Assembly: GCA_017645905.1 (NCBI GenBank)
Contig: JAGCNO010000005.1
Coordinates: forward strand, 1 to 39,612
DNA length: 39,612 bases
Source: Prevotella sp.
GTDB lineage: Bacteria > Bacteroidota > Bacteroidia > Bacteroidales > Bacteroidaceae
Reading direction: 5' to 3'
In this document: positions 1-39,612 of the stretch, piece after piece
Numbering within the stretch: the first letter of the stretch is position 1
Layout of the letters: each line of letters opens with the position of its first letter
The notes under the pieces: model-generated
The model's database searches: none
The model's input: the letters and a program-made list of their open reading frames with translations, nothing else
What the model was told of the DNA's origin: nothing
Program-made: the position numbers and the translations under genes

Positions 1-882
1 ACAGAAGAGGAGTCAGCCCTCATGCAGAAGCTCCACCACTCCTTCCGCGTCTCGGAGAAGCTGCGCAAGCACATCCGCACCATTCTGAGTCACGGCTGCA
101 TGTACAACATCTGCAACCAGAACCTGCTCTTCCATGCCTCTGTGCCGCTCAACGATGACGGAACGCTCAAGGAGGTGGAGATACTCGGAAAGAAATATCA
201 AGGCCGCCAGCTCATGCAGTACATCGGACAGCTGGTCCGTGCAGCCTTTCAGAACGACACGCCCGACGACCTCAAGGCCTACGCCAAGGACTATTTCCTC
301 TACCTCTGGTGCGGAAAGGACTCGCCCCTCTTCGACAAGTCCAAGATGGCCACCTTCGAGCGCTACTTCCTCACCGACCGCGAGACCCACCATGAGGAGA
401 AGGGCAACTACTTCCGTCTGCGCGACTCTCAGGAGGTCTGCGACCGCATCCTCGATGCCTTTGGCGTCAAAGGTCAATGGTCAATGGTCAATGGTCAATC
501 CACTCCCCGCCACATCATCAACGGTCATGTCCCCGTTCATGCAGGCTCCGGCGAGAACCCCATCAAGGCCGGTGGCCGCCTCATGGTCATCGACGGTGGC
601 TTCTCCGAGGCTTACCACAAGGAGACAGGCATCGCCGGCTACACGCTCGTCTACCACAGCCGCGGCTTCCAGCTTGTGCAGCACGAGCCCTTCACCAGCA
701 CGCAGGACGCCATCCTCCGAGGCACCGACATCAAGTCAACCACCCAAATCGTCGAGATGTCCACCCATCGCATGCTCGTCGCCGATACCGACAAGGGTGC
801 AGAGCTGCGCCGCCAGATCTCCGAGCTCAAAGACCTGCTCTACGCCTACCGTCACGGCATCATCAAGGAGAAGCGCAGCTAA
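1..882 (+). CDS. fbp: Fructose-1,6-bisphosphatase class III, C-terminal part (5' end outside window)
   Basis: The frame is open from base 1, so this is the C-terminal 293 codons of a protein whose family members are roughly 650 residues. It hydrolyses fructose 1,6-bisphosphate to fructose 6-phosphate in gluconeogenesis, in the cytoplasm. The family is recognised from the run YFLYLWCGKDSPLF, the segment RETHHEEKGNYF, HIINGHVPV, and ENPIKAGGRLMVIDGGFSEAY, typical of the Firmicutes/Bacteroidetes class III enzyme. Between DAFGV and RHIINGHVPV there is an extra stretch of about 8 residues encoded by four perfect copies of the heptamer GGTCAAT (472-499), which I do not expect in relatives. The frame stays open through it. 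No U-rich terminator is visible after the stop. Confidence 0.93.
   Translation, partial: TEEESALMQKLHHSFRVSEKLRKHIRTILSHGCMYNICNQNLLFHASVPLNDDGTLKEVEILGKKYQGRQLMQYIGQLVRAAFQNDTPDDLKAYAKDYFLYLWCGKDSPLFDKSKMATFERYFLTDRETHHEEKGNYFRLRDSQEVCDRILDAFGVKGQWSMVNGQSTPRHIINGHVPVHAGSGENPIKAGGRLMVIDGGFSEAYHKETGIAGYTLVYHSRGFQLVQHEPFTSTQDAILRGTDIKSTTQIVEMSTHRMLVADTDKGAELRRQISELKDLLYAYRHGIIKEKRS
472..499 (+). repeat. Perfect heptanucleotide tandem array (4 x GGTCAAT) inside fbp
   Basis: Four exact copies of GGTCAAT occupy 28 bases within the fbp coding sequence and encode GQWSMVNGQ. Because 7 is not a multiple of 3, gain or loss of one unit would shift the fbp frame. Confidence 0.95.
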
Positions 883-1003
883 CGACTGCGACTCGACGCT
901 GATGCGTCGGGAACGTTGGCAAGGTTCGTGGAGTGCTTGCTTAGGCAAGCGACCAAGGTCGAGTGAACGGACAACAGGCCTGTTGCCGGCAAAGTAACAA
1001 GGA
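883..1003. other. Intergenic segment with three short palindromes
   Basis: Between fbp and the period-22 array lie three small inverted repeats: CGACGC-tgat-GCGTCG (894-909), GCTTGC-ttag-GCAAGC (935-950) and the 14-bp palindrome CAACAGGCCTGTTG (972-985). None is followed by a T-run, so a terminator role is not shown. I see no gene here. Confidence 0.5.
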
Positions 1004-1080
1004 AAGGTCTTCTGTGAGAACAGACAGTCTTTTCTATGAGAAAAGGTAGTCTTTTCTGTGGGAAAAGGTAGTCTTTTCTC
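1004..1080. repeat. Period-22 hairpin repeat array A
   Basis: About 3.5 units of 22 bp. The two best copies, at 1026-1047 and 1048-1069, differ at two positions (CTATGAG versus CTGTGGG). Each unit boundary forms the inverted repeat AGAAAAG-gtagt-CTTTTCT. This is the same repeat family as at 13740, 20463, 27541 and 32508. Confidence 0.85.
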
Positions 1081-1154
1081 TGGCTTCTACAGTATGGTAA
1101 TATCTGCCTTCCTGTTTCCTCCGTTTGAAAGAAATATAAATATTCGTGAAAAAA

Positions 1155-1186
1155 CTTGGTGCTTTCGTCTTTTTGTCGTAACTTTG
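1155..1186 (+). promoter_or_regulatory. Bacteroidetes promoter for the ThiE-like gene
   Basis: CTTG at 1155-1158, 20 nt, then TAACTTTG at 1179-1186, matching the TTTG / TAnnTTTG consensus. It lies 24 bases before the ATG at 1210, which argues against the upstream in-frame ATG at 1156 as the start. Confidence 0.75.
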
Positions 1187-1209
1187 CAGTCACAAAAGGA
1201 CGGAAGGCG

Positions 1210-1818
1210 ATGAAACTCATCATCATGACAAAGCCCACTTTCTTTGTGGAAGAGGACAAGATTCTGACCACGCTCTTCGAGGAAGGGCTGGAAAACCTGC
1301 ATCTGAGCAAGCCGGAGTCGGAGCCTGTGTACTCCGAGCGGCTGCTGACGCTGCTCAGCGAAGACTACTACCGCCACATCACCGTCCACCACCATTTCTA
1401 TCTGCGCCAGGAGTATGGCCTGCGCGGCATCCACCTGAGCACTCCCTCGGAGGAGCTGCCCTATGGCTACAAGGGCCATGTGAGCTGCACGTGCCAGAAC
1501 GTGGAGGACCTGAAGCAGGCGAAGAAACGCATGGACTATGTGTTTCTGGAGACCATCTTCGACAGCAACAGCAATCCCCAGGACAAACAGACGCACACGC
1601 TGGATGAGCTGCGCGAGGCTTCACGCCGAGGGCTCATCGACCGCCATGTGTATGCCTGCGGAGGCATCACGGCCGACAATATCCGGCTGATGCGCGACCT
1701 GGGCTTCGGGGGCGTCGTCGTCTGCGGCGACCTGTGGGACCGCTTCAACATTCAGCATGGGCAGGACTTCAAGGAGCTCATCGCCCACTTCCAGAAGTTG
1801 CAACGACTGACCAATTAG
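1210..1818 (+). CDS. Thiamine phosphate synthase / TenI-like protein
   Basis: A 202-residue protein of the ThiE/TenI TIM-barrel family. Family enzymes join HMP pyrophosphate to thiazole phosphate to give thiamine phosphate, but TenI members instead help thiazole aromatisation, and I cannot separate the two here. Seen: the start MKLIIMTKPTFF, a central strand YGLRGIHLS, and near the C-terminus the phosphate-binding loop YACGGITADNIRLMRDLGFGG. The start at 1210 is chosen because the promoter occupies bases just upstream. The gene is followed 13 bases later by prs and is probably co-transcribed with it. No thiamine biosynthesis neighbours are present, which makes the exact role uncertain. Confidence 0.7.
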   Translation: MKLIIMTKPTFFVEEDKILTTLFEEGLENLHLSKPESEPVYSERLLTLLSEDYYRHITVHHHFYLRQEYGLRGIHLSTPSEELPYGYKGHVSCTCQNVEDLKQAKKRMDYVFLETIFDSNSNPQDKQTHTLDELREASRRGLIDRHVYACGGITADNIRLMRDLGFGGVVVCGDLWDRFNIQHGQDFKELIAHFQKLQRLTN

Positions 1819-1831
1819 ATAATAACTACGA

Positions 1832-2770
1832 ATGGAAATGAATAACTCTTACATGGTATTCTCCGGCACGGCAACGCGCTACCTGGCTGAGAAGATTTGC
1901 CTGAGTCTGGGTTGTCCGCTGGGCAAGTTGCAGATTACACACTTCTCCGACGGGGAGTTTGCCGTCAGCTATGAGGAGAGCATCCGAGGCCGCGACATCT
2001 TCCTGGTGCAGAGCACGTTTCCCAACAGCGACAACCTCATGGAGCTGCTGCTCATGATTGATGCTGCCAAGCGAGCCTCGGCCCGTACCATCAACGCCGT
2101 GATTCCCTATTTCGGCTGGGCGCGCCAGGACCGTAAGGACAAGCCCCGCGTGTCTATCGGCGCCAAGCTGGTGGCCGACCTGCTGAGCGTGGCGGGCGTG
2201 AACCGTGTCATCACGATGGACCTTCATGCCGACCAGATTCAGGGCTTCTTCAACGTGCCCGTAGACCATCTCTATGCCTCGGGCGTCATCCTGCCTTACT
2301 TGCAGAGCCTTCAGCTCGACGACCTGGTGATTGCCTCGCCCGACGTTGGCGGCTCGAAGCGTGCCAATGCCTACGCCAAGTATCTGGGCTGTCCGCTGGT
2401 GCTGTGCAACAAGACCCGTGCACGGGCCAACGTGGTGGACACGATGCAGATCATCGGCGAGGTGGAGGGCAAGAACGTGGTCATCGTCGACGATATGGTG
2501 GACACCGCCGGCACTATCACCAAGGCTGCCGACCTGATGATGGAGACGGGTGCCAAGAGTGTGCGCGCCTGTGCCAGCCATTGCGTCATGAGCGGCCCTG
2601 CCAGCGAGCGTGTACAGGCCAGTGCGTTGGAGGAGATGGTGTTTACCGACTCTATTCCCTACACGCAGCGATGCGCCAAGGTGAAGCAGCTCTCCGTAGC
2701 CGACATGTTTGCCGAGACCATCCGCCGCGTCATTGCCAACGAAAGTATCAGCGACCAGTATCTTGTTTAA
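1832..2770 (+). CDS. prs: Ribose-phosphate pyrophosphokinase (PRPP synthetase)
   Basis: Makes 5-phosphoribosyl-1-pyrophosphate from ribose 5-phosphate and ATP for nucleotide, His and Trp synthesis. The protein has 312 residues, normal for class I Prs. Visible motifs: FSDGEF near residue 37, IPYFGWARQDRKD near residue 95 (ATP-binding region), DLHADQIQGFF near residue 130 (catalytic His), and the PRPP loop VVIVDDMVDTAGT near residues 215-227. An in-frame ATG two codons later (1838) is an alternative start. It follows the ThiE-like gene by 13 bases and precedes the TlpA-like gene by 4, so the three probably form one transcript ending at the hairpin at 3900-3974. Confidence 0.96.
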   Translation: MEMNNSYMVFSGTATRYLAEKICLSLGCPLGKLQITHFSDGEFAVSYEESIRGRDIFLVQSTFPNSDNLMELLLMIDAAKRASARTINAVIPYFGWARQDRKDKPRVSIGAKLVADLLSVAGVNRVITMDLHADQIQGFFNVPVDHLYASGVILPYLQSLQLDDLVIASPDVGGSKRANAYAKYLGCPLVLCNKTRARANVVDTMQIIGEVEGKNVVIVDDMVDTAGTITKAADLMMETGAKSVRACASHCVMSGPASERVQASALEEMVFTDSIPYTQRCAKVKQLSVADMFAETIRRVIANESISDQYLV

Positions 2771-2774
2771 TAAT

Positions 2775-3872
2775 ATGAATATGAAGAAAACATTTGTGGG
2801 ACTCTGTGTGATGGCCCTTGCGATGGCTGCCTGTCAGCCCGACGGTTATAAGGTGAATGGTGTTGCCGAAGGATTCAAGGACGGCGATACCTTGTATTTC
2901 TTTAAGGAGTTGGGGGCAGACGAACCCTCCGACACCCTCATTGTGCAGAACGGGAAGTTCAAGCTTGAGGGTCCTGTTGACTCTGTGACGCTGGCCTCCG
3001 TAGTGTCGGCCGACGGCGCTTCTGGCGCACTCTTCTTTACGGAGAAGGGTAACATCAACGTTACTGTGTCGAGAAACGGTATGCCGAAGATTGGCGGTAC
3101 GAGGTCGAACGATGCTTGGCAGGAGGTGAACGACTTGCAGGCGAAGTATAGCGTGAAGTTCGACTCCATCATGGCTCCCATCTACTTAGGCAATCCCGAC
3201 GATGCCTCCCAGCAGAAGGTTATGGAAGTATATCAGGAAATCGAGCGCGAGATGATTGGCAAGATTGTAGACATCGCTGAGAAGAACATCGACAACGAGC
3301 TGGGCTATTTCGTGGTGTCGAGCATGGGCAGCAGCGGAGGTATGGACCCCGAGCGCCTTATGGGGCTCATCAGCAAGATGCCTGGCGAGTTCCAGCAGCG
3401 TAAGGACATTGCCGACATTGTGAAGATGATTAACGGTGCCGAGGCTCTCTCCAGAGGAAAGGTGATGCCCGACTTCACGTTGCCCACTCCCGACGGCGGA
3501 GAACTGAGCGCGCTCAGCGAAGTGGCCAAGAACAAGATTACCGTCATCGACTTCTGGGCAAAGTGGTGCAATCCCTGTTGCGACGAGATGCCCTTCATGG
3601 TGAGCCTCTACGAGAAGTACAAGGACAAGGGACTCGGAATTCTCGGCGTGTCGCTCGATACTGACAAGGACTCATGGATGAAGGGAATTGCCGACTTGCA
3701 CATAACATGGCCCCAGGTGAGCGACCTGAAAGGCTGGAAGAGTCCTGTAGTAGACCTCTATCAGGTAAACGCCATACCCTATACCGTCATCGTAGACCAG
3801 AAGGGCACCATCCTGGACAAGGGCCTCAGAGCCGAGAGCCTGGAGATTTTCATTGAAGAGGCGCTGAAGTAA
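2775..3872 (+). CDS. TlpA/ResA-like thioredoxin-fold lipoprotein with N-terminal DUF4369-like domain
   Basis: A predicted periplasmic, lipid-anchored thiol-disulfide oxidoreductase. The N-terminus MKKTFVGLCVMALAMAAC is a lipoprotein signal with lipobox AMAAC. Residues about 25-130 resemble the DUF4369 beta domain common in Bacteroidetes TlpA proteins. The C-terminal 140 residues are an AhpC/TSA-thioredoxin fold with VIDFWAKWCNPCCDEMPF, so the CxxC pair is Cys-Asn-Pro-Cys with an additional adjacent Cys, which is less usual. The cis-Pro loop is seen as AIPYTVIVD. Translation could begin at 2775 or 2781 (MNMKK). It is 4 bases after prs. The substrate is unknown. Confidence 0.88.
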   Translation: MNMKKTFVGLCVMALAMAACQPDGYKVNGVAEGFKDGDTLYFFKELGADEPSDTLIVQNGKFKLEGPVDSVTLASVVSADGASGALFFTEKGNINVTVSRNGMPKIGGTRSNDAWQEVNDLQAKYSVKFDSIMAPIYLGNPDDASQQKVMEVYQEIEREMIGKIVDIAEKNIDNELGYFVVSSMGSSGGMDPERLMGLISKMPGEFQQRKDIADIVKMINGAEALSRGKVMPDFTLPTPDGGELSALSEVAKNKITVIDFWAKWCNPCCDEMPFMVSLYEKYKDKGLGILGVSLDTDKDSWMKGIADLHITWPQVSDLKGWKSPVVDLYQVNAIPYTVIVDQKGTILDKGLRAESLEIFIEEALK

Positions 3873-3899
3873 AGTCCATCAGCTAATCGGGCGTCCTTC

Positions 3900-3974
3900 G
3901 GAATCAGAGACAAGCGAGATTCCCTACAGAGGTGGTTTTCTGCCACATGTAGGGAATCTCGCTTGTTTGATTCC
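3900..3974. terminator. Strong bidirectional hairpin between convergent genes
   Basis: A perfect 19-bp inverted repeat (3910-3928 with 3948-3966) surrounds an inner stem GTGG...CCAC and is extended outward by GGAATCA / TGATTCC. It separates the prs-tlpA unit from convergent panD. There is no long T-run on either side, so termination is inferred from position and stem strength. Confidence 0.7.
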
Positions 3975-4010
3975 TAAACTCTCGCTTGCCTGATTCCGCA
4001 AACGATTGTC

Positions 4011-4352
4011 CTATACCCTGTTGTCCTTCGGGAACACTACCGACGGCTTGAAGCTTTTAGCCTCTTCAAAGTCCATGAGTGCATAAGAGATGATGATGAT
4101 GGTGTCGCCCACCTGCACCCTTCGTGCTGCCGCGCCGTTGAGGCACACGCAACCGCTGCCGCGCTCGCCCTTTATAATGTAGGTCTCAAAGCGCTCGCCG
4201 TTGTTGTTGTCCAACACCTGAACCTTTTCGCCGGCAATCATGTTGGCGGCGTCCATCAGGTCTTCGTCGATGGTGATGCTGCCCATGTAGTTCAGGTTGG
4301 CTTCCGTCACCTGAACACAATGCAGCTTTGACTTCATTACTTCTATCAACAC
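4011..4352 (-). CDS. panD: Aspartate 1-decarboxylase (pyruvoyl enzyme)
   Basis: Decarboxylates L-aspartate to beta-alanine for pantothenate and CoA synthesis. The protein is 113 residues, within the normal range for PanD. The self-cleavage site is visible as YMGSITID with Gly24-Ser25 at the classical positions; Ser25 becomes the pyruvoyl group. Also seen: [13 protein letters not shown] at the N-terminus and [20 protein letters not shown]. panC, the next enzyme consuming beta-alanine, lies upstream on the same strand with a 49-bp gap, so the two probably form a panC-panD operon. The gap carries a period-7 array. Confidence 0.96.
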
Positions 4353-4362
4353 CTTATTGCTA

Positions 4363-4397
4363 TTTACGATTTACAGTTTTTCGATTTACGATTTGTT
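4363..4397. repeat. Period-7 array (TTTACGA type) between panC and panD
   Basis: Five consecutive 7-bp units: TTTACGA, TTTACAG, TTTTTCG, ATTTACG, ATTTGTT. Same unit family as at 5255, 6290 and 14535. Confidence 0.85.
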
Positions 4398-4401
4398 ACC
4401 T

Positions 4402-5250
4402 CTACTTGAACTTGATGTGGTCGATGAGGCGGATGGGCGTCTTGCCGCAATAGACGGTGATGCATCCCACGACGTAGGGCGTGTCGTCCCATGAGGTGAT
4501 GTCCTGCAGGGTGTTTCCGTCGACGATGGCGAAGTACTCCGTGCGCAGGCCCTCTGTGGCGTCGATGTCGGCCACCACCTTGTCGTGCGTCTCCTTCACG
4601 GTATGCGTCTTGGCATAGCTGACGCCGTCTTTGAGCGCCTGATAGATGCGTGGCGCGATGGCCCGCTCATCGGGCGAGAGCAGCGTGTTGCGGCTGCTGC
4701 GTGCCAGTCCGTCGGCATCGCGCACGATGGGGCACTCCACAATCTCCACTCCCAGTCCCAAGTGCTTCACCATAGCCTTCACAACGGCTATCTGCTGCCA
4801 ATCTTTCTCGCCGAAGTAGGCGCGGTCGGGACGGGCGATGTAGAACAGGCGGCTCACCACCTGGCACACCCCGTTGAAGTGGCCGGGACGATGGGCACCC
4901 TCCATAACCGTCGACACGGGTGGGTACTCAAACTGCCGAGTGTCGGGCGTGGGGTACATCTCTTCCACGCTCGGGGCCAGCACATAGTCGGCCTTGCACT
5001 CCTCCAGCAGGCGGCAGTCGGCCTTCAGGTCGCGTGGATAGTTCTTCAGGTCGTTCTTGTCGTTAAACTGTGTAGGGTTCACGAAGACCGACACTACGGT
5101 GACATCGTTCTCCTTGACGCTGCGGCGCACGAGCGAGGCATGACCCTCATGCAGGGCACCCATCGTGGGAACGAGACCGACGCTCCGTCCCTGCTTGCGG
5201 TCGTCGAAGAGGGCGTTCTGAAGGTCGGCAATCTTTTCAAATACTTTCAC
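4402..5250 (-). CDS. panC: Pantoate--beta-alanine ligase
   Basis: Joins D-pantoate and beta-alanine with ATP to give pantothenate. The protein is 282 residues, the usual family length. Motifs of the nucleotidyltransferase fold are present: [18 protein letters not shown] near residue 27 (HxGH), [10 protein letters not shown] near residue 54, [17 protein letters not shown] near residue 122, YFGEKDWQQ near residue 145 and [12 protein letters not shown] near residue 183 (KMSKS-like loop). It is the first gene of the minus-strand pan pair and is divergent from the GT5 protein; the 215-bp divergent region holds an eight-unit period-7 array. Confidence 0.97.
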
Positions 5251-5254
5251 TATA

Positions 5255-5310
5255 TTTACGATTTACGATTTACGATTTACGAATTACGATTAACGAATTT
5301 GCAATTTACG
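5255..5310. repeat. Period-7 array, eight units, upstream of panC
   Basis: Eight uninterrupted 7-bp units: four perfect TTTACGA (5255-5282), then ATTACGA, TTAACGA, ATTTGCA and ATTTACG. It occupies the panC leader or promoter region. Confidence 0.93.
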
Positions 5311-5434
5311 TTTTCAGGCTGCAAAATAACAACAAATTTCCCAAATATGGAAAAAAAAGACTAAAAATAAGCCTATAAAATGTCACAAATTCCTAAAAAT
5401 GCTCACTTTGTATGGTTTTATGCAATTATTTTAG

Positions 5435-5442
5435 TACCTTTG
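5435..5442 (+). promoter_or_regulatory. -7 box of promoter for the GT5 protein
   Basis: TACCTTTG at 5435-5442, with TATG at the expected -33 position (5411-5414). It is 23 bases ahead of the ATG at 5466, which supports that start over the upstream in-frame ATG at 5412. Confidence 0.65.
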
Positions 5443-5465
5443 CAAACGATAATATTGTATTAGGT

Positions 5466-6275
5466 ATGGCAAAAAAGAAGATATTGTTCATCAACCAGGA
5501 GATTTCTCCCTATGTACCCGACACCAGTCTTTCAGTTCTTGGGCGAGAACTTCCGAAAGCCATGCAGGAACGCGACCATGAGATACGCACCTTCATGCCA
5601 AAGTGGGGAACCATTAACGAGCGTCGCGGCCAGCTCCATGAGGTCATACGCCTCTCGGGAATGAACCTCATCATCAACGACACCGACCATCCGCTCATCA
5701 TCAAGGTGGCGAGCATCGTGGGAACGCGTGTGCAAGTCTATTTCATTGACAACGACGACTATTTCTCCAAACGGCAGATGACTGCCGACGAGAATGGCGT
5801 GGACTATGCCGACAACGGCGAGCGGGCCATCTTCTTCGCACGTGGCGTGCTGGAGACGGTGAAGAAGCTGCGCTGGGTGCCCGACATCATTCATTGTCAA
5901 GGATGGATGAGCGCAGTAGTGCCCTTCTACATCAAGACGGCCTACAAGGACGAGCCATCGTTTGCCGACGCAAAGGTCGTCACCTCGCTCTTCACGAAGA
6001 ACATCACCAATGACCTGGGGGCAAGCTTCAAGCAGAGCGTGGAGTATCGCGACGCAAAGCCCGCGCTGCTCTCGGCCTACAACGATAGCTTTGACTTCGA
6101 GGAGCTGGGCAAGCTGGCCATCGACTATAGCGACGGCATCATGATAGCCCAGGAGGAGGTGAACGCCGAACTTACCGACTATGCCGCCTCCAAGAAAGTG
6201 CCCATACTTCCTTATGCAGAGGATTGGGCCGACGGGCTGGAGCAATTCTACGACAAAATCTATCCAGACAAGTAA
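5466..6275 (+). CDS. GT5-type glycogen/starch synthase N-terminal domain protein (half-length)
   Basis: A 269-residue protein resembling only the N-terminal Rossmann half of GT5 glycogen/starch synthases. Seen: MAKKKILFINQEISPYVPDT at the start, DNDDYFSKRQ, YADNGERAIFFARGVLE and PDIIHCQGWMSAVVPFY (the DIIHxHxW-like segment with Gln in place of the second His). The ADP-glucose-binding KxGGL motif expected after the first strand is replaced by DTSLSVLGRELP, and the C-terminal GT-B half is absent. Short proteins of this kind beside panC and DUF4270 genes are known in Bacteroidales, so this is probably an intact gene with another role rather than a truncation. The DUF4270 gene follows 41 bases later. 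Confidence 0.8.
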   Translation: MAKKKILFINQEISPYVPDTSLSVLGRELPKAMQERDHEIRTFMPKWGTINERRGQLHEVIRLSGMNLIINDTDHPLIIKVASIVGTRVQVYFIDNDDYFSKRQMTADENGVDYADNGERAIFFARGVLETVKKLRWVPDIIHCQGWMSAVVPFYIKTAYKDEPSFADAKVVTSLFTKNITNDLGASFKQSVEYRDAKPALLSAYNDSFDFEELGKLAIDYSDGIMIAQEEVNAELTDYAASKKVPILPYAEDWADGLEQFYDKIYPDK

Positions 6276-6289
6276 CATTAAATTTTCTA

Positions 6290-6310
6290 TTAACGAATTT
6301 ACATTTTACG
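6290..6310. repeat. Short period-7 array before the DUF4270 gene
   Basis: Three 7-bp units (TTAACGA, ATTTACA, TTTTACG) end six bases before the ATG at 6317. Confidence 0.7.
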
Positions 6311-6316
6311 ATTCTG

Positions 6317-7771
6317 ATGAAACTAAAGTATATGGCCTGTGCTGCTCTCGCGGCAATGGCCATTTATTCTTGCGACGACAGCGTGTCGTCAATAGGCAAC
6401 TCGCTTACCGACGAGGGCGACAAGCTCGATCTCAAACCCTCAACCTACGACGTGCAGACACGTACCGTCGTAGCCGACTCGGTGTTCACCCTCAGCTCTA
6501 TGTGCTACCTCGGCCAGGTTCGTGACCCCGAGACACAGGCTGATGTGAAGAGTGAGTTCACCACGCAGTTCCACGTTACCGAGCTGTTGAAGGATTATTT
6601 GACAGATTGTGAAGTCGTGAGCACCTGGGACGGCAAGATTGCAGCCGACTCGTGCGAGGTGCTGCTCTACCTCTCGAAGCCCTTTGACAGCAAGGACAGC
6701 CTCGAGGCCTTGAAGATGCAGATAAGCGAACTGGCCGTTCCCGTGCAGGAGGGGCATCGCTATTACTCCAACTTCAGTCCCCGTGAGAAGGGTATGCTAC
6801 GCTCAGGCGGACTGTCGAAGAGCAAGATGTTCTCATACGCTAACCTCTTAGCATCCGATTCCTTGAGGGTGCGGAGCGGCTATACACAGAACATCCGCAT
6901 CAAGCTCGATGAACCCTATACCGACAAGGAAGGCCAGACCTACAACAACTACGGCTCCTACCTGCTCGCGCAGCTGTACTATCATCCTGAGAAGTACCGC
7001 AACTCGTTCGCCTTCACCCAGGAGGTCTGTCCCGGACTCTTCTTCGAGATTACCGACGGCCTGGGCTTCCATTCGCAGATAACCAACATGGGCATTCGCG
7101 TCTATTACCGCTTCCGGCAGGCTGATGAGGAAACTGTCACCAACGCATTCTTCACCCTTGGCGGAACGCAGGAGGTACTCCAGACCACACTCGTCACCAA
7201 CGACCGAAAGGCCATCAACCGCCTCGCCGAAGAGACACAGCACACCTACCTGAAGTCTCCGGCAGGACTCTTCACAGAGGTCACGCTGCCTGTGGAAGCC
7301 ATCAAGCGTGGACATGACAACGACTCCCTGCTTGCTGCCACCATCTCGTTTCAGAGAATCAACAACGAGTCGTCAGACCGACGCATGTTTGGCATACCCA
7401 GCAGCATCCTCATGGTGCAGGCCGACAGCCTGACAACGTTCTTCGAGAAAACAAAGAAAGCCGACGGAAGGACAACCTTCCTCGCCACCTACAACGGCAC
7501 GTCCAATCAGAACGTCTATGCCTTTACCAACATCTCGAACCTCATCACTATCCTTTGGCGCAACTACCTCGACGGTACAGCTAAGAATCCTAACTGGGTC
7601 GCTGAGCACCCCAACTGGAACAAAGTGCTGCTCGTGCCTATTACCTCTTCGGCATCGGGCATCGAGCACGACATGTCACTCACCAGTACACGCCTTGTAG
7701 GTGGTCCCGACAATCCTAACGACCCCGTGAAGATTAGCGTGGTGTACGCCAAGTTTACAGAAAAATACTAA
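6317..7771 (+). CDS. DUF4270 family lipoprotein
   Basis: A 484-residue predicted outer-membrane or periplasmic lipoprotein. The signal MKLKYMACAALAAMAIYSC ends in the lipobox AIYSC followed by DD, as is common for exported Bacteroidetes lipoproteins. The beta-rich body and the position after the short GT5 gene match DUF4270, a Bacteroidetes family of unknown function. The start at 6317 is preferred to the in-frame ATG at 6224 because the upstream portion overlaps the preceding gene and would bury the signal peptide. A tiny gene, a DUF4738 lipoprotein and a kinase-like gene follow closely (7, -4 and 2 bases), so the five genes from 5466 to 9321 may be one transcript. Confidence 0.85.
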   Translation: MKLKYMACAALAAMAIYSCDDSVSSIGNSLTDEGDKLDLKPSTYDVQTRTVVADSVFTLSSMCYLGQVRDPETQADVKSEFTTQFHVTELLKDYLTDCEVVSTWDGKIAADSCEVLLYLSKPFDSKDSLEALKMQISELAVPVQEGHRYYSNFSPREKGMLRSGGLSKSKMFSYANLLASDSLRVRSGYTQNIRIKLDEPYTDKEGQTYNNYGSYLLAQLYYHPEKYRNSFAFTQEVCPGLFFEITDGLGFHSQITNMGIRVYYRFRQADEETVTNAFFTLGGTQEVLQTTLVTNDRKAINRLAEETQHTYLKSPAGLFTEVTLPVEAIKRGHDNDSLLAATISFQRINNESSDRRMFGIPSSILMVQADSLTTFFEKTKKADGRTTFLATYNGTSNQNVYAFTNISNLITILWRNYLDGTAKNPNWVAEHPNWNKVLLVPITSSASGIEHDMSLTSTRLVGGPDNPNDPVKISVVYAKFTEKY

Positions 7772-7778
7772 TTATTTT

Positions 7779-7904
7779 ATGGCCGACGGATACCTGGAGA
7801 AGCATCATGCGGACTACGAGGCCCGCAAGGCGGCATGGCTGCGCAAACAGAAATGCCGGCCGCAGGTGCGCCAGATAGAACGTCCTGAAGATGAATCTCT
7901 ATGA
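7779..7904 (+). CDS. Small 41-residue basic/charged protein
   Basis: A complete short frame encoding 41 residues, beginning MADGYLEKHHADYEARKAAW and ending RQIERPEDESL. It starts 7 bases after the DUF4270 stop, and its TGA overlaps the ATG of the next gene (ATGA at 7901-7904), a classical translational-coupling arrangement. It is rich in Lys, Arg and Glu with an amphipathic helical look, without signal or membrane segment. I recall similar tiny YLExxxxxYExRKAxW proteins in Bacteroidales, often with misleading names; no function is known to me. Tight packing on both sides is the main evidence that it is real. Confidence 0.75.
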   Translation: MADGYLEKHHADYEARKAAWLRKQKCRPQVRQIERPEDESL

Positions 7905-8467
7905 AAACACCAGCAATAGTAATACTTGCCGCCTTTGCCCTCGTGTTTGGCGGTTGTCAGGAGAAGAAGCCTTCTGAGGATAAAATCATTGCCACACGCT
8001 ATGTACCCGAGCGTCCGCAGGCTCCTATTGCTATGCCTGCCGACAGTCAGGTGGACAGCACCCAGTGGCAAGGCAGTACCTACTATGTTAAAGTCTTGCG
8101 CACCCCCATAGACAGCGTAATGGTTACCGCCGACAACGGGCAGAAATACATAGACAACCGTTGCCGCCTCATCATCACTCGTCAGGACGGTTCGAAGTTT
8201 ATAGAAAAGACGTTCACCAAGAACACCTTCCTCTCCTACGTGAATGAACCGTTCCGTAGTGGCGGCATACTGGCCGGGCTGCGCTTCGAGGAAGTAGCCA
8301 ATGCCAACCTGGTGCTCTCTGCCGTGATAGGCATGCCCGATGCTGTCGACGACCTTTTCGTGCCCCTTAAGGTGAAGATTGACGGTCAGGGAGGCCTCGG
8401 CATCTCCGTAGACGACGACATGGGACTGCTCGACTACGAGGAACGCAACGACGAAGAAATGCAGTAA
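7901..8467 (+). CDS. DUF4738 family lipoprotein
   Basis: A 188-residue predicted lipoprotein: MKTPAIVILAAFALVFGGC is a clear signal with lipobox FGGC followed by QEKK. The body contains YYVKVLRTPIDSVMV and CRLIITRQDGSKFIEKTFTKNTF, which fit the DUF4738 family found in Prevotella-type genomes. Function unknown. Its ATG overlaps the stop of the 41-residue gene, and the following gene starts 2 bases after its stop, so it is inside an operon. Confidence 0.82.
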   Translation: MKTPAIVILAAFALVFGGCQEKKPSEDKIIATRYVPERPQAPIAMPADSQVDSTQWQGSTYYVKVLRTPIDSVMVTADNGQKYIDNRCRLIITRQDGSKFIEKTFTKNTFLSYVNEPFRSGGILAGLRFEEVANANLVLSAVIGMPDAVDDLFVPLKVKIDGQGGLGISVDDDMGLLDYEERNDEEMQ

Positions 8468-8469
8468 GG

Positions 8470-9321
8470 ATGGTACTCATTGCCGACAGCGGGAGCACAA
8501 AGACCGACTGGATGCTCAGAGGGGAGACTGCCACCCGGCAGTTTCACACACAAGGCATCAACCCCATTCACCAGAGCGACGAGCAAATCCTTGACATCCT
8601 GCGTGGAGAGCTCCTTCCGCAGCTCATTTCATTGAACCAGTTATCGGCCATAAAATTCTACGGCAGCGGTGTCCGTCCTGATCAGGAGGCGCGTATGGAG
8701 CGGTTGCTGCGGGAAGTATTTCAATTACATTCCTCTCACCCCACACCCCGCACCCCCCACCCCCAGATAGAAGCCCACAGCGACTTGCTCGGTGCTGCCC
8801 GTGCCCTCTGTGGTGATAGCGAGGGCTTGGCGTGCATACTCGGCACAGGGGCGAACTCCTGTCTCTACGACGGCGAGAAGATTGTAGCCAACACGCCGCC
8901 CCTGGGCTATATCCTTGGCGACGAGGGAAGTGGTGCCGTGCTTGGCAAGCGTTTCCTCAATGCGCTCTATAAGGGACAGTTAAGCAATGAGACAAAGTCT
9001 GATTTTGAAGCAGAAATGCGGATGACGCTCACGGAGGTCATTGAACGCGTTTACCGACAGTCCTTGCCCAACCGCTGGCTCGCCTCCCTGTCGCCTTTCA
9101 TTCACAGCCGTCTCGACGACCCAGCCGTAGAGGCTCTTGTTGTCGATAACTTCTCCGACTTCATCGCCCGCAATATCGAGCCTTATCATCGCCGTGACCT
9201 GCCCCTTCAGGCTGTCGGAAGCATCGCCTTCTACTATCGCGACCAGCTCTCCCAGGCCGCAAATAAAGTTGGCTACGCCGTGGGAAAGATTCTTCGCAGT
9301 CCCTTGGACGGTATGTTGTGA
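8470..9321 (+). CDS. BadF/BadG-type ATPase, N-acetylglucosamine kinase-like
   Basis: A 283-residue member of the ASKHA sugar-kinase fold, close in plan to eukaryotic-type GlcNAc kinases. Motifs: phosphate-1 loop IADSGSTKTDWML at residues 4-16, CILGTGANSCLYDG near residue 135 (phosphate-2), GYILGDEGSGAVLGKRFLN near residue 155 and QAVGSIAFYY near residue 249 (adenosine region). It probably phosphorylates an amino sugar in cell-wall or glycan recycling. Residues about 89-98 (HSSHPTPRTPHP) are encoded by a period-7 array at 8734-8763 and look like a foreign loop insertion. The stop at 9321 ends the operon. Confidence 0.85.
   Translation: MVLIADSGSTKTDWMLRGETATRQFHTQGINPIHQSDEQILDILRGELLPQLISLNQLSAIKFYGSGVRPDQEARMERLLREVFQLHSSHPTPRTPHPQIEAHSDLLGAARALCGDSEGLACILGTGANSCLYDGEKIVANTPPLGYILGDEGSGAVLGKRFLNALYKGQLSNETKSDFEAEMRMTLTEVIERVYRQSLPNRWLASLSPFIHSRLDDPAVEALVVDNFSDFIARNIEPYHRRDLPLQAVGSIAFYYRDQLSQAANKVGYAVGKILRSPLDGML
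8734..8763. repeat. Degenerate period-7 array inside the kinase gene
   Basis: CACC recurs at 8737, 8744, 8751 and 8758, exactly 7 bases apart, in a C-rich tract of four units. It encodes a Pro/His/Ser/Thr-rich loop. Confidence 0.85.
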
Positions 9322-9483
9322 ATCTTTGGGGTTTAGACCGCCTGACCCTCAACGTAATTCATTAAATATTCTTAAATATTTGAGTGGTGTTATATATACA
9401 AGTTGTGTAGGTAAAGAAATATGCCTACCTTTATCGCCCGAAATTAATTATTAGTATTGTATCATAAACTAAATTAAGTCAGT
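9322..9483. other. AT-rich leader of the beta-helix protein gene
   Basis: A 162-bp gap. TACCTTTA at 9425-9432 resembles a -7 box with the last base changed, and GTAGG...CCTAC (inverted, 12-nt loop) overlaps it. AAATATT-ctt-AAATATT lies further upstream. I regard these as a weak promoter candidate only. Confidence 0.35.
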
Positions 9484-11982
9484 ATGAAAAGATTTTACGC
9501 TTTATGGATGATGGCCATGATAGCCATGACATCGTTCGCACAGACTTCTGAGGATATCGTGATTTCTCCTACTTCCGGCGATATCACGGCAGCCTTGAAC
9601 AATGCCCTTAGCGGTAAGACAGCCAGGAGCATTACCATCAACCTGACTGCTGGTGCCACCTACACGCTGAGCAACCCCATCTCGCCTTCTGGCAGTCTGG
9701 TCATCAACGGCGCCAAGGGTGCGGTGATTGATGCCACCGACCTGAAGAGTGCCCCCTCGACCGGAGGCAAGAGCGATGAAGAGGAGAAAGCCGCCAATGC
9801 ATCGTTCATCCTGATGTCCTCAACGCCTTCCGTCAGCCAGACCAACGGCTACTATCGTGTGGACCAGATTACCATTAAGGACGTGACCATCAAGGGTTTG
9901 AAGAACGCCCTTTTCTTCGACCACGAAGTAAAGTACTGTGTGCTGAACTTCACCATCGACAACGTTCTGCTGCAGGCCGAGGCTTCTGGCAAGCAAGACG
10001 GGCTGATTGCCTTCAAGAAGGGCGGATACAAGGATTTCACCATCAAGAACTCCACCGTCTATGGCAATAACTCGAAGAATGCAAAGCGCTTCATCGTCTC
10101 AAGGGCAGACCTGCATGCCTTTGGCTTTGACACGACGAAGGAACTCCACAACATCACCTACCTGAACAACACCTTCGTCAACGTGCTGCCGACAAGCAGC
10201 GACGAGGCATGGGCAGACGATGCTTTCGTCGGGGCAGACTACGTGAACTACAACATCCAGAATAACATCTGGTATGGCTGCGGCCTGAACATCGCTATCG
10301 GCCTCGTAGGAAAGGACATATCGCCAAATGCCAAGAAGCTGTTTGCCAAGAACTCCTACTATAACCCCGACGAGGCTTCCGATGTCGTGAAGGACCAGGC
10401 CGTCCTGGAGACTGCTGCCGACAACAGCAATGACATGCTGACCACCGACCCCACCTTCGCCGACATCTCCAAGGCTGATTTCCACGTGAACCCCGGTTCG
10501 CTGCAGGCAAGATATCAGACGGGCGACCCCCGCTGGCTGGTGCCCTACAATGCTGCTCAGGCTCTTCCTGCCGACATCGTCCTGAACCTGCCTAAGGCCG
10601 ACAATATCACAGACCGCCTGAACGCTGCCTTCAAGAATGTGGACAAGGTGGGCGACATCACCATCATCCTGGCCATGAACGCCAAGTATGTCCTCACGCA
10701 GACCATCAAGTCCTCCGGTTCGGTCACCATCATCGGCAACGGAGCAACGGTTAACTGCACAAAGATTAACGGGCCGATGATTATCCTCGAAGGCACCGAG
10801 GCCCTTGCCAACAACATGAACGCTGACGGAACCGTGGGCGACAAGAATCCCAGCTATAAGCATGTCGAGACGGTGAACATATCGGGCATCAAGACAACGC
10901 TGAAGAAGGTCTCCACCATCCTCAAGGAGACCCAGAAGACGCTGGTGGACAATGTCCTCATCGACGACTGCGTGTTTGAAGTGGAAGGAACCAACAACCT
11001 GTTTGATTTTGCCGGCTATCCTGCTATCCTGGAAATCTCGAACTCCACCATCTGGTCAGAGACGGGCCATACGGGTTATCTGCTGCGTACCGGCGGCCGC
11101 GTAAGAGACCTTGACAAATCGCAGAACAATCTCGTGCAGGCTATCACCATCGATTACTGCACGCTGTATCAGATTTCTCGAGGCAAGGGATTCAACAGTC
11201 TGGCCGGTAAGGCAAGCCGTACGCTGAACCTCACCTTGACCAACTCCATTATCTACAACTGCACCGCCAACGGACAGGAGATCAACGGCTGGATGGGTGG
11301 CGGCGAGGCCGACGGTCCCACCATGACTTACGACAAGAACACCTATTGGAACAACGGTGCTGTACAGGCCGGCTGGATAGACGAGAACGATGCTTTGGAC
11401 GGTCGTGACCTCACGAGAACTGCTTTCAAGGCCGATCCCGGCTTCTATGATGTGGAGGGTGGCGACTTCGCCATCGCCAACATGTCGCCGCAGGCTCAGG
11501 TTCCCGAGGGACAGCCCCAGTATGGCGACCCGCGTTGGTCAACATGGGCAGCAGGCGAAAGCTATATTTCCACATCGTTCAACTTGCACTGTGGAATTGT
11601 TTTGCCAGACAAGACGTATGCCAACGAGGGAACGCTCATCAACGTCACCGTAACAGCGCACGAGTACCATGATATTGATGCCATTACGGTTACCGACGAA
11701 CTGGGTAACAACGTGCCTATAAGTATATCGGAACCGGCGTTTGCAAGAGCCTCCAGTGAGATGATTGATACAGAAGAATCGGTGACAATATCCTTTATAA
11801 TGCCGGCAACCGATGTTACCGTTGTCGCAACATTCATAGAAGAGGAAACCGTTGGCATCAAGGACATGACGGCCAGCGCATCAAGCCAGGACGGCAAATG
11901 GTACACCCTGGGCGGCACTCTCGTAGAGAAGCCCACCAAGGGTGTCTATATCCACAACAACAAGAAAGTCGTGGTCAGATAG
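9484..11982 (+). CDS. Large secreted beta-helix protein (DUF4957/DUF5123-like) with C-terminal tail motif
   Basis: An 832-residue secreted protein: the signal MKRFYALWMMAMIAMTSFAQ ends in a typical SFAQ cleavage site. Two related right-handed beta-helix halves can be seen: residues about 20-355 (SITINLTAGATYTLSNPISPSGSL, closing at GDPRWLVPYN) and about 360-690 (ITIILAMNAKYVLTQTIKSSGSV, closing at GDPRWSTWA). This pattern is that of DUF4957/DUF5123 proteins in polysaccharide-using Bacteroidetes. Residues about 700-785 are a Big/bacterial-repeat-like module ending SFIMPATDVTVVATF. The last 30 residues, WYTLGGTLVEKPTKGVYIHNNKKVVVR, are a tail frequent on secreted Prevotella proteins. Possible role: binding or cleaving acidic polysaccharide; no catalytic residues can be assigned. 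Confidence 0.8.
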   Translation: MKRFYALWMMAMIAMTSFAQTSEDIVISPTSGDITAALNNALSGKTARSITINLTAGATYTLSNPISPSGSLVINGAKGAVIDATDLKSAPSTGGKSDEEEKAANASFILMSSTPSVSQTNGYYRVDQITIKDVTIKGLKNALFFDHEVKYCVLNFTIDNVLLQAEASGKQDGLIAFKKGGYKDFTIKNSTVYGNNSKNAKRFIVSRADLHAFGFDTTKELHNITYLNNTFVNVLPTSSDEAWADDAFVGADYVNYNIQNNIWYGCGLNIAIGLVGKDISPNAKKLFAKNSYYNPDEASDVVKDQAVLETAADNSNDMLTTDPTFADISKADFHVNPGSLQARYQTGDPRWLVPYNAAQALPADIVLNLPKADNITDRLNAAFKNVDKVGDITIILAMNAKYVLTQTIKSSGSVTIIGNGATVNCTKINGPMIILEGTEALANNMNADGTVGDKNPSYKHVETVNISGIKTTLKKVSTILKETQKTLVDNVLIDDCVFEVEGTNNLFDFAGYPAILEISNSTIWSETGHTGYLLRTGGRVRDLDKSQNNLVQAITIDYCTLYQISRGKGFNSLAGKASRTLNLTLTNSIIYNCTANGQEINGWMGGGEADGPTMTYDKNTYWNNGAVQAGWIDENDALDGRDLTRTAFKADPGFYDVEGGDFAIANMSPQAQVPEGQPQYGDPRWSTWAAGESYISTSFNLHCGIVLPDKTYANEGTLINVTVTAHEYHDIDAITVTDELGNNVPISISEPAFARASSEMIDTEESVTISFIMPATDVTVVATFIEEETVGIKDMTASASSQDGKWYTLGGTLVEKPTKGVYIHNNKKVVVR

Positions 11983-12000
11983 TATCGACCATCCACAACA

Positions 12001-12035
12001 AAAACATCCGGAAGCGTTTAGCCTCCGGATGTTTT
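12001..12035. terminator. Bidirectional rho-independent terminator
   Basis: AAAACATCCGGA (12001-12012) pairs perfectly with TCCGGATGTTTT (12024-12035), flanked by T-runs on both strands. It lies between the convergent beta-helix gene and the dockerin gene. Confidence 0.9.
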
Positions 12036-12071
12036 TTATGCTTAGCAGTGGGAATGATACTGTGCAGTTTG

Positions 12072-12665
12072 TCAGAACCTTCTGGCACTGGCCGACATGA
12101 TGTCGATGACGCTGGCAATGTCGGCTACGTCGACAGTTCCGTCGCCGTTGACATCGGCGGCGCCCGACACTGACGCGCCGGGAACGGTGGCTCCGGCCAT
12201 GACGTCGATGATGGAGGCGATGTCGGCCACATCAACAGCTCCGTCGCCGTTCACGTCGCCCTTTATCTTTCCACTTAACACTTCGCTGATGTCGATGACG
12301 TAGGGACTCTTCGGCCATCCTATGTTCATGTCACTTTCGAAGACGATACTGTTGTCTATGGTCACTATCTTGTCGTTGAGGCAAGTGCGTATCTCCACCG
12401 TTTGTCCGCCTCCATCGCCTGGTATGAGAAGAAAATAGAGGCCTCTTTCGGCACGTTCTGCTGCCCGGCACTCGCCACCGATAAAGGCTGCAACTTCGCA
12501 AGTGTCAACAATCTGTTCACCGTTCTTCAGTTGGATGACCATCGTCATGTTATTGGGATAAAGGTAAGGGTCAACGGGGTTGAAGATTCCCCATGTGGGC
12601 AGGGCCATCGTCATGAACACCAAGAGAATGACGGCTGACTGTAAGAAAAAACGCGTTCTCTTCAT
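12072..12665 (-). CDS. Secreted dockerin type I protein
   Basis: A 197-residue secreted protein. The N-terminal hydrophobic segment FFLQSAVILLVFMTMALPTWG is a signal peptide. Residues about 30-130 form a beta-rich domain (MTMVIQLKNGEQIVDTCEVAAF). Two calcium-binding dockerin repeats follow: GDVNGDGAVDVADIASIIDV near residue 138 and ADVNGDGTVDVADIASVIDI near residue 169, each with the DxNxDxxVDxxD loop. In cellulosomes such pairs dock to cohesins; no cohesin is in the window, and in Bacteroidetes the partner is usually unknown. It is 24 bases downstream of the hydrolase gene on the same strand, so the two are probably co-transcribed. Confidence 0.85.
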   Translation of the reverse strand: MKRTRFFLQSAVILLVFMTMALPTWGIFNPVDPYLYPNNMTMVIQLKNGEQIVDTCEVAAFIGGECRAAERAERGLYFLLIPGDGGGQTVEIRTCLNDKIVTIDNSIVFESDMNIGWPKSPYVIDISEVLSGKIKGDVNGDGAVDVADIASIIDVMAGATVPGASVSGAADVNGDGTVDVADIASVIDIMSASARRF

Positions 12666-12689
12666 AGTTATAGTTTGTTTTGTATTGTA

Positions 12690-13694
12690 TTATTGTCCTC
12701 CTAATCTTTCGAAGAATTCTATCACGGCCTCCCAGGTCTTGAACTGCTCGCTGCCAAACTCTATGCTGGTGGCCATAGCGTCCTTGGTTGGAGTGGCCTC
12801 GATGAGGTAGTCGCCGTAGAGCAGATGGCGCTGGTTGGTGAACATGGTGTGACCCCAGGCAGGTACGCCGATGTATTTCTCTAACCATTTCGTTGCGACG
12901 GTCATCTCTTCTGGTTCCGACGATGTAGCGGGAGCTACGAAGTACACTTGGTAGCCCTCAATGAGCTGGCGGACAGCTTTCTGGCAGCTGCTGGCAGCAT
13001 TGCCGAAGGAATCTTTCAGTGTCTCCACACCAATATAGATGATAGGGCGTTCGCGACCCTCCTGATGGTCGTCTATCCAGCGGATGACGGGCACGACGCT
13101 GTGCATGAAACTCTTGTCGTTCATGCGATGCTCGCCGTGAAAATGCATGGCCAGCGGGTAGTGCTCATGGAAGAGGTCGAAGGTGTCCACCACGTCATCT
13201 TCGTCGCCAAAGAGACCGTAGACGCGCCGGCGCTCTTGGTCGTTGACCCCCTGGAAGCGCTGTTCAGACACCATGCGGTATTCTTTCACCAAAGCCTTGT
13301 CGACATAGAACTGCTGAACGCCGTCCAGTCGGGGGTTCTGAAAGGTTTGCGTGCCTGTCATTCCATGTGCCTGCATGGTGTCGGCAATACACATCGCAGG
13401 GTTCATGCAAATGCGGTCGAAGCCGTAGAGCTGCTCGGTGTACATGCCGCCCATCGACGTACCCAGGATGAGGTCGGGCTTCTCCGTCTCGCAAAGGTGG
13501 TGGAGCAGGTCGATAGCCTCCTGTGGATGAACGGGCAGGTCGGGAGCAACTACGCGGGCATTGGGGAAGACGGTGCGCAGCCTCGTCACCGTTCCCGACT
13601 GTCCGCTGCTGGCGAAACCGTGAACATACATTATGGTCTTCCCGTTCATCAGGTCGGGAAACTGCTTTACGTAGGGGTTCTGCTTGTCTTCCAT
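12690..13694 (-). CDS. YqiA-like alpha/beta hydrolase fused to a degenerate 5'(3')-nucleotidase-like HAD domain
   Basis: A 334-residue, apparently two-domain cytoplasmic protein. Residues about 18-210 resemble YqiA/YcfP esterases: IMYVHGFASSGQSGTV near residue 20, the nucleophile elbow LGTSMGGMYTEQL near residue 77, an Asp in VYGLFGDEDDVVDT near residue 160 and a His in HFHGEHRMND near residue 185. Residues about 217-334 resemble the NT5C deoxyribonucleotidase HAD fold (RHLLYGDYLIEA, SIEFGSEQFKTWEAVI), but the expected IYVDMDGV nucleophile segment reads IYIGVETL and the LIDD segment reads LIEA, so both catalytic Asp positions are lost. The second domain is therefore probably non-catalytic. 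No signal peptide. Domain assignment is from memory of motifs. Confidence 0.7.
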   Translation of the reverse strand: MEDKQNPYVKQFPDLMNGKTIMYVHGFASSGQSGTVTRLRTVFPNARVVAPDLPVHPQEAIDLLHHLCETEKPDLILGTSMGGMYTEQLYGFDRICMNPAMCIADTMQAHGMTGTQTFQNPRLDGVQQFYVDKALVKEYRMVSEQRFQGVNDQERRRVYGLFGDEDDVVDTFDLFHEHYPLAMHFHGEHRMNDKSFMHSVVPVIRWIDDHQEGRERPIIYIGVETLKDSFGNAASSCQKAVRQLIEGYQVYFVAPATSSEPEEMTVATKWLEKYIGVPAWGHTMFTNQRHLLYGDYLIEATPTKDAMATSIEFGSEQFKTWEAVIEFFERLGGQ

Positions 13695-13739
13695 TTATGT
13701 TTGTCTTTGAGTTAGTCCTAAGGGGTCTCTGAGAAAAAG

Positions 13740-13827
13740 CCGTTTTTTCTATGAGAAAAGATAGTTCTTTCTATGAGATTAATCCGTTTAATCTATGGGA
13801 AAAAGCCGTTCTTTCTCCGAGCCAGGA
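13740..13827. repeat. Period-22 hairpin repeat array B
   Basis: Four 22-bp units at 13740, 13762, 13784 and 13806. Arms covary: one junction reads AGATTAA-tccg-TTTAATCT while others read AGAAAAA-gccg-TTTTTTCT, so changes on one side are matched on the other. It lies between the hydrolase gene and the rpsP terminator. Confidence 0.88.
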
Positions 13828-13836
13828 TTTTCTGAT

Positions 13837-13888
13837 GAAAAAAGTCTGGTATGGTTTTCTCTCCGAGCGAGAAAAACCCTACCAGACT
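13837..13888 (-). terminator. Rho-independent terminator of rpsP
   Basis: On the minus strand, an AGTCTGGTA...TACCAGACT stem with an inner GGTTTT/AAAACC extension (arms 13869-13888 and 13843-13862) is followed by a T-run (13837-13842 read in reverse). It lies 22 bases past the rpsP stop. Confidence 0.88.
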
Positions 13889-13910
13889 GTTTGTCGGTTT
13901 TTGGAGGAAA

Positions 13911-14444
13911 TTAAGCCTCTGCGGGAGCCTCTTCTGCTGTGGGAGCCTCTGCGGGTGCTTCAGCTGCAGCGGCCTCAGCCACGGCGGCAGCCTTCTTCTC
14001 GGCCACCTTCTTGGCGATAGCCTCGTTAACCTTCTTCTCCTCTGCAAGAGCCTTCTCGGCAGCTTCCTTCTTTGCCTTAGCTTCGTCGGCAGCCACCTTT
14101 TCCAGTCCGCGCTGCTTGTCGGCCTTCCATGCGTCGAACTTGCGCTGAGCGGTAGCCTCATCGAAGGCACCCTTCTTCACACCACCACGGAGGTGCTTCA
14201 TCAGGAGCACGCCCTCGCGGCTAAGGATGTTACGCACGGTGTCGGTGGGCTGTGCGCCTACCTCGAGCCAGTAAAGTGCACGGTCGAAATTCAAGTCTAC
14301 TGTGGCGGGATTGGTGTTGGGATTGTACGAACCAATCTTCTCAGTGAAACGACCATCACGTGGTGCACGGGCGTCGGCGATGACGATGCTGTAGAAGGCA
14401 TAGCCCTTACGGCCGCCGCGCTGCAGTCTGATTTTTGTTGCCAT
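13911..14444 (-). CDS. rpsP: 30S ribosomal protein S16 with alanine-rich C-terminal extension
   Basis: The S16 core occupies residues 1 to about 85: [40 protein letters not shown] and [21 protein letters not shown]. The remaining 90 residues are Lys/Glu then Ala/Pro/Glu rich ([21 protein letters not shown]-like), giving 177 residues against about 80-90 in most bacteria. Long S16 tails of this sort are known in Bacteroidetes; the role is unknown. It is monocistronic here, between its own promoter (14519-14526) and a strong terminator (13837-13888). Confidence 0.96.
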
Positions 14445-14518
14445 GTTTTAATGCTTTAATTTTGTAATTTTTTTAATTGAGGTTTGAATTTCATGCTTCC
14501 ATCTCGTGAAAGCGGCTG

Positions 14519-14526
14519 CAAAGGTA
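14519..14526 (-). promoter_or_regulatory. -7 box of the rpsP promoter
   Basis: TACCTTTG on the minus strand, 74 bases before the rpsP ATG, leaving a leader of about 65 nt. The -33 element is weak. Confidence 0.6.
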
Positions 14527-14534
14527 CTTATTTA

Positions 14535-14569
14535 TTTACGATTTACGTATTTTCGATTTACGTTTTACA
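14535..14569. repeat. Period-7 array in the rpsP / GT2 divergent region
   Basis: Five 7-bp units: TTTACGA, TTTACGT, ATTTTCG, ATTTACG, TTTTACA. It overlaps the expected upstream part of the rpsP promoter. Confidence 0.85.
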
Positions 14570-14633
14570 GATAGTTTAACATTTTTTATTCCATTATGGT
14601 GTGCAAACCCTCGCTCGTTACGTGGAAAAGTCG

Positions 14634-14641
14634 TAACTTTG
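14634..14641 (+). promoter_or_regulatory. -7 box of promoter for the GT2 gene at 14647
   Basis: TAACTTTG ends only 5 bases before the ATG at 14647, so the transcript is predicted to be leaderless or nearly so. Confidence 0.6.
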
Positions 14642-14646
14642 CAGCG

Positions 14647-15534
14647 ATGAAGAGCGAGCTTTCCATTCTCATTCCCGTTTATAATGGTGACTGTCGCCGT
14701 CAGGTGGATGCCTTGAGTCGTCAGGCTGAGGCTATCGGTGGGCTGCATTATGAGATTATCGTGGCTGACGACGGTTCTACCGACCGCAGCTTTGTGGAGC
14801 GTTGCCGCGAAGTGGAGCGTTGGCCTCATTGCCGCTTCATAGATAGGGGCGTGAACAGCGGGCGGGCTGCCATCCGCAATTTCCTGGCGCGTGAAGCCCG
14901 TTACGAGTGGCTGCTCTTCATGGATGCCGAGATGACCGTCGGCTCCGAACGCTATCTGCTGGACTATCTGGATAATGATTTTACCGATGTGGCCTATGGC
15001 GGCTATTATGTCGGCGAGGGCGAGCGCGGCAATCTCCGGTTCATTTACGAGAAAGACTGCGAGCCGCAGCATAGGGCAGAGGAACGACGCAAACGGCCAT
15101 TCATGCACTTCCACACCAGTAACTTCGTGGTGCGCAGGGACATCATGCTGGCACATCCCTTCGACGAGCGCTTCCGCCAGTATGGCTATGAAGATGTGCT
15201 TTGGGGTAAGCAGCTGCGCCAGGACGGAATAACTGTGGTCCACCCTGATAATCCTGTCGGCTTTTGCACTTTTGAGCGCAATGAGCGCTTCGTCGACAAG
15301 ACCGAGGAGGCGCTGCGCACGCTCAGCCTTTTCTATAGCGACCTGCGTGGATACTCCAAGATGATTACCTTTGTCGAGAGCATCCATCTCGCTCCTGTGC
15401 GCTGGGTCATCCGCCTGTGGCACCGCCTCTTTGGAGCCTTGGAGCGCCGTAACCTCTGCGGCAGCCATCCCAGCCTGCGTGTATTCAAACTCTATAAACT
15501 AGGATACTTTATGACAATAAACAATAATCACTAA
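14647..15534 (+). CDS. Glycosyltransferase family 2
   Basis: A 295-residue GT-A glycosyltransferase. The nucleotide-binding start is SELSILIPVYNGD, followed by IIVADDGSTDRS near residue 38, GRAAIRNFLA near residue 75 and the metal-binding DxD-like FMDAEM near residue 92. The later acidic motif is GYEDVLWGKQL near residue 180. No membrane segment is clear. The start at 14647 is chosen over the in-frame ATG at 14596 because the promoter -7 box (14634-14641) lies inside that longer version and SELSILIPVYN is the family start. rhaM follows after 16 bases and is probably co-transcribed, hinting at a deoxysugar-containing glycan; the donor is unknown. Confidence 0.87.
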   Translation: MKSELSILIPVYNGDCRRQVDALSRQAEAIGGLHYEIIVADDGSTDRSFVERCREVERWPHCRFIDRGVNSGRAAIRNFLAREARYEWLLFMDAEMTVGSERYLLDYLDNDFTDVAYGGYYVGEGERGNLRFIYEKDCEPQHRAEERRKRPFMHFHTSNFVVRRDIMLAHPFDERFRQYGYEDVLWGKQLRQDGITVVHPDNPVGFCTFERNERFVDKTEEALRTLSLFYSDLRGYSKMITFVESIHLAPVRWVIRLWHRLFGALERRNLCGSHPSLRVFKLYKLGYFMTINNNH

Positions 15535-15550
15535 CCAAACACCTGAGACT

Positions 15551-15871
15551 ATGATTAAGAGATTCGCATTCAAGATGTTCCTCAAGCCGGGCTTCGAGGA
15601 AGAGTATCAGAAACGTCATGCCGCCATCTGGCCCGAACTGGTGAAGATGATTAAGGAGCAAGGCGTGCAGAACTACAGCATCTACTGGGACCGCGACACG
15701 AACATCCTCTTCGCCTACCAGGAGTGTACCAAGGAGGGCAACTCACAGGACACGGAGAACGTTGACCCGATTACACAGAAATGGTGGGACATGATGGCCG
15801 ACATCATGGAGGTGAACCCCGACAATTCGCCCGTCACCATTCCCCTGCCAGAGGTGTTCCATTTAGATTGA
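15551..15871 (+). CDS. rhaM: L-rhamnose mutarotase
   Basis: Interconverts the alpha and beta anomers of L-rhamnose. The protein is 106 residues, the family length, and carries the family hallmarks: MIKRFAFKMFLKPGFEEEY, KRHAAIWPELVKMIKEQGVQ with the His near residue 23, NYSIYWDRDTNILFAYQE, WWDMMADIM and a C-terminal LPEVFHLD. It follows the GT2 gene by 16 bases rather than sitting in a rhamnose catabolic operon. No rhaA, rhaB or rhaD is in the window. Confidence 0.92.
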   Translation: MIKRFAFKMFLKPGFEEEYQKRHAAIWPELVKMIKEQGVQNYSIYWDRDTNILFAYQECTKEGNSQDTENVDPITQKWWDMMADIMEVNPDNSPVTIPLPEVFHLD

Positions 15872-15876
15872 TTTTA

Positions 15877-15972
15877 GTGAATAGTTTATAATGAATAGTG
15901 AATAGTTGGCTGCGCATTACAACTATTCACTATAAACCATTTACTATTCACTCTTCACTCTTCACTATACAG
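15877..15972. repeat. Pair of inverted period-7 arrays between convergent rhaM and GT genes
   Basis: Left array 15877-15904: GTGAATA, GTTTATA, ATGAATA, GTGAATA. Right array 15924-15972: TATTCAC, TATAAAC, CATTTAC, TATTCAC, TCTTCAC, TCTTCAC, TATACAG. The two are roughly reverse complements around a 19-nt centre and could fold into a long hairpin that may terminate both genes. The right array encodes the last residues and stop of the minus-strand glycosyltransferase. Confidence 0.85.
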
Positions 15973-17049
15973 CTGTTCGTATTGGCGGGCCACCTTCAGG
16001 TAGTCGTGGTGGCGGAGGACATATTCCTGACTTTGCCGTTTTAGCGTAGCGATGCGCTCGGGGTGGAGCACTAACAGCTCCAGCTCGTGGCGCACGCTTT
16101 CGTAATTGGGCTGCACGTTGACAATGGGCCGCAGCTCTTTCTCGTTAAGTATTTCGTAGTTTTCTTCCTCACCACCTCCGATGACGATGATGCCCTTCGA
16201 CATGGCGAGCAGGGCGTTCATAGCCGGGGTGTAGGAGTAGAGCTGGTCCATGATGGCATCGCTATTATCCATCAGCCGTTGGTATTCCTCAAAGGGAACG
16301 CCCTCCACCTTGATGATTTCCAGCAGGTCGGGGTGTTGCCGTTGTACGTCCTCGGCAGCGCGGAGCATGATGTCGGTGCCTTTGTAGGCGCTGCGGCCGC
16401 GGCTGATGCCGATGAAGAGTTTAAGGGGTGAGGAGTGAGGGGTGAGGGGTGAGAGGTTAGTTATGGGCTTTATGGGAAAAGGAATAAAGGTGGTCTTTTC
16501 GGGAAACAGGGGCTGGTAGCAGGCGTAGTTCTCGTAGGGTGTGGCCACGATGGCGTCGCAGTCGTTGGCAATAAGCTGGTTCAGTCGGCCCTTGGGTGTG
16601 TCGAGCCAGTCGTCTCGGTCGCGCAGGGCGACGGGGTCGGTACGCAACTGTTCTCCGATGTTGAAGTCGCTGTAGCGAAGAGGCTTGCGCGTGATGTTCT
16701 CATGCACCCAGTAGTAGTCCATGCCCAAAGCACAGAGCACCATCTTCTTGTTATGTCGCCGCAGGTAGCGGTAGACAGGACGTATACGCTCGGCCTTCAG
16801 CTCGAGGAACATAGGATTGATGAGCTGTACCACATCGTAGCCCCGCCAATGGGGCAGCTGGCAAAGAACTTTCGCCATGAGACGGATGCCGCCCAGCTTA
16901 CCAGGCGTGCGGGCAAGGTCAATGTCTCGGGGATAGTCTTTCCAGAAGTCGCCGTTAGAGGCTACCGTCACCTCATGACCCAGCTGGCGCAGACCCTGCG
17001 CCAGCGTATTATGAACGTTGCTATATTCGCCTAAGAGTAGTATCTTCAT
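15955..17049 (-). CDS. GT-B fold glycosyltransferase (GT1/GT4-like)
   Basis: A 364-residue glycosyltransferase with the N-terminal Rossmann start MKILLLGEYSNVHNTLAQGLRQLGHEV and a C-terminal donor-binding half starting LKLFIGISRGRSAYKGTDIML near residue 209, then DQLYSYTPAMNALLAMSKG with the usual Glu region replaced by GGGEEENYEI. Its ATG overlaps the upstream GT2 stop by 4 bases. It is last in a three-gene minus-strand operon probably building a surface polysaccharide. Residues about 199-208 (LSPLTPHSSP) come from a period-7 array in the inter-domain linker, and the final SEE plus stop come from another array at 15945-15965. Confidence 0.85.
   Translation of the reverse strand: MKILLLGEYSNVHNTLAQGLRQLGHEVTVASNGDFWKDYPRDIDLARTPGKLGGIRLMAKVLCQLPHWRGYDVVQLINPMFLELKAERIRPVYRYLRRHNKKMVLCALGMDYYWVHENITRKPLRYSDFNIGEQLRTDPVALRDRDDWLDTPKGRLNQLIANDCDAIVATPYENYACYQPLFPEKTTFIPFPIKPITNLSPLTPHSSPLKLFIGISRGRSAYKGTDIMLRAAEDVQRQHPDLLEIIKVEGVPFEEYQRLMDNSDAIMDQLYSYTPAMNALLAMSKGIIVIGGGEEENYEILNEKELRPIVNVQPNYESVRHELELLVLHPERIATLKRQSQEYVLRHHDYLKVARQYEQLYSEE
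16428..16455. repeat. Period-7 array (GTGAGGG type) inside the glycosyltransferase gene
   Basis: GTGA recurs at 16428, 16435, 16442 and 16449, giving four 7-bp units (GTGAGGA, GTGAGGG, GTGAGGG, GTGAGAG). The reverse strand encodes a Pro/Ser/His linker between the two GT-B domains. Confidence 0.92.
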
Positions 17050-18017
17050 CGTTCTCTTTCCATGAGTGGCAGAGTACGCAACAGCATGGCCCGACCCACA
17101 CGGCTGTTAGTCATACGCCGGAACCAGGTGTACTTCGTGGTGTAGTCGCGGTTGGGTAGGGGAAAGAGCCCGGCCTTGCTGAGCTCGCCAATCTTGCGCT
17201 CTAAGTAATGGCTGCTGCGAGTCATCACTATTACATTATATATATAGTCCATCGTCAGCTGTGCCGTGCGCCGTTGCATGGCCACGCGGTCAGCGGTCGG
17301 CATGCGATCGGCAAGTTTCTTCAGGCGTATGATAACATCCTTTGTGTCAATGAGCCGTCGCAGGTTGCTGCGTGTAGTGCCTATGCCTGTGGCCGATGTT
17401 TTTCTTTCACGGTAAAAGTAAGCCTGTGCCGTGGTGCGGATGGCACACTCTGCCCGCAGTATCAGCTGGGGCGTGAACTCCTCGTCTTCGCCATAGTTCA
17501 CGCCAGGCGTAAAGCGCAGGCTGCCCAGGATGCTTCGGCTGAAGCTGTAACCACATACGGAGCCGTGTATGTTCTCCCTTCGGAGCAGCTCGCTGCCCGA
17601 CATGGGACCGGTGTCATCATAGAGCAAGGGCACGTCGCGCGTCTTGGCAAAATCGAAGAGCACCATGTCACAGCTTTGCTGATAGCGCAGTTGGTCAAGC
17701 ACATGTTCGTAGGGAGCCTGGAGCAGGAGGTCATCGCCGTCTACAAATTGTATGAAACGTCCTGTGGCCATACGCAAGCCCGCGTTGCGCGCCACCGACA
17801 CACCGGCGTTGTGCTGACGGATATACAGAAGGTCGTCTGCCATCGTGCCAAGCTCTGCAAGCGGACTTGTTTCCGAGCCGTCATCCACAATGATAATCTC
17901 TCGCTCAAAAGGTCGCAGCGACAATGCCAGAATGCTTTCCAAACATTCGCGGAGCATAGCCGTGGGGACGTTGTAAATGGGTATGATAAAACTTATGAGC
18001 GGTTTGGTGTTTTCCAT
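17046..18017 (-). CDS. Glycosyltransferase family 2
   Basis: A 323-residue GT-A enzyme. Seen: PLISFIIPIYNVPTAMLRECLESI at residues 6-29, IIIVDDGSETSPL near residue 40, HNAGVSVARNAGLRMATGRF near residue 73, the DxD-type metal site QFVDGDDLL near residue 94 and NYGEDEEFTPQLI near residue 173 (catalytic acidic region). It is the middle gene of the three-gene glycosyltransferase operon: its start overlaps the upstream gene end by 25 bases and its stop overlaps the next start by 4 bases, so translation is likely coupled. Substrate unknown. Confidence 0.9.
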   Translation of the reverse strand: MENTKPLISFIIPIYNVPTAMLRECLESILALSLRPFEREIIIVDDGSETSPLAELGTMADDLLYIRQHNAGVSVARNAGLRMATGRFIQFVDGDDLLLQAPYEHVLDQLRYQQSCDMVLFDFAKTRDVPLLYDDTGPMSGSELLRRENIHGSVCGYSFSRSILGSLRFTPGVNYGEDEEFTPQLILRAECAIRTTAQAYFYRERKTSATGIGTTRSNLRRLIDTKDVIIRLKKLADRMPTADRVAMQRRTAQLTMDYIYNVIVMTRSSHYLERKIGELSKAGLFPLPNRDYTTKYTWFRRMTNSRVGRAMLLRTLPLMERER

Positions 18018-18907
18018 CGGTGTAGCATTTTGTTCAGGTTACAAGTTCTTTCTATTCCGAGCGTGTTGATTGCCAAGGCTTTCAGTCGTTGTGCCGTTGT
18101 TAAGCCGTTGGCCATCGGGTTTACATAGCGGTGGGGAAGGGTAGGGGTTGGTTGTTTGGCTGTTTGGTCGCACACATCGATCTGAATGTTGACCACGTGC
18201 ATGTAGTAACGGTCATCGCACCAACGCTTCATGACTTCCTCATGGGCCTTCAACAGCATGCCGAGTTGCTCGGCCTGTGCGGAGGCGGTGATGCCTTGCC
18301 CGTTGTAGCAGTAGTAGTACATGCCGCAGTCCACGGTGGCTATCTTGTGGGCATTGTCAAGCAGACGGGGCAGGGTGAAGACATCCTCAAACACCTTCCC
18401 TTTGGGGAAGCGTACACCGTCGAACAGCTCCCTTCGGTAGACCTTGTTCCAGGCGTAGCAATGCTCGTAGGCCCGGCCCCGCAGCCAGTAGTCTTCGGCA
18501 CTTTCGTATACATGACTGCCGAAGCGTATCTCCTGTTGCCACTTTGAACCATAGTGCCGGAACAGCGGAAACTCGGTGATGTCGTTGCCCTCGGCCTGAG
18601 CCATCACTTGTGCATAGGTATCCCTTTCCAGGTAGTCATCGGAGTCCACGAAGGTGACAAACGCTCCCTTTGCCACGTCGAGTCCGGCATTGCGGGCGTA
18701 GCTCAGTCCGCCGTTTGCCTTGTGTATCACCCTGATGCGGCTGTCCTTAGCGGCCCATTCATCACACATCGCAGGACAACCGTCGGGCGAACCGTCATCG
18801 ACCAGGATAATCTCCATGTCGCTGAACGACTGGCCCACGACACTCTCCACGCAGCGGTCCAAAGTGGCCTCCACGCGATAGATGGGAATGATGACACTTA
18901 GCTTCAT
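17993..18907 (-). CDS. Glycosyltransferase family 2 (first gene of operon)
   Basis: A 304-residue GT-A enzyme. Seen: MKLSVIIPIYRVEATLDRCVE at the start, MEIILVDDGSPDG near residue 31, NGGLSYARNAGLDVAKG near residue 65, the DxD site TFVDSDDYLE near residue 86 and GKVFEDVFTLPRLL near residue 168. The start at 18907 is chosen because the promoter TACCTTTG (minus strand, 18922-18915) ends 7 bases before it; the in-frame ATG at 18949 lies upstream of that box. The transcript is predicted to be nearly leaderless. A Pro/Thr-rich patch (TAKQPTPTLPHRYVN, around 18120-18165) looks low-complexity. The promoter carries a palindrome shared with the nucleotidase gene at 21772. Confidence 0.9.
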   Translation of the reverse strand: MKLSVIIPIYRVEATLDRCVESVVGQSFSDMEIILVDDGSPDGCPAMCDEWAAKDSRIRVIHKANGGLSYARNAGLDVAKGAFVTFVDSDDYLERDTYAQVMAQAEGNDITEFPLFRHYGSKWQQEIRFGSHVYESAEDYWLRGRAYEHCYAWNKVYRRELFDGVRFPKGKVFEDVFTLPRLLDNAHKIATVDCGMYYYCYNGQGITASAQAEQLGMLLKAHEEVMKRWCDDRYYMHVVNIQIDVCDQTAKQPTPTLPHRYVNPMANGLTTAQRLKALAINTLGIERTCNLNKMLHRWKTPNRS

Positions 18908-18914
18908 TTGCGTG

Positions 18915-18945
18915 CAAAGGTACGAATAAGTGAGGACAATACAAA
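18915..18945 (-). promoter_or_regulatory. Promoter of the glycosyltransferase operon
   Basis: On the minus strand, TTTG (18945-18942), 19 nt, TACCTTTG (18922-18915). The surrounding sequence is nearly identical to the promoter at 21729-21759. Confidence 0.85.
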
Positions 18946-18972
18946 ACAAAAAACATTATTTTTGTTTTTATT

Positions 18973-18994
18973 GTCGAACGAAAGTACCTTCGAC
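18973..18994. promoter_or_regulatory. Candidate operator palindrome, copy 1
   Basis: GTCGAA-N10-TTCGAC, 22 bp, located 27 nt upstream of the -33 TTTG of the glycosyltransferase operon. The same palindrome with nearly the same spacer is found at 21689-21710. Confidence 0.7.
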
Positions 18995-19067
18995 ACAAGT
19001 CAAAGGTAATACAAAATTGCGAACTGACCAAAAATACAGGCCGAATTGATAAAAAAGGGCAAAAAGA

Positions 19068-19099
19068 TTAGCCTGTAATGAAAATAGTTTGTATCTTTG
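19068..19099 (+). promoter_or_regulatory. Promoter of the DUF3078 gene
   Basis: TTAG (19068-19071), 20 nt, TATCTTTG (19092-19099), then a 23-nt gap to the ATG at 19123. Confidence 0.75.
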
Positions 19100-19122
19100 C
19101 ACCATAAAAACCCATTAAGACT

Positions 19123-20307
19123 ATGAAGAAAAGCATTTTTACACTTGCTGCCCTCTTTGCACTCAGTGCCAGCGCAGCCCAGCCCACAGACTCTGTCAAT
19201 GGGCAGTATTACAAACTTTTTGCACCGCTGACGTTCTACCACAGCGTGGCGGCCAACCAGTTGTCAATGAACGATGCCGACGAGACTACCGAGGCCATCG
19301 ACGCCGCCCTGATGAACGTCTACCTGAACCGTCCCGACTTGGTGCAGGTTACCGAGACCGAGCAGGAGCAGAGCGGCACCCTGCGTCAGGACATCATCGA
19401 CCAGCCCGTCACTCAGCAGACCACAATGGTGGAGCAGTCGATGCCCATGCCCGAAGTTCCTGAGGCCGAACCCGTGGAGGTGGCCGTAGAGAAACCCAAG
19501 TTCTGGACCCGCAAGGGCGACGGTTTCCTCCAGTTCATGCAGAACTATGTCAGCGGAAACTGGTACAAGGGCGGTGAGAGCAACTATGCCGCTTTGGGCA
19601 GCCTCACCCTCGAGGCCAACTACGACAACAAGTCGAAGTGGAAGTGGGACAACAAGTTGGAGATGAAGCTCGGCTTCCAGACCTCACGTTCCGACTCCAT
19701 CCACAAGTTCAAGGCCAACGAAGACCTGCTGCGACTCACCAGCAAGGTAGGACTGCAGGCTGCCAAGAACTGGTACTACACGCTCCAGGTGCTGGCCTAC
19801 ACGCAGTTTGCCCGAGGCTTCAAGACCAACGACATCAAGACCTACGCCGACTTCTTCTCACCCTTCAACCTCAGTGTCGGTCTCGGTATGGACTACAAGG
19901 TGGAGTGCTTCGACAAGAAGCTCACGGGAACCATCAACATGTCTCCCTTTGCCTATAACTACCGCTATGTAGACCGCTCCTGGTTCAACGGCAACCAGTG
20001 GTTCCCCTCACGCTACGGCATCGACGAGGGCAAGCACCACTTGGGCGATTTTGGTTCGCAGCTTACCGCAACGTTGGAATGGAAGATGAGCGACGTTCTC
20101 ACCTGGAAGACGCGCCTCTACGGTTTCACCAGCTACCACCGCGCCGAACTGGAATGGGAGAACACTTTCACGCTGAAGGTCTCGAAGTACATCACCGCCA
20201 ACCTCTTCCTCTTCCCACGCTTCGACGACTCTAACATCTGGGACGACGAACTGGGCTACTGGCAGTTCAAGGAGTTCTCCTCCCTGGGCTTCTCGTATAA
20301 TTTCTAA
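19123..20307 (+). CDS. DUF3078 family outer-membrane-like protein
   Basis: A 394-residue secreted protein. The signal MKKSIFTLAALFALSASAAQ is clear. Residues about 20-125 are acidic and Gln/Glu/Pro rich (low complexity); from about residue 126 the FWTRKGDGFLQFMQNYVSGNWYKGGESNYAAL segment begins the DUF3078 domain. The rest alternates aromatic and polar residues in strand-like runs and ends in Phe (SSLGFSYNF), as outer-membrane beta-barrels do. Function unknown. It is divergent from the glycosyltransferase operon, with its own promoter, and ends before a hairpin at 20332-20370. Confidence 0.85.
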   Translation: MKKSIFTLAALFALSASAAQPTDSVNGQYYKLFAPLTFYHSVAANQLSMNDADETTEAIDAALMNVYLNRPDLVQVTETEQEQSGTLRQDIIDQPVTQQTTMVEQSMPMPEVPEAEPVEVAVEKPKFWTRKGDGFLQFMQNYVSGNWYKGGESNYAALGSLTLEANYDNKSKWKWDNKLEMKLGFQTSRSDSIHKFKANEDLLRLTSKVGLQAAKNWYYTLQVLAYTQFARGFKTNDIKTYADFFSPFNLSVGLGMDYKVECFDKKLTGTINMSPFAYNYRYVDRSWFNGNQWFPSRYGIDEGKHHLGDFGSQLTATLEWKMSDVLTWKTRLYGFTSYHRAELEWENTFTLKVSKYITANLFLFPRFDDSNIWDDELGYWQFKEFSSLGFSYNF

Positions 20308-20331
20308 GTCGTTAATAATTAACAGTATAAA

Positions 20332-20370
20332 GACGGGTAGCCATACTGGTGCTGCCCGCTTTTCGTCTGT
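20332..20370 (+). terminator. Terminator after the DUF3078 gene
   Basis: The stem CGGGTAGC / GCTGCCCG (one G-U pair) has an outer AGACG/CGTCT pair and a CTTTTC tract on the 3' side. It starts 25 bases after the stop. Confidence 0.65.
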
Positions 20371-20387
20371 CTTCCGGAACCTGACTC

Positions 20388-20550
20388 CGAGAAAGAGCCG
20401 TTCTTGCTCCATTTCATTACGCAAGCGTCTCCTTCGTCGCCGAGCGCTTTCGATTCGAATAAGCCGTTCTTTCTATGGGAAAGAGCCGTTCTTTCCGTGA
20501 GAAAAAGCCGTTCTTTCTATGGGAAAGAGCCGTTCTTTCGAAATGAAAGG
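20388..20550. repeat. Period-22 hairpin repeat array C
   Basis: Four contiguous 22-bp units at 20463, 20485, 20507 and 20529, each beginning GCCGTTCTTTC. A detached unit lies at 20388-20408, separated by 54 bp of unrelated sequence. The array runs directly into the period-21 array at 20571. Confidence 0.92.
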
Positions 20551-20570
20551 TCGGATGCATTGTTTAAACT

Positions 20571-20656
20571 ACGTCGATGTTTGTAAAAACCACGACGGCG
20601 TTTGTAGAAACAACGTCGGCGTTTGTATAAACCACGTTGCGGTTTTAACTTTTTTG
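20571..20656. repeat. Period-21 repeat array, copy 1
   Basis: Three 21-bp units (20571-20591, 20592-20612, 20613-20633) and a terminal partial unit ending GGTTTTAACTTTTTTG. Each unit contains GTTTGTAnAAAC, a near palindrome. It is joined to array C through a 20-bp stretch also found at 27614-27633. Confidence 0.92.
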
Positions 20657-20883
20657 AACCACTACCCATCCCCACCTTTCTGCCCCGTCTTGATTCGAGC
20701 GTGTATCGGCTCTATGGACATATAAGTCAAAGGAGTTTTTCAGAGCGCAGCCACTCCTTAACTCCATCACTCCTTAGAATTATTAACGCCGAAAACGAAA
20801 CGTGCTTTTCCTTCCTTTAAGTTTTTTTTACTTCATCATAAAGTTTTTCCTGAAAAAATAATGGCGGATTGAAGAATTTTTTG
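20657..20883. other. Intergenic remainder before mntA
   Basis: No gene is seen. There is an ACTCC motif repeated every 8 bp around 20752-20775, then AT-rich sequence leading to the mntA promoter. Confidence 0.4.
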
Positions 20884-20891
20884 TATATTTG
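20884..20891 (+). promoter_or_regulatory. -7 box of the mntA-hepT promoter
   Basis: TATATTTG lies 26 bases before the ATG at 20918. A -33 element is not evident. Confidence 0.55.
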
Positions 20892-20917
20892 CCGCCACAA
20901 AGCCAATAGAGACAATC

Positions 20918-21217
20918 ATGAGCACACAGGCAATGACATATCAGATAGCCGAGTACTTCAAGACACAACCGGTCCTGAAGGCGTGGCTTTTTGGCTCTTT
21001 TGCCCGTGGAGAGCAGCGAAAGGAGTCAGATGTTGACATACTGATACTGCCTGACAAGTCCCAACATTTCAGCCTGTTTACCCTTAGTGAGATATACGAG
21101 GACCTTAAAGAGCTGTTGGGTCGGGAGGTGGACGTGATTACCGTTGGAGGCCTGATGCCTTTCGCCCGTGAGAGTGCCGACCGTGACAAAATCCTGATTT
21201 ATGAGAGAGCAGCGTAA
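20918..21217 (+). CDS. mntA: MntA-type nucleotidyltransferase (antitoxin of HEPN/MNT module)
   Basis: A 99-residue minimal nucleotidyltransferase. The signature GSX10DXD is visible: GSFARGEQRKESDVD at residues about 27-41, followed by ILILPDKS. In characterised pairs, MntA AMPylates a Tyr beside the HEPN active site of its partner and so neutralises it. The downstream hepT frame starts 17 bases before this stop, the standard arrangement of such modules. The 610-bp repeat-rich gap upstream, plus absence of other linked genes, suggests an independently acquired stability or defence module. Confidence 0.88.
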   Translation: MSTQAMTYQIAEYFKTQPVLKAWLFGSFARGEQRKESDVDILILPDKSQHFSLFTLSEIYEDLKELLGREVDVITVGGLMPFARESADRDKILIYERAA

Positions 21218-21569
21218 CGACCCAAAGCGCCTGAAGGATATCTTGCAGGCTATTGACACGATTTTCCAGTATGTAGGAGGTCGTGGCATGGAGGAGTTTG
21301 TCGCTGACAAGAAAACCTATCATGCCGTAATCTATAACATCATGATTATTGGTGAGGCAGCAAACATGCTGACCTTCGAATTTCGAGAAGCCCACAGCGA
21401 TTTGAAATGGAGGCAAATCACGAATATGCGCAACTTCCTGATTCACGGCTATCACAATGTTGAAGAAGATTTGGTTTGGGAAGCCATCTCGGTAGACCTC
21501 CATCCTATCCGCGAGAAGATTGTGAAGTATCTGGAAGAACTTGCAAACAATGAATCTATTGGCAAATGA
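21201..21569 (+). CDS. hepT: HepT-like HEPN ribonuclease toxin (DUF86)
   Basis: A 122-residue helical HEPN-family protein. The catalytic RX4HXY motif is intact: RNFLIHGY near residue 79. The preceding IYNIMIIGEAANML near residue 46 is the typical second helix of DUF86/HepT. HepT proteins cleave RNA (tRNA in studied cases) unless AMPylated by MntA. The gene overlaps mntA by 17 bases, so translation is likely coupled. A terminator follows at 21608. Confidence 0.88.
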   Translation: MREQRNDPKRLKDILQAIDTIFQYVGGRGMEEFVADKKTYHAVIYNIMIIGEAANMLTFEFREAHSDLKWRQITNMRNFLIHGYHNVEEDLVWEAISVDLHPIREKIVKYLEELANNESIGK

Positions 21570-21607
21570 CTTGCCACAATCATTAACTGGTATTATGTAT
21601 AAATCAG

Positions 21608-21659
21608 GGCGGGAAGCCGTGCCGACATCATCTGCCTCGGTTTCCCGCCATGCGTTTTT
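21608..21659 (+). terminator. Rho-independent terminator after hepT
   Basis: GGCGGGAAGCCG (21608-21619) pairs with CGGTTTCCCGCC (21638-21649), one mismatch, followed by ATGCGTTTTT. Confidence 0.82.
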
Positions 21660-21688
21660 CTGTCTGTTTTTTCGTACCTTTGGCCTAC

Positions 21689-21710
21689 GTCGAAGGTACT
21701 GACGTTCGAC
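21689..21710. promoter_or_regulatory. Candidate operator palindrome, copy 2
   Basis: GTCGAA-N10-TTCGAC, 22 bp, 18 nt upstream of the -33 TTTG of the nucleotidase promoter. It matches copy 1 at 18973-18994, including most of the spacer. Confidence 0.7.
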
Positions 21711-21728
21711 AATAAAAGCAAAAAAAAT

Positions 21729-21759
21729 TTTGTATTGTGTTCACTTATTCGTACCTTTG
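21729..21759 (+). promoter_or_regulatory. Promoter of the UshA-like gene
   Basis: TTTG (21729-21732), 19 nt, TACCTTTG (21752-21759). The block around it is nearly identical to the glycosyltransferase operon promoter at 18915-18945. Confidence 0.85.
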
Positions 21760-21771
21760 CACCCAACATGA

Positions 21772-23547
21772 ATGAGTTGCGATATGAGAAAATGGTTTAT
21801 TCTGATTGCTGTTGCACTAAGCATTTCTGTTTGCGCTATGGGAGCTGAAAGGACTGTCAGGTTGAGGATTGTGGAGACGAGCGACGTTCACGGCTGCTTC
21901 TTCCCCTACGACTTTGTGGAGGGCAAGCCTCTGAAGGGGTCGCTTGCTCGCGTGAGTACATATATTAATAGGTTGCGCCGCGAGTATGGCGACCATCTGC
22001 TGTTGCTCGACAACGGCGACATACTGCAGGGACAGCCCACGTGCTATTGGTCGAACTATGTGGAGATTGGCCGGGAGAACATCGCTGCACAGGTGGTCAA
22101 CTACATGGGCTACGACGTGGCGGCCATAGGCAATCACGACGTGGAGACCGGCCACGCCGTCTACGACAAGTGGATAGGCGAACTGCGATGTCCTGTGGTG
22201 GGGGCGAACATCATTGACACGCTCACCAACGAGCCCTACGTCAGACCCTATGTTACTTTTGAGCGTGATGGCGTGAAGATTGCCGTCATCGGTCTGCTCA
22301 CACCCACCATCGCCTGCTGGCTCAACGAGTCGCTGTGGAGCGGGCTGCGGTTTGAGGAGATGACAGCCTCTGCCCGAAAGTGGATGCAGGTGGTGCGTGA
22401 GCAGGAGAAGCCCGACCTCGTCGTTGGTCTTTTCCACAGCGGCAAGGAGGGCGGACTGACCCTGCCCGGCGGCATCGAGGAGGATGCTACGGCACGTGTG
22501 GCCCGTGAGGTACCGGGTTTCGACATCATCTTCTACGGCCATGACCACATCGTCCACAACGAATGGATTCTCACCTCTCACCCCTCATCCCTCACCCCTG
22601 ATAGTGTGCTGACCCTCGACCCTTCGAGCTCGGCACTCAACGTGGCCGATGCGCAGATAGAACTGACCATCGACGGGCAGGGAAAAGTAATCAGGAAAAA
22701 CATCACGGGTGATATTGTCAGCGTTCGAGACGAGGAAGTAGACCGAAAGATGCTGAGCCGCTTCTATGCACAGATGGACAGCATCAAGACTTTCGTGGGC
22801 CGACGCATCGGAAGGTTCGCCGAGGGAGCCACCACGCGTGACAGTTATTTCGGCTCGTCAGCTTTTACCGACTTCATCCACAACGTGCAGCTTGACATTT
22901 CCGGCGCTGACATTTCGTTCAACGCACCGCTCTCCTTCGACAGCCGAATAGAGCCAGGCGACGTCACCGTGGCCGATATGTTCAAGCTTTATCGCTTTGA
23001 GAATCAGTACTACGTTATGAACCTCACAGGCAGCGAGATACGCCGTTTCTTGGAGGAGAGCTACGCCCGCTGGGTGAATACCATGACCTCGGCAGACGAC
23101 CACCTGTTGCTGCTCAGCAAGAAGACCTATGGCGACCAGCAGCGCATGGGGTTTCTGAACTACACCTTTAACTTCGACTCTGCCGCTGGAATAGACTATG
23201 AGGTCGACGTGACCAAGCCCGTCGGGCAGAAGGTGCGAATCCTCGGTATGTCGGACGGCACGCCATTCCAGGAAGACCGTATATATAAAGTGGTGATGAA
23301 CAGCTACCGAGGCAACGGCGGCGGCGACCTTCTGACGAAGGGCGCTGGCATAGAAAAGGACGACATCGACGACCGTATCATCTACCAGTCGCCACTCGAC
23401 CTTCGTCACTACATCATGAAATATATTGAAGAAAAAGGAACGGTCACGCCACGACCCAATAACAACTGGCGATTCATTCCCGAAGAATGGGTAAGCCCGG
23501 CAGCAGCGCGTGACCGACAGCTGCTCTTCGGACCTTTTTTGCACTAA
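21772..23547 (+). CDS. UshA-like metallophosphatase / 5'-nucleotidase
   Basis: A 591-residue secreted enzyme of the 5'-nucleotidase / UDP-sugar hydrolase / 2',3'-cyclic phosphodiesterase family. The signal is MRKWFILIAVALSISVCAMG if translation starts at 21784; 21772 gives four more residues. Metal ligands are visible: ETSDVHGC near residue 37 (DxH), LLDNGDILQGQ near residue 83, AIGNHDVETG near residue 121, GLFHSGKEGG near residue 220 and FYGHDHIVHN near residue 256 (GHxH). Residues about 310-580 form the C-terminal substrate-binding domain (SAFTDFIHNVQ, GNGGGDLLTKGAG). A Ser/Pro loop (residues 267-276) between the two domains is encoded by a period-7 array. Likely role: periplasmic nucleotide salvage. 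Confidence 0.92.
   Translation: MSCDMRKWFILIAVALSISVCAMGAERTVRLRIVETSDVHGCFFPYDFVEGKPLKGSLARVSTYINRLRREYGDHLLLLDNGDILQGQPTCYWSNYVEIGRENIAAQVVNYMGYDVAAIGNHDVETGHAVYDKWIGELRCPVVGANIIDTLTNEPYVRPYVTFERDGVKIAVIGLLTPTIACWLNESLWSGLRFEEMTASARKWMQVVREQEKPDLVVGLFHSGKEGGLTLPGGIEEDATARVAREVPGFDIIFYGHDHIVHNEWILTSHPSSLTPDSVLTLDPSSSALNVADAQIELTIDGQGKVIRKNITGDIVSVRDEEVDRKMLSRFYAQMDSIKTFVGRRIGRFAEGATTRDSYFGSSAFTDFIHNVQLDISGADISFNAPLSFDSRIEPGDVTVADMFKLYRFENQYYVMNLTGSEIRRFLEESYARWVNTMTSADDHLLLLSKKTYGDQQRMGFLNYTFNFDSAAGIDYEVDVTKPVGQKVRILGMSDGTPFQEDRIYKVVMNSYRGNGGGDLLTKGAGIEKDDIDDRIIYQSPLDLRHYIMKYIEEKGTVTPRPNNNWRFIPEEWVSPAAARDRQLLFGPFLH
22571..22598. repeat. Period-7 array (TCACCCC type) inside the nucleotidase gene
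   Basis: TCA recurs at 22571, 22578, 22585 and 22592, giving four 7-bp units (TCACCTC, TCACCCC, TCATCCC, TCACCCC). It encodes LTSHPSSLTP between the catalytic and C-terminal domains. Confidence 0.92.
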
Positions 23548-23553
23548 GACATA

Positions 23554-23823
23554 TCACTTGGAATAATGGAAACGAAGCGATAGTACATAAACGTAAATCA
23601 TCCCATTGCTCACAGAATATATCAAACGATGTTCGTCAGTAATGTGGCGGCTCCATATACCTTGCAAATTACCTTTCAAAAGCTCTGGCTTGCCAATTCC
23701 AGTAAAGGGGTGCTCAAGAATATCTTCCAGCAACTTTGTTATACGTTTCATAACACGCTTGTTGCCAGATGACTTCCAGTAGGCCAAGTCTTCTTCGGCC
23801 TTGGGCAAAAACTTTATTTCCAT
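23554..23823 (-). CDS. yoeB: YoeB-type mRNA interferase toxin
   Basis: An 89-residue toxin of the Txe/YoeB family (RelE fold), which cleaves mRNA on the ribosome. Seen: KAEEDLAYWKSSGNKRVMKRI near the N-terminus, FTGIGKPELLKGNLQGIWSRHITDEHRLIY in the centre (Arg and His of the active region) and the C-terminal RFHYSK, matching the essential HY pair of YoeB. Its start overlaps the upstream partner gene by 10 bases. It is convergent with the nucleotidase gene, with only 6 bases between stops and no visible terminator. Confidence 0.92.
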   Translation of the reverse strand: MEIKFLPKAEEDLAYWKSSGNKRVMKRITKLLEDILEHPFTGIGKPELLKGNLQGIWSRHITDEHRLIYSVSNGMIYVYVLSLRFHYSK

Positions 23824-24053
23824 ATATCCTCCACCTTGATGACACGCCCGAGGCCATTCTTAATGTCTTCTTCTCCTTGTCGGATTATTTCAACCATTTT
23901 TGGCGAAGACATAATATACTCTGTCTCGTCCATTGTCTGTTTCTGTGCAGTCAATTTCTTGAGGTACTTAACGGCCTTCTTCATCAGGTTTTCATCTTCT
24001 GCGATGATACTCAACTCACGGAAAAGTTCCGCATTCATCTGTAGTGCTGTCAT
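23814..24053 (-). CDS. Probable antitoxin partner of YoeB
   Basis: A 79-residue acidic/basic helical protein, MTALQMNAELFRELSIIAED at the start and GRVIKVEDIWK at the end. I assign it as antitoxin from position (immediately upstream, overlapping the toxin by 10 bases), size and the C-terminal amphipathic tail. It does not read like the classical YefM/Phd N-terminus, so it may be a different antitoxin family common in Bacteroidetes. No promoter of the usual type is clear upstream. Confidence 0.72.
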   Translation of the reverse strand: MTALQMNAELFRELSIIAEDENLMKKAVKYLKKLTAQKQTMDETEYIMSSPKMVEIIRQGEEDIKNGLGRVIKVEDIWK

Positions 24054-24103
24054 AGCTGTGTGACCGTTTGCTACTGTTTATAATGAAAATAATGATTTCG
24101 TGA

Positions 24104-24763
24104 TTAAGGCATATCTCTCAATACCCTGCCACTCCAGACAGGCATGGTCTGGCCGGCGGGACTGAAATCGATGAGGGTCATCTCGAAGATGAGGAGACTG
24201 TAGGGCGGAATGGAAGTTCCGCTTCCCGTAGCACCGTAGGCCAGTTCTGTGGGGATGTACACTCGCCAATGGTCTCCGCGGCGCATGTGCTGCAGGGCGG
24301 TACTGAAGCCACTAATCATTGTTGGGTTGGAAATCAGGAACTTGGCATTGGCATTGGTCTTGTTGTTGTAGGTGCCGTAGACAGTGCCGTCGAACACTTT
24401 GCCTTTAGCATAAGTCTTGGAGGGAATGAGGCGTCCCTGATAGGCTACACGTACAGAGTCGGTAAAGGCAGGCAAGTCGCCCTCAGGGTCGCCGCTCTCA
24501 ATGACCTTCACGTAGATGTATTCTGTAGCCGCACCCTCGGTGGTCTCGTTCAGCGAGTAGTTCTTGATGCGCTGCCAGCCTGGCTTTTTAAGAGAGTCGT
24601 TGACCACGCTGGCAAAATACTGCTCATTGCGCACCTGCCAGTTGGCGTACTCGTCGTCGTCAGACGCAGATTCGCTACAGGAGACCCCCATCCAGCCTCC
24701 CCCCATGAGGGGGAGGAGTATATAGATTATTGCAGTCAGTTGTTTAAGAATCTTTTGCTTCAT
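24104..24763 (-). CDS. FKBP-type peptidyl-prolyl cis-trans isomerase lipoprotein
   Basis: A 219-residue predicted lipoprotein PPIase. From about residue 95 the FKBP fold is recognisable: DSVRVAYQGRLIPSKTYAKGKVFDGT, ISGFSTALQHMRRGDHWRVYIPTELAYG and the closing IPPYSLLIFEMTLIDF. Such proteins act as folding catalysts in the periplasm. The lipobox is GVSC with Cys29. Unusually, residues about 13-28, most of the hydrophobic signal, are encoded by one half of a GC-rich inverted repeat element (24683-24725), so the export signal seems to have been rebuilt by an insertion. It is the last gene after glyS on the minus strand, 51 bases apart. Confidence 0.9.
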   Translation of the reverse strand: MKQKILKQLTAIIYILLPLMGGGWMGVSCSESASDDDEYANWQVRNEQYFASVVNDSLKKPGWQRIKNYSLNETTEGAATEYIYVKVIESGDPEGDLPAFTDSVRVAYQGRLIPSKTYAKGKVFDGTVYGTYNNKTNANAKFLISNPTMISGFSTALQHMRRGDHWRVYIPTELAYGATGSGTSIPPYSLLIFEMTLIDFSPAGQTMPVWSGRVLRDMP

Positions 24764-24813
24764 CTCTTTTACTATCTACTCCCCTCCATTCAGGGAGGGG
24801 TCGGGGGTGGGTC
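24683..24813. repeat. Paired inverted GC-rich REP-like element, FKBP/glyS copy
   Basis: The left half (24683-24725) and right half (24779-24813) are related reverse complements: GACCC..CC, a small C-rich/G-rich palindrome, then GGAGTA. About 53 bp of single-copy sequence between them contains the FKBP start codon. The right half abuts the glyS stop codon (24815-24817). It is the same family as in rimO (31444-31556). Confidence 0.8.
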
Positions 24814-24814
24814 T

Positions 24815-26353
24815 TTACAACTTCTTTAGCAGCGAGGCGATGCTTACCTTGTCCTCGATGATGCCGTTAAGGTCCTCGATACGGACGCGCTCCTGCTCCA
24901 TCGTGTCGCGGAAGCGGAGGGTGACACATCCGTCATTCAAAGTCTCGTGGTCTACGGTGACGCAGTAAGGTGTACCGATGGCATCCTGGCGGCGGTAGCG
25001 CTTGCCAATAGAGTCCTTCTCGTCATACTGGCAAGTGAAGTGGTACTTCAGCTGGTCGATAATCTCGCGGGCCTTCTCGGGCAGACCGTCCTTCTTCACT
25101 AATGGCATCACGGCACACTTCACGGGAGCCAAGGCTGCGGGCAACTTCAGCACCACGCGGGTCTCGCCGCCCTCGAGCTTCTCCTCCTCGTAGGAGTGGC
25201 ACATAATCGAGAGGAACATACGGTCAACGCCGATAGACGTCTCGATGACATACGGTGTATAGCTTTCGTTGGTCATCGGGTCGAAGTACTTGATGCTCTT
25301 GCCCGAATATTTCTCATGCTGGCTGAGGTCGAAGTTTGTACGAGAGTGGATTCCTTCCACCTCCTTGAATCCGAAGGGCATCTTAAACTCGATGTCGGTA
25401 GCGGCGTTGGCATAGTGGGCCAGCTTGTCATGGTCGTGGAAGCGGTAGTTCTCTGCACCGAATCCCAAAGCCTGGTGCCACTTCATGCGTGTCTCCTTCC
25501 ATTTGGGGAACCAATCCAGCTCGGTGCCGGGCTTCACGAAGAACTGCATCTCCATCTGCTCGAACTCTCTCATGCGGAAGATGAACTGGCGGGCCACAAT
25601 CTCGTTGCGGAAGGCCTTACCAATCTGAGCGATGCCGAAGGGAATCTTCATGCGGCCGGTCTTCTGCACGTTCAGGTAGTTCACGAAGATGCCCTGTGCC
25701 GTCTCCGGACGCAGGTAGATTTTCATCGAACCGTCGGCGGTCGAGCCCATCTCGGTCGAGAACATCAGGTTGAACTGGCGCACGTCGGTCCAGTTCTTCG
25801 TGCCGCTGATGGGGTCGACGATCTCCTCGTCCAGTATAATCTGTTTCAGCTCCTCCAGGTCGGGTCCCTGCATGGCGGCGGCGTAGCGCTCATGGAGGGC
25901 GTCGCGCTTGGCTTTTGTCTCAGCCACGCGGGGCGAGGTGGCCAGGTACTGCTCCTCGTTGAAGGCATCGCCGAAGCGCTTGCGGGCCTTTTCCACTTCC
26001 TTCTGTATCTTCTCGTCGTACTTGGCTATCTGGTCCTCGATGAGCACGTCGGCACGATAGCGCTTCTTCGAGTCGCGGTTATCGATGAGCGGGTCGTTGA
26101 ATGCATCTACGTGGCCTGAGGCCTTCCAGATGGTGGGGTGCATGAAGATGGCGGAGTCGATGCCCACGATGTTCTCGTGGAGCATGGTCATGGCCTTCCA
26201 CCAGTACTGCTTGATGTTGTTTTTCAGCTCCACGCCGTTCTGGCCGTAGTCGTAAACGGCTCCCAGTCCGTCGTAGATTTCACTTGAGGGAAACACAAAC
26301 CCATATTCTTTGCAATGGGAAACAATCTTCTTGAAAACGTCTTCTTGTGCCAT
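24815..26353 (-). CDS. glyS: Glycyl-tRNA synthetase (homodimeric, class II)
   Basis: Charges tRNA-Gly. The 512-residue length and absence of a separate beta subunit match the alpha2 type of Bacteroidetes. Motifs: N-terminal KIVSHCKEYGFVFPSSEIYDGLGAVYDYG, MHPTIWKASGHVDAF near residue 71, YLRPETAQGIFVNYLNV near residue 219 and IAQIGKAFRNEI near residue 247 (motif 2 FRNE region), VIETSIGVDRMFLS near residue 371 (motif 3) and the anticodon domain starting AALAPVKCAVMPL near residue 407. Promoter at 26397-26428. Confidence 0.97.
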   Translation of the reverse strand: MAQEDVFKKIVSHCKEYGFVFPSSEIYDGLGAVYDYGQNGVELKNNIKQYWWKAMTMLHENIVGIDSAIFMHPTIWKASGHVDAFNDPLIDNRDSKKRYRADVLIEDQIAKYDEKIQKEVEKARKRFGDAFNEEQYLATSPRVAETKAKRDALHERYAAAMQGPDLEELKQIILDEEIVDPISGTKNWTDVRQFNLMFSTEMGSTADGSMKIYLRPETAQGIFVNYLNVQKTGRMKIPFGIAQIGKAFRNEIVARQFIFRMREFEQMEMQFFVKPGTELDWFPKWKETRMKWHQALGFGAENYRFHDHDKLAHYANAATDIEFKMPFGFKEVEGIHSRTNFDLSQHEKYSGKSIKYFDPMTNESYTPYVIETSIGVDRMFLSIMCHSYEEEKLEGGETRVVLKLPAALAPVKCAVMPLVKKDGLPEKAREIIDQLKYHFTCQYDEKDSIGKRYRRQDAIGTPYCVTVDHETLNDGCVTLRFRDTMEQERVRIEDLNGIIEDKVSIASLLKKL

Positions 26354-26396
26354 AAGTTATTTGCAATTTGACAATTTACTATTTAAAATTTGGGCG

Positions 26397-26428
26397 CAAA
26401 GGTACTTATAATAATTGTAACGGCCAAT
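26397..26428 (-). promoter_or_regulatory. Promoter of glyS
   Basis: Minus strand ATTG (26428-26425), 20 nt, TACCTTTG (26404-26397); a leader of about 40 nt to the ATG at 26353 contains imperfect AATTTAC-type repeats. Confidence 0.75.
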
Positions 26429-26461
26429 TTATTTCACATACTTTCATATTTCACGCTGCTC

Positions 26462-26489
26462 TCATCTCTCACCTCTCACCCCTCACTTC
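26462..26489. repeat. Period-7 array (TCACCCC type) at the 3' end of xerD
   Basis: TCA at 26462, 26469, 26476 and 26483 gives four units (TCATCTC, TCACCTC, TCACCCC, TCACTTC). The last unit supplies the xerD stop codon (TGA on the minus strand, 26483-26485). Confidence 0.9.
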
Positions 26490-27472
26490 ATAATATTACG
26501 CGGGTGATGTAGCAGTACCTCCTGACGCAGGGTCTGCATGGAGAGGTGGGTGTAGATTTCGGTAGTGCCTATCGACTCATGTCCTAAAAGTGCCTGAATG
26601 ACGCGCAGGTCGGCACCTCCCTCTAAAAGGGCGGTGGCGAAGGAGTGGCGCAGGGTATGTGGCGAAATGGTCTTTTGCAGTCCTGCCTCCTCGGCCTGTC
26701 GTTTGAGCATGATGAGAATCATCACCCGCGTGAGATGTGCCCCTCGGCGGTTCAAGAAGACGTAGTCCTCCTCGCCCTTCTTGATTTTCAACGTCTTTCG
26801 CCAAGGCATGTAGTTGCCTATCTCGTGGAGTGCCCGCTCGCTGATGGGCACCAGCCGCTCCTTTGCTCCTTTGCCCATGATGCGGACGTAGCGTTCCTCG
26901 GCATAGATGTCAGAGAACTTCAGACTTACCAGCTCTGACACGCGCAGACCGCAGGAGAAGAGCACCTCGATGATGGCGCGGTTGCGATGGCCTTCGGGCT
27001 TTGAGAGGTCGATGGAGTCCTCCAGAAGGTCAACCTCGGCGGGCGTGAGGAACTCCGGCAGGTGCTCGCCCACGACGGGGTTCTCCAACAACTCAGAGGG
27101 GTCGCTCTCCACGTAACCGTCTAAGAGCATGAAGCGAAAGAGTGACTTCACCCCGCTGATGATGCGGCACGTGGAGCGCGGCCCGATGCCGATGTCGTGG
27201 AGGTAGTGCAGGAACAGCTGCAGGTCGTCGAGTGTCACTTCCGTAAGCACCTTGGACTTCGTCCGAGCCTGCTCACGCTCGGCAGAGCTGATGGAGCCAT
27301 CGCTCTGCTCTTGCTTATTCGCAGCCTTGCCGCTGCCCTCTAAAAAGGTGATCAGCTTCGAGGCGTCGAGCAGGTAGGCATCAAGCGTGTTCGCCGACAC
27401 GTTGCGTTGCAGGCGCAGGTAGCGTCGGTAGGCCGTCATGATGTTCTTGTCGGTCAGAGAAATCTCATTCAT
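26483..27472 (-). CDS. xerD: Tyrosine recombinase XerD
   Basis: Site-specific recombinase for chromosome dimer resolution with XerC. 329 residues; catalytic residues R177 (SCGLRVSEL), K201 region (GKGAKERLVP), H272 and R275 (HTLRHSFA), H298 (LLGHESI) and Y307 (TEIYTHL) are all present. XerD is normally about 300 residues; here residues 46-76 form an extra hydrophilic stretch (SGKAANKQEQSDGSISSAER) inside the N-terminal core-binding domain. The start at 27472 is selected because a perfect promoter (TTTG-N20-TACCTTTG) ends 7 bases upstream; the in-frame ATG at 27523 would lie upstream of it. Confidence 0.93.
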   Translation of the reverse strand: MNEISLTDKNIMTAYRRYLRLQRNVSANTLDAYLLDASKLITFLEGSGKAANKQEQSDGSISSAEREQARTKSKVLTEVTLDDLQLFLHYLHDIGIGPRSTCRIISGVKSLFRFMLLDGYVESDPSELLENPVVGEHLPEFLTPAEVDLLEDSIDLSKPEGHRNRAIIEVLFSCGLRVSELVSLKFSDIYAEERYVRIMGKGAKERLVPISERALHEIGNYMPWRKTLKIKKGEEDYVFLNRRGAHLTRVMILIMLKRQAEEAGLQKTISPHTLRHSFATALLEGGADLRVIQALLGHESIGTTEIYTHLSMQTLRQEVLLHHPRNIMK

Positions 27473-27479
27473 CGTGGCG

Positions 27480-27511
27480 CAAAGGTACTGCTTTTGGGCC
27501 AAACCGCCAAA
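27480..27511 (-). promoter_or_regulatory. Promoter of xerD
   Basis: Minus strand TTTG (27511-27508), 20 nt, TACCTTTG (27487-27480), followed by 7 nt and the ATG. A perfect consensus match with a predicted near-leaderless transcript. Confidence 0.87.
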
Positions 27512-27540
27512 TAAAAAGGTCACAAAAAGAGGGGACTGCG

Positions 27541-27613
27541 AGAATAAGCCATTCTTTCTGGTAGGGAAAGCCGTTCTTATTGGCAGAGAAAACGGTTCTC
27601 TTTAAGCGAAAGG
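27541..27613. repeat. Period-22 hairpin repeat array D (degenerate)
   Basis: About three units related to GCCGTTCTTTC...GAAA: AAGCCATTCTTTC, AAGCCGTTCTTAT and AACGGTTCTCTT, with matching upstream GAGAATAA/GGGAAAG/GAGAAAA arms. It runs directly into the period-21 array. Confidence 0.75.
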
Positions 27614-27633
27614 CCGGATGTGTTGTTAAAACT

Positions 27634-27719
27634 ACGTCGACGTTTGTATAAACCACGACGTAGTTTGTAAAAACCTCGACGTAGTTTGTAGAAACCACGA
27701 CGTAGTTTTAACTTTTTGG
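27634..27719. repeat. Period-21 repeat array, copy 2
   Basis: Three 21-bp units (27634-27654, 27655-27675, 27676-27696) and a terminal unit ending GTTTTAACTTTTTGG. Units contain GTTTGTAnAAACC-ACGACGTA. Organisation is identical to copy 1 at 20571-20656. Confidence 0.92.
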
Positions 27720-27808
27720 TTCCTGCTCAGTTTTTCGCAAAGAAAGGAAAGAATCTTTCGTAATTTGAATAATTCATGTTACACCATTTGTAAAGAAATG
27801 TTATAGCA

Positions 27809-27840
27809 TTTGTGGATGTCGTTTTTTCTTTGTACTTTTG
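27809..27840 (+). promoter_or_regulatory. Promoter of ftsY
   Basis: TTTG (27809-27812), 20 nt, TACTTTTG (27833-27840). The ATG used (27882) is 41 nt downstream. Confidence 0.82.
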
Positions 27841-27847
27841 CCGCCAC

Positions 27848-27875
27848 TTATCAATCATCACTCATCACTTATCAA
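27848..27875. repeat. Period-7 array in the ftsY leader
   Basis: Four 7-bp units in mirror order: TTATCAA, TCATCAC, TCATCAC, TTATCAA. It lies in the predicted 5' untranslated region, 6 bases before the ATG. Confidence 0.88.
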
Positions 27876-27881
27876 TTCGTT

Positions 27882-28832
27882 ATGGGACTGTTTGACTTTT
27901 TCAAGAAAAAGAATCAAGAGAATAAGGAAACACTCGATAAAGGTCTGGAAAAGACCAAAACCTCCGTGTTCGACAAGCTGGCACGTGCCGTTGCCGGCAA
28001 GTCGAAGGTCGACGAGGACGTGCTCGACAACCTCGAGGAGGTGCTCATCACGAGCGACGTAGGCGTAGACACTACACTGAAGATCATCAAGCGTATAGAA
28101 GAGCGCGTGGCCCGCGACAAATATGTCTCCACCTCGGAGCTGAACACTATCCTGAAGGAAGAGATAGCTGCGCTGCTGGAGCACACCGACAAACCTTCCC
28201 AAGAGGAGACGAGCGGTGCCCCCTATGTCATTCTCGTCGTCGGCGTGAACGGCGTGGGCAAGACCACGACCATAGGCAAGCTGGCCTGGCAGTTCAAGCA
28301 GGCCGGCAAGAAGGTCTACCTTGGTGCTGCCGACACCTTCCGTGCCGCCGCCGTGGAGCAGCTCGTCATCTGGGGCGAGAGGGTAGGGGTGCCCGTTATC
28401 AAGCAACAGATGGGTAGCGACCCCGCCTCGGTGGCTTTCGACACCCTTCAGAGCGCGAAGGCGAACGGTGCCGACGTAGTGCTCATCGACACCGCCGGAC
28501 GTCTGCATAATAAGGTCGGTCTGATGAACGAGCTGAAGAAGATTAAGGATGTCATGAAAAAGGTGCTGCCCGGAGCCCCCGACGAGGTGCTTCTTGTGCT
28601 CGATGGCTCCACCGGCCAGAACGCCTTTGAGCAGGCCAAGCAGTTCGCCGCCGTCACCCAAATCACCAGCCTGGCCATCACTAAGCTCGACGGTACGGCC
28701 AAGGGTGGTGTGGTCATTGGCATTAGCGACCAGCTACAGGTACCTGTGAAGTACATCGGACTGGGCGAGGGAATGGAAGACCTGCAGCTCTTCGACCCCA
28801 AAGCCTTCGTGGACAGCCTCTTCAAGAATTAA
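27882..28832 (+). CDS. ftsY: Signal recognition particle receptor FtsY
   Basis: SRP-receptor GTPase that delivers ribosome-nascent chain complexes to the Sec translocon. 316 residues, the short form lacking a long acidic A domain. N-terminal amphipathic MGLFDFFKKKNQE, then the N domain; the G domain has the P-loop VVGVNGVGKTTTIGKLA near residue 117, the DTFRAAAVEQL segment near 147, LIDTAGRLHNK near 201, TKLDGTAKGG near 270 and IGLGEGMEDLQLFD near 293. The start at 27882 is chosen because the in-frame ATG at 27810 lies within the promoter. Confidence 0.96.
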   Translation: MGLFDFFKKKNQENKETLDKGLEKTKTSVFDKLARAVAGKSKVDEDVLDNLEEVLITSDVGVDTTLKIIKRIEERVARDKYVSTSELNTILKEEIAALLEHTDKPSQEETSGAPYVILVVGVNGVGKTTTIGKLAWQFKQAGKKVYLGAADTFRAAAVEQLVIWGERVGVPVIKQQMGSDPASVAFDTLQSAKANGADVVLIDTAGRLHNKVGLMNELKKIKDVMKKVLPGAPDEVLLVLDGSTGQNAFEQAKQFAAVTQITSLAITKLDGTAKGGVVIGISDQLQVPVKYIGLGEGMEDLQLFDPKAFVDSLFKN

Positions 28833-28870
28833 TTTACTTCCGCAAGCTCAGCTTGGAGGGAGATAATAAT

Positions 28871-28917
28871 AGTTATCGGGAGTTAACGGGCTACAGGCTC
28901 GTTAACTCCCGATAACT
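28871..28917. terminator. Perfect 18-bp inverted repeat between convergent genes
   Basis: AGTTATCGGGAGTTAACG (28871-28888) pairs exactly with 28900-28917 around an 11-nt loop. It separates ftsY and the convergent kinase-like gene. No T-run, so termination is inferred. Confidence 0.7.
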
Positions 28918-28940
28918 CCTATCATGCAGAACTTGATGAA

Positions 28941-29564
28941 TTAACCTATATACTGCAGTATCAGGTCGGCAATCTCGTCCTCCGTCTTCCCCTTCATATT
29001 GATGACGAGGTCGTAGTTGCGGGTGTCGTAGCGGGTGGTACCGGTGAACTTCTGCACATAGTTCTCACGTGCCTTATCTATCTTTTCAACGGTTTTCGCT
29101 GCTTCCTCGGCGCTCAGTCCCTGCTTGTCTACCAGTCGCTGGATGCGCTGCTCCAGAGGGGCGGTGATGAAGACGCTGAGGTGGTTGGGATGATCCTGGA
29201 ACACAAAGAAACCGCTCCGGCCTGCTACCACGCATGACTCTGACTCGGCAATGCCTTTGAGCATCTCCTTTTCAGTCCTGAACATGTCGCCGACATAAAA
29301 CAAATCGGGCTCATCAATGACAGAATTGGTTAATCCAGCGCCGATGCCTACTACACGTTTGAATTCCGACCACCAGTCTTGCTTGCGGCCTTTCATACTC
29401 TCAATCTCTTCAGCGCTGAGTTTATACTTCTCCATAAGGCCCTTGATGACTACCTTATCATAATAAGGGACGCCCAGCTTGGCGGCCAGCTTGGCGCCTA
29501 CGGTGTGTCCGCCTGAACCTATTTCACGGTTGATGGTGATGACAAATTTTTCGTTCTTGTTCAT
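28941..29564 (-). CDS. Cytidylate kinase-like protein
   Basis: A 207-residue P-loop kinase-like protein of the AAA_26 / cytidylate kinase-like family. Nucleotide-binding segment ITINREIGSGGHTVGAKLAAKLGVPYYD near residues 9-34, VVAGRSGFFVF near residue 113, a LID-like region EQRIQRLVDKQGLSAEEA near residue 135 and the C-terminal TTRYDTRNYDLVINMKG. It is not the canonical CMP kinase, and its substrate is not known. It lies 18 bases after the Dcu transporter on the same strand and is probably co-transcribed. Confidence 0.82.
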   Translation of the reverse strand: MNKNEKFVITINREIGSGGHTVGAKLAAKLGVPYYDKVVIKGLMEKYKLSAEEIESMKGRKQDWWSEFKRVVGIGAGLTNSVIDEPDLFYVGDMFRTEKEMLKGIAESESCVVAGRSGFFVFQDHPNHLSVFITAPLEQRIQRLVDKQGLSAEEAAKTVEKIDKARENYVQKFTGTTRYDTRNYDLVINMKGKTEDEIADLILQYIG

Positions 29565-29582
29565 AGTTGTATTGTTTTGAAA

Positions 29583-30911
29583 TTAATAGAAGATCATGGA
29601 AAGAATATAGGCCACGATGGTCGACGTGATGACGCAGATGAGTCCTGGCATCATGAACGAGTGGTTGAGCAGGTATTTGCCGATGACGGTAGTGCCTGAG
29701 CGGTCGAAGTTCACGGTGGCAATATCAGAAGGATAGTTGGGGATGAAGAAGTAGCCATAGACCGAGGGCAGCACACCCAGCAGTACGGGACCTGAGATGC
29801 CGAGGGAATAGGCCAGCGGCAGCATGGCCACCACGACGGCTCCTTGCGAGTTAATAAGCACGGAGACGAGGAAGAACACGATGGCGATGGCCCACGGGTA
29901 GCTCTTCACCACATCCTCGAGCATGGCCTGAATCTCGGGCATATAGTTCGAGAAGTAAGTGTCAGCCATCCAGGCGATACCGTAGATGGCCACGACGGCC
30001 ACCATGCCCGACTGCCATACGGGACCTGCGACGGCCTTCTTCGGCGATGCCTTGCAGAAGATAATCATCAGGGCGGCGGCCGAAATCATCACAATCTGAA
30101 TGACGAGGTTCATCTTCAGCGGCTTGCCTTCCCATGAGGGCAGCAGCGAGGGCACGGCGGCAAACAGCACGATGACGCACAGGGCTGCCAGGAAGATGTA
30201 GACGGCACGTTTGGCCTCGACGGGAATCACCTTGTCGAGCGTGGTGGCATTGCTGCCGTAGATGTAGTCACGCTGTTCGGGAATGTTCAGACGAGCCTGG
30301 AACACAGGGTCCTTGTCGAGGTCCAGTCCCCGGTGGTAGCTGGCGGTGGCGGCCGCCATCAGTCCGCAGAGACAGGCCGGAATGCTGATCATCAGCACTT
30401 GCGGGATGGTAACGTCGAAGCCGTTGGCATTGGATATACTTACGAAGGCCACTACGGCAGCAGCAATAGGCGAACAGGTGATACCAACCTGTGAGGCAAT
30501 ACTGGCCACACCGCAGGGGCGCTCTGGACGTATGCCTTTCTTCAGGGCTATGTCGCAGATGATGGGCATCAGCGTGTAGACCACGTGACCCGTTCCTACC
30601 AGCACGGTGAGGAAGAACGTAGACAGCGGAGCTAAGAAGGTGATGCGGTCGGGATGTTTTCGCAGCAGCTTCTCGGCCATCTGTATGAGCCAGTCCATAC
30701 CGCCCGATGCCTGCATGATGCCTGCACAGGTCACGGCGGCGATGATGATGTAGATGACGTCGGTAGGGGGAGTACCGGGCTTCAGGCCAAAGCCGAACAC
30801 AAGCAGGGCCAGGCCAATGCCTGAAATGGCGCCAAGGGCAAGGCTTCCGTATCGCGAACCCACCCACAATGCTCCTAACACAATGAGGAGCTGAATAATC
30901 ATAAGGACCAT
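29583..30911 (-). CDS. Anaerobic C4-dicarboxylate transporter, DcuA/DcuB family
   Basis: A 442-residue inner-membrane protein with about 10-12 hydrophobic segments (MIIQLLIVLGALWVG, VIYIIIAAVTCAGIM, AVYIFLAALCVIVLFAA, WAIAIVFFLVSVLIN and others). Family segments include LVGTGHVVYTLMPIICDIA near residue 103, GVASIASQVGITCSPIAAAVVAF near residue 134 and YGYFFIPNYPSDIATVNFDRSGTT near residue 386. Dcu carriers exchange fumarate, malate or aspartate for succinate, which fits fumarate-respiring, succinate-producing Bacteroidales. A start at 30902 (MIIQLL) is also possible. Divergent from rimO. Confidence 0.92.
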   Translation of the reverse strand: MVLMIIQLLIVLGALWVGSRYGSLALGAISGIGLALLVFGFGLKPGTPPTDVIYIIIAAVTCAGIMQASGGMDWLIQMAEKLLRKHPDRITFLAPLSTFFLTVLVGTGHVVYTLMPIICDIALKKGIRPERPCGVASIASQVGITCSPIAAAVVAFVSISNANGFDVTIPQVLMISIPACLCGLMAAATASYHRGLDLDKDPVFQARLNIPEQRDYIYGSNATTLDKVIPVEAKRAVYIFLAALCVIVLFAAVPSLLPSWEGKPLKMNLVIQIVMISAAALMIIFCKASPKKAVAGPVWQSGMVAVVAIYGIAWMADTYFSNYMPEIQAMLEDVVKSYPWAIAIVFFLVSVLINSQGAVVVAMLPLAYSLGISGPVLLGVLPSVYGYFFIPNYPSDIATVNFDRSGTTVIGKYLLNHSFMMPGLICVITSTIVAYILSMIFY

Positions 30912-30950
30912 AACAACAAGATTTAAGGTTTGTATTAATAATTATGTCTG

Positions 30951-30982
30951 CAAAGGTATACAATTATCTTCAGACAGACAAA
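30951..30982 (-). promoter_or_regulatory. Promoter of the Dcu transporter gene
   Basis: Minus strand TTTG (30982-30979), 20 nt, TACCTTTG (30958-30951); ATG at 30911 about 39 nt downstream. Confidence 0.85.
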
Positions 30983-31001
30983 TTTTTTGCAAGGAAATAA
31001 T

Positions 31002-31061
31002 TAATATTGATTAAAGAATGTTATGCGGCTTTGCCGATTGCCCTTTTCCGCAATACCTTTG
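31002..31061 (+). promoter_or_regulatory. rimO promoter with conserved upstream element
   Basis: TTTG (31030-31033), 20 nt, TACCTTTG (31054-31061). The 32 bases 31002-31033, ending in the -33 TTTG, are identical to 34911-34942 before the HU genes. Confidence 0.85.
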
Positions 31062-31091
31062 CATTAAAATGTATAATGTTCATAGGAAACG

Positions 31092-32495
31092 ATGAAAACC
31101 ATTGACTTCATATCGCTGGGCTGCTCGAAGAACCTTGTGGACAGCGAAGTACTGATGGGACTTTTCGAGGCCCACGGCTATCATGTGACTCACGACGACC
31201 CCGACCCTAAGGGGGAAATTGTCGTCGTCAACACCTGTGGCTTCATTGCCGACGCCAAGGAGGAGAGCATCAACACCATCCTGGAACAGGTGCAGCGCAA
31301 GGCCGAGGGAGAGGTAGAGCGTATCTACGTGATGGGCTGCCTGTCAGAGCGTTACCTTGCAGAGCTGGAAGAAGAAATACCGGAGGTAGACGGATGGTAT
31401 GGGAAGTTCAACTATAAAGATTTGCTAAAGGCCCTCCCCAGCAGACCCTCCCCCAACCCCTCCCTGCAGGGAGGGGAGTATATACATTTGTCATCAGAAT
31501 TGTCTGCGGATGAAGTAACCGCTTCCCTCCCTGCAGGGAGGGGTTGGGGGAGGGTCTTAACCACCCCTCCTCACTACGCCTACATCAAGATTAGCGAGGG
31601 CTGCGACCGGTCGTGTGCCTACTGCGCCATACCCATTATCACCGGCCATCATCGCAGCCGGCCAATGGAGGAAATCCTCGACGAGGTACGTCAGTTAGTG
31701 GCTCGTGGCGTGAAGGAGTTTCAGATTATTGCTCAGGAGCTAACCTATTATGGTCTTGATCTTTACGGCGAGCGGCGCATTGCCCAGCTTATTGAACAGA
31801 TGGCCGACATAGAGGGTGTGGTGTGGATACGTCTGCACTATGCCTACCCCACGAATTTCCCCTGGGAGCTGCTGCGTGTCATTCGTGAGAAGAAGAACGT
31901 CTGCCGATACATCGACGTGGCTCTTCAGCATGTAAGCGACAACATCCTCGCCCGAATGAAGCGTAACATCAGCAAGCTGGAGACCTACGACTTTGTGGAG
32001 CGCTTGCGCCGTGAGGTGCCCGGCATCCACCTGCGCACCACGATGATGGTGGGCTTCCCCGGCGAGACTGATGAGGATTTCCGTGAACTGATAGACTTTG
32101 TGAAGTGGGCACGCTTTGAGCGTCTCGGAGCCTTTGCCTATAGCGAGGAGGACGGCACCTGGTCGGCGACGCACTACGAGGACGACGTGCCCGAGGACGT
32201 AAAGCAGCGCCGCCTGGACCGTCTGATGCGCGTCCAGCAGAACATCAGCGCCGAGATAGAGGCCGCAAAGGTGGGCACCGTGCTTCCAGTTATCATCGAC
32301 CGCGTGGAGGGCGACTACTATGTCGGCCGTACGGAGTTCTGTTCACCCGAGGTAGACCCTGAGGTGCTCATTCCGATAAGGGGAATGAAAGGTAGTGAAG
32401 GGGACGATAGTTCTGCCCTTACAATAGGAAATATATATAATGTGAAGATTACCGATTCTGAGGAGTTTGACCTCTACGGGGAGATAGTGTGGTAA
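31092..32495 (+). CDS. rimO: Ribosomal protein S12 methylthiotransferase RimO
   Basis: Radical-SAM enzyme that methylthiolates the conserved Asp of ribosomal protein S12. 467 residues. The N-terminal methylthiotransferase domain has Cys11 (SLGCSKNLVDSE), Cys49 (VNTCGFI) and Cys83 (MGCLSERY) for the auxiliary cluster; the radical-SAM cluster is Cys171, Cys175 and Cys178 (GCDRSCAYCAIPIITG). The C-terminal TRAM domain includes YYVGRTEFCSPEVD. Residues about 117-155, between the two domains, are encoded by a paired GC-rich inverted element (31444-31556), making the linker some 20-25 residues longer than I expect. The frame is intact on both sides. Confidence 0.95.
   Translation: MKTIDFISLGCSKNLVDSEVLMGLFEAHGYHVTHDDPDPKGEIVVVNTCGFIADAKEESINTILEQVQRKAEGEVERIYVMGCLSERYLAELEEEIPEVDGWYGKFNYKDLLKALPSRPSPNPSLQGGEYIHLSSELSADEVTASLPAGRGWGRVLTTPPHYAYIKISEGCDRSCAYCAIPIITGHHRSRPMEEILDEVRQLVARGVKEFQIIAQELTYYGLDLYGERRIAQLIEQMADIEGVVWIRLHYAYPTNFPWELLRVIREKKNVCRYIDVALQHVSDNILARMKRNISKLETYDFVERLRREVPGIHLRTTMMVGFPGETDEDFRELIDFVKWARFERLGAFAYSEEDGTWSATHYEDDVPEDVKQRRLDRLMRVQQNISAEIEAAKVGTVLPVIIDRVEGDYYVGRTEFCSPEVDPEVLIPIRGMKGSEGDDSSALTIGNIYNVKITDSEEFDLYGEIVW
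31444..31556. repeat. Paired inverted REP-like element inserted in frame in rimO
   Basis: The left arm (31444-31475) and right arm (31525-31556) are 32-bp perfect reverse complements, each containing a small palindrome CCCTCCCTGCAGGGAGGG. They flank 49 bp of single-copy sequence. Organisation resembles REPINs (two REPs facing each other). Confidence 0.88.
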
Positions 32496-32505
32496 ATAAA
32501 CCCCA

Positions 32506-32571
32506 GAGAAAGAACGGCTTCTTCAACCCGAAAGAACGGCTTATTCAATGCGAAAAAGCCGTTCTTTCTCC
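32506..32571. repeat. Period-22 hairpin repeat array E, after rimO
   Basis: Units at 32508-32529 and 32530-32551 start GAAAGAACGGCTT (reverse complement of array C units); a third, inverted unit at 32552-32571 ends GCCGTTCTTTCTCC. A 15-bp perfect stem pairs 32506-32520 with 32556-32570. It begins 11 bases after the rimO stop and may terminate it. Confidence 0.88.
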
Positions 32572-32709
32572 TTAATTCTCTCGAGAATTTCATAGACATA
32601 TCCGTTTTTCGTTTCAGAGAGTGCCGTTCTCCTGCCGACTTTGAACTACCCTTTTGTCCTTTCTCTTCGGCTCTAATACAGCTTTGGCCCTCACTTTTTC
32701 CGTCATATA

Positions 32710-32741
32710 TTTGGTCATGTCAAGGGAAATGCCTACCTTTG
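32710..32741 (+). promoter_or_regulatory. Promoter of the SUMF1/FISUMP fusion gene
   Basis: TTTG (32710-32713), 20 nt, TACCTTTG (32734-32741). Transcription should begin near 32747, directly before a 68-bp hairpin; the leader is about 140 nt. Confidence 0.83.
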
Positions 32742-32750
32742 CACCATCCA

Positions 32751-32818
32751 AGTAGGAGCCGACTCTTCCAAGCGTCGGGAAAACGCCACCCCGACGCTTG
32801 GAAGCGTCGGCTCCTACT
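32751..32818. repeat. Long hairpin at the 5' end of the fusion-gene transcript
   Basis: 29-base arms (32751-32779 and 32790-32818) with a single mismatch and a 10-nt loop. Each arm holds a sub-palindrome related to GACGCTTGGAAGCGTC. It lies a few bases after the predicted transcription start. Confidence 0.88.
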
Positions 32819-32888
32819 ACAAAGCAGAAAATTAACTGTTAGTTATATAGAAGAAGTATTATAACTATAATCTAAACTTAAAAGAACT

Positions 32889-34736
32889 ATGAAAAAGGTA
32901 ATCAGACATTTAATTGTTGCGCTATGCATGATTATTGCTCCGTTGTCCGTCAATGCACAGGAGCTGATCATCAAAACCAGTTACTCCGAGTACGTTATTC
33001 CTCTAAACGACTCGTTCGCCATCGTGCCTTCGGGCACCAATCTGTTTATATTTGCCAGCAACAGCGACCGTATGACAATGGTGCAGTTTAGTGATATTAC
33101 AGGCATAAGCTACCGCGGCCCAAGTGGCGGTACAAGTGACGGCTTGAAGGGCGACGTGAACGAAGACGGATGGGTTGACGTGGCCGACATCTCAGCGGTC
33201 ATCGACATCATGGCGGGCAAGGACGTCAATCTGCAGCTGGGACCGGTAGAGACCAAGACCTACACCGTCAACGGTGTCAGTTTCACCATGATTGGCGTGG
33301 AGGGCGGCACCTTCCAGATGGGCAGCGACGACAGTGATGCCTACGACGATGCTAGGCCCGTTCATCAAGTGACGCTATCATCTTTCAGTATCGGGCAGAC
33401 GGAGGTGACGCAGGCCCTGTGGAATGCCGTGATGGGCCAGAAGCCTACCAGTGACGGCAAGCAGTGGAGCAGTACTTATGGTCTGGGCGACAACTACCCC
33501 GCCTACTATGTGAACTGGAACGACTGTCAGGAGTTTATCACCAAGCTTAACCAGCTGACTGGTCAGCAGTTTCGCCTGCCAACGGAAGCAGAGTGGGAGT
33601 ATGCCGCCCGAGGTGGCAACAAGAACCAGGGATGCAAGTACAGCGGAAGCAACACTATCGATGATGTGGCATGGTACGATTATAACCTCTCAGAGATGGA
33701 AAGCGATACAGGGTATGGCACACAGCCTGTAGCCACTAAACAGTCCAACGAGCTGGGCATCTACGACATGACCGGCAACGTGTGGGAGTGGTGCAGTGAC
33801 TGGTATGGAGACTACACATCAGATGCTCAGACCAATCCCACTGGCCCCGCTTCGGGCTCTGGCCGCGTGCTCCGTGGGGGCGGCTGGTACACCTTCACCA
33901 AGCGGCTCTGTCGTGTCTCCTTTCGGGAAAGCTACCTCCCTTCAAGCCGCGACTACGACCTGGGAGTGCGCCTCGCCCTGAATGTTGCTCCTTTGTCCGT
34001 CAATGCGCAGGAGCTGATTATCAAAACCAGTAACTCCGAGATGGTTATTCCTCTAAACGACTCCTTCTCCATCGTACCTTCGGGCAGTAATCTGATGATA
34101 TATGACAGCAACAACGACCGCCCGACAATGGTGCAGCTTAGTGATATTACAGGCATAAGCTACCGCAGCACAAGTGGCGGCACAAGTGACGGCTTAAAGG
34201 GCGACGTGAACGAGGACAAGACTGTCGACGTGGCCGACATCGCAGCCGTCATCGACATCATGGCGGGCAAGGAAGTTGCCGACGAGAAGGCCTATACCAC
34301 CTGCCCTAATGAGAACCACCCGCACTGGATAGACCTCGGCCTGCCGTCGGGAACGCAGTGGCGGTGCTGCAACGAGGGGACTTCCAAGCCGGAGGACTAC
34401 GGTGGCTATTATACCTTCGATGAGGCTCAGGCTTATAATCCCCCTTCGCTGGATCTGATAAAGGAGCTTCTTAATAATACCACCTCTGTATGGACCACTC
34501 AGAACGGCGTGTACGGTCGTAAGTTTACCGGTTCCAATGGCGACTCTGTGTTCCTCCCCGCTGCCGGGGCCGTCTTTGACGGCGAGTTGGACTACGTCGG
34601 GTCGGACGGCTACTACTGGTCGTCGACGCCTTACGACGAGATCCGCGCGTACGGCCTCGGCTTCGATTCGGGCAGCGCCGACTGGGGCTACTACTACTAC
34701 CGCTACTACGGACGATCTGTGCGCCCTGTGCGTTAG
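32889..34736 (+). CDS. Secreted two-part protein: dockerin-repeat + SUMF1 lectin-fold domain fused to a paralogous dockerin-repeat + FISUMP domain
   Basis: A 615-residue secreted protein. Residues 1-24 are a signal ending PLSVNAQ. Residues 25-85 form a beta module (LIIKTSYSEYVIPLNDSFAI to DITGISY), 87-110 a single dockerin repeat (GDVNEDGWVDVADISAVIDI). Residues about 115-364 are a formylglycine-generating-enzyme-like (SUMF1) domain: GGTFQMGSDD, PVHQVTLSSFSIGQTEVTQALW, RLPTEAEWEYAARGG, GNVWEWCSDWYG, GRVLRGGGW. At residue 366 the protein restarts: APLSVNAQELIIKTSNSEMVIPLND repeats the first module, including the signal-cleavage region, then a second dockerin repeat, and residues about 470-615 are a FISUMP domain (HWIDLGLPSGTQW, DGYYWSST, ending SVRPVR). 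The restart lies in a gapless 293-bp direct repeat. Both lectin-fold domains end in runs of NNC codons (33885-33962, 34632-34709) like DGR variable regions. Likely surface or secreted ligand-binding protein. Confidence 0.85.
   Translation: MKKVIRHLIVALCMIIAPLSVNAQELIIKTSYSEYVIPLNDSFAIVPSGTNLFIFASNSDRMTMVQFSDITGISYRGPSGGTSDGLKGDVNEDGWVDVADISAVIDIMAGKDVNLQLGPVETKTYTVNGVSFTMIGVEGGTFQMGSDDSDAYDDARPVHQVTLSSFSIGQTEVTQALWNAVMGQKPTSDGKQWSSTYGLGDNYPAYYVNWNDCQEFITKLNQLTGQQFRLPTEAEWEYAARGGNKNQGCKYSGSNTIDDVAWYDYNLSEMESDTGYGTQPVATKQSNELGIYDMTGNVWEWCSDWYGDYTSDAQTNPTGPASGSGRVLRGGGWYTFTKRLCRVSFRESYLPSSRDYDLGVRLALNVAPLSVNAQELIIKTSNSEMVIPLNDSFSIVPSGSNLMIYDSNNDRPTMVQLSDITGISYRSTSGGTSDGLKGDVNEDKTVDVADIAAVIDIMAGKEVADEKAYTTCPNENHPHWIDLGLPSGTQWRCCNEGTSKPEDYGGYYTFDEAQAYNPPSLDLIKELLNNTTSVWTTQNGVYGRKFTGSNGDSVFLPAAGAVFDGELDYVGSDGYYWSSTPYDEIRAYGLGFDSGSADWGYYYYRYYGRSVRPVR
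32934..33226 (+). repeat. Direct repeat, copy 1 (intragenic)
   Basis: 293 bp, encoding end of signal, beta module and dockerin repeat. It aligns without gaps to 33984-34276 at an offset of exactly 1050 bp (350 codons), with roughly nine in ten bases the same by eye. Confidence 0.9.
33885..33962 (+). other. Candidate variable region 1 (SUMF1 domain C-terminus)
   Basis: Codons after TGG read TAC ACC TTC ACC, then later CTC, AGC TAC CTC and GAC TAC GAC, at surface-loop positions where related proteins often show Asn runs (RGGSWNNN..CRVSNRNNNN). This is consistent with AAC codons altered at their adenines. GAA and TCA codons do not fit, so support is partial. Confidence 0.4.
33984..34276 (+). 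repeat. Direct repeat, copy 2 (intragenic)
   Basis: Second copy of the 293-bp repeat; retains the signal-cleavage segment APLSVNAQ in the middle of the protein, evidence for fusion of two secreted paralogues. Confidence 0.9.
34632..34709 (+). other. Candidate DGR-type variable region 2 (FISUMP C-terminus)
   Basis: At putative variable positions the codons are TAC GAC, ATC CGC, TAC GGC, GGC, GAT, AGC GCC GAC, GGC TAC TAC TAC TAC CGC TAC TAC: all but one end in C, with the first two bases freely varied, as expected if AAC codons had been mutated at A. The fixed tail GGACGATCTGTGCGCCCTG and stop follow, in the place where DGR targets carry the initiation-of-homing sequence. No template repeat or reverse transcriptase is in the window. 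Confidence 0.5.
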
Positions 34737-34778
34737 AACTACTTGTGCATCCTTTTCCAACGCGAACGCGAAATAAAG

Positions 34779-34879
34779 CCCAAATTTCATTTTTACGCGC
34801 AGACCCTCCGGCGGGGTCGTGCCCCCCAGGGCACGTTGAGACCCCGTGGGAGGGTCTGCGCGTAAAAATGAAATTTGGG
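34779..34879. repeat. 101-bp near-perfect inverted repeat after the fusion gene
   Basis: About 40-base arms (34779-34819 with 34839-34879) have two adjacent mismatches, and the centre contains its own stem GTGCCC-ccca-GGGCAC-like. It begins 42 bases after the stop. It could be a terminator, a cruciform or a non-autonomous mobile hairpin. Confidence 0.9.
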
Positions 34880-34910
34880 GTCGACCCTTTACTTATTGAA
34901 ATAATTAACG

Positions 34911-34970
34911 TAATATTGATTAAAGAATGTTATGCGGCTTTGTTTATTGGCCGTTTCTGTTCTACCTTTG
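34911..34970 (+). promoter_or_regulatory. HU operon promoter with conserved upstream element
   Basis: TTTG (34939-34942), 20 nt, TACCTTTG (34963-34970). The segment 34911-34942 is identical to 31002-31033 at the rimO promoter, while the spacers differ. Confidence 0.85.
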
Positions 34971-34990
34971 CAATTTAATTAACGCGTGTA

Positions 34991-35263
34991 ATGAATAACA
35001 AGGAACTCATATCGGCATTGGCTGCCGCCACGGGCAGAAAGGTTGGCGAGGCAGGACGGCTCTTAGAGTACGTCACAATGCTCATGGGCGACCATTTCAC
35101 CCACGGCGACAGCGTGCAGCTGGCAGGGCTGGGAACCTTCGAAGTGCGCAAGAAGATGGAGCGCGTCATCGTCAATCCCGGCACAGGGCAGCGCATGCTC
35201 GTGCCGCCAAAGCTGGTGCTGGGGTTCAAGCCTCACCTTGCCATGAAGGAACAGATAAAATGA
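34991..35263 (+). CDS. HU-family DNA-binding protein
   Basis: A 90-residue HU/IHF-like nucleoid protein. The N-terminal helices MNNKELISALAAATGRKVGEAGRLLE are followed by the family beta segment VQLAGLGTFEVRKKMERVIVNPGTGQRM with the Pro of the DNA-intercalating arm tip, then PPKLVLGFKPHLAMKEQ. It binds and bends DNA without strong specificity in most cases. Its stop overlaps the next HU gene start by 4 bases (ATGA at 35260-35263), so the two probably make a heterodimer from one transcript. Confidence 0.93.
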   Translation: MNNKELISALAAATGRKVGEAGRLLEYVTMLMGDHFTHGDSVQLAGLGTFEVRKKMERVIVNPGTGQRMLVPPKLVLGFKPHLAMKEQIK

Positions 35264-35580
35264 GCAGGATATACCTTGACGAACTGGCCACTGAGCTGGC
35301 CGAGAAGCGCGACATCAGCCAGAAGCAGGCAAGGCTGTTTCTGAAAGCCCTTGTGGAGACTATCCAGAAGGGCATCGGCGACGACGGGCTGGTGAAGGTG
35401 AAGGGCCTGGGAACGTTTAAGCTCATCGACATCGATGCCCGCGAGAGCGTCAGCGTGAACACTGGCGAGCGAGTGATGATAGAAGGTCACCAGAAACTCG
35501 CGTTCATCCCCGACGCAGCAATGAAGGAACTGGTGAACCGCCCGTTCTCGATGTTTGAGACAGTAATATTGAATAAATAA
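35260..35580 (+). CDS. HU-family DNA-binding protein (second subunit)
   Basis: A 106-residue HU/IHF-like protein: MSRIYLDELATELAEKRDISQKQARLFLKALVE helices, then VKVKGLGTFKLIDIDARESVSVNTGERVMIEGHQKLAFIPDAAMKELVN. The arm tip has EGH in place of the usual Pro-rich tip, and a C-terminal tail RPFSMFETVILN extends beyond the core. Translationally coupled to the preceding HU gene; the moxR gene begins 14 bases later, so the HU promoter may also drive the Bat operon. Confidence 0.92.
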   Translation: MSRIYLDELATELAEKRDISQKQARLFLKALVETIQKGIGDDGLVKVKGLGTFKLIDIDARESVSVNTGERVMIEGHQKLAFIPDAAMKELVNRPFSMFETVILNK

Positions 35581-35594
35581 ACTATAAAAGAAAA

Positions 35595-36590
35595 ATGGCA
35601 GAAAACATTGACATCCGTGAACTAAACATTCGGATAGAACAGCAAAGTGGCTTCGTCACCAACCTGGTGACGGGCATGGACCGCGTCATCGTCGGTCAGA
35701 AACATCTGGTAGATTCATTGCTCATCGGTCTGCTGAGCGACGGCAACATCCTTCTCGAGGGTGTGCCCGGTCTGGCAAAGACATTAGCCATCAAGACCCT
35801 TGCGCAGCTCATCGACGCACAGTACAGCCGCATACAGTTCACTCCCGACCTGTTGCCGGCCGACGTGACGGGTACGATGATCTACTCGCAGAAGGACGAG
35901 AAGTTCCTTACGAAGAAAGGCCCCGTGTTTGCCAACTTCGTGCTGGCAGATGAGATTAACCGTGCTCCGGCAAAGGTGCAGAGTGCCCTGCTCGAGGCCA
36001 TGCAGGAGAAGCAGGTGACTATTGGCTCGGAGACCTTCGACCTGCCCAGCCCCTTCCTCGTGATGGCTACGCAGAACCCTATCGAGCAGGAGGGTACCTA
36101 CCCGCTGCCCGAGGCACAGGTGGACCGCTTCATGCTGAAGGTGGTCATCGACTATCCCTCGCTCGACGAGGAGAAGAAGATTATCCGCGAGAATATCGGC
36201 GAGGGCCTGCCCAAGGTTTCGCCTGTAACCTCGGCCAAGGACATCCTGAAGGCCCGCGAGGTGGTGCGCGAGGTGTATATCGACGAGAAGATTGAGCAGT
36301 ATATTGCCGACATTGTCTTTGCCACCCGCTATCCCGACCGTTATGGCCTGAAGGAACTGAAGGACATGATCAGCTTCGGCGGTTCGCCCCGCGCTTCCAT
36401 CAACCTGGCCAAGGCTGCCCGTGCCTATGCCTTCATCAAGCGCCGCGGCTATGTGGTGCCAGAGGATGTGCGTGCCGTGGCTCACGACGTGCTTCGCCAC
36501 CGTATCGGCCTGACCTACGAGGCAGAAGCCAGCAACATGACCAGCGAGGAGATTGTAAGCAAGATTATTAATAAGGTGGAGGTGCCATAA
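35595..36590 (+). CDS. MoxR-family AAA+ ATPase
   Basis: A 331-residue AAA+ chaperone-like ATPase. Walker A LEGVPGLAKTLAIKTLA near residue 55, Walker B FVLADEINRAPAKVQSALLEAMQE near residue 115, sensor 1 ATQNPIEQEGTYPLPEAQVDRF near residue 157, and the C-terminal lid with GGSPRASINLAKAARAYAF. MoxR proteins work with VWA-domain proteins encoded nearby, as here (DUF58 and BatA/BatB). First gene of the Bat cluster. Confidence 0.94.
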   Translation: MAENIDIRELNIRIEQQSGFVTNLVTGMDRVIVGQKHLVDSLLIGLLSDGNILLEGVPGLAKTLAIKTLAQLIDAQYSRIQFTPDLLPADVTGTMIYSQKDEKFLTKKGPVFANFVLADEINRAPAKVQSALLEAMQEKQVTIGSETFDLPSPFLVMATQNPIEQEGTYPLPEAQVDRFMLKVVIDYPSLDEEKKIIRENIGEGLPKVSPVTSAKDILKAREVVREVYIDEKIEQYIADIVFATRYPDRYGLKELKDMISFGGSPRASINLAKAARAYAFIKRRGYVVPEDVRAVAHDVLRHRIGLTYEAEASNMTSEEIVSKIINKVEVP

Positions 36591-36601
36591 GCCCCCTAAG
36601 A

Positions 36602-37471
36602 ATGGAAACATCAGAAATAATCAAGAAAGTCCGCAAGATTGAAATCAAGACCCGTGGTCTTAGCAATAATATCTTTGCCGGACAATACCACACCGCGTTC
36701 AAGGGCCGAGGCATGGCCTTCTCGGAGGTGCGTGAGTACCAATATGGCGATGACGTGCGCGACATTGACTGGAATGTGACTGCCCGCTTCAACAAACCCT
36801 ACGTGAAGGTGTTTGAGGAGGAGCGCGAGCTGACCGTCATGCTGCTCGTCGACGTCAGCGGCTCGCTCGACTTCGGCACACAGAAGCAGATGAAGCGCGA
36901 CATGGTGACGGAGATTGCCGCCACGCTGGCTTTCTCGGCCATTCAGAACAACGATAAGATTGGCGTCATCTTTTTCTCCGACAAGATTGAGAAATACATC
37001 CCGCCGAAGAAAGGCCGCAAGCACATTCTCTACATCATCCGCGAGATGCTCGACTTCCATGCCGACAGCCGCCGTACCGACGTGGCGCAGGCTATCGAGT
37101 TCCTTACCGGTGTGAGCAAGCGTCGCTGCACGGCCTTCCTGCTCAGCGACTTCTACAACCGCCAGGACTTCCAGCAGCAGCTTACCATCGCCAGCCGTAA
37201 GCACGACGTGGTGGCTATACAGGTTTATGACCGTCGTGCCGCCGAACTGCCCGACGTGGGACTGATGAAGGTGGTCGATGCTGAGACGGGCTTTGAGCAG
37301 TATGTCGATACCGGCAGCCGTAAACTTCGCGAAAGCTACCACCGCTATTGGACGAAACGTCAGGCCGACCTGAAGGAGACCTTTGCCAAGAGCAACGTAG
37401 ACAGCGTGAGCATTGCCACCGACGGTGACTACGTGAAGTCGCTGCTCGGACTGTTTAAACAACGTGGATAA
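36602..37471 (+). CDS. DUF58 domain protein with VWA-like fold
   Basis: A 289-residue cytoplasmic protein. The DUF58 signature is seen as FKGRGMAFSEVREYQYGDDVRDIDWNVTARFNKPYVKVFEEERE near residues 37-80, followed by the MIDAS-type LLVDVSGSLDFG near residue 85. The pair of MoxR ATPase and DUF58 protein is a recurrent module, thought to activate or fold membrane VWA partners. Starts 11 bases after moxR; ends 2 bases before the next gene. Confidence 0.93.
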   Translation: METSEIIKKVRKIEIKTRGLSNNIFAGQYHTAFKGRGMAFSEVREYQYGDDVRDIDWNVTARFNKPYVKVFEEERELTVMLLVDVSGSLDFGTQKQMKRDMVTEIAATLAFSAIQNNDKIGVIFFSDKIEKYIPPKKGRKHILYIIREMLDFHADSRRTDVAQAIEFLTGVSKRRCTAFLLSDFYNRQDFQQQLTIASRKHDVVAIQVYDRRAAELPDVGLMKVVDAETGFEQYVDTGSRKLRESYHRYWTKRQADLKETFAKSNVDSVSIATDGDYVKSLLGLFKQRG

Positions 37472-37473
37472 GA

Positions 37474-38535
37474 ATGATGAAGAAAACTATAGCATTAGTA
37501 TTGACGTTTTGCGCCCTGTCGTTGTCTGCGCAGGTGAAAGTTGAGTCGACGATAAGCGCTATGGAGATGCTTGTGGGCCAGCAGGTGATGCTCACCGTGA
37601 CGGCTACGGCCGACGAGGGAGCCACCGTGACGTTCCCACAGGAGGCGCTGCTTCCGGCGGGCATAGAGTTCATGGGAGCCGTGGAGATGCCCGAAGAGAA
37701 GACCGCCAACGGTCAGGTGCTCTACCAGCGCGGCTATGTGCTGACCTCCTTCGAGGACACGCTTTACTACATCCCGCCGTTCACCGTCACTGTCGATGGC
37801 AAGGAGTATGAGACGAAGAAGCTGGCGTTGAAGGTGCTCACCGTCGATGTCGACACTACTGACTACGAGAAATACTATGGCCCCAAGACCATTCAGGACA
37901 ATCCCTTTAACTGGGAACTTGACGAGTGGGCTGTGCCTTTCTGGCTCAGCGTGCTTATGCTCGTCATGCTCGCCGTGACTTATTACCTCTATCTCAGACT
38001 GCGTGACAACAAGCCCGTTATTGCCCGTCCTCGGTTCATCAAACGACTGCTTCCTCACCAGAAGGCTATGCAGGCCATCGAGGAGATTAAGGCAGAGAGG
38101 ATGCAGACTGCAGAGAACCCGAAGGAGTACTACACACGCCTGACGGACACCCTGCGCAAGTACATCGAGGAGCGTTACGGTTTCTATGCTATGGAGATGA
38201 CCAGCTCGGAGATTATCGACCGTCTGCAACAGGCCGACCCTGAGTCGCTCAATGAGCTGACACAGCTCTTCCAGACTGCCGACCTGGTGAAGTTTGCCAA
38301 GTACTCGACACTAATCAACGAAAACGACGCGAACCTCGTCTCGGCCATCGACTTCATCAACCGTACGAAGGTAGAGGTGCCGCCCGAACAGCAGGTCATC
38401 AAGCAAGACCTCACCGAGGAGGAGAAACAGACGAAGAAGAGCCGCAAGACGCTCAAGACCTCCATCACCATCCTCGCCGTGGCCTCTGCAGCACTCTTCT
38501 GCTACATCATCTACTGTGTCATTGATTTGATTTGA
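37474..38535 (+). CDS. Membrane protein of the Bat operon (BatD/DUF4381-like)
   Basis: A 353-residue protein with a signal peptide MMKKTIALVLTFCALSLSAQ, an extracytoplasmic beta domain (residues about 20-140, MEMLVGQQVMLTVTATADEGA), a membrane segment WAVPFWLSVLMLVMLAVTYYLYL near residues 152-174, a cytoplasmic region (EYYTRLTDTLRKYIEERYGFYAMEMTSSEI near 225-254) and a second membrane segment at the C-terminus (ITILAVASAALFCYIIYCVI). The cytoplasmic half resembles DUF4381 proteins found with MoxR/DUF58. Specific function unknown; context suggests a stress-tolerance envelope complex. Confidence 0.8.
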   Translation: MMKKTIALVLTFCALSLSAQVKVESTISAMEMLVGQQVMLTVTATADEGATVTFPQEALLPAGIEFMGAVEMPEEKTANGQVLYQRGYVLTSFEDTLYYIPPFTVTVDGKEYETKKLALKVLTVDVDTTDYEKYYGPKTIQDNPFNWELDEWAVPFWLSVLMLVMLAVTYYLYLRLRDNKPVIARPRFIKRLLPHQKAMQAIEEIKAERMQTAENPKEYYTRLTDTLRKYIEERYGFYAMEMTSSEIIDRLQQADPESLNELTQLFQTADLVKFAKYSTLINENDANLVSAIDFINRTKVEVPPEQQVIKQDLTEEEKQTKKSRKTLKTSITILAVASAALFCYIIYCVIDLI

Positions 38536-38537
38536 TT

Positions 38538-39536
38538 ATGGAATTTGCCAATAGAGAATATCTGTGGTTGCTATTGCTCATCCTGCCATATATAGTATGG
38601 TATGTGATGTGGCGTAAGAAGAGCGAGCCCACCATTCGCATGTCCGACACGTTTGCGTTTCGTTATGCCCCACGTTCTTGGAAAGTGCTGCTCATGCCGT
38701 TGCAGTTGTTGCTTCGTATTGCGGCGTTTACGTTGTTGGTCATTGCTCTGGCCCGCCCGCAGACACATGACTCGCTGAAGAACGAGACGATTGAGGGTAT
38801 TGACATGATGCTGGCTATGGACGTCTCAACGTCGATGCTCGCCGAAGACCTCACCCCTAATCGTATCGAGGCAGCCAAGAACGTGGCTGCCGAGTTCATC
38901 GCCGGTCGTCCGAACGACAACATCGGCCTGACCATTTTTGCCGGCGAGGCCTTTACACAATGTCCCATGACTATCGACCACGGTGCCCTGCTGTCGCAGC
39001 TGAAAAACGTTCGCACCGACATTGCTGCCCGAGGTCTCATCGAGGACGGTACCGCCATCGGCATGGGACTGGCCAACTCCGTGGGCCGATTGAAGGATTC
39101 GAAGGCCAAGAGCCGCGTGGTCATCCTGCTTACTGATGGCTCGAACAACCGTGGCGACATCTCGCCCATGACGGCTGCCGACATCGCCAAGAGCCTCGGC
39201 ATACGTGTCTACACCATTGGCGTAGGCACCAACGGCATGGCCCGCTATCCTATTGCTGCCGGCGGACAGACGCAGTACGTGCAGATCCCTGTAGAGATTG
39301 ACACGAAGACGCTTGGCGACATCGCCCGTGGCACCGACGGCAAGTTCTACCGCGCCACTAACGCGAAGGAGCTGCGCGAAATCTACCAGGAGATTGACAA
39401 GTTAGAGAAGTCGAAGATTGACGTGCAGCACTTCAGCCGCCGTTACGAGGCCTATCAGCCCTTCGCCCTCGGTGCCCTCATCGCCCTTCTCCTCGAAGTC
39501 CTCCTCCGAATAACTATCTTCCGTAGAATACCATAG
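38538..39536 (+). CDS. batA: BatA-like VWA-domain membrane protein
   Basis: A 332-residue protein. N-terminal MEFANREYLWLLLLILPYIVWYVMW and LLRIAAFTLLVIALARP are membrane segments, typical of Aerotolerance operon proteins. The VWA domain carries the metal-ion-dependent adhesion site D95-x-S97-x-S99 (AMDVSTSM), TIFAGEAFTQCPMT and ILLTDGSNNRGDISP. A C-terminal membrane segment follows (FALGALIALLLEVLLRITIF). The ATG at 38538 is preferred, 2 bases after the previous stop. In Bacteroides, Bat genes are linked to oxygen tolerance; the mechanism is not established. Confidence 0.92.
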   Translation: MEFANREYLWLLLLILPYIVWYVMWRKKSEPTIRMSDTFAFRYAPRSWKVLLMPLQLLLRIAAFTLLVIALARPQTHDSLKNETIEGIDMMLAMDVSTSMLAEDLTPNRIEAAKNVAAEFIAGRPNDNIGLTIFAGEAFTQCPMTIDHGALLSQLKNVRTDIAARGLIEDGTAIGMGLANSVGRLKDSKAKSRVVILLTDGSNNRGDISPMTAADIAKSLGIRVYTIGVGTNGMARYPIAAGGQTQYVQIPVEIDTKTLGDIARGTDGKFYRATNAKELREIYQEIDKLEKSKIDVQHFSRRYEAYQPFALGALIALLLEVLLRITIFRRIP

Positions 39537-39538
39537 CC

Positions 39539-39612
39539 ATGTTAGAGAATTTCCGATTCGAGAGTCCAGAATACCTGTGGTGGCTGATTGCCGTGGCCGT
39601 GCTGGCCTTGGT
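39539..39612 (+). CDS. batB: BatB-like VWA protein, N-terminus only (runs off window)
   Basis: Starts 2 bases after batA. The 24 visible codons, MLENFRFESPEYLWWLIAVA and a few more hydrophobic residues, match the start of the second membrane VWA protein of Bat operons. The rest is outside the window. Confidence 0.75.
   Translation, partial: MLENFRFESPEYLWWLIAVAVLAL

Follow-up and report, generated by a model that had tools for sequence, protein, structure and literature searches.

Heptanucleotide tandem arrays in a Prevotella genome: period-7 excess, recurring units and unit differences at fixed sites

Why should a Prevotella genome carry short tandem arrays with a period of exactly 7 bp, in genes as well as in spacers and with units that differ from site to site? 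The question is raised by a stretch of 39,612 nucleotides (assembly GCA_017645905.1, contig JAGCNO010000005.1, positions 1 to 39,612), hereafter called the window. The short tandemly repeated repetitive heptanucleotides of cyanobacteria also have period 7. A preliminary description of the window had reported scattered arrays of this period, and this is borne out by TRF, which gives 12 period-7 rows at a score of at least 30, with arrays 24–61 bp long. Most of the sites described are recovered; the one at 6290 comprises about three imperfect units and stays below the score of 30, and an array at 26359–26391 had been overlooked.

The proposed 7-bp process depended on period 7 being more frequent than other periods, and this excess stood when it was examined in 435 kb of the source genome, the sample used for TRF array counts. 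Non-overlapping period-7 arrays numbered 68, compared with 2 of period 6, 15 of period 8 and 21 of period 9, and Markov simulation produced none of period 7. The existence of arrays with periods 8 and 9 is counted against the account preferred below. Exact runs of at least 10 matches in a 395-kb sample numbered 8, 40, 2 and 8 for periods 6, 7, 8 and 9, respectively, with no period-7 run in simulated sequence; periods 21 (22 runs) and 22 (96 runs) were likewise in excess, chiefly due to other repeat families. The period itself is special, beyond mere repetition, and 7-nt units exceed other lengths as is characteristic of heptanucleotide simple sequence repeats. In the whole genome, the 14-mer ATTTACGATTTACG has 135 matches with at most one mismatch, overlapping matches inside one array being counted repeatedly, compared with 3 for the reversed control. 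The load differs greatly between species: in sampled stretches of 17 genomes, period-7 density spanned 0–33.5 per 100 kb, four genomes showed no such array, and the source genome and some close relatives were array-rich. A plasmid search with one gene of the window gave no match.

Window sites were compared with Prevotella RGIG5135, the closest named relative found. A CGTAAAT-family array at 4362..4394 (minus strand) lies between ORF 4011-4352 (-) and the pantoate ligase gene (-), in sense and upstream of a start; it is common to RGIG5135, where further repeats adjoin. The 8.6 CGTAAAT copies at 5254..5314 (minus strand) lie 3 nt upstream of the called pantoate ligase start, and RGIG5135 has an ATTTACT-type array there. 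In a divergent spacer, a TRF array of 35 bp at 14534..14568 (CGTAAAT, minus strand) reads as ATTTACG heptads here and is matched by 35 bp of AATTGAG heptads in RGIG5135, between conserved flanks. Between convergent genes, inverted heptad arrays (TAGTGAA... and ...TTCACTA) separated by a short loop occupy 15875..15966 (TRF rows 15875–15906 and 15943–15966), where RGIG5135 holds only 5 nt. A TAAATTG-type array at 26359..26391 (minus strand), which precedes the start of ORF 24815-26353 (-) by 5 nt, corresponds to 122 nt with inverted repeats in RGIG5135. Two further arrays were unplaced in RGIG5135, namely (GTGAGAG)n at 26459..26486 (minus strand), located at the 3' end of ORF 26483-27523 (-), and a TCATCAC-type array at 27845..27874 (minus strand), at a distance of 7 nt ahead of the called start of gene 27882-28832 (+). 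Two arrays had been said to supply stop codons, and indeed two ORFs on the minus strand terminate inside arrays, at 15955 and at 26483, the former in the right-hand array of the inverted pair.

Four arrays had also been assigned to conserved coding sequences. Four do lie in called frames (466, 8737, 16424 and 22570). Pfam identifies the products at 466 and at 22570, with no match for the protein at 8737 and only a sub-cutoff match at 16424. The (GTCAATG)n array at 466..499 (plus strand; TRF) inside the FBPase_2 gene (ORF 22-882 +) is an in-frame gain of nine codons, which is lacking in all 29 same-genus orthologues read and present in RGIG5135 with a unit differing by one base. At 22570..22599 (plus strand; TRF), (CTCACCC)n takes the place of a short loop in a protein of the 5'-nucleotidase type (ORF 21772-23547 +) and is lacking in 29 of 29 aligned same-genus relatives as well as in RGIG5135. 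The CACCCC-type TRF array at 8737..8764 (plus strand) inside ORF 8470-9321 (+) faces repeats of about 11 bp in RGIG5135 (CTTCACTTCCC/CTTCACTCCCC, read by eye), and (CACCCCT)n at 16424..16457 (minus strand), with its open strand in sense inside ORF 15955-17049 (-), faces a 9/18-bp repeat of the TTGATGGGT type; the product of this ORF is possibly glycosyltransferase-like, judging from the sub-cutoff match.

In the 435-kb sample, 33 of the 68 arrays, about half, fall in coding sequence as called with a simple hexamer model. Their orientation in the gene direction is open in 17 cases and stop-bearing in 8, while stops lie on both strands in 5 and on neither in 3. The eight stop-bearing cases, which count against the account preferred below, may be caller errors or imperfect arrays. 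Stop codons on exactly one strand characterize 58 of the 68 arrays (shuffled mean 38.0) and 20 of the 28 distinct units. All-frame stops as a selected function were considered and dropped, the signal being strong by array and weak by distinct unit.

The preliminary description had called the unit sequences unrelated. Several classes do exist, but units recur: the 68 arrays represent 28 classes of unit, where random 7-mers would give 65.7 (minimum 60) and local period-7 seeds 58.6 (minimum 49). A few units account for much of the array set. Copying between arrays is not demonstrated by this recurrence, which could stem from preference or selection. Flanking sequence common to another locus was found for 9 of the 68 arrays, 5 of them via a 22-bp repeat (counted from the listed pairs); the array flanks have no common leader or tail, and 8-mer enrichment around arrays returned mainly the arrays themselves. 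Neighbouring pairs of the same unit within 150 bp were direct in 17 and inverted in 7 cases. With this ratio, and with cores that differed, the idea of a palindromic element built from inverted arrays around a GCGCA core, which a few sites had suggested, was rejected.

At fixed sites, units differ between the source genome and RGIG5135. Among 22 sites placed in the latter, the unit was kept at 6, another heptad unit stood at 6 and another repeat at 2, and no array was present at 8, a share that is counted against the preferred account. Different units at the same site were seen at 14534, L029:17111, L033:10347 and L036:14807, and at L033:10727 a 47-bp (ATAAACA)n array here corresponds to 11 bp (ATAATCAATAA) in RGIG5135 between similar flanks. 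A co-occurrence test in HSP gaps yielded only 8 segments, and a flank test was used instead. It found a period-7 array in RGIG5135 at 10 of 23 placed sites; among controls, 9 of 70 had one in intergenic and 53 of 1048 in coding sequence (Fisher 0.019 and 0.0002 for the respective classes), the controls being unmatched for local variability and not independent; 45 of the 68 arrays were unplaced in the RGIG5135 stretches covered. Array gains at clean sites together with the large differences between species support a process favouring 7-bp spacing, as had been proposed for the window, but sequence matters too, not the period alone.

The CGTAAAT family shows a marked relation to start codons. On their sense side, 43 of 72 CGTAAAT arrays have an ATG-started ORF no more than 25 nt away; on the antisense side this holds for 1 of 72, and for random positions in 464 of 4000. 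The commonest distance to the ATG is 7 nt (13 cases), and the A-rich profile before the ATG is periodic at these arrays. Forward orientation just upstream of a start, as MacGregor describes for TAACTGA repeats, was found for this family only, CGTAAAT being the units for which the start rule was examined. In other taxa the start bias is weaker (25 vs 6 among 113), which we count against the preferred account. Three exact CGTAAAT units in tandem occur in at least 119 stretches from several phyla; with at most one mismatch they were found in 18 of 395 genomes of the phylum, the source genome included, compared with 4 genomes for the reversed control. The distribution of these arrays is scattered, not general. 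A promoter link was discarded as too weak: TAnnTTTG lies within 80 nt upstream of 15 of 72 arrays in sense vs 5 of 72 on the other side, and within 120 nt of the start in 85 of 271 called genes.

These observations could be explained by duplication in 7-nt steps, combined with copying of units or a preference for them and sorted by selection, an account on which our confidence is evenly balanced. The arrays would form a fast-turning, genome-wide heptanucleotide population. An array would arise as a short insertion or grow from one or two imperfect units, in the course of a process of replication or repair that strongly favours steps of 7 nt, and its unit would then be homogenised within the array. 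The unit repertoire common to loci of the genome suggests copying between arrays, e.g., template switching by short matches, or a built-in preference. In genes, mostly the stop-free strand would be tolerated, as in-frame loop gains, and at gene ends the stop-bearing strand would be harmless. Before starts, the A-rich CGTAAAT strand would be retained in mRNA sense, probably because Bacteroidetes initiate on unstructured A-rich leaders; in Flavobacterium, adenines before the start help initiation, according to excerpts of PMC6847099. What the data show directly is the excess of period 7, two in-frame gains, the orientation ahead of starts and the differing units at fixed sites; from these we infer the involvement of a polymerase or of repair, the copying, and a benefit for translation.

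Local polymerase slippage might suffice, 7 nt matching a polymerase contact length and each array growing from its own chance seed with no copying between loci; slippage is a proposal with which excerpts of PMC4679880 and PMC4692102 credit Mrazek 2007. The 1.5-unit seed of RGIG5135 at L033:10727, where the source genome has an array, looks like such a beginning, and so does the FBPase site, where the codons GTCAAAGGTC stand ahead of the repeat in the source genome and GTCAAAG/GTCAATG units are interleaved in RGIG5135; moreover, most arrays of the source genome lack shared flanks. However, 28 unit classes are far fewer than chance seeds yield, fixed sites carry different units, and 4 of the 17 genomes had no period-7 array in the stretches sampled, which leaves slippage alone somewhat improbable. 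A trans-acting process could also rewrite arrays in place, keeping site, length and period and swapping the unit from the repertoire of the genome. We consider this quite unlikely; if true, array sites would be slots filled from a species-specific library.

The heptad array might also be the visible part of a mobile, in-frame-tolerant miniature element, of a kind with the palindromic elements of Rickettsia and moved by a putative transposase. A 30-bp in-frame element, separate from the arrays, occurs in 71 of 299 same-genus genomes. The case for mobility draws on a 26-bp core that is present 21 times in RGIG5135 (at most three mismatches; 12 exact; reversed control 0); 16 of the 21 copies have a rotation of AACTCTC no more than 30 nt away on one or both sides, and 17 of 21 lie inside ORFs of at least 150 codons, in all three frames. 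Hosts include ProA, GltD, GcvP and a MiaB/RimO-like protein, and for ProA, GcvP and the MiaB/RimO-like host the best solved homologue has a gap or no match at the insert. Some changes among core variants are paired, but among nine stem positions tested, one fails to pair in 34 of the 43 variants, and the short hairpins, the only ones at the core, are no more stable than shuffles (71 of 200 folded as well). The window's genome has one core copy, most of its arrays share no flank, and direct same-unit neighbours outnumber inverted ones. In other species the core stands mostly without arrays, so that it may have inserted into existing AACTCTC arrays of RGIG5135. We judge a mobile element unlikely. 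The heptads may, as a further possibility, serve to bind an RNA-binding or translation factor, a role proposed for TAACTGA repeats in Beggiatoaceae (excerpts of PMC4679880, which also describe a comparable position). The sense orientation of CGTAAAT, its preferred ATG distance and the periodic A-rich profile would suit such a regulatory family, but with about half of all arrays called in coding sequence and with some sites carrying different units in two close species it appears very doubtful.

Many bacteria have heptanucleotide repeats as an abundant class, whose excess is already known, Bacteroidetes included (MacGregor 2015, PMC4679880; Rehm 2015, PMC4692102; both in excerpt). The preliminary description knew of no equivalent account for Bacteroidales, a point to be corrected, as TAACTGA repeats are reported from five Bacteroidetes including Paludibacter. 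Like our arrays, TAACTGA repeats have a 7-nt unit in few copies, are dispersed, and often stand before starts in one orientation. TAACTGA repeats carry stops in all frames of one strand and leave the other open, a pattern for which our one-strand stops speak strongly by array and weakly by distinct unit. In the excerpts of PMC4679880, however, theirs is one fixed unit whose near variants are rare as direct repeats, whereas Prevotella has 28 classes, many coding arrays and unit differences at fixed sites. The TAACTGA class itself is missing from the 28 classes of the 68 arrays in the 435-kb sample. According to excerpts of PMC4692102, which also mention Calothrix heptads, the G-rich heptads GGGAATC and GGGGA(C/T)T of Xanthomonas and Nostoc typically form about four units at many loci and vary in length and sequence between close species, as ours do, but were picked for quadruplex potential and are mainly non-coding; here, runs of at least three G or C occur in the consensus unit of 3 of 28 classes and 8 of 68 arrays, and most classes lack the G run of at least 3 per unit expected of quadruplex heptads. 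Heptanucleotides were likewise the commonest class among the long simple sequence repeats of Mrazek 2007, and the excerpted accounts of that work in PMC4679880 and PMC4692102 do not mention unit change at orthologous sites. Rickettsia palindromic elements resemble the FBPase and 5'-nucleotidase arrays, as well as the core in ProA, GltD and GcvP, in their in-frame insertion into unrelated conserved genes, but are about 150 bp long (PMC10969869, in excerpt), and no such element with a conserved peptide was found here, where arrays measure 24–61 bp and the core about 30 bp. The BrickBuilt MITE of Porphyromonas, as excerpted, has a 23-nt tandem unit with leader and tail inverted repeats, in contrast to the 7-nt unit of our arrays. 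The new findings are the replacement of one unit by another where the site is fixed, the register relative to start codons, and the separate 30-bp in-frame element.

The heptad preference of some bacteria is an old observation without explanation. The genus offers a natural experiment, with array-poor and array-rich genomes, alignable close relatives and differing units between agreeing flanks, such that slippage, copying and selection become separable by resequencing. Arrays inside genes show conserved enzymes gaining peptide loops, and CGTAAAT leaders provide a simple test case for initiation without Shine-Dalgarno pairing.

TRF detects twelve period-7 arrays in the window. The window corresponds to contig C89 of an assembly of 3.40 Mb and 181 contigs (completeness 87.5%, contamination 5.6%). 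All period-7 sites noted in the preliminary description except 6290 were recovered, and an array at 26359, overlooked there, was added. The arrays in the window and their period-7 character are confirmed; the interpretation given to them earlier was partly right. Our genome sample comprises 20 stretches of fixed coordinates (395 kb, or 435 kb with the window) on contigs chosen from those with an ATTTACG match, and is therefore biased to the ATTTACG family. In the 395 kb, exact runs extending over 10 or more matches number 8, 40, 2, and 8 for periods 6, 7, 8, and 9, respectively, and simulated sequence contains no such period-7 run. The excess over periods 6, 8, and 9 also appears in the TRF counts for the 435 kb, with 68 arrays versus 2, 15, and 21. 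Genome-wide, ATTTACGATTTACG with at most one mismatch yields 135 matches versus 3 for the reversed control. Octanucleotide arrays of the AAACGACC type recur at several sampled loci (L024:6229, L024:6715, L039:1255, L039:9077, and L040:2355), showing a small recurrent family at period 8 as well.

Merging rotations and strands, the 68 arrays fall into 28 unit classes, led by AAATCGT with 13 arrays. Random genomic 7-mers are expected to yield 65.7 classes (never below 60 over 2000 draws), and short period-7 seeds 58.6 (minimum 49). Hence, the units, earlier described as unrelated, do belong to more than one family but are not unrelated. Among the species sampled, the top units vary from one to the next.

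Among named genomes, the closest relative identified is Prevotella sp. RGIG5135 (locus L197, G076), assembled from sheep abomasum. Its FBPase gene is 87% identical to the window's at the DNA level, and most of the window aligns collinearly with two of its contigs; on this ground, we infer Prevotella as the source of the window. A second FBPase-like stretch in the window's own genome (G000:C74:4282-5128, 75% identical to the window's gene) is either a paralogue or assembly contamination. With the FBPase array, the gene has gained nine codons; the array is absent from 29/29 other same-genus orthologues read out of 59 other genomes with a match, and RGIG5135 also carries it, with one unit base changed. 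The 5'-nucleotidase array replaces a short loop and is absent in all 29 relatives aligned, out of 45 other genomes with a match.

Between aligned flanks in RGIG5135 stretches, 22 of the 68 arrays could be placed, their state being judged by eye. The unit is shared at six sites (window 466 and 4362, L028:12072, L029:1248 in degenerate form, L033:6636, and L033:13515). Six others carry another heptad unit (window 5254 and 14534, L025:16977, L029:17111, L033:10347, and L036:14807), which at window 5254 and L025:16977 differs from but resembles ours. At window 14534, a 35-bp array enclosed by near-identical flanks is composed of ATTTACG units here and of AATTGAG units in RGIG5135. Two sites (window 8737 and 16424) have a tandem repeat of different length, and eight have no array (window 15875, 22570, and 26359, L029:1527, L029:16837, L033:10727, L036:6033, and L036:7218). 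At L033:10727, 47 bp of ATAAACA units stand here versus 11 bp (ATAATCAATAA) in RGIG5135, with flanks alike; growth of the array from a seed is the more parsimonious interpretation, and loss in RGIG5135 is possible. On RGIG5135 contig C83, the heptad array of window 26359-26391 has as its counterpart 122 nt containing inverted repeats (CCCCCTAA... / ...TTAGGGGG).

With TRF applied to both sides, RGIG5135 has a period-7 array at 10 of 23 array sites (5/11 intergenic, 5/12 coding), compared with 9/70 intergenic and 53/1048 coding control positions (Fisher p = 0.019 and 0.0002, respectively). Since these controls were not matched for variability, part of the excess may reflect arrays simply living in variable places.

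The segment common to two RGIG5135 sites gave a 26-bp core, which has 21 copies in that genome at up to 3 mismatches, 12 of them exact, against 0 for the reversed control; at the same threshold, this genome has one copy, G050 three, and G053 and G057 none. Of the 21 RGIG5135 cores, 16 are flanked on one or both sides by an AACTCTC rotation no more than 30 nt away, and the other five are not. Seventeen of the 21 lie inside ORFs of at least 150 codons, using all three frames; hosts include ProA, GcvP, and a MiaB/RimO-like protein, whose alignments with the best solved homologue gap or omit the insert. A looser 30-mer, sought genus-wide, is present in 71 of 299 genomes, with 0 matches listed for the reversed control. 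Thirty loci, one per genome, were read from these 71 (L355-L384; L330-L354 are from RGIG5135, G000, and G050). Of these 30, 22 lie in ORFs of at least 150 codons, 20 of them in the same frame, giving R-SAEGRLQGK-N or close variants, and one (L374) has a period-7 run of at least 10 within 60 nt. The element of about 30 bp (CTCGGCCGAAGGACGCTTGCnnnGCAAGAA) is inserted in-frame in unrelated proteins, mostly reading RSAEGRLQGKN, and contributes, for example, a 10-residue insert to a GltD homologue. Folding of the core is no more favourable than that of shuffled versions, 71 of 200 of which do equally well; its variants keep most stem pairs with a few paired changes, one pair being broken in 34 of 43, a set biased by being pattern-found.

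The core therefore resembles a small mobile element in its own right, inserted in-frame. The Rickettsia palindromic elements are an analogue, the element here being much smaller. In RGIG5135, the core either accompanies AACTCTC arrays or inserts into them; insertion is favoured by the two sites sharing the core segment, which in this genome have an array but no core.

Arrays of a 22-bp unit of the GAAAGAACGGCTTATTCTATGA type, a near-palindrome plus spacer, lie at window 1010-1079, 13726-13816, 20447-20541, 27546-27599, and 32508-32555, with many more in L021-L040; period 22 accounts for 48 TRF arrays in the 435 kb, and its exact runs outnumber those of the heptads. Adjoining 21-bp arrays (TTGTATAAACCACG... 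/ TTGTAAAAACCACG... type) occupy window 20560-20637 and 27623-27708. AAATGAG heptad arrays sit inside a dispersed repeat (L024:8681, L024:16738, and L039:8726), which has some 60-80 bp of flank in common between loci and lies next to 22-bp arrays.

Of 23 same-genus genomes, two have 16 and 10 matches to ATTTACGATTTACG (at most one mismatch), and none of the remaining 21 exceeds 4. For a C/T-rich heptad pattern allowing 3 mismatches, 11 of the 23 have at least 48 matches and the remaining 12 at most 3; the reversed control of this pattern also has period 7 and is often high (265 versus 332 for the pattern in this genome), so that only the between-species contrast was used. Period-7 density in 17 genomes (stretches of 40-435 kb, part of them selected close to known matches) ranges from 0 (G003, G010, G012, and G040) to 33.5 per 100 kb (RGIG5135), with this genome at 15.6. 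Small samples mislead: G010 and G018 show densities of 0 and 2.1 per 100 kb, yet 152 and 364 C/T-rich pattern matches.

By our own gene calls, 35 of the 68 arrays are intergenic and 33 coding. In gene direction, 17 of the latter present the open strand and 8 the stop-bearing strand, which may be caller errors or imperfect arrays; five have stops on both strands and three on neither. In its position, the CGTAAAT family differs from the rest. The start test covered 72 distinct CGTAAAT clusters with 250-nt flanks, taken from window and sample and from 56 additional loci chosen for holding the pattern. An ATG-started ORF of at least 60 codons begins within 25 nt of 43/72 clusters on the sense and 1/72 on the antisense side, compared with 464/4000 random positions. 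Any start codon within 60 nt gives 60/72 and 19/72, respectively, and an ATG-only rescan 46/72 on the sense side. The most frequent distance to the ATG is 7 nt (13 cases), followed by 4 and 22 nt (4 each), and adenines before the ATG repeat with the heptad period. The bias is less pronounced for 113 CGTAAAT x3 arrays at 100 loci of diverse taxa, with 25 on the sense versus 6 on the antisense side within 20 nt.

Heptads as a preferred repeat class, the slippage idea, start-proximal position, and stop-rich strands are already described in PMC4679880 and PMC4692102. In the open-access literature, no account of heptads in Prevotella was found; for Bacteroidetes, MacGregor alone was found, with no account of the present case, nor did the matches listed for Bacteroidales heptads and heptad repeats at large hold one. 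Judging by titles and abstract openings, none of the papers listed dealt with in-frame palindromic elements in Prevotella. The mechanism behind the heptad arrays is inferred; the strongest new points are the CGTAAAT start-codon register, the in-frame gains, and the differing units at fixed sites. According to PMC6847099, mRNAs of Bacteroidetes are without Shine-Dalgarno sequences, and initiation in Flavobacterium is favoured by A at -3, A at -12/-13, and little structure. Given the adenines recurring before the ATG, a putative leader role of the CGTAAAT arrays is therefore plausible.
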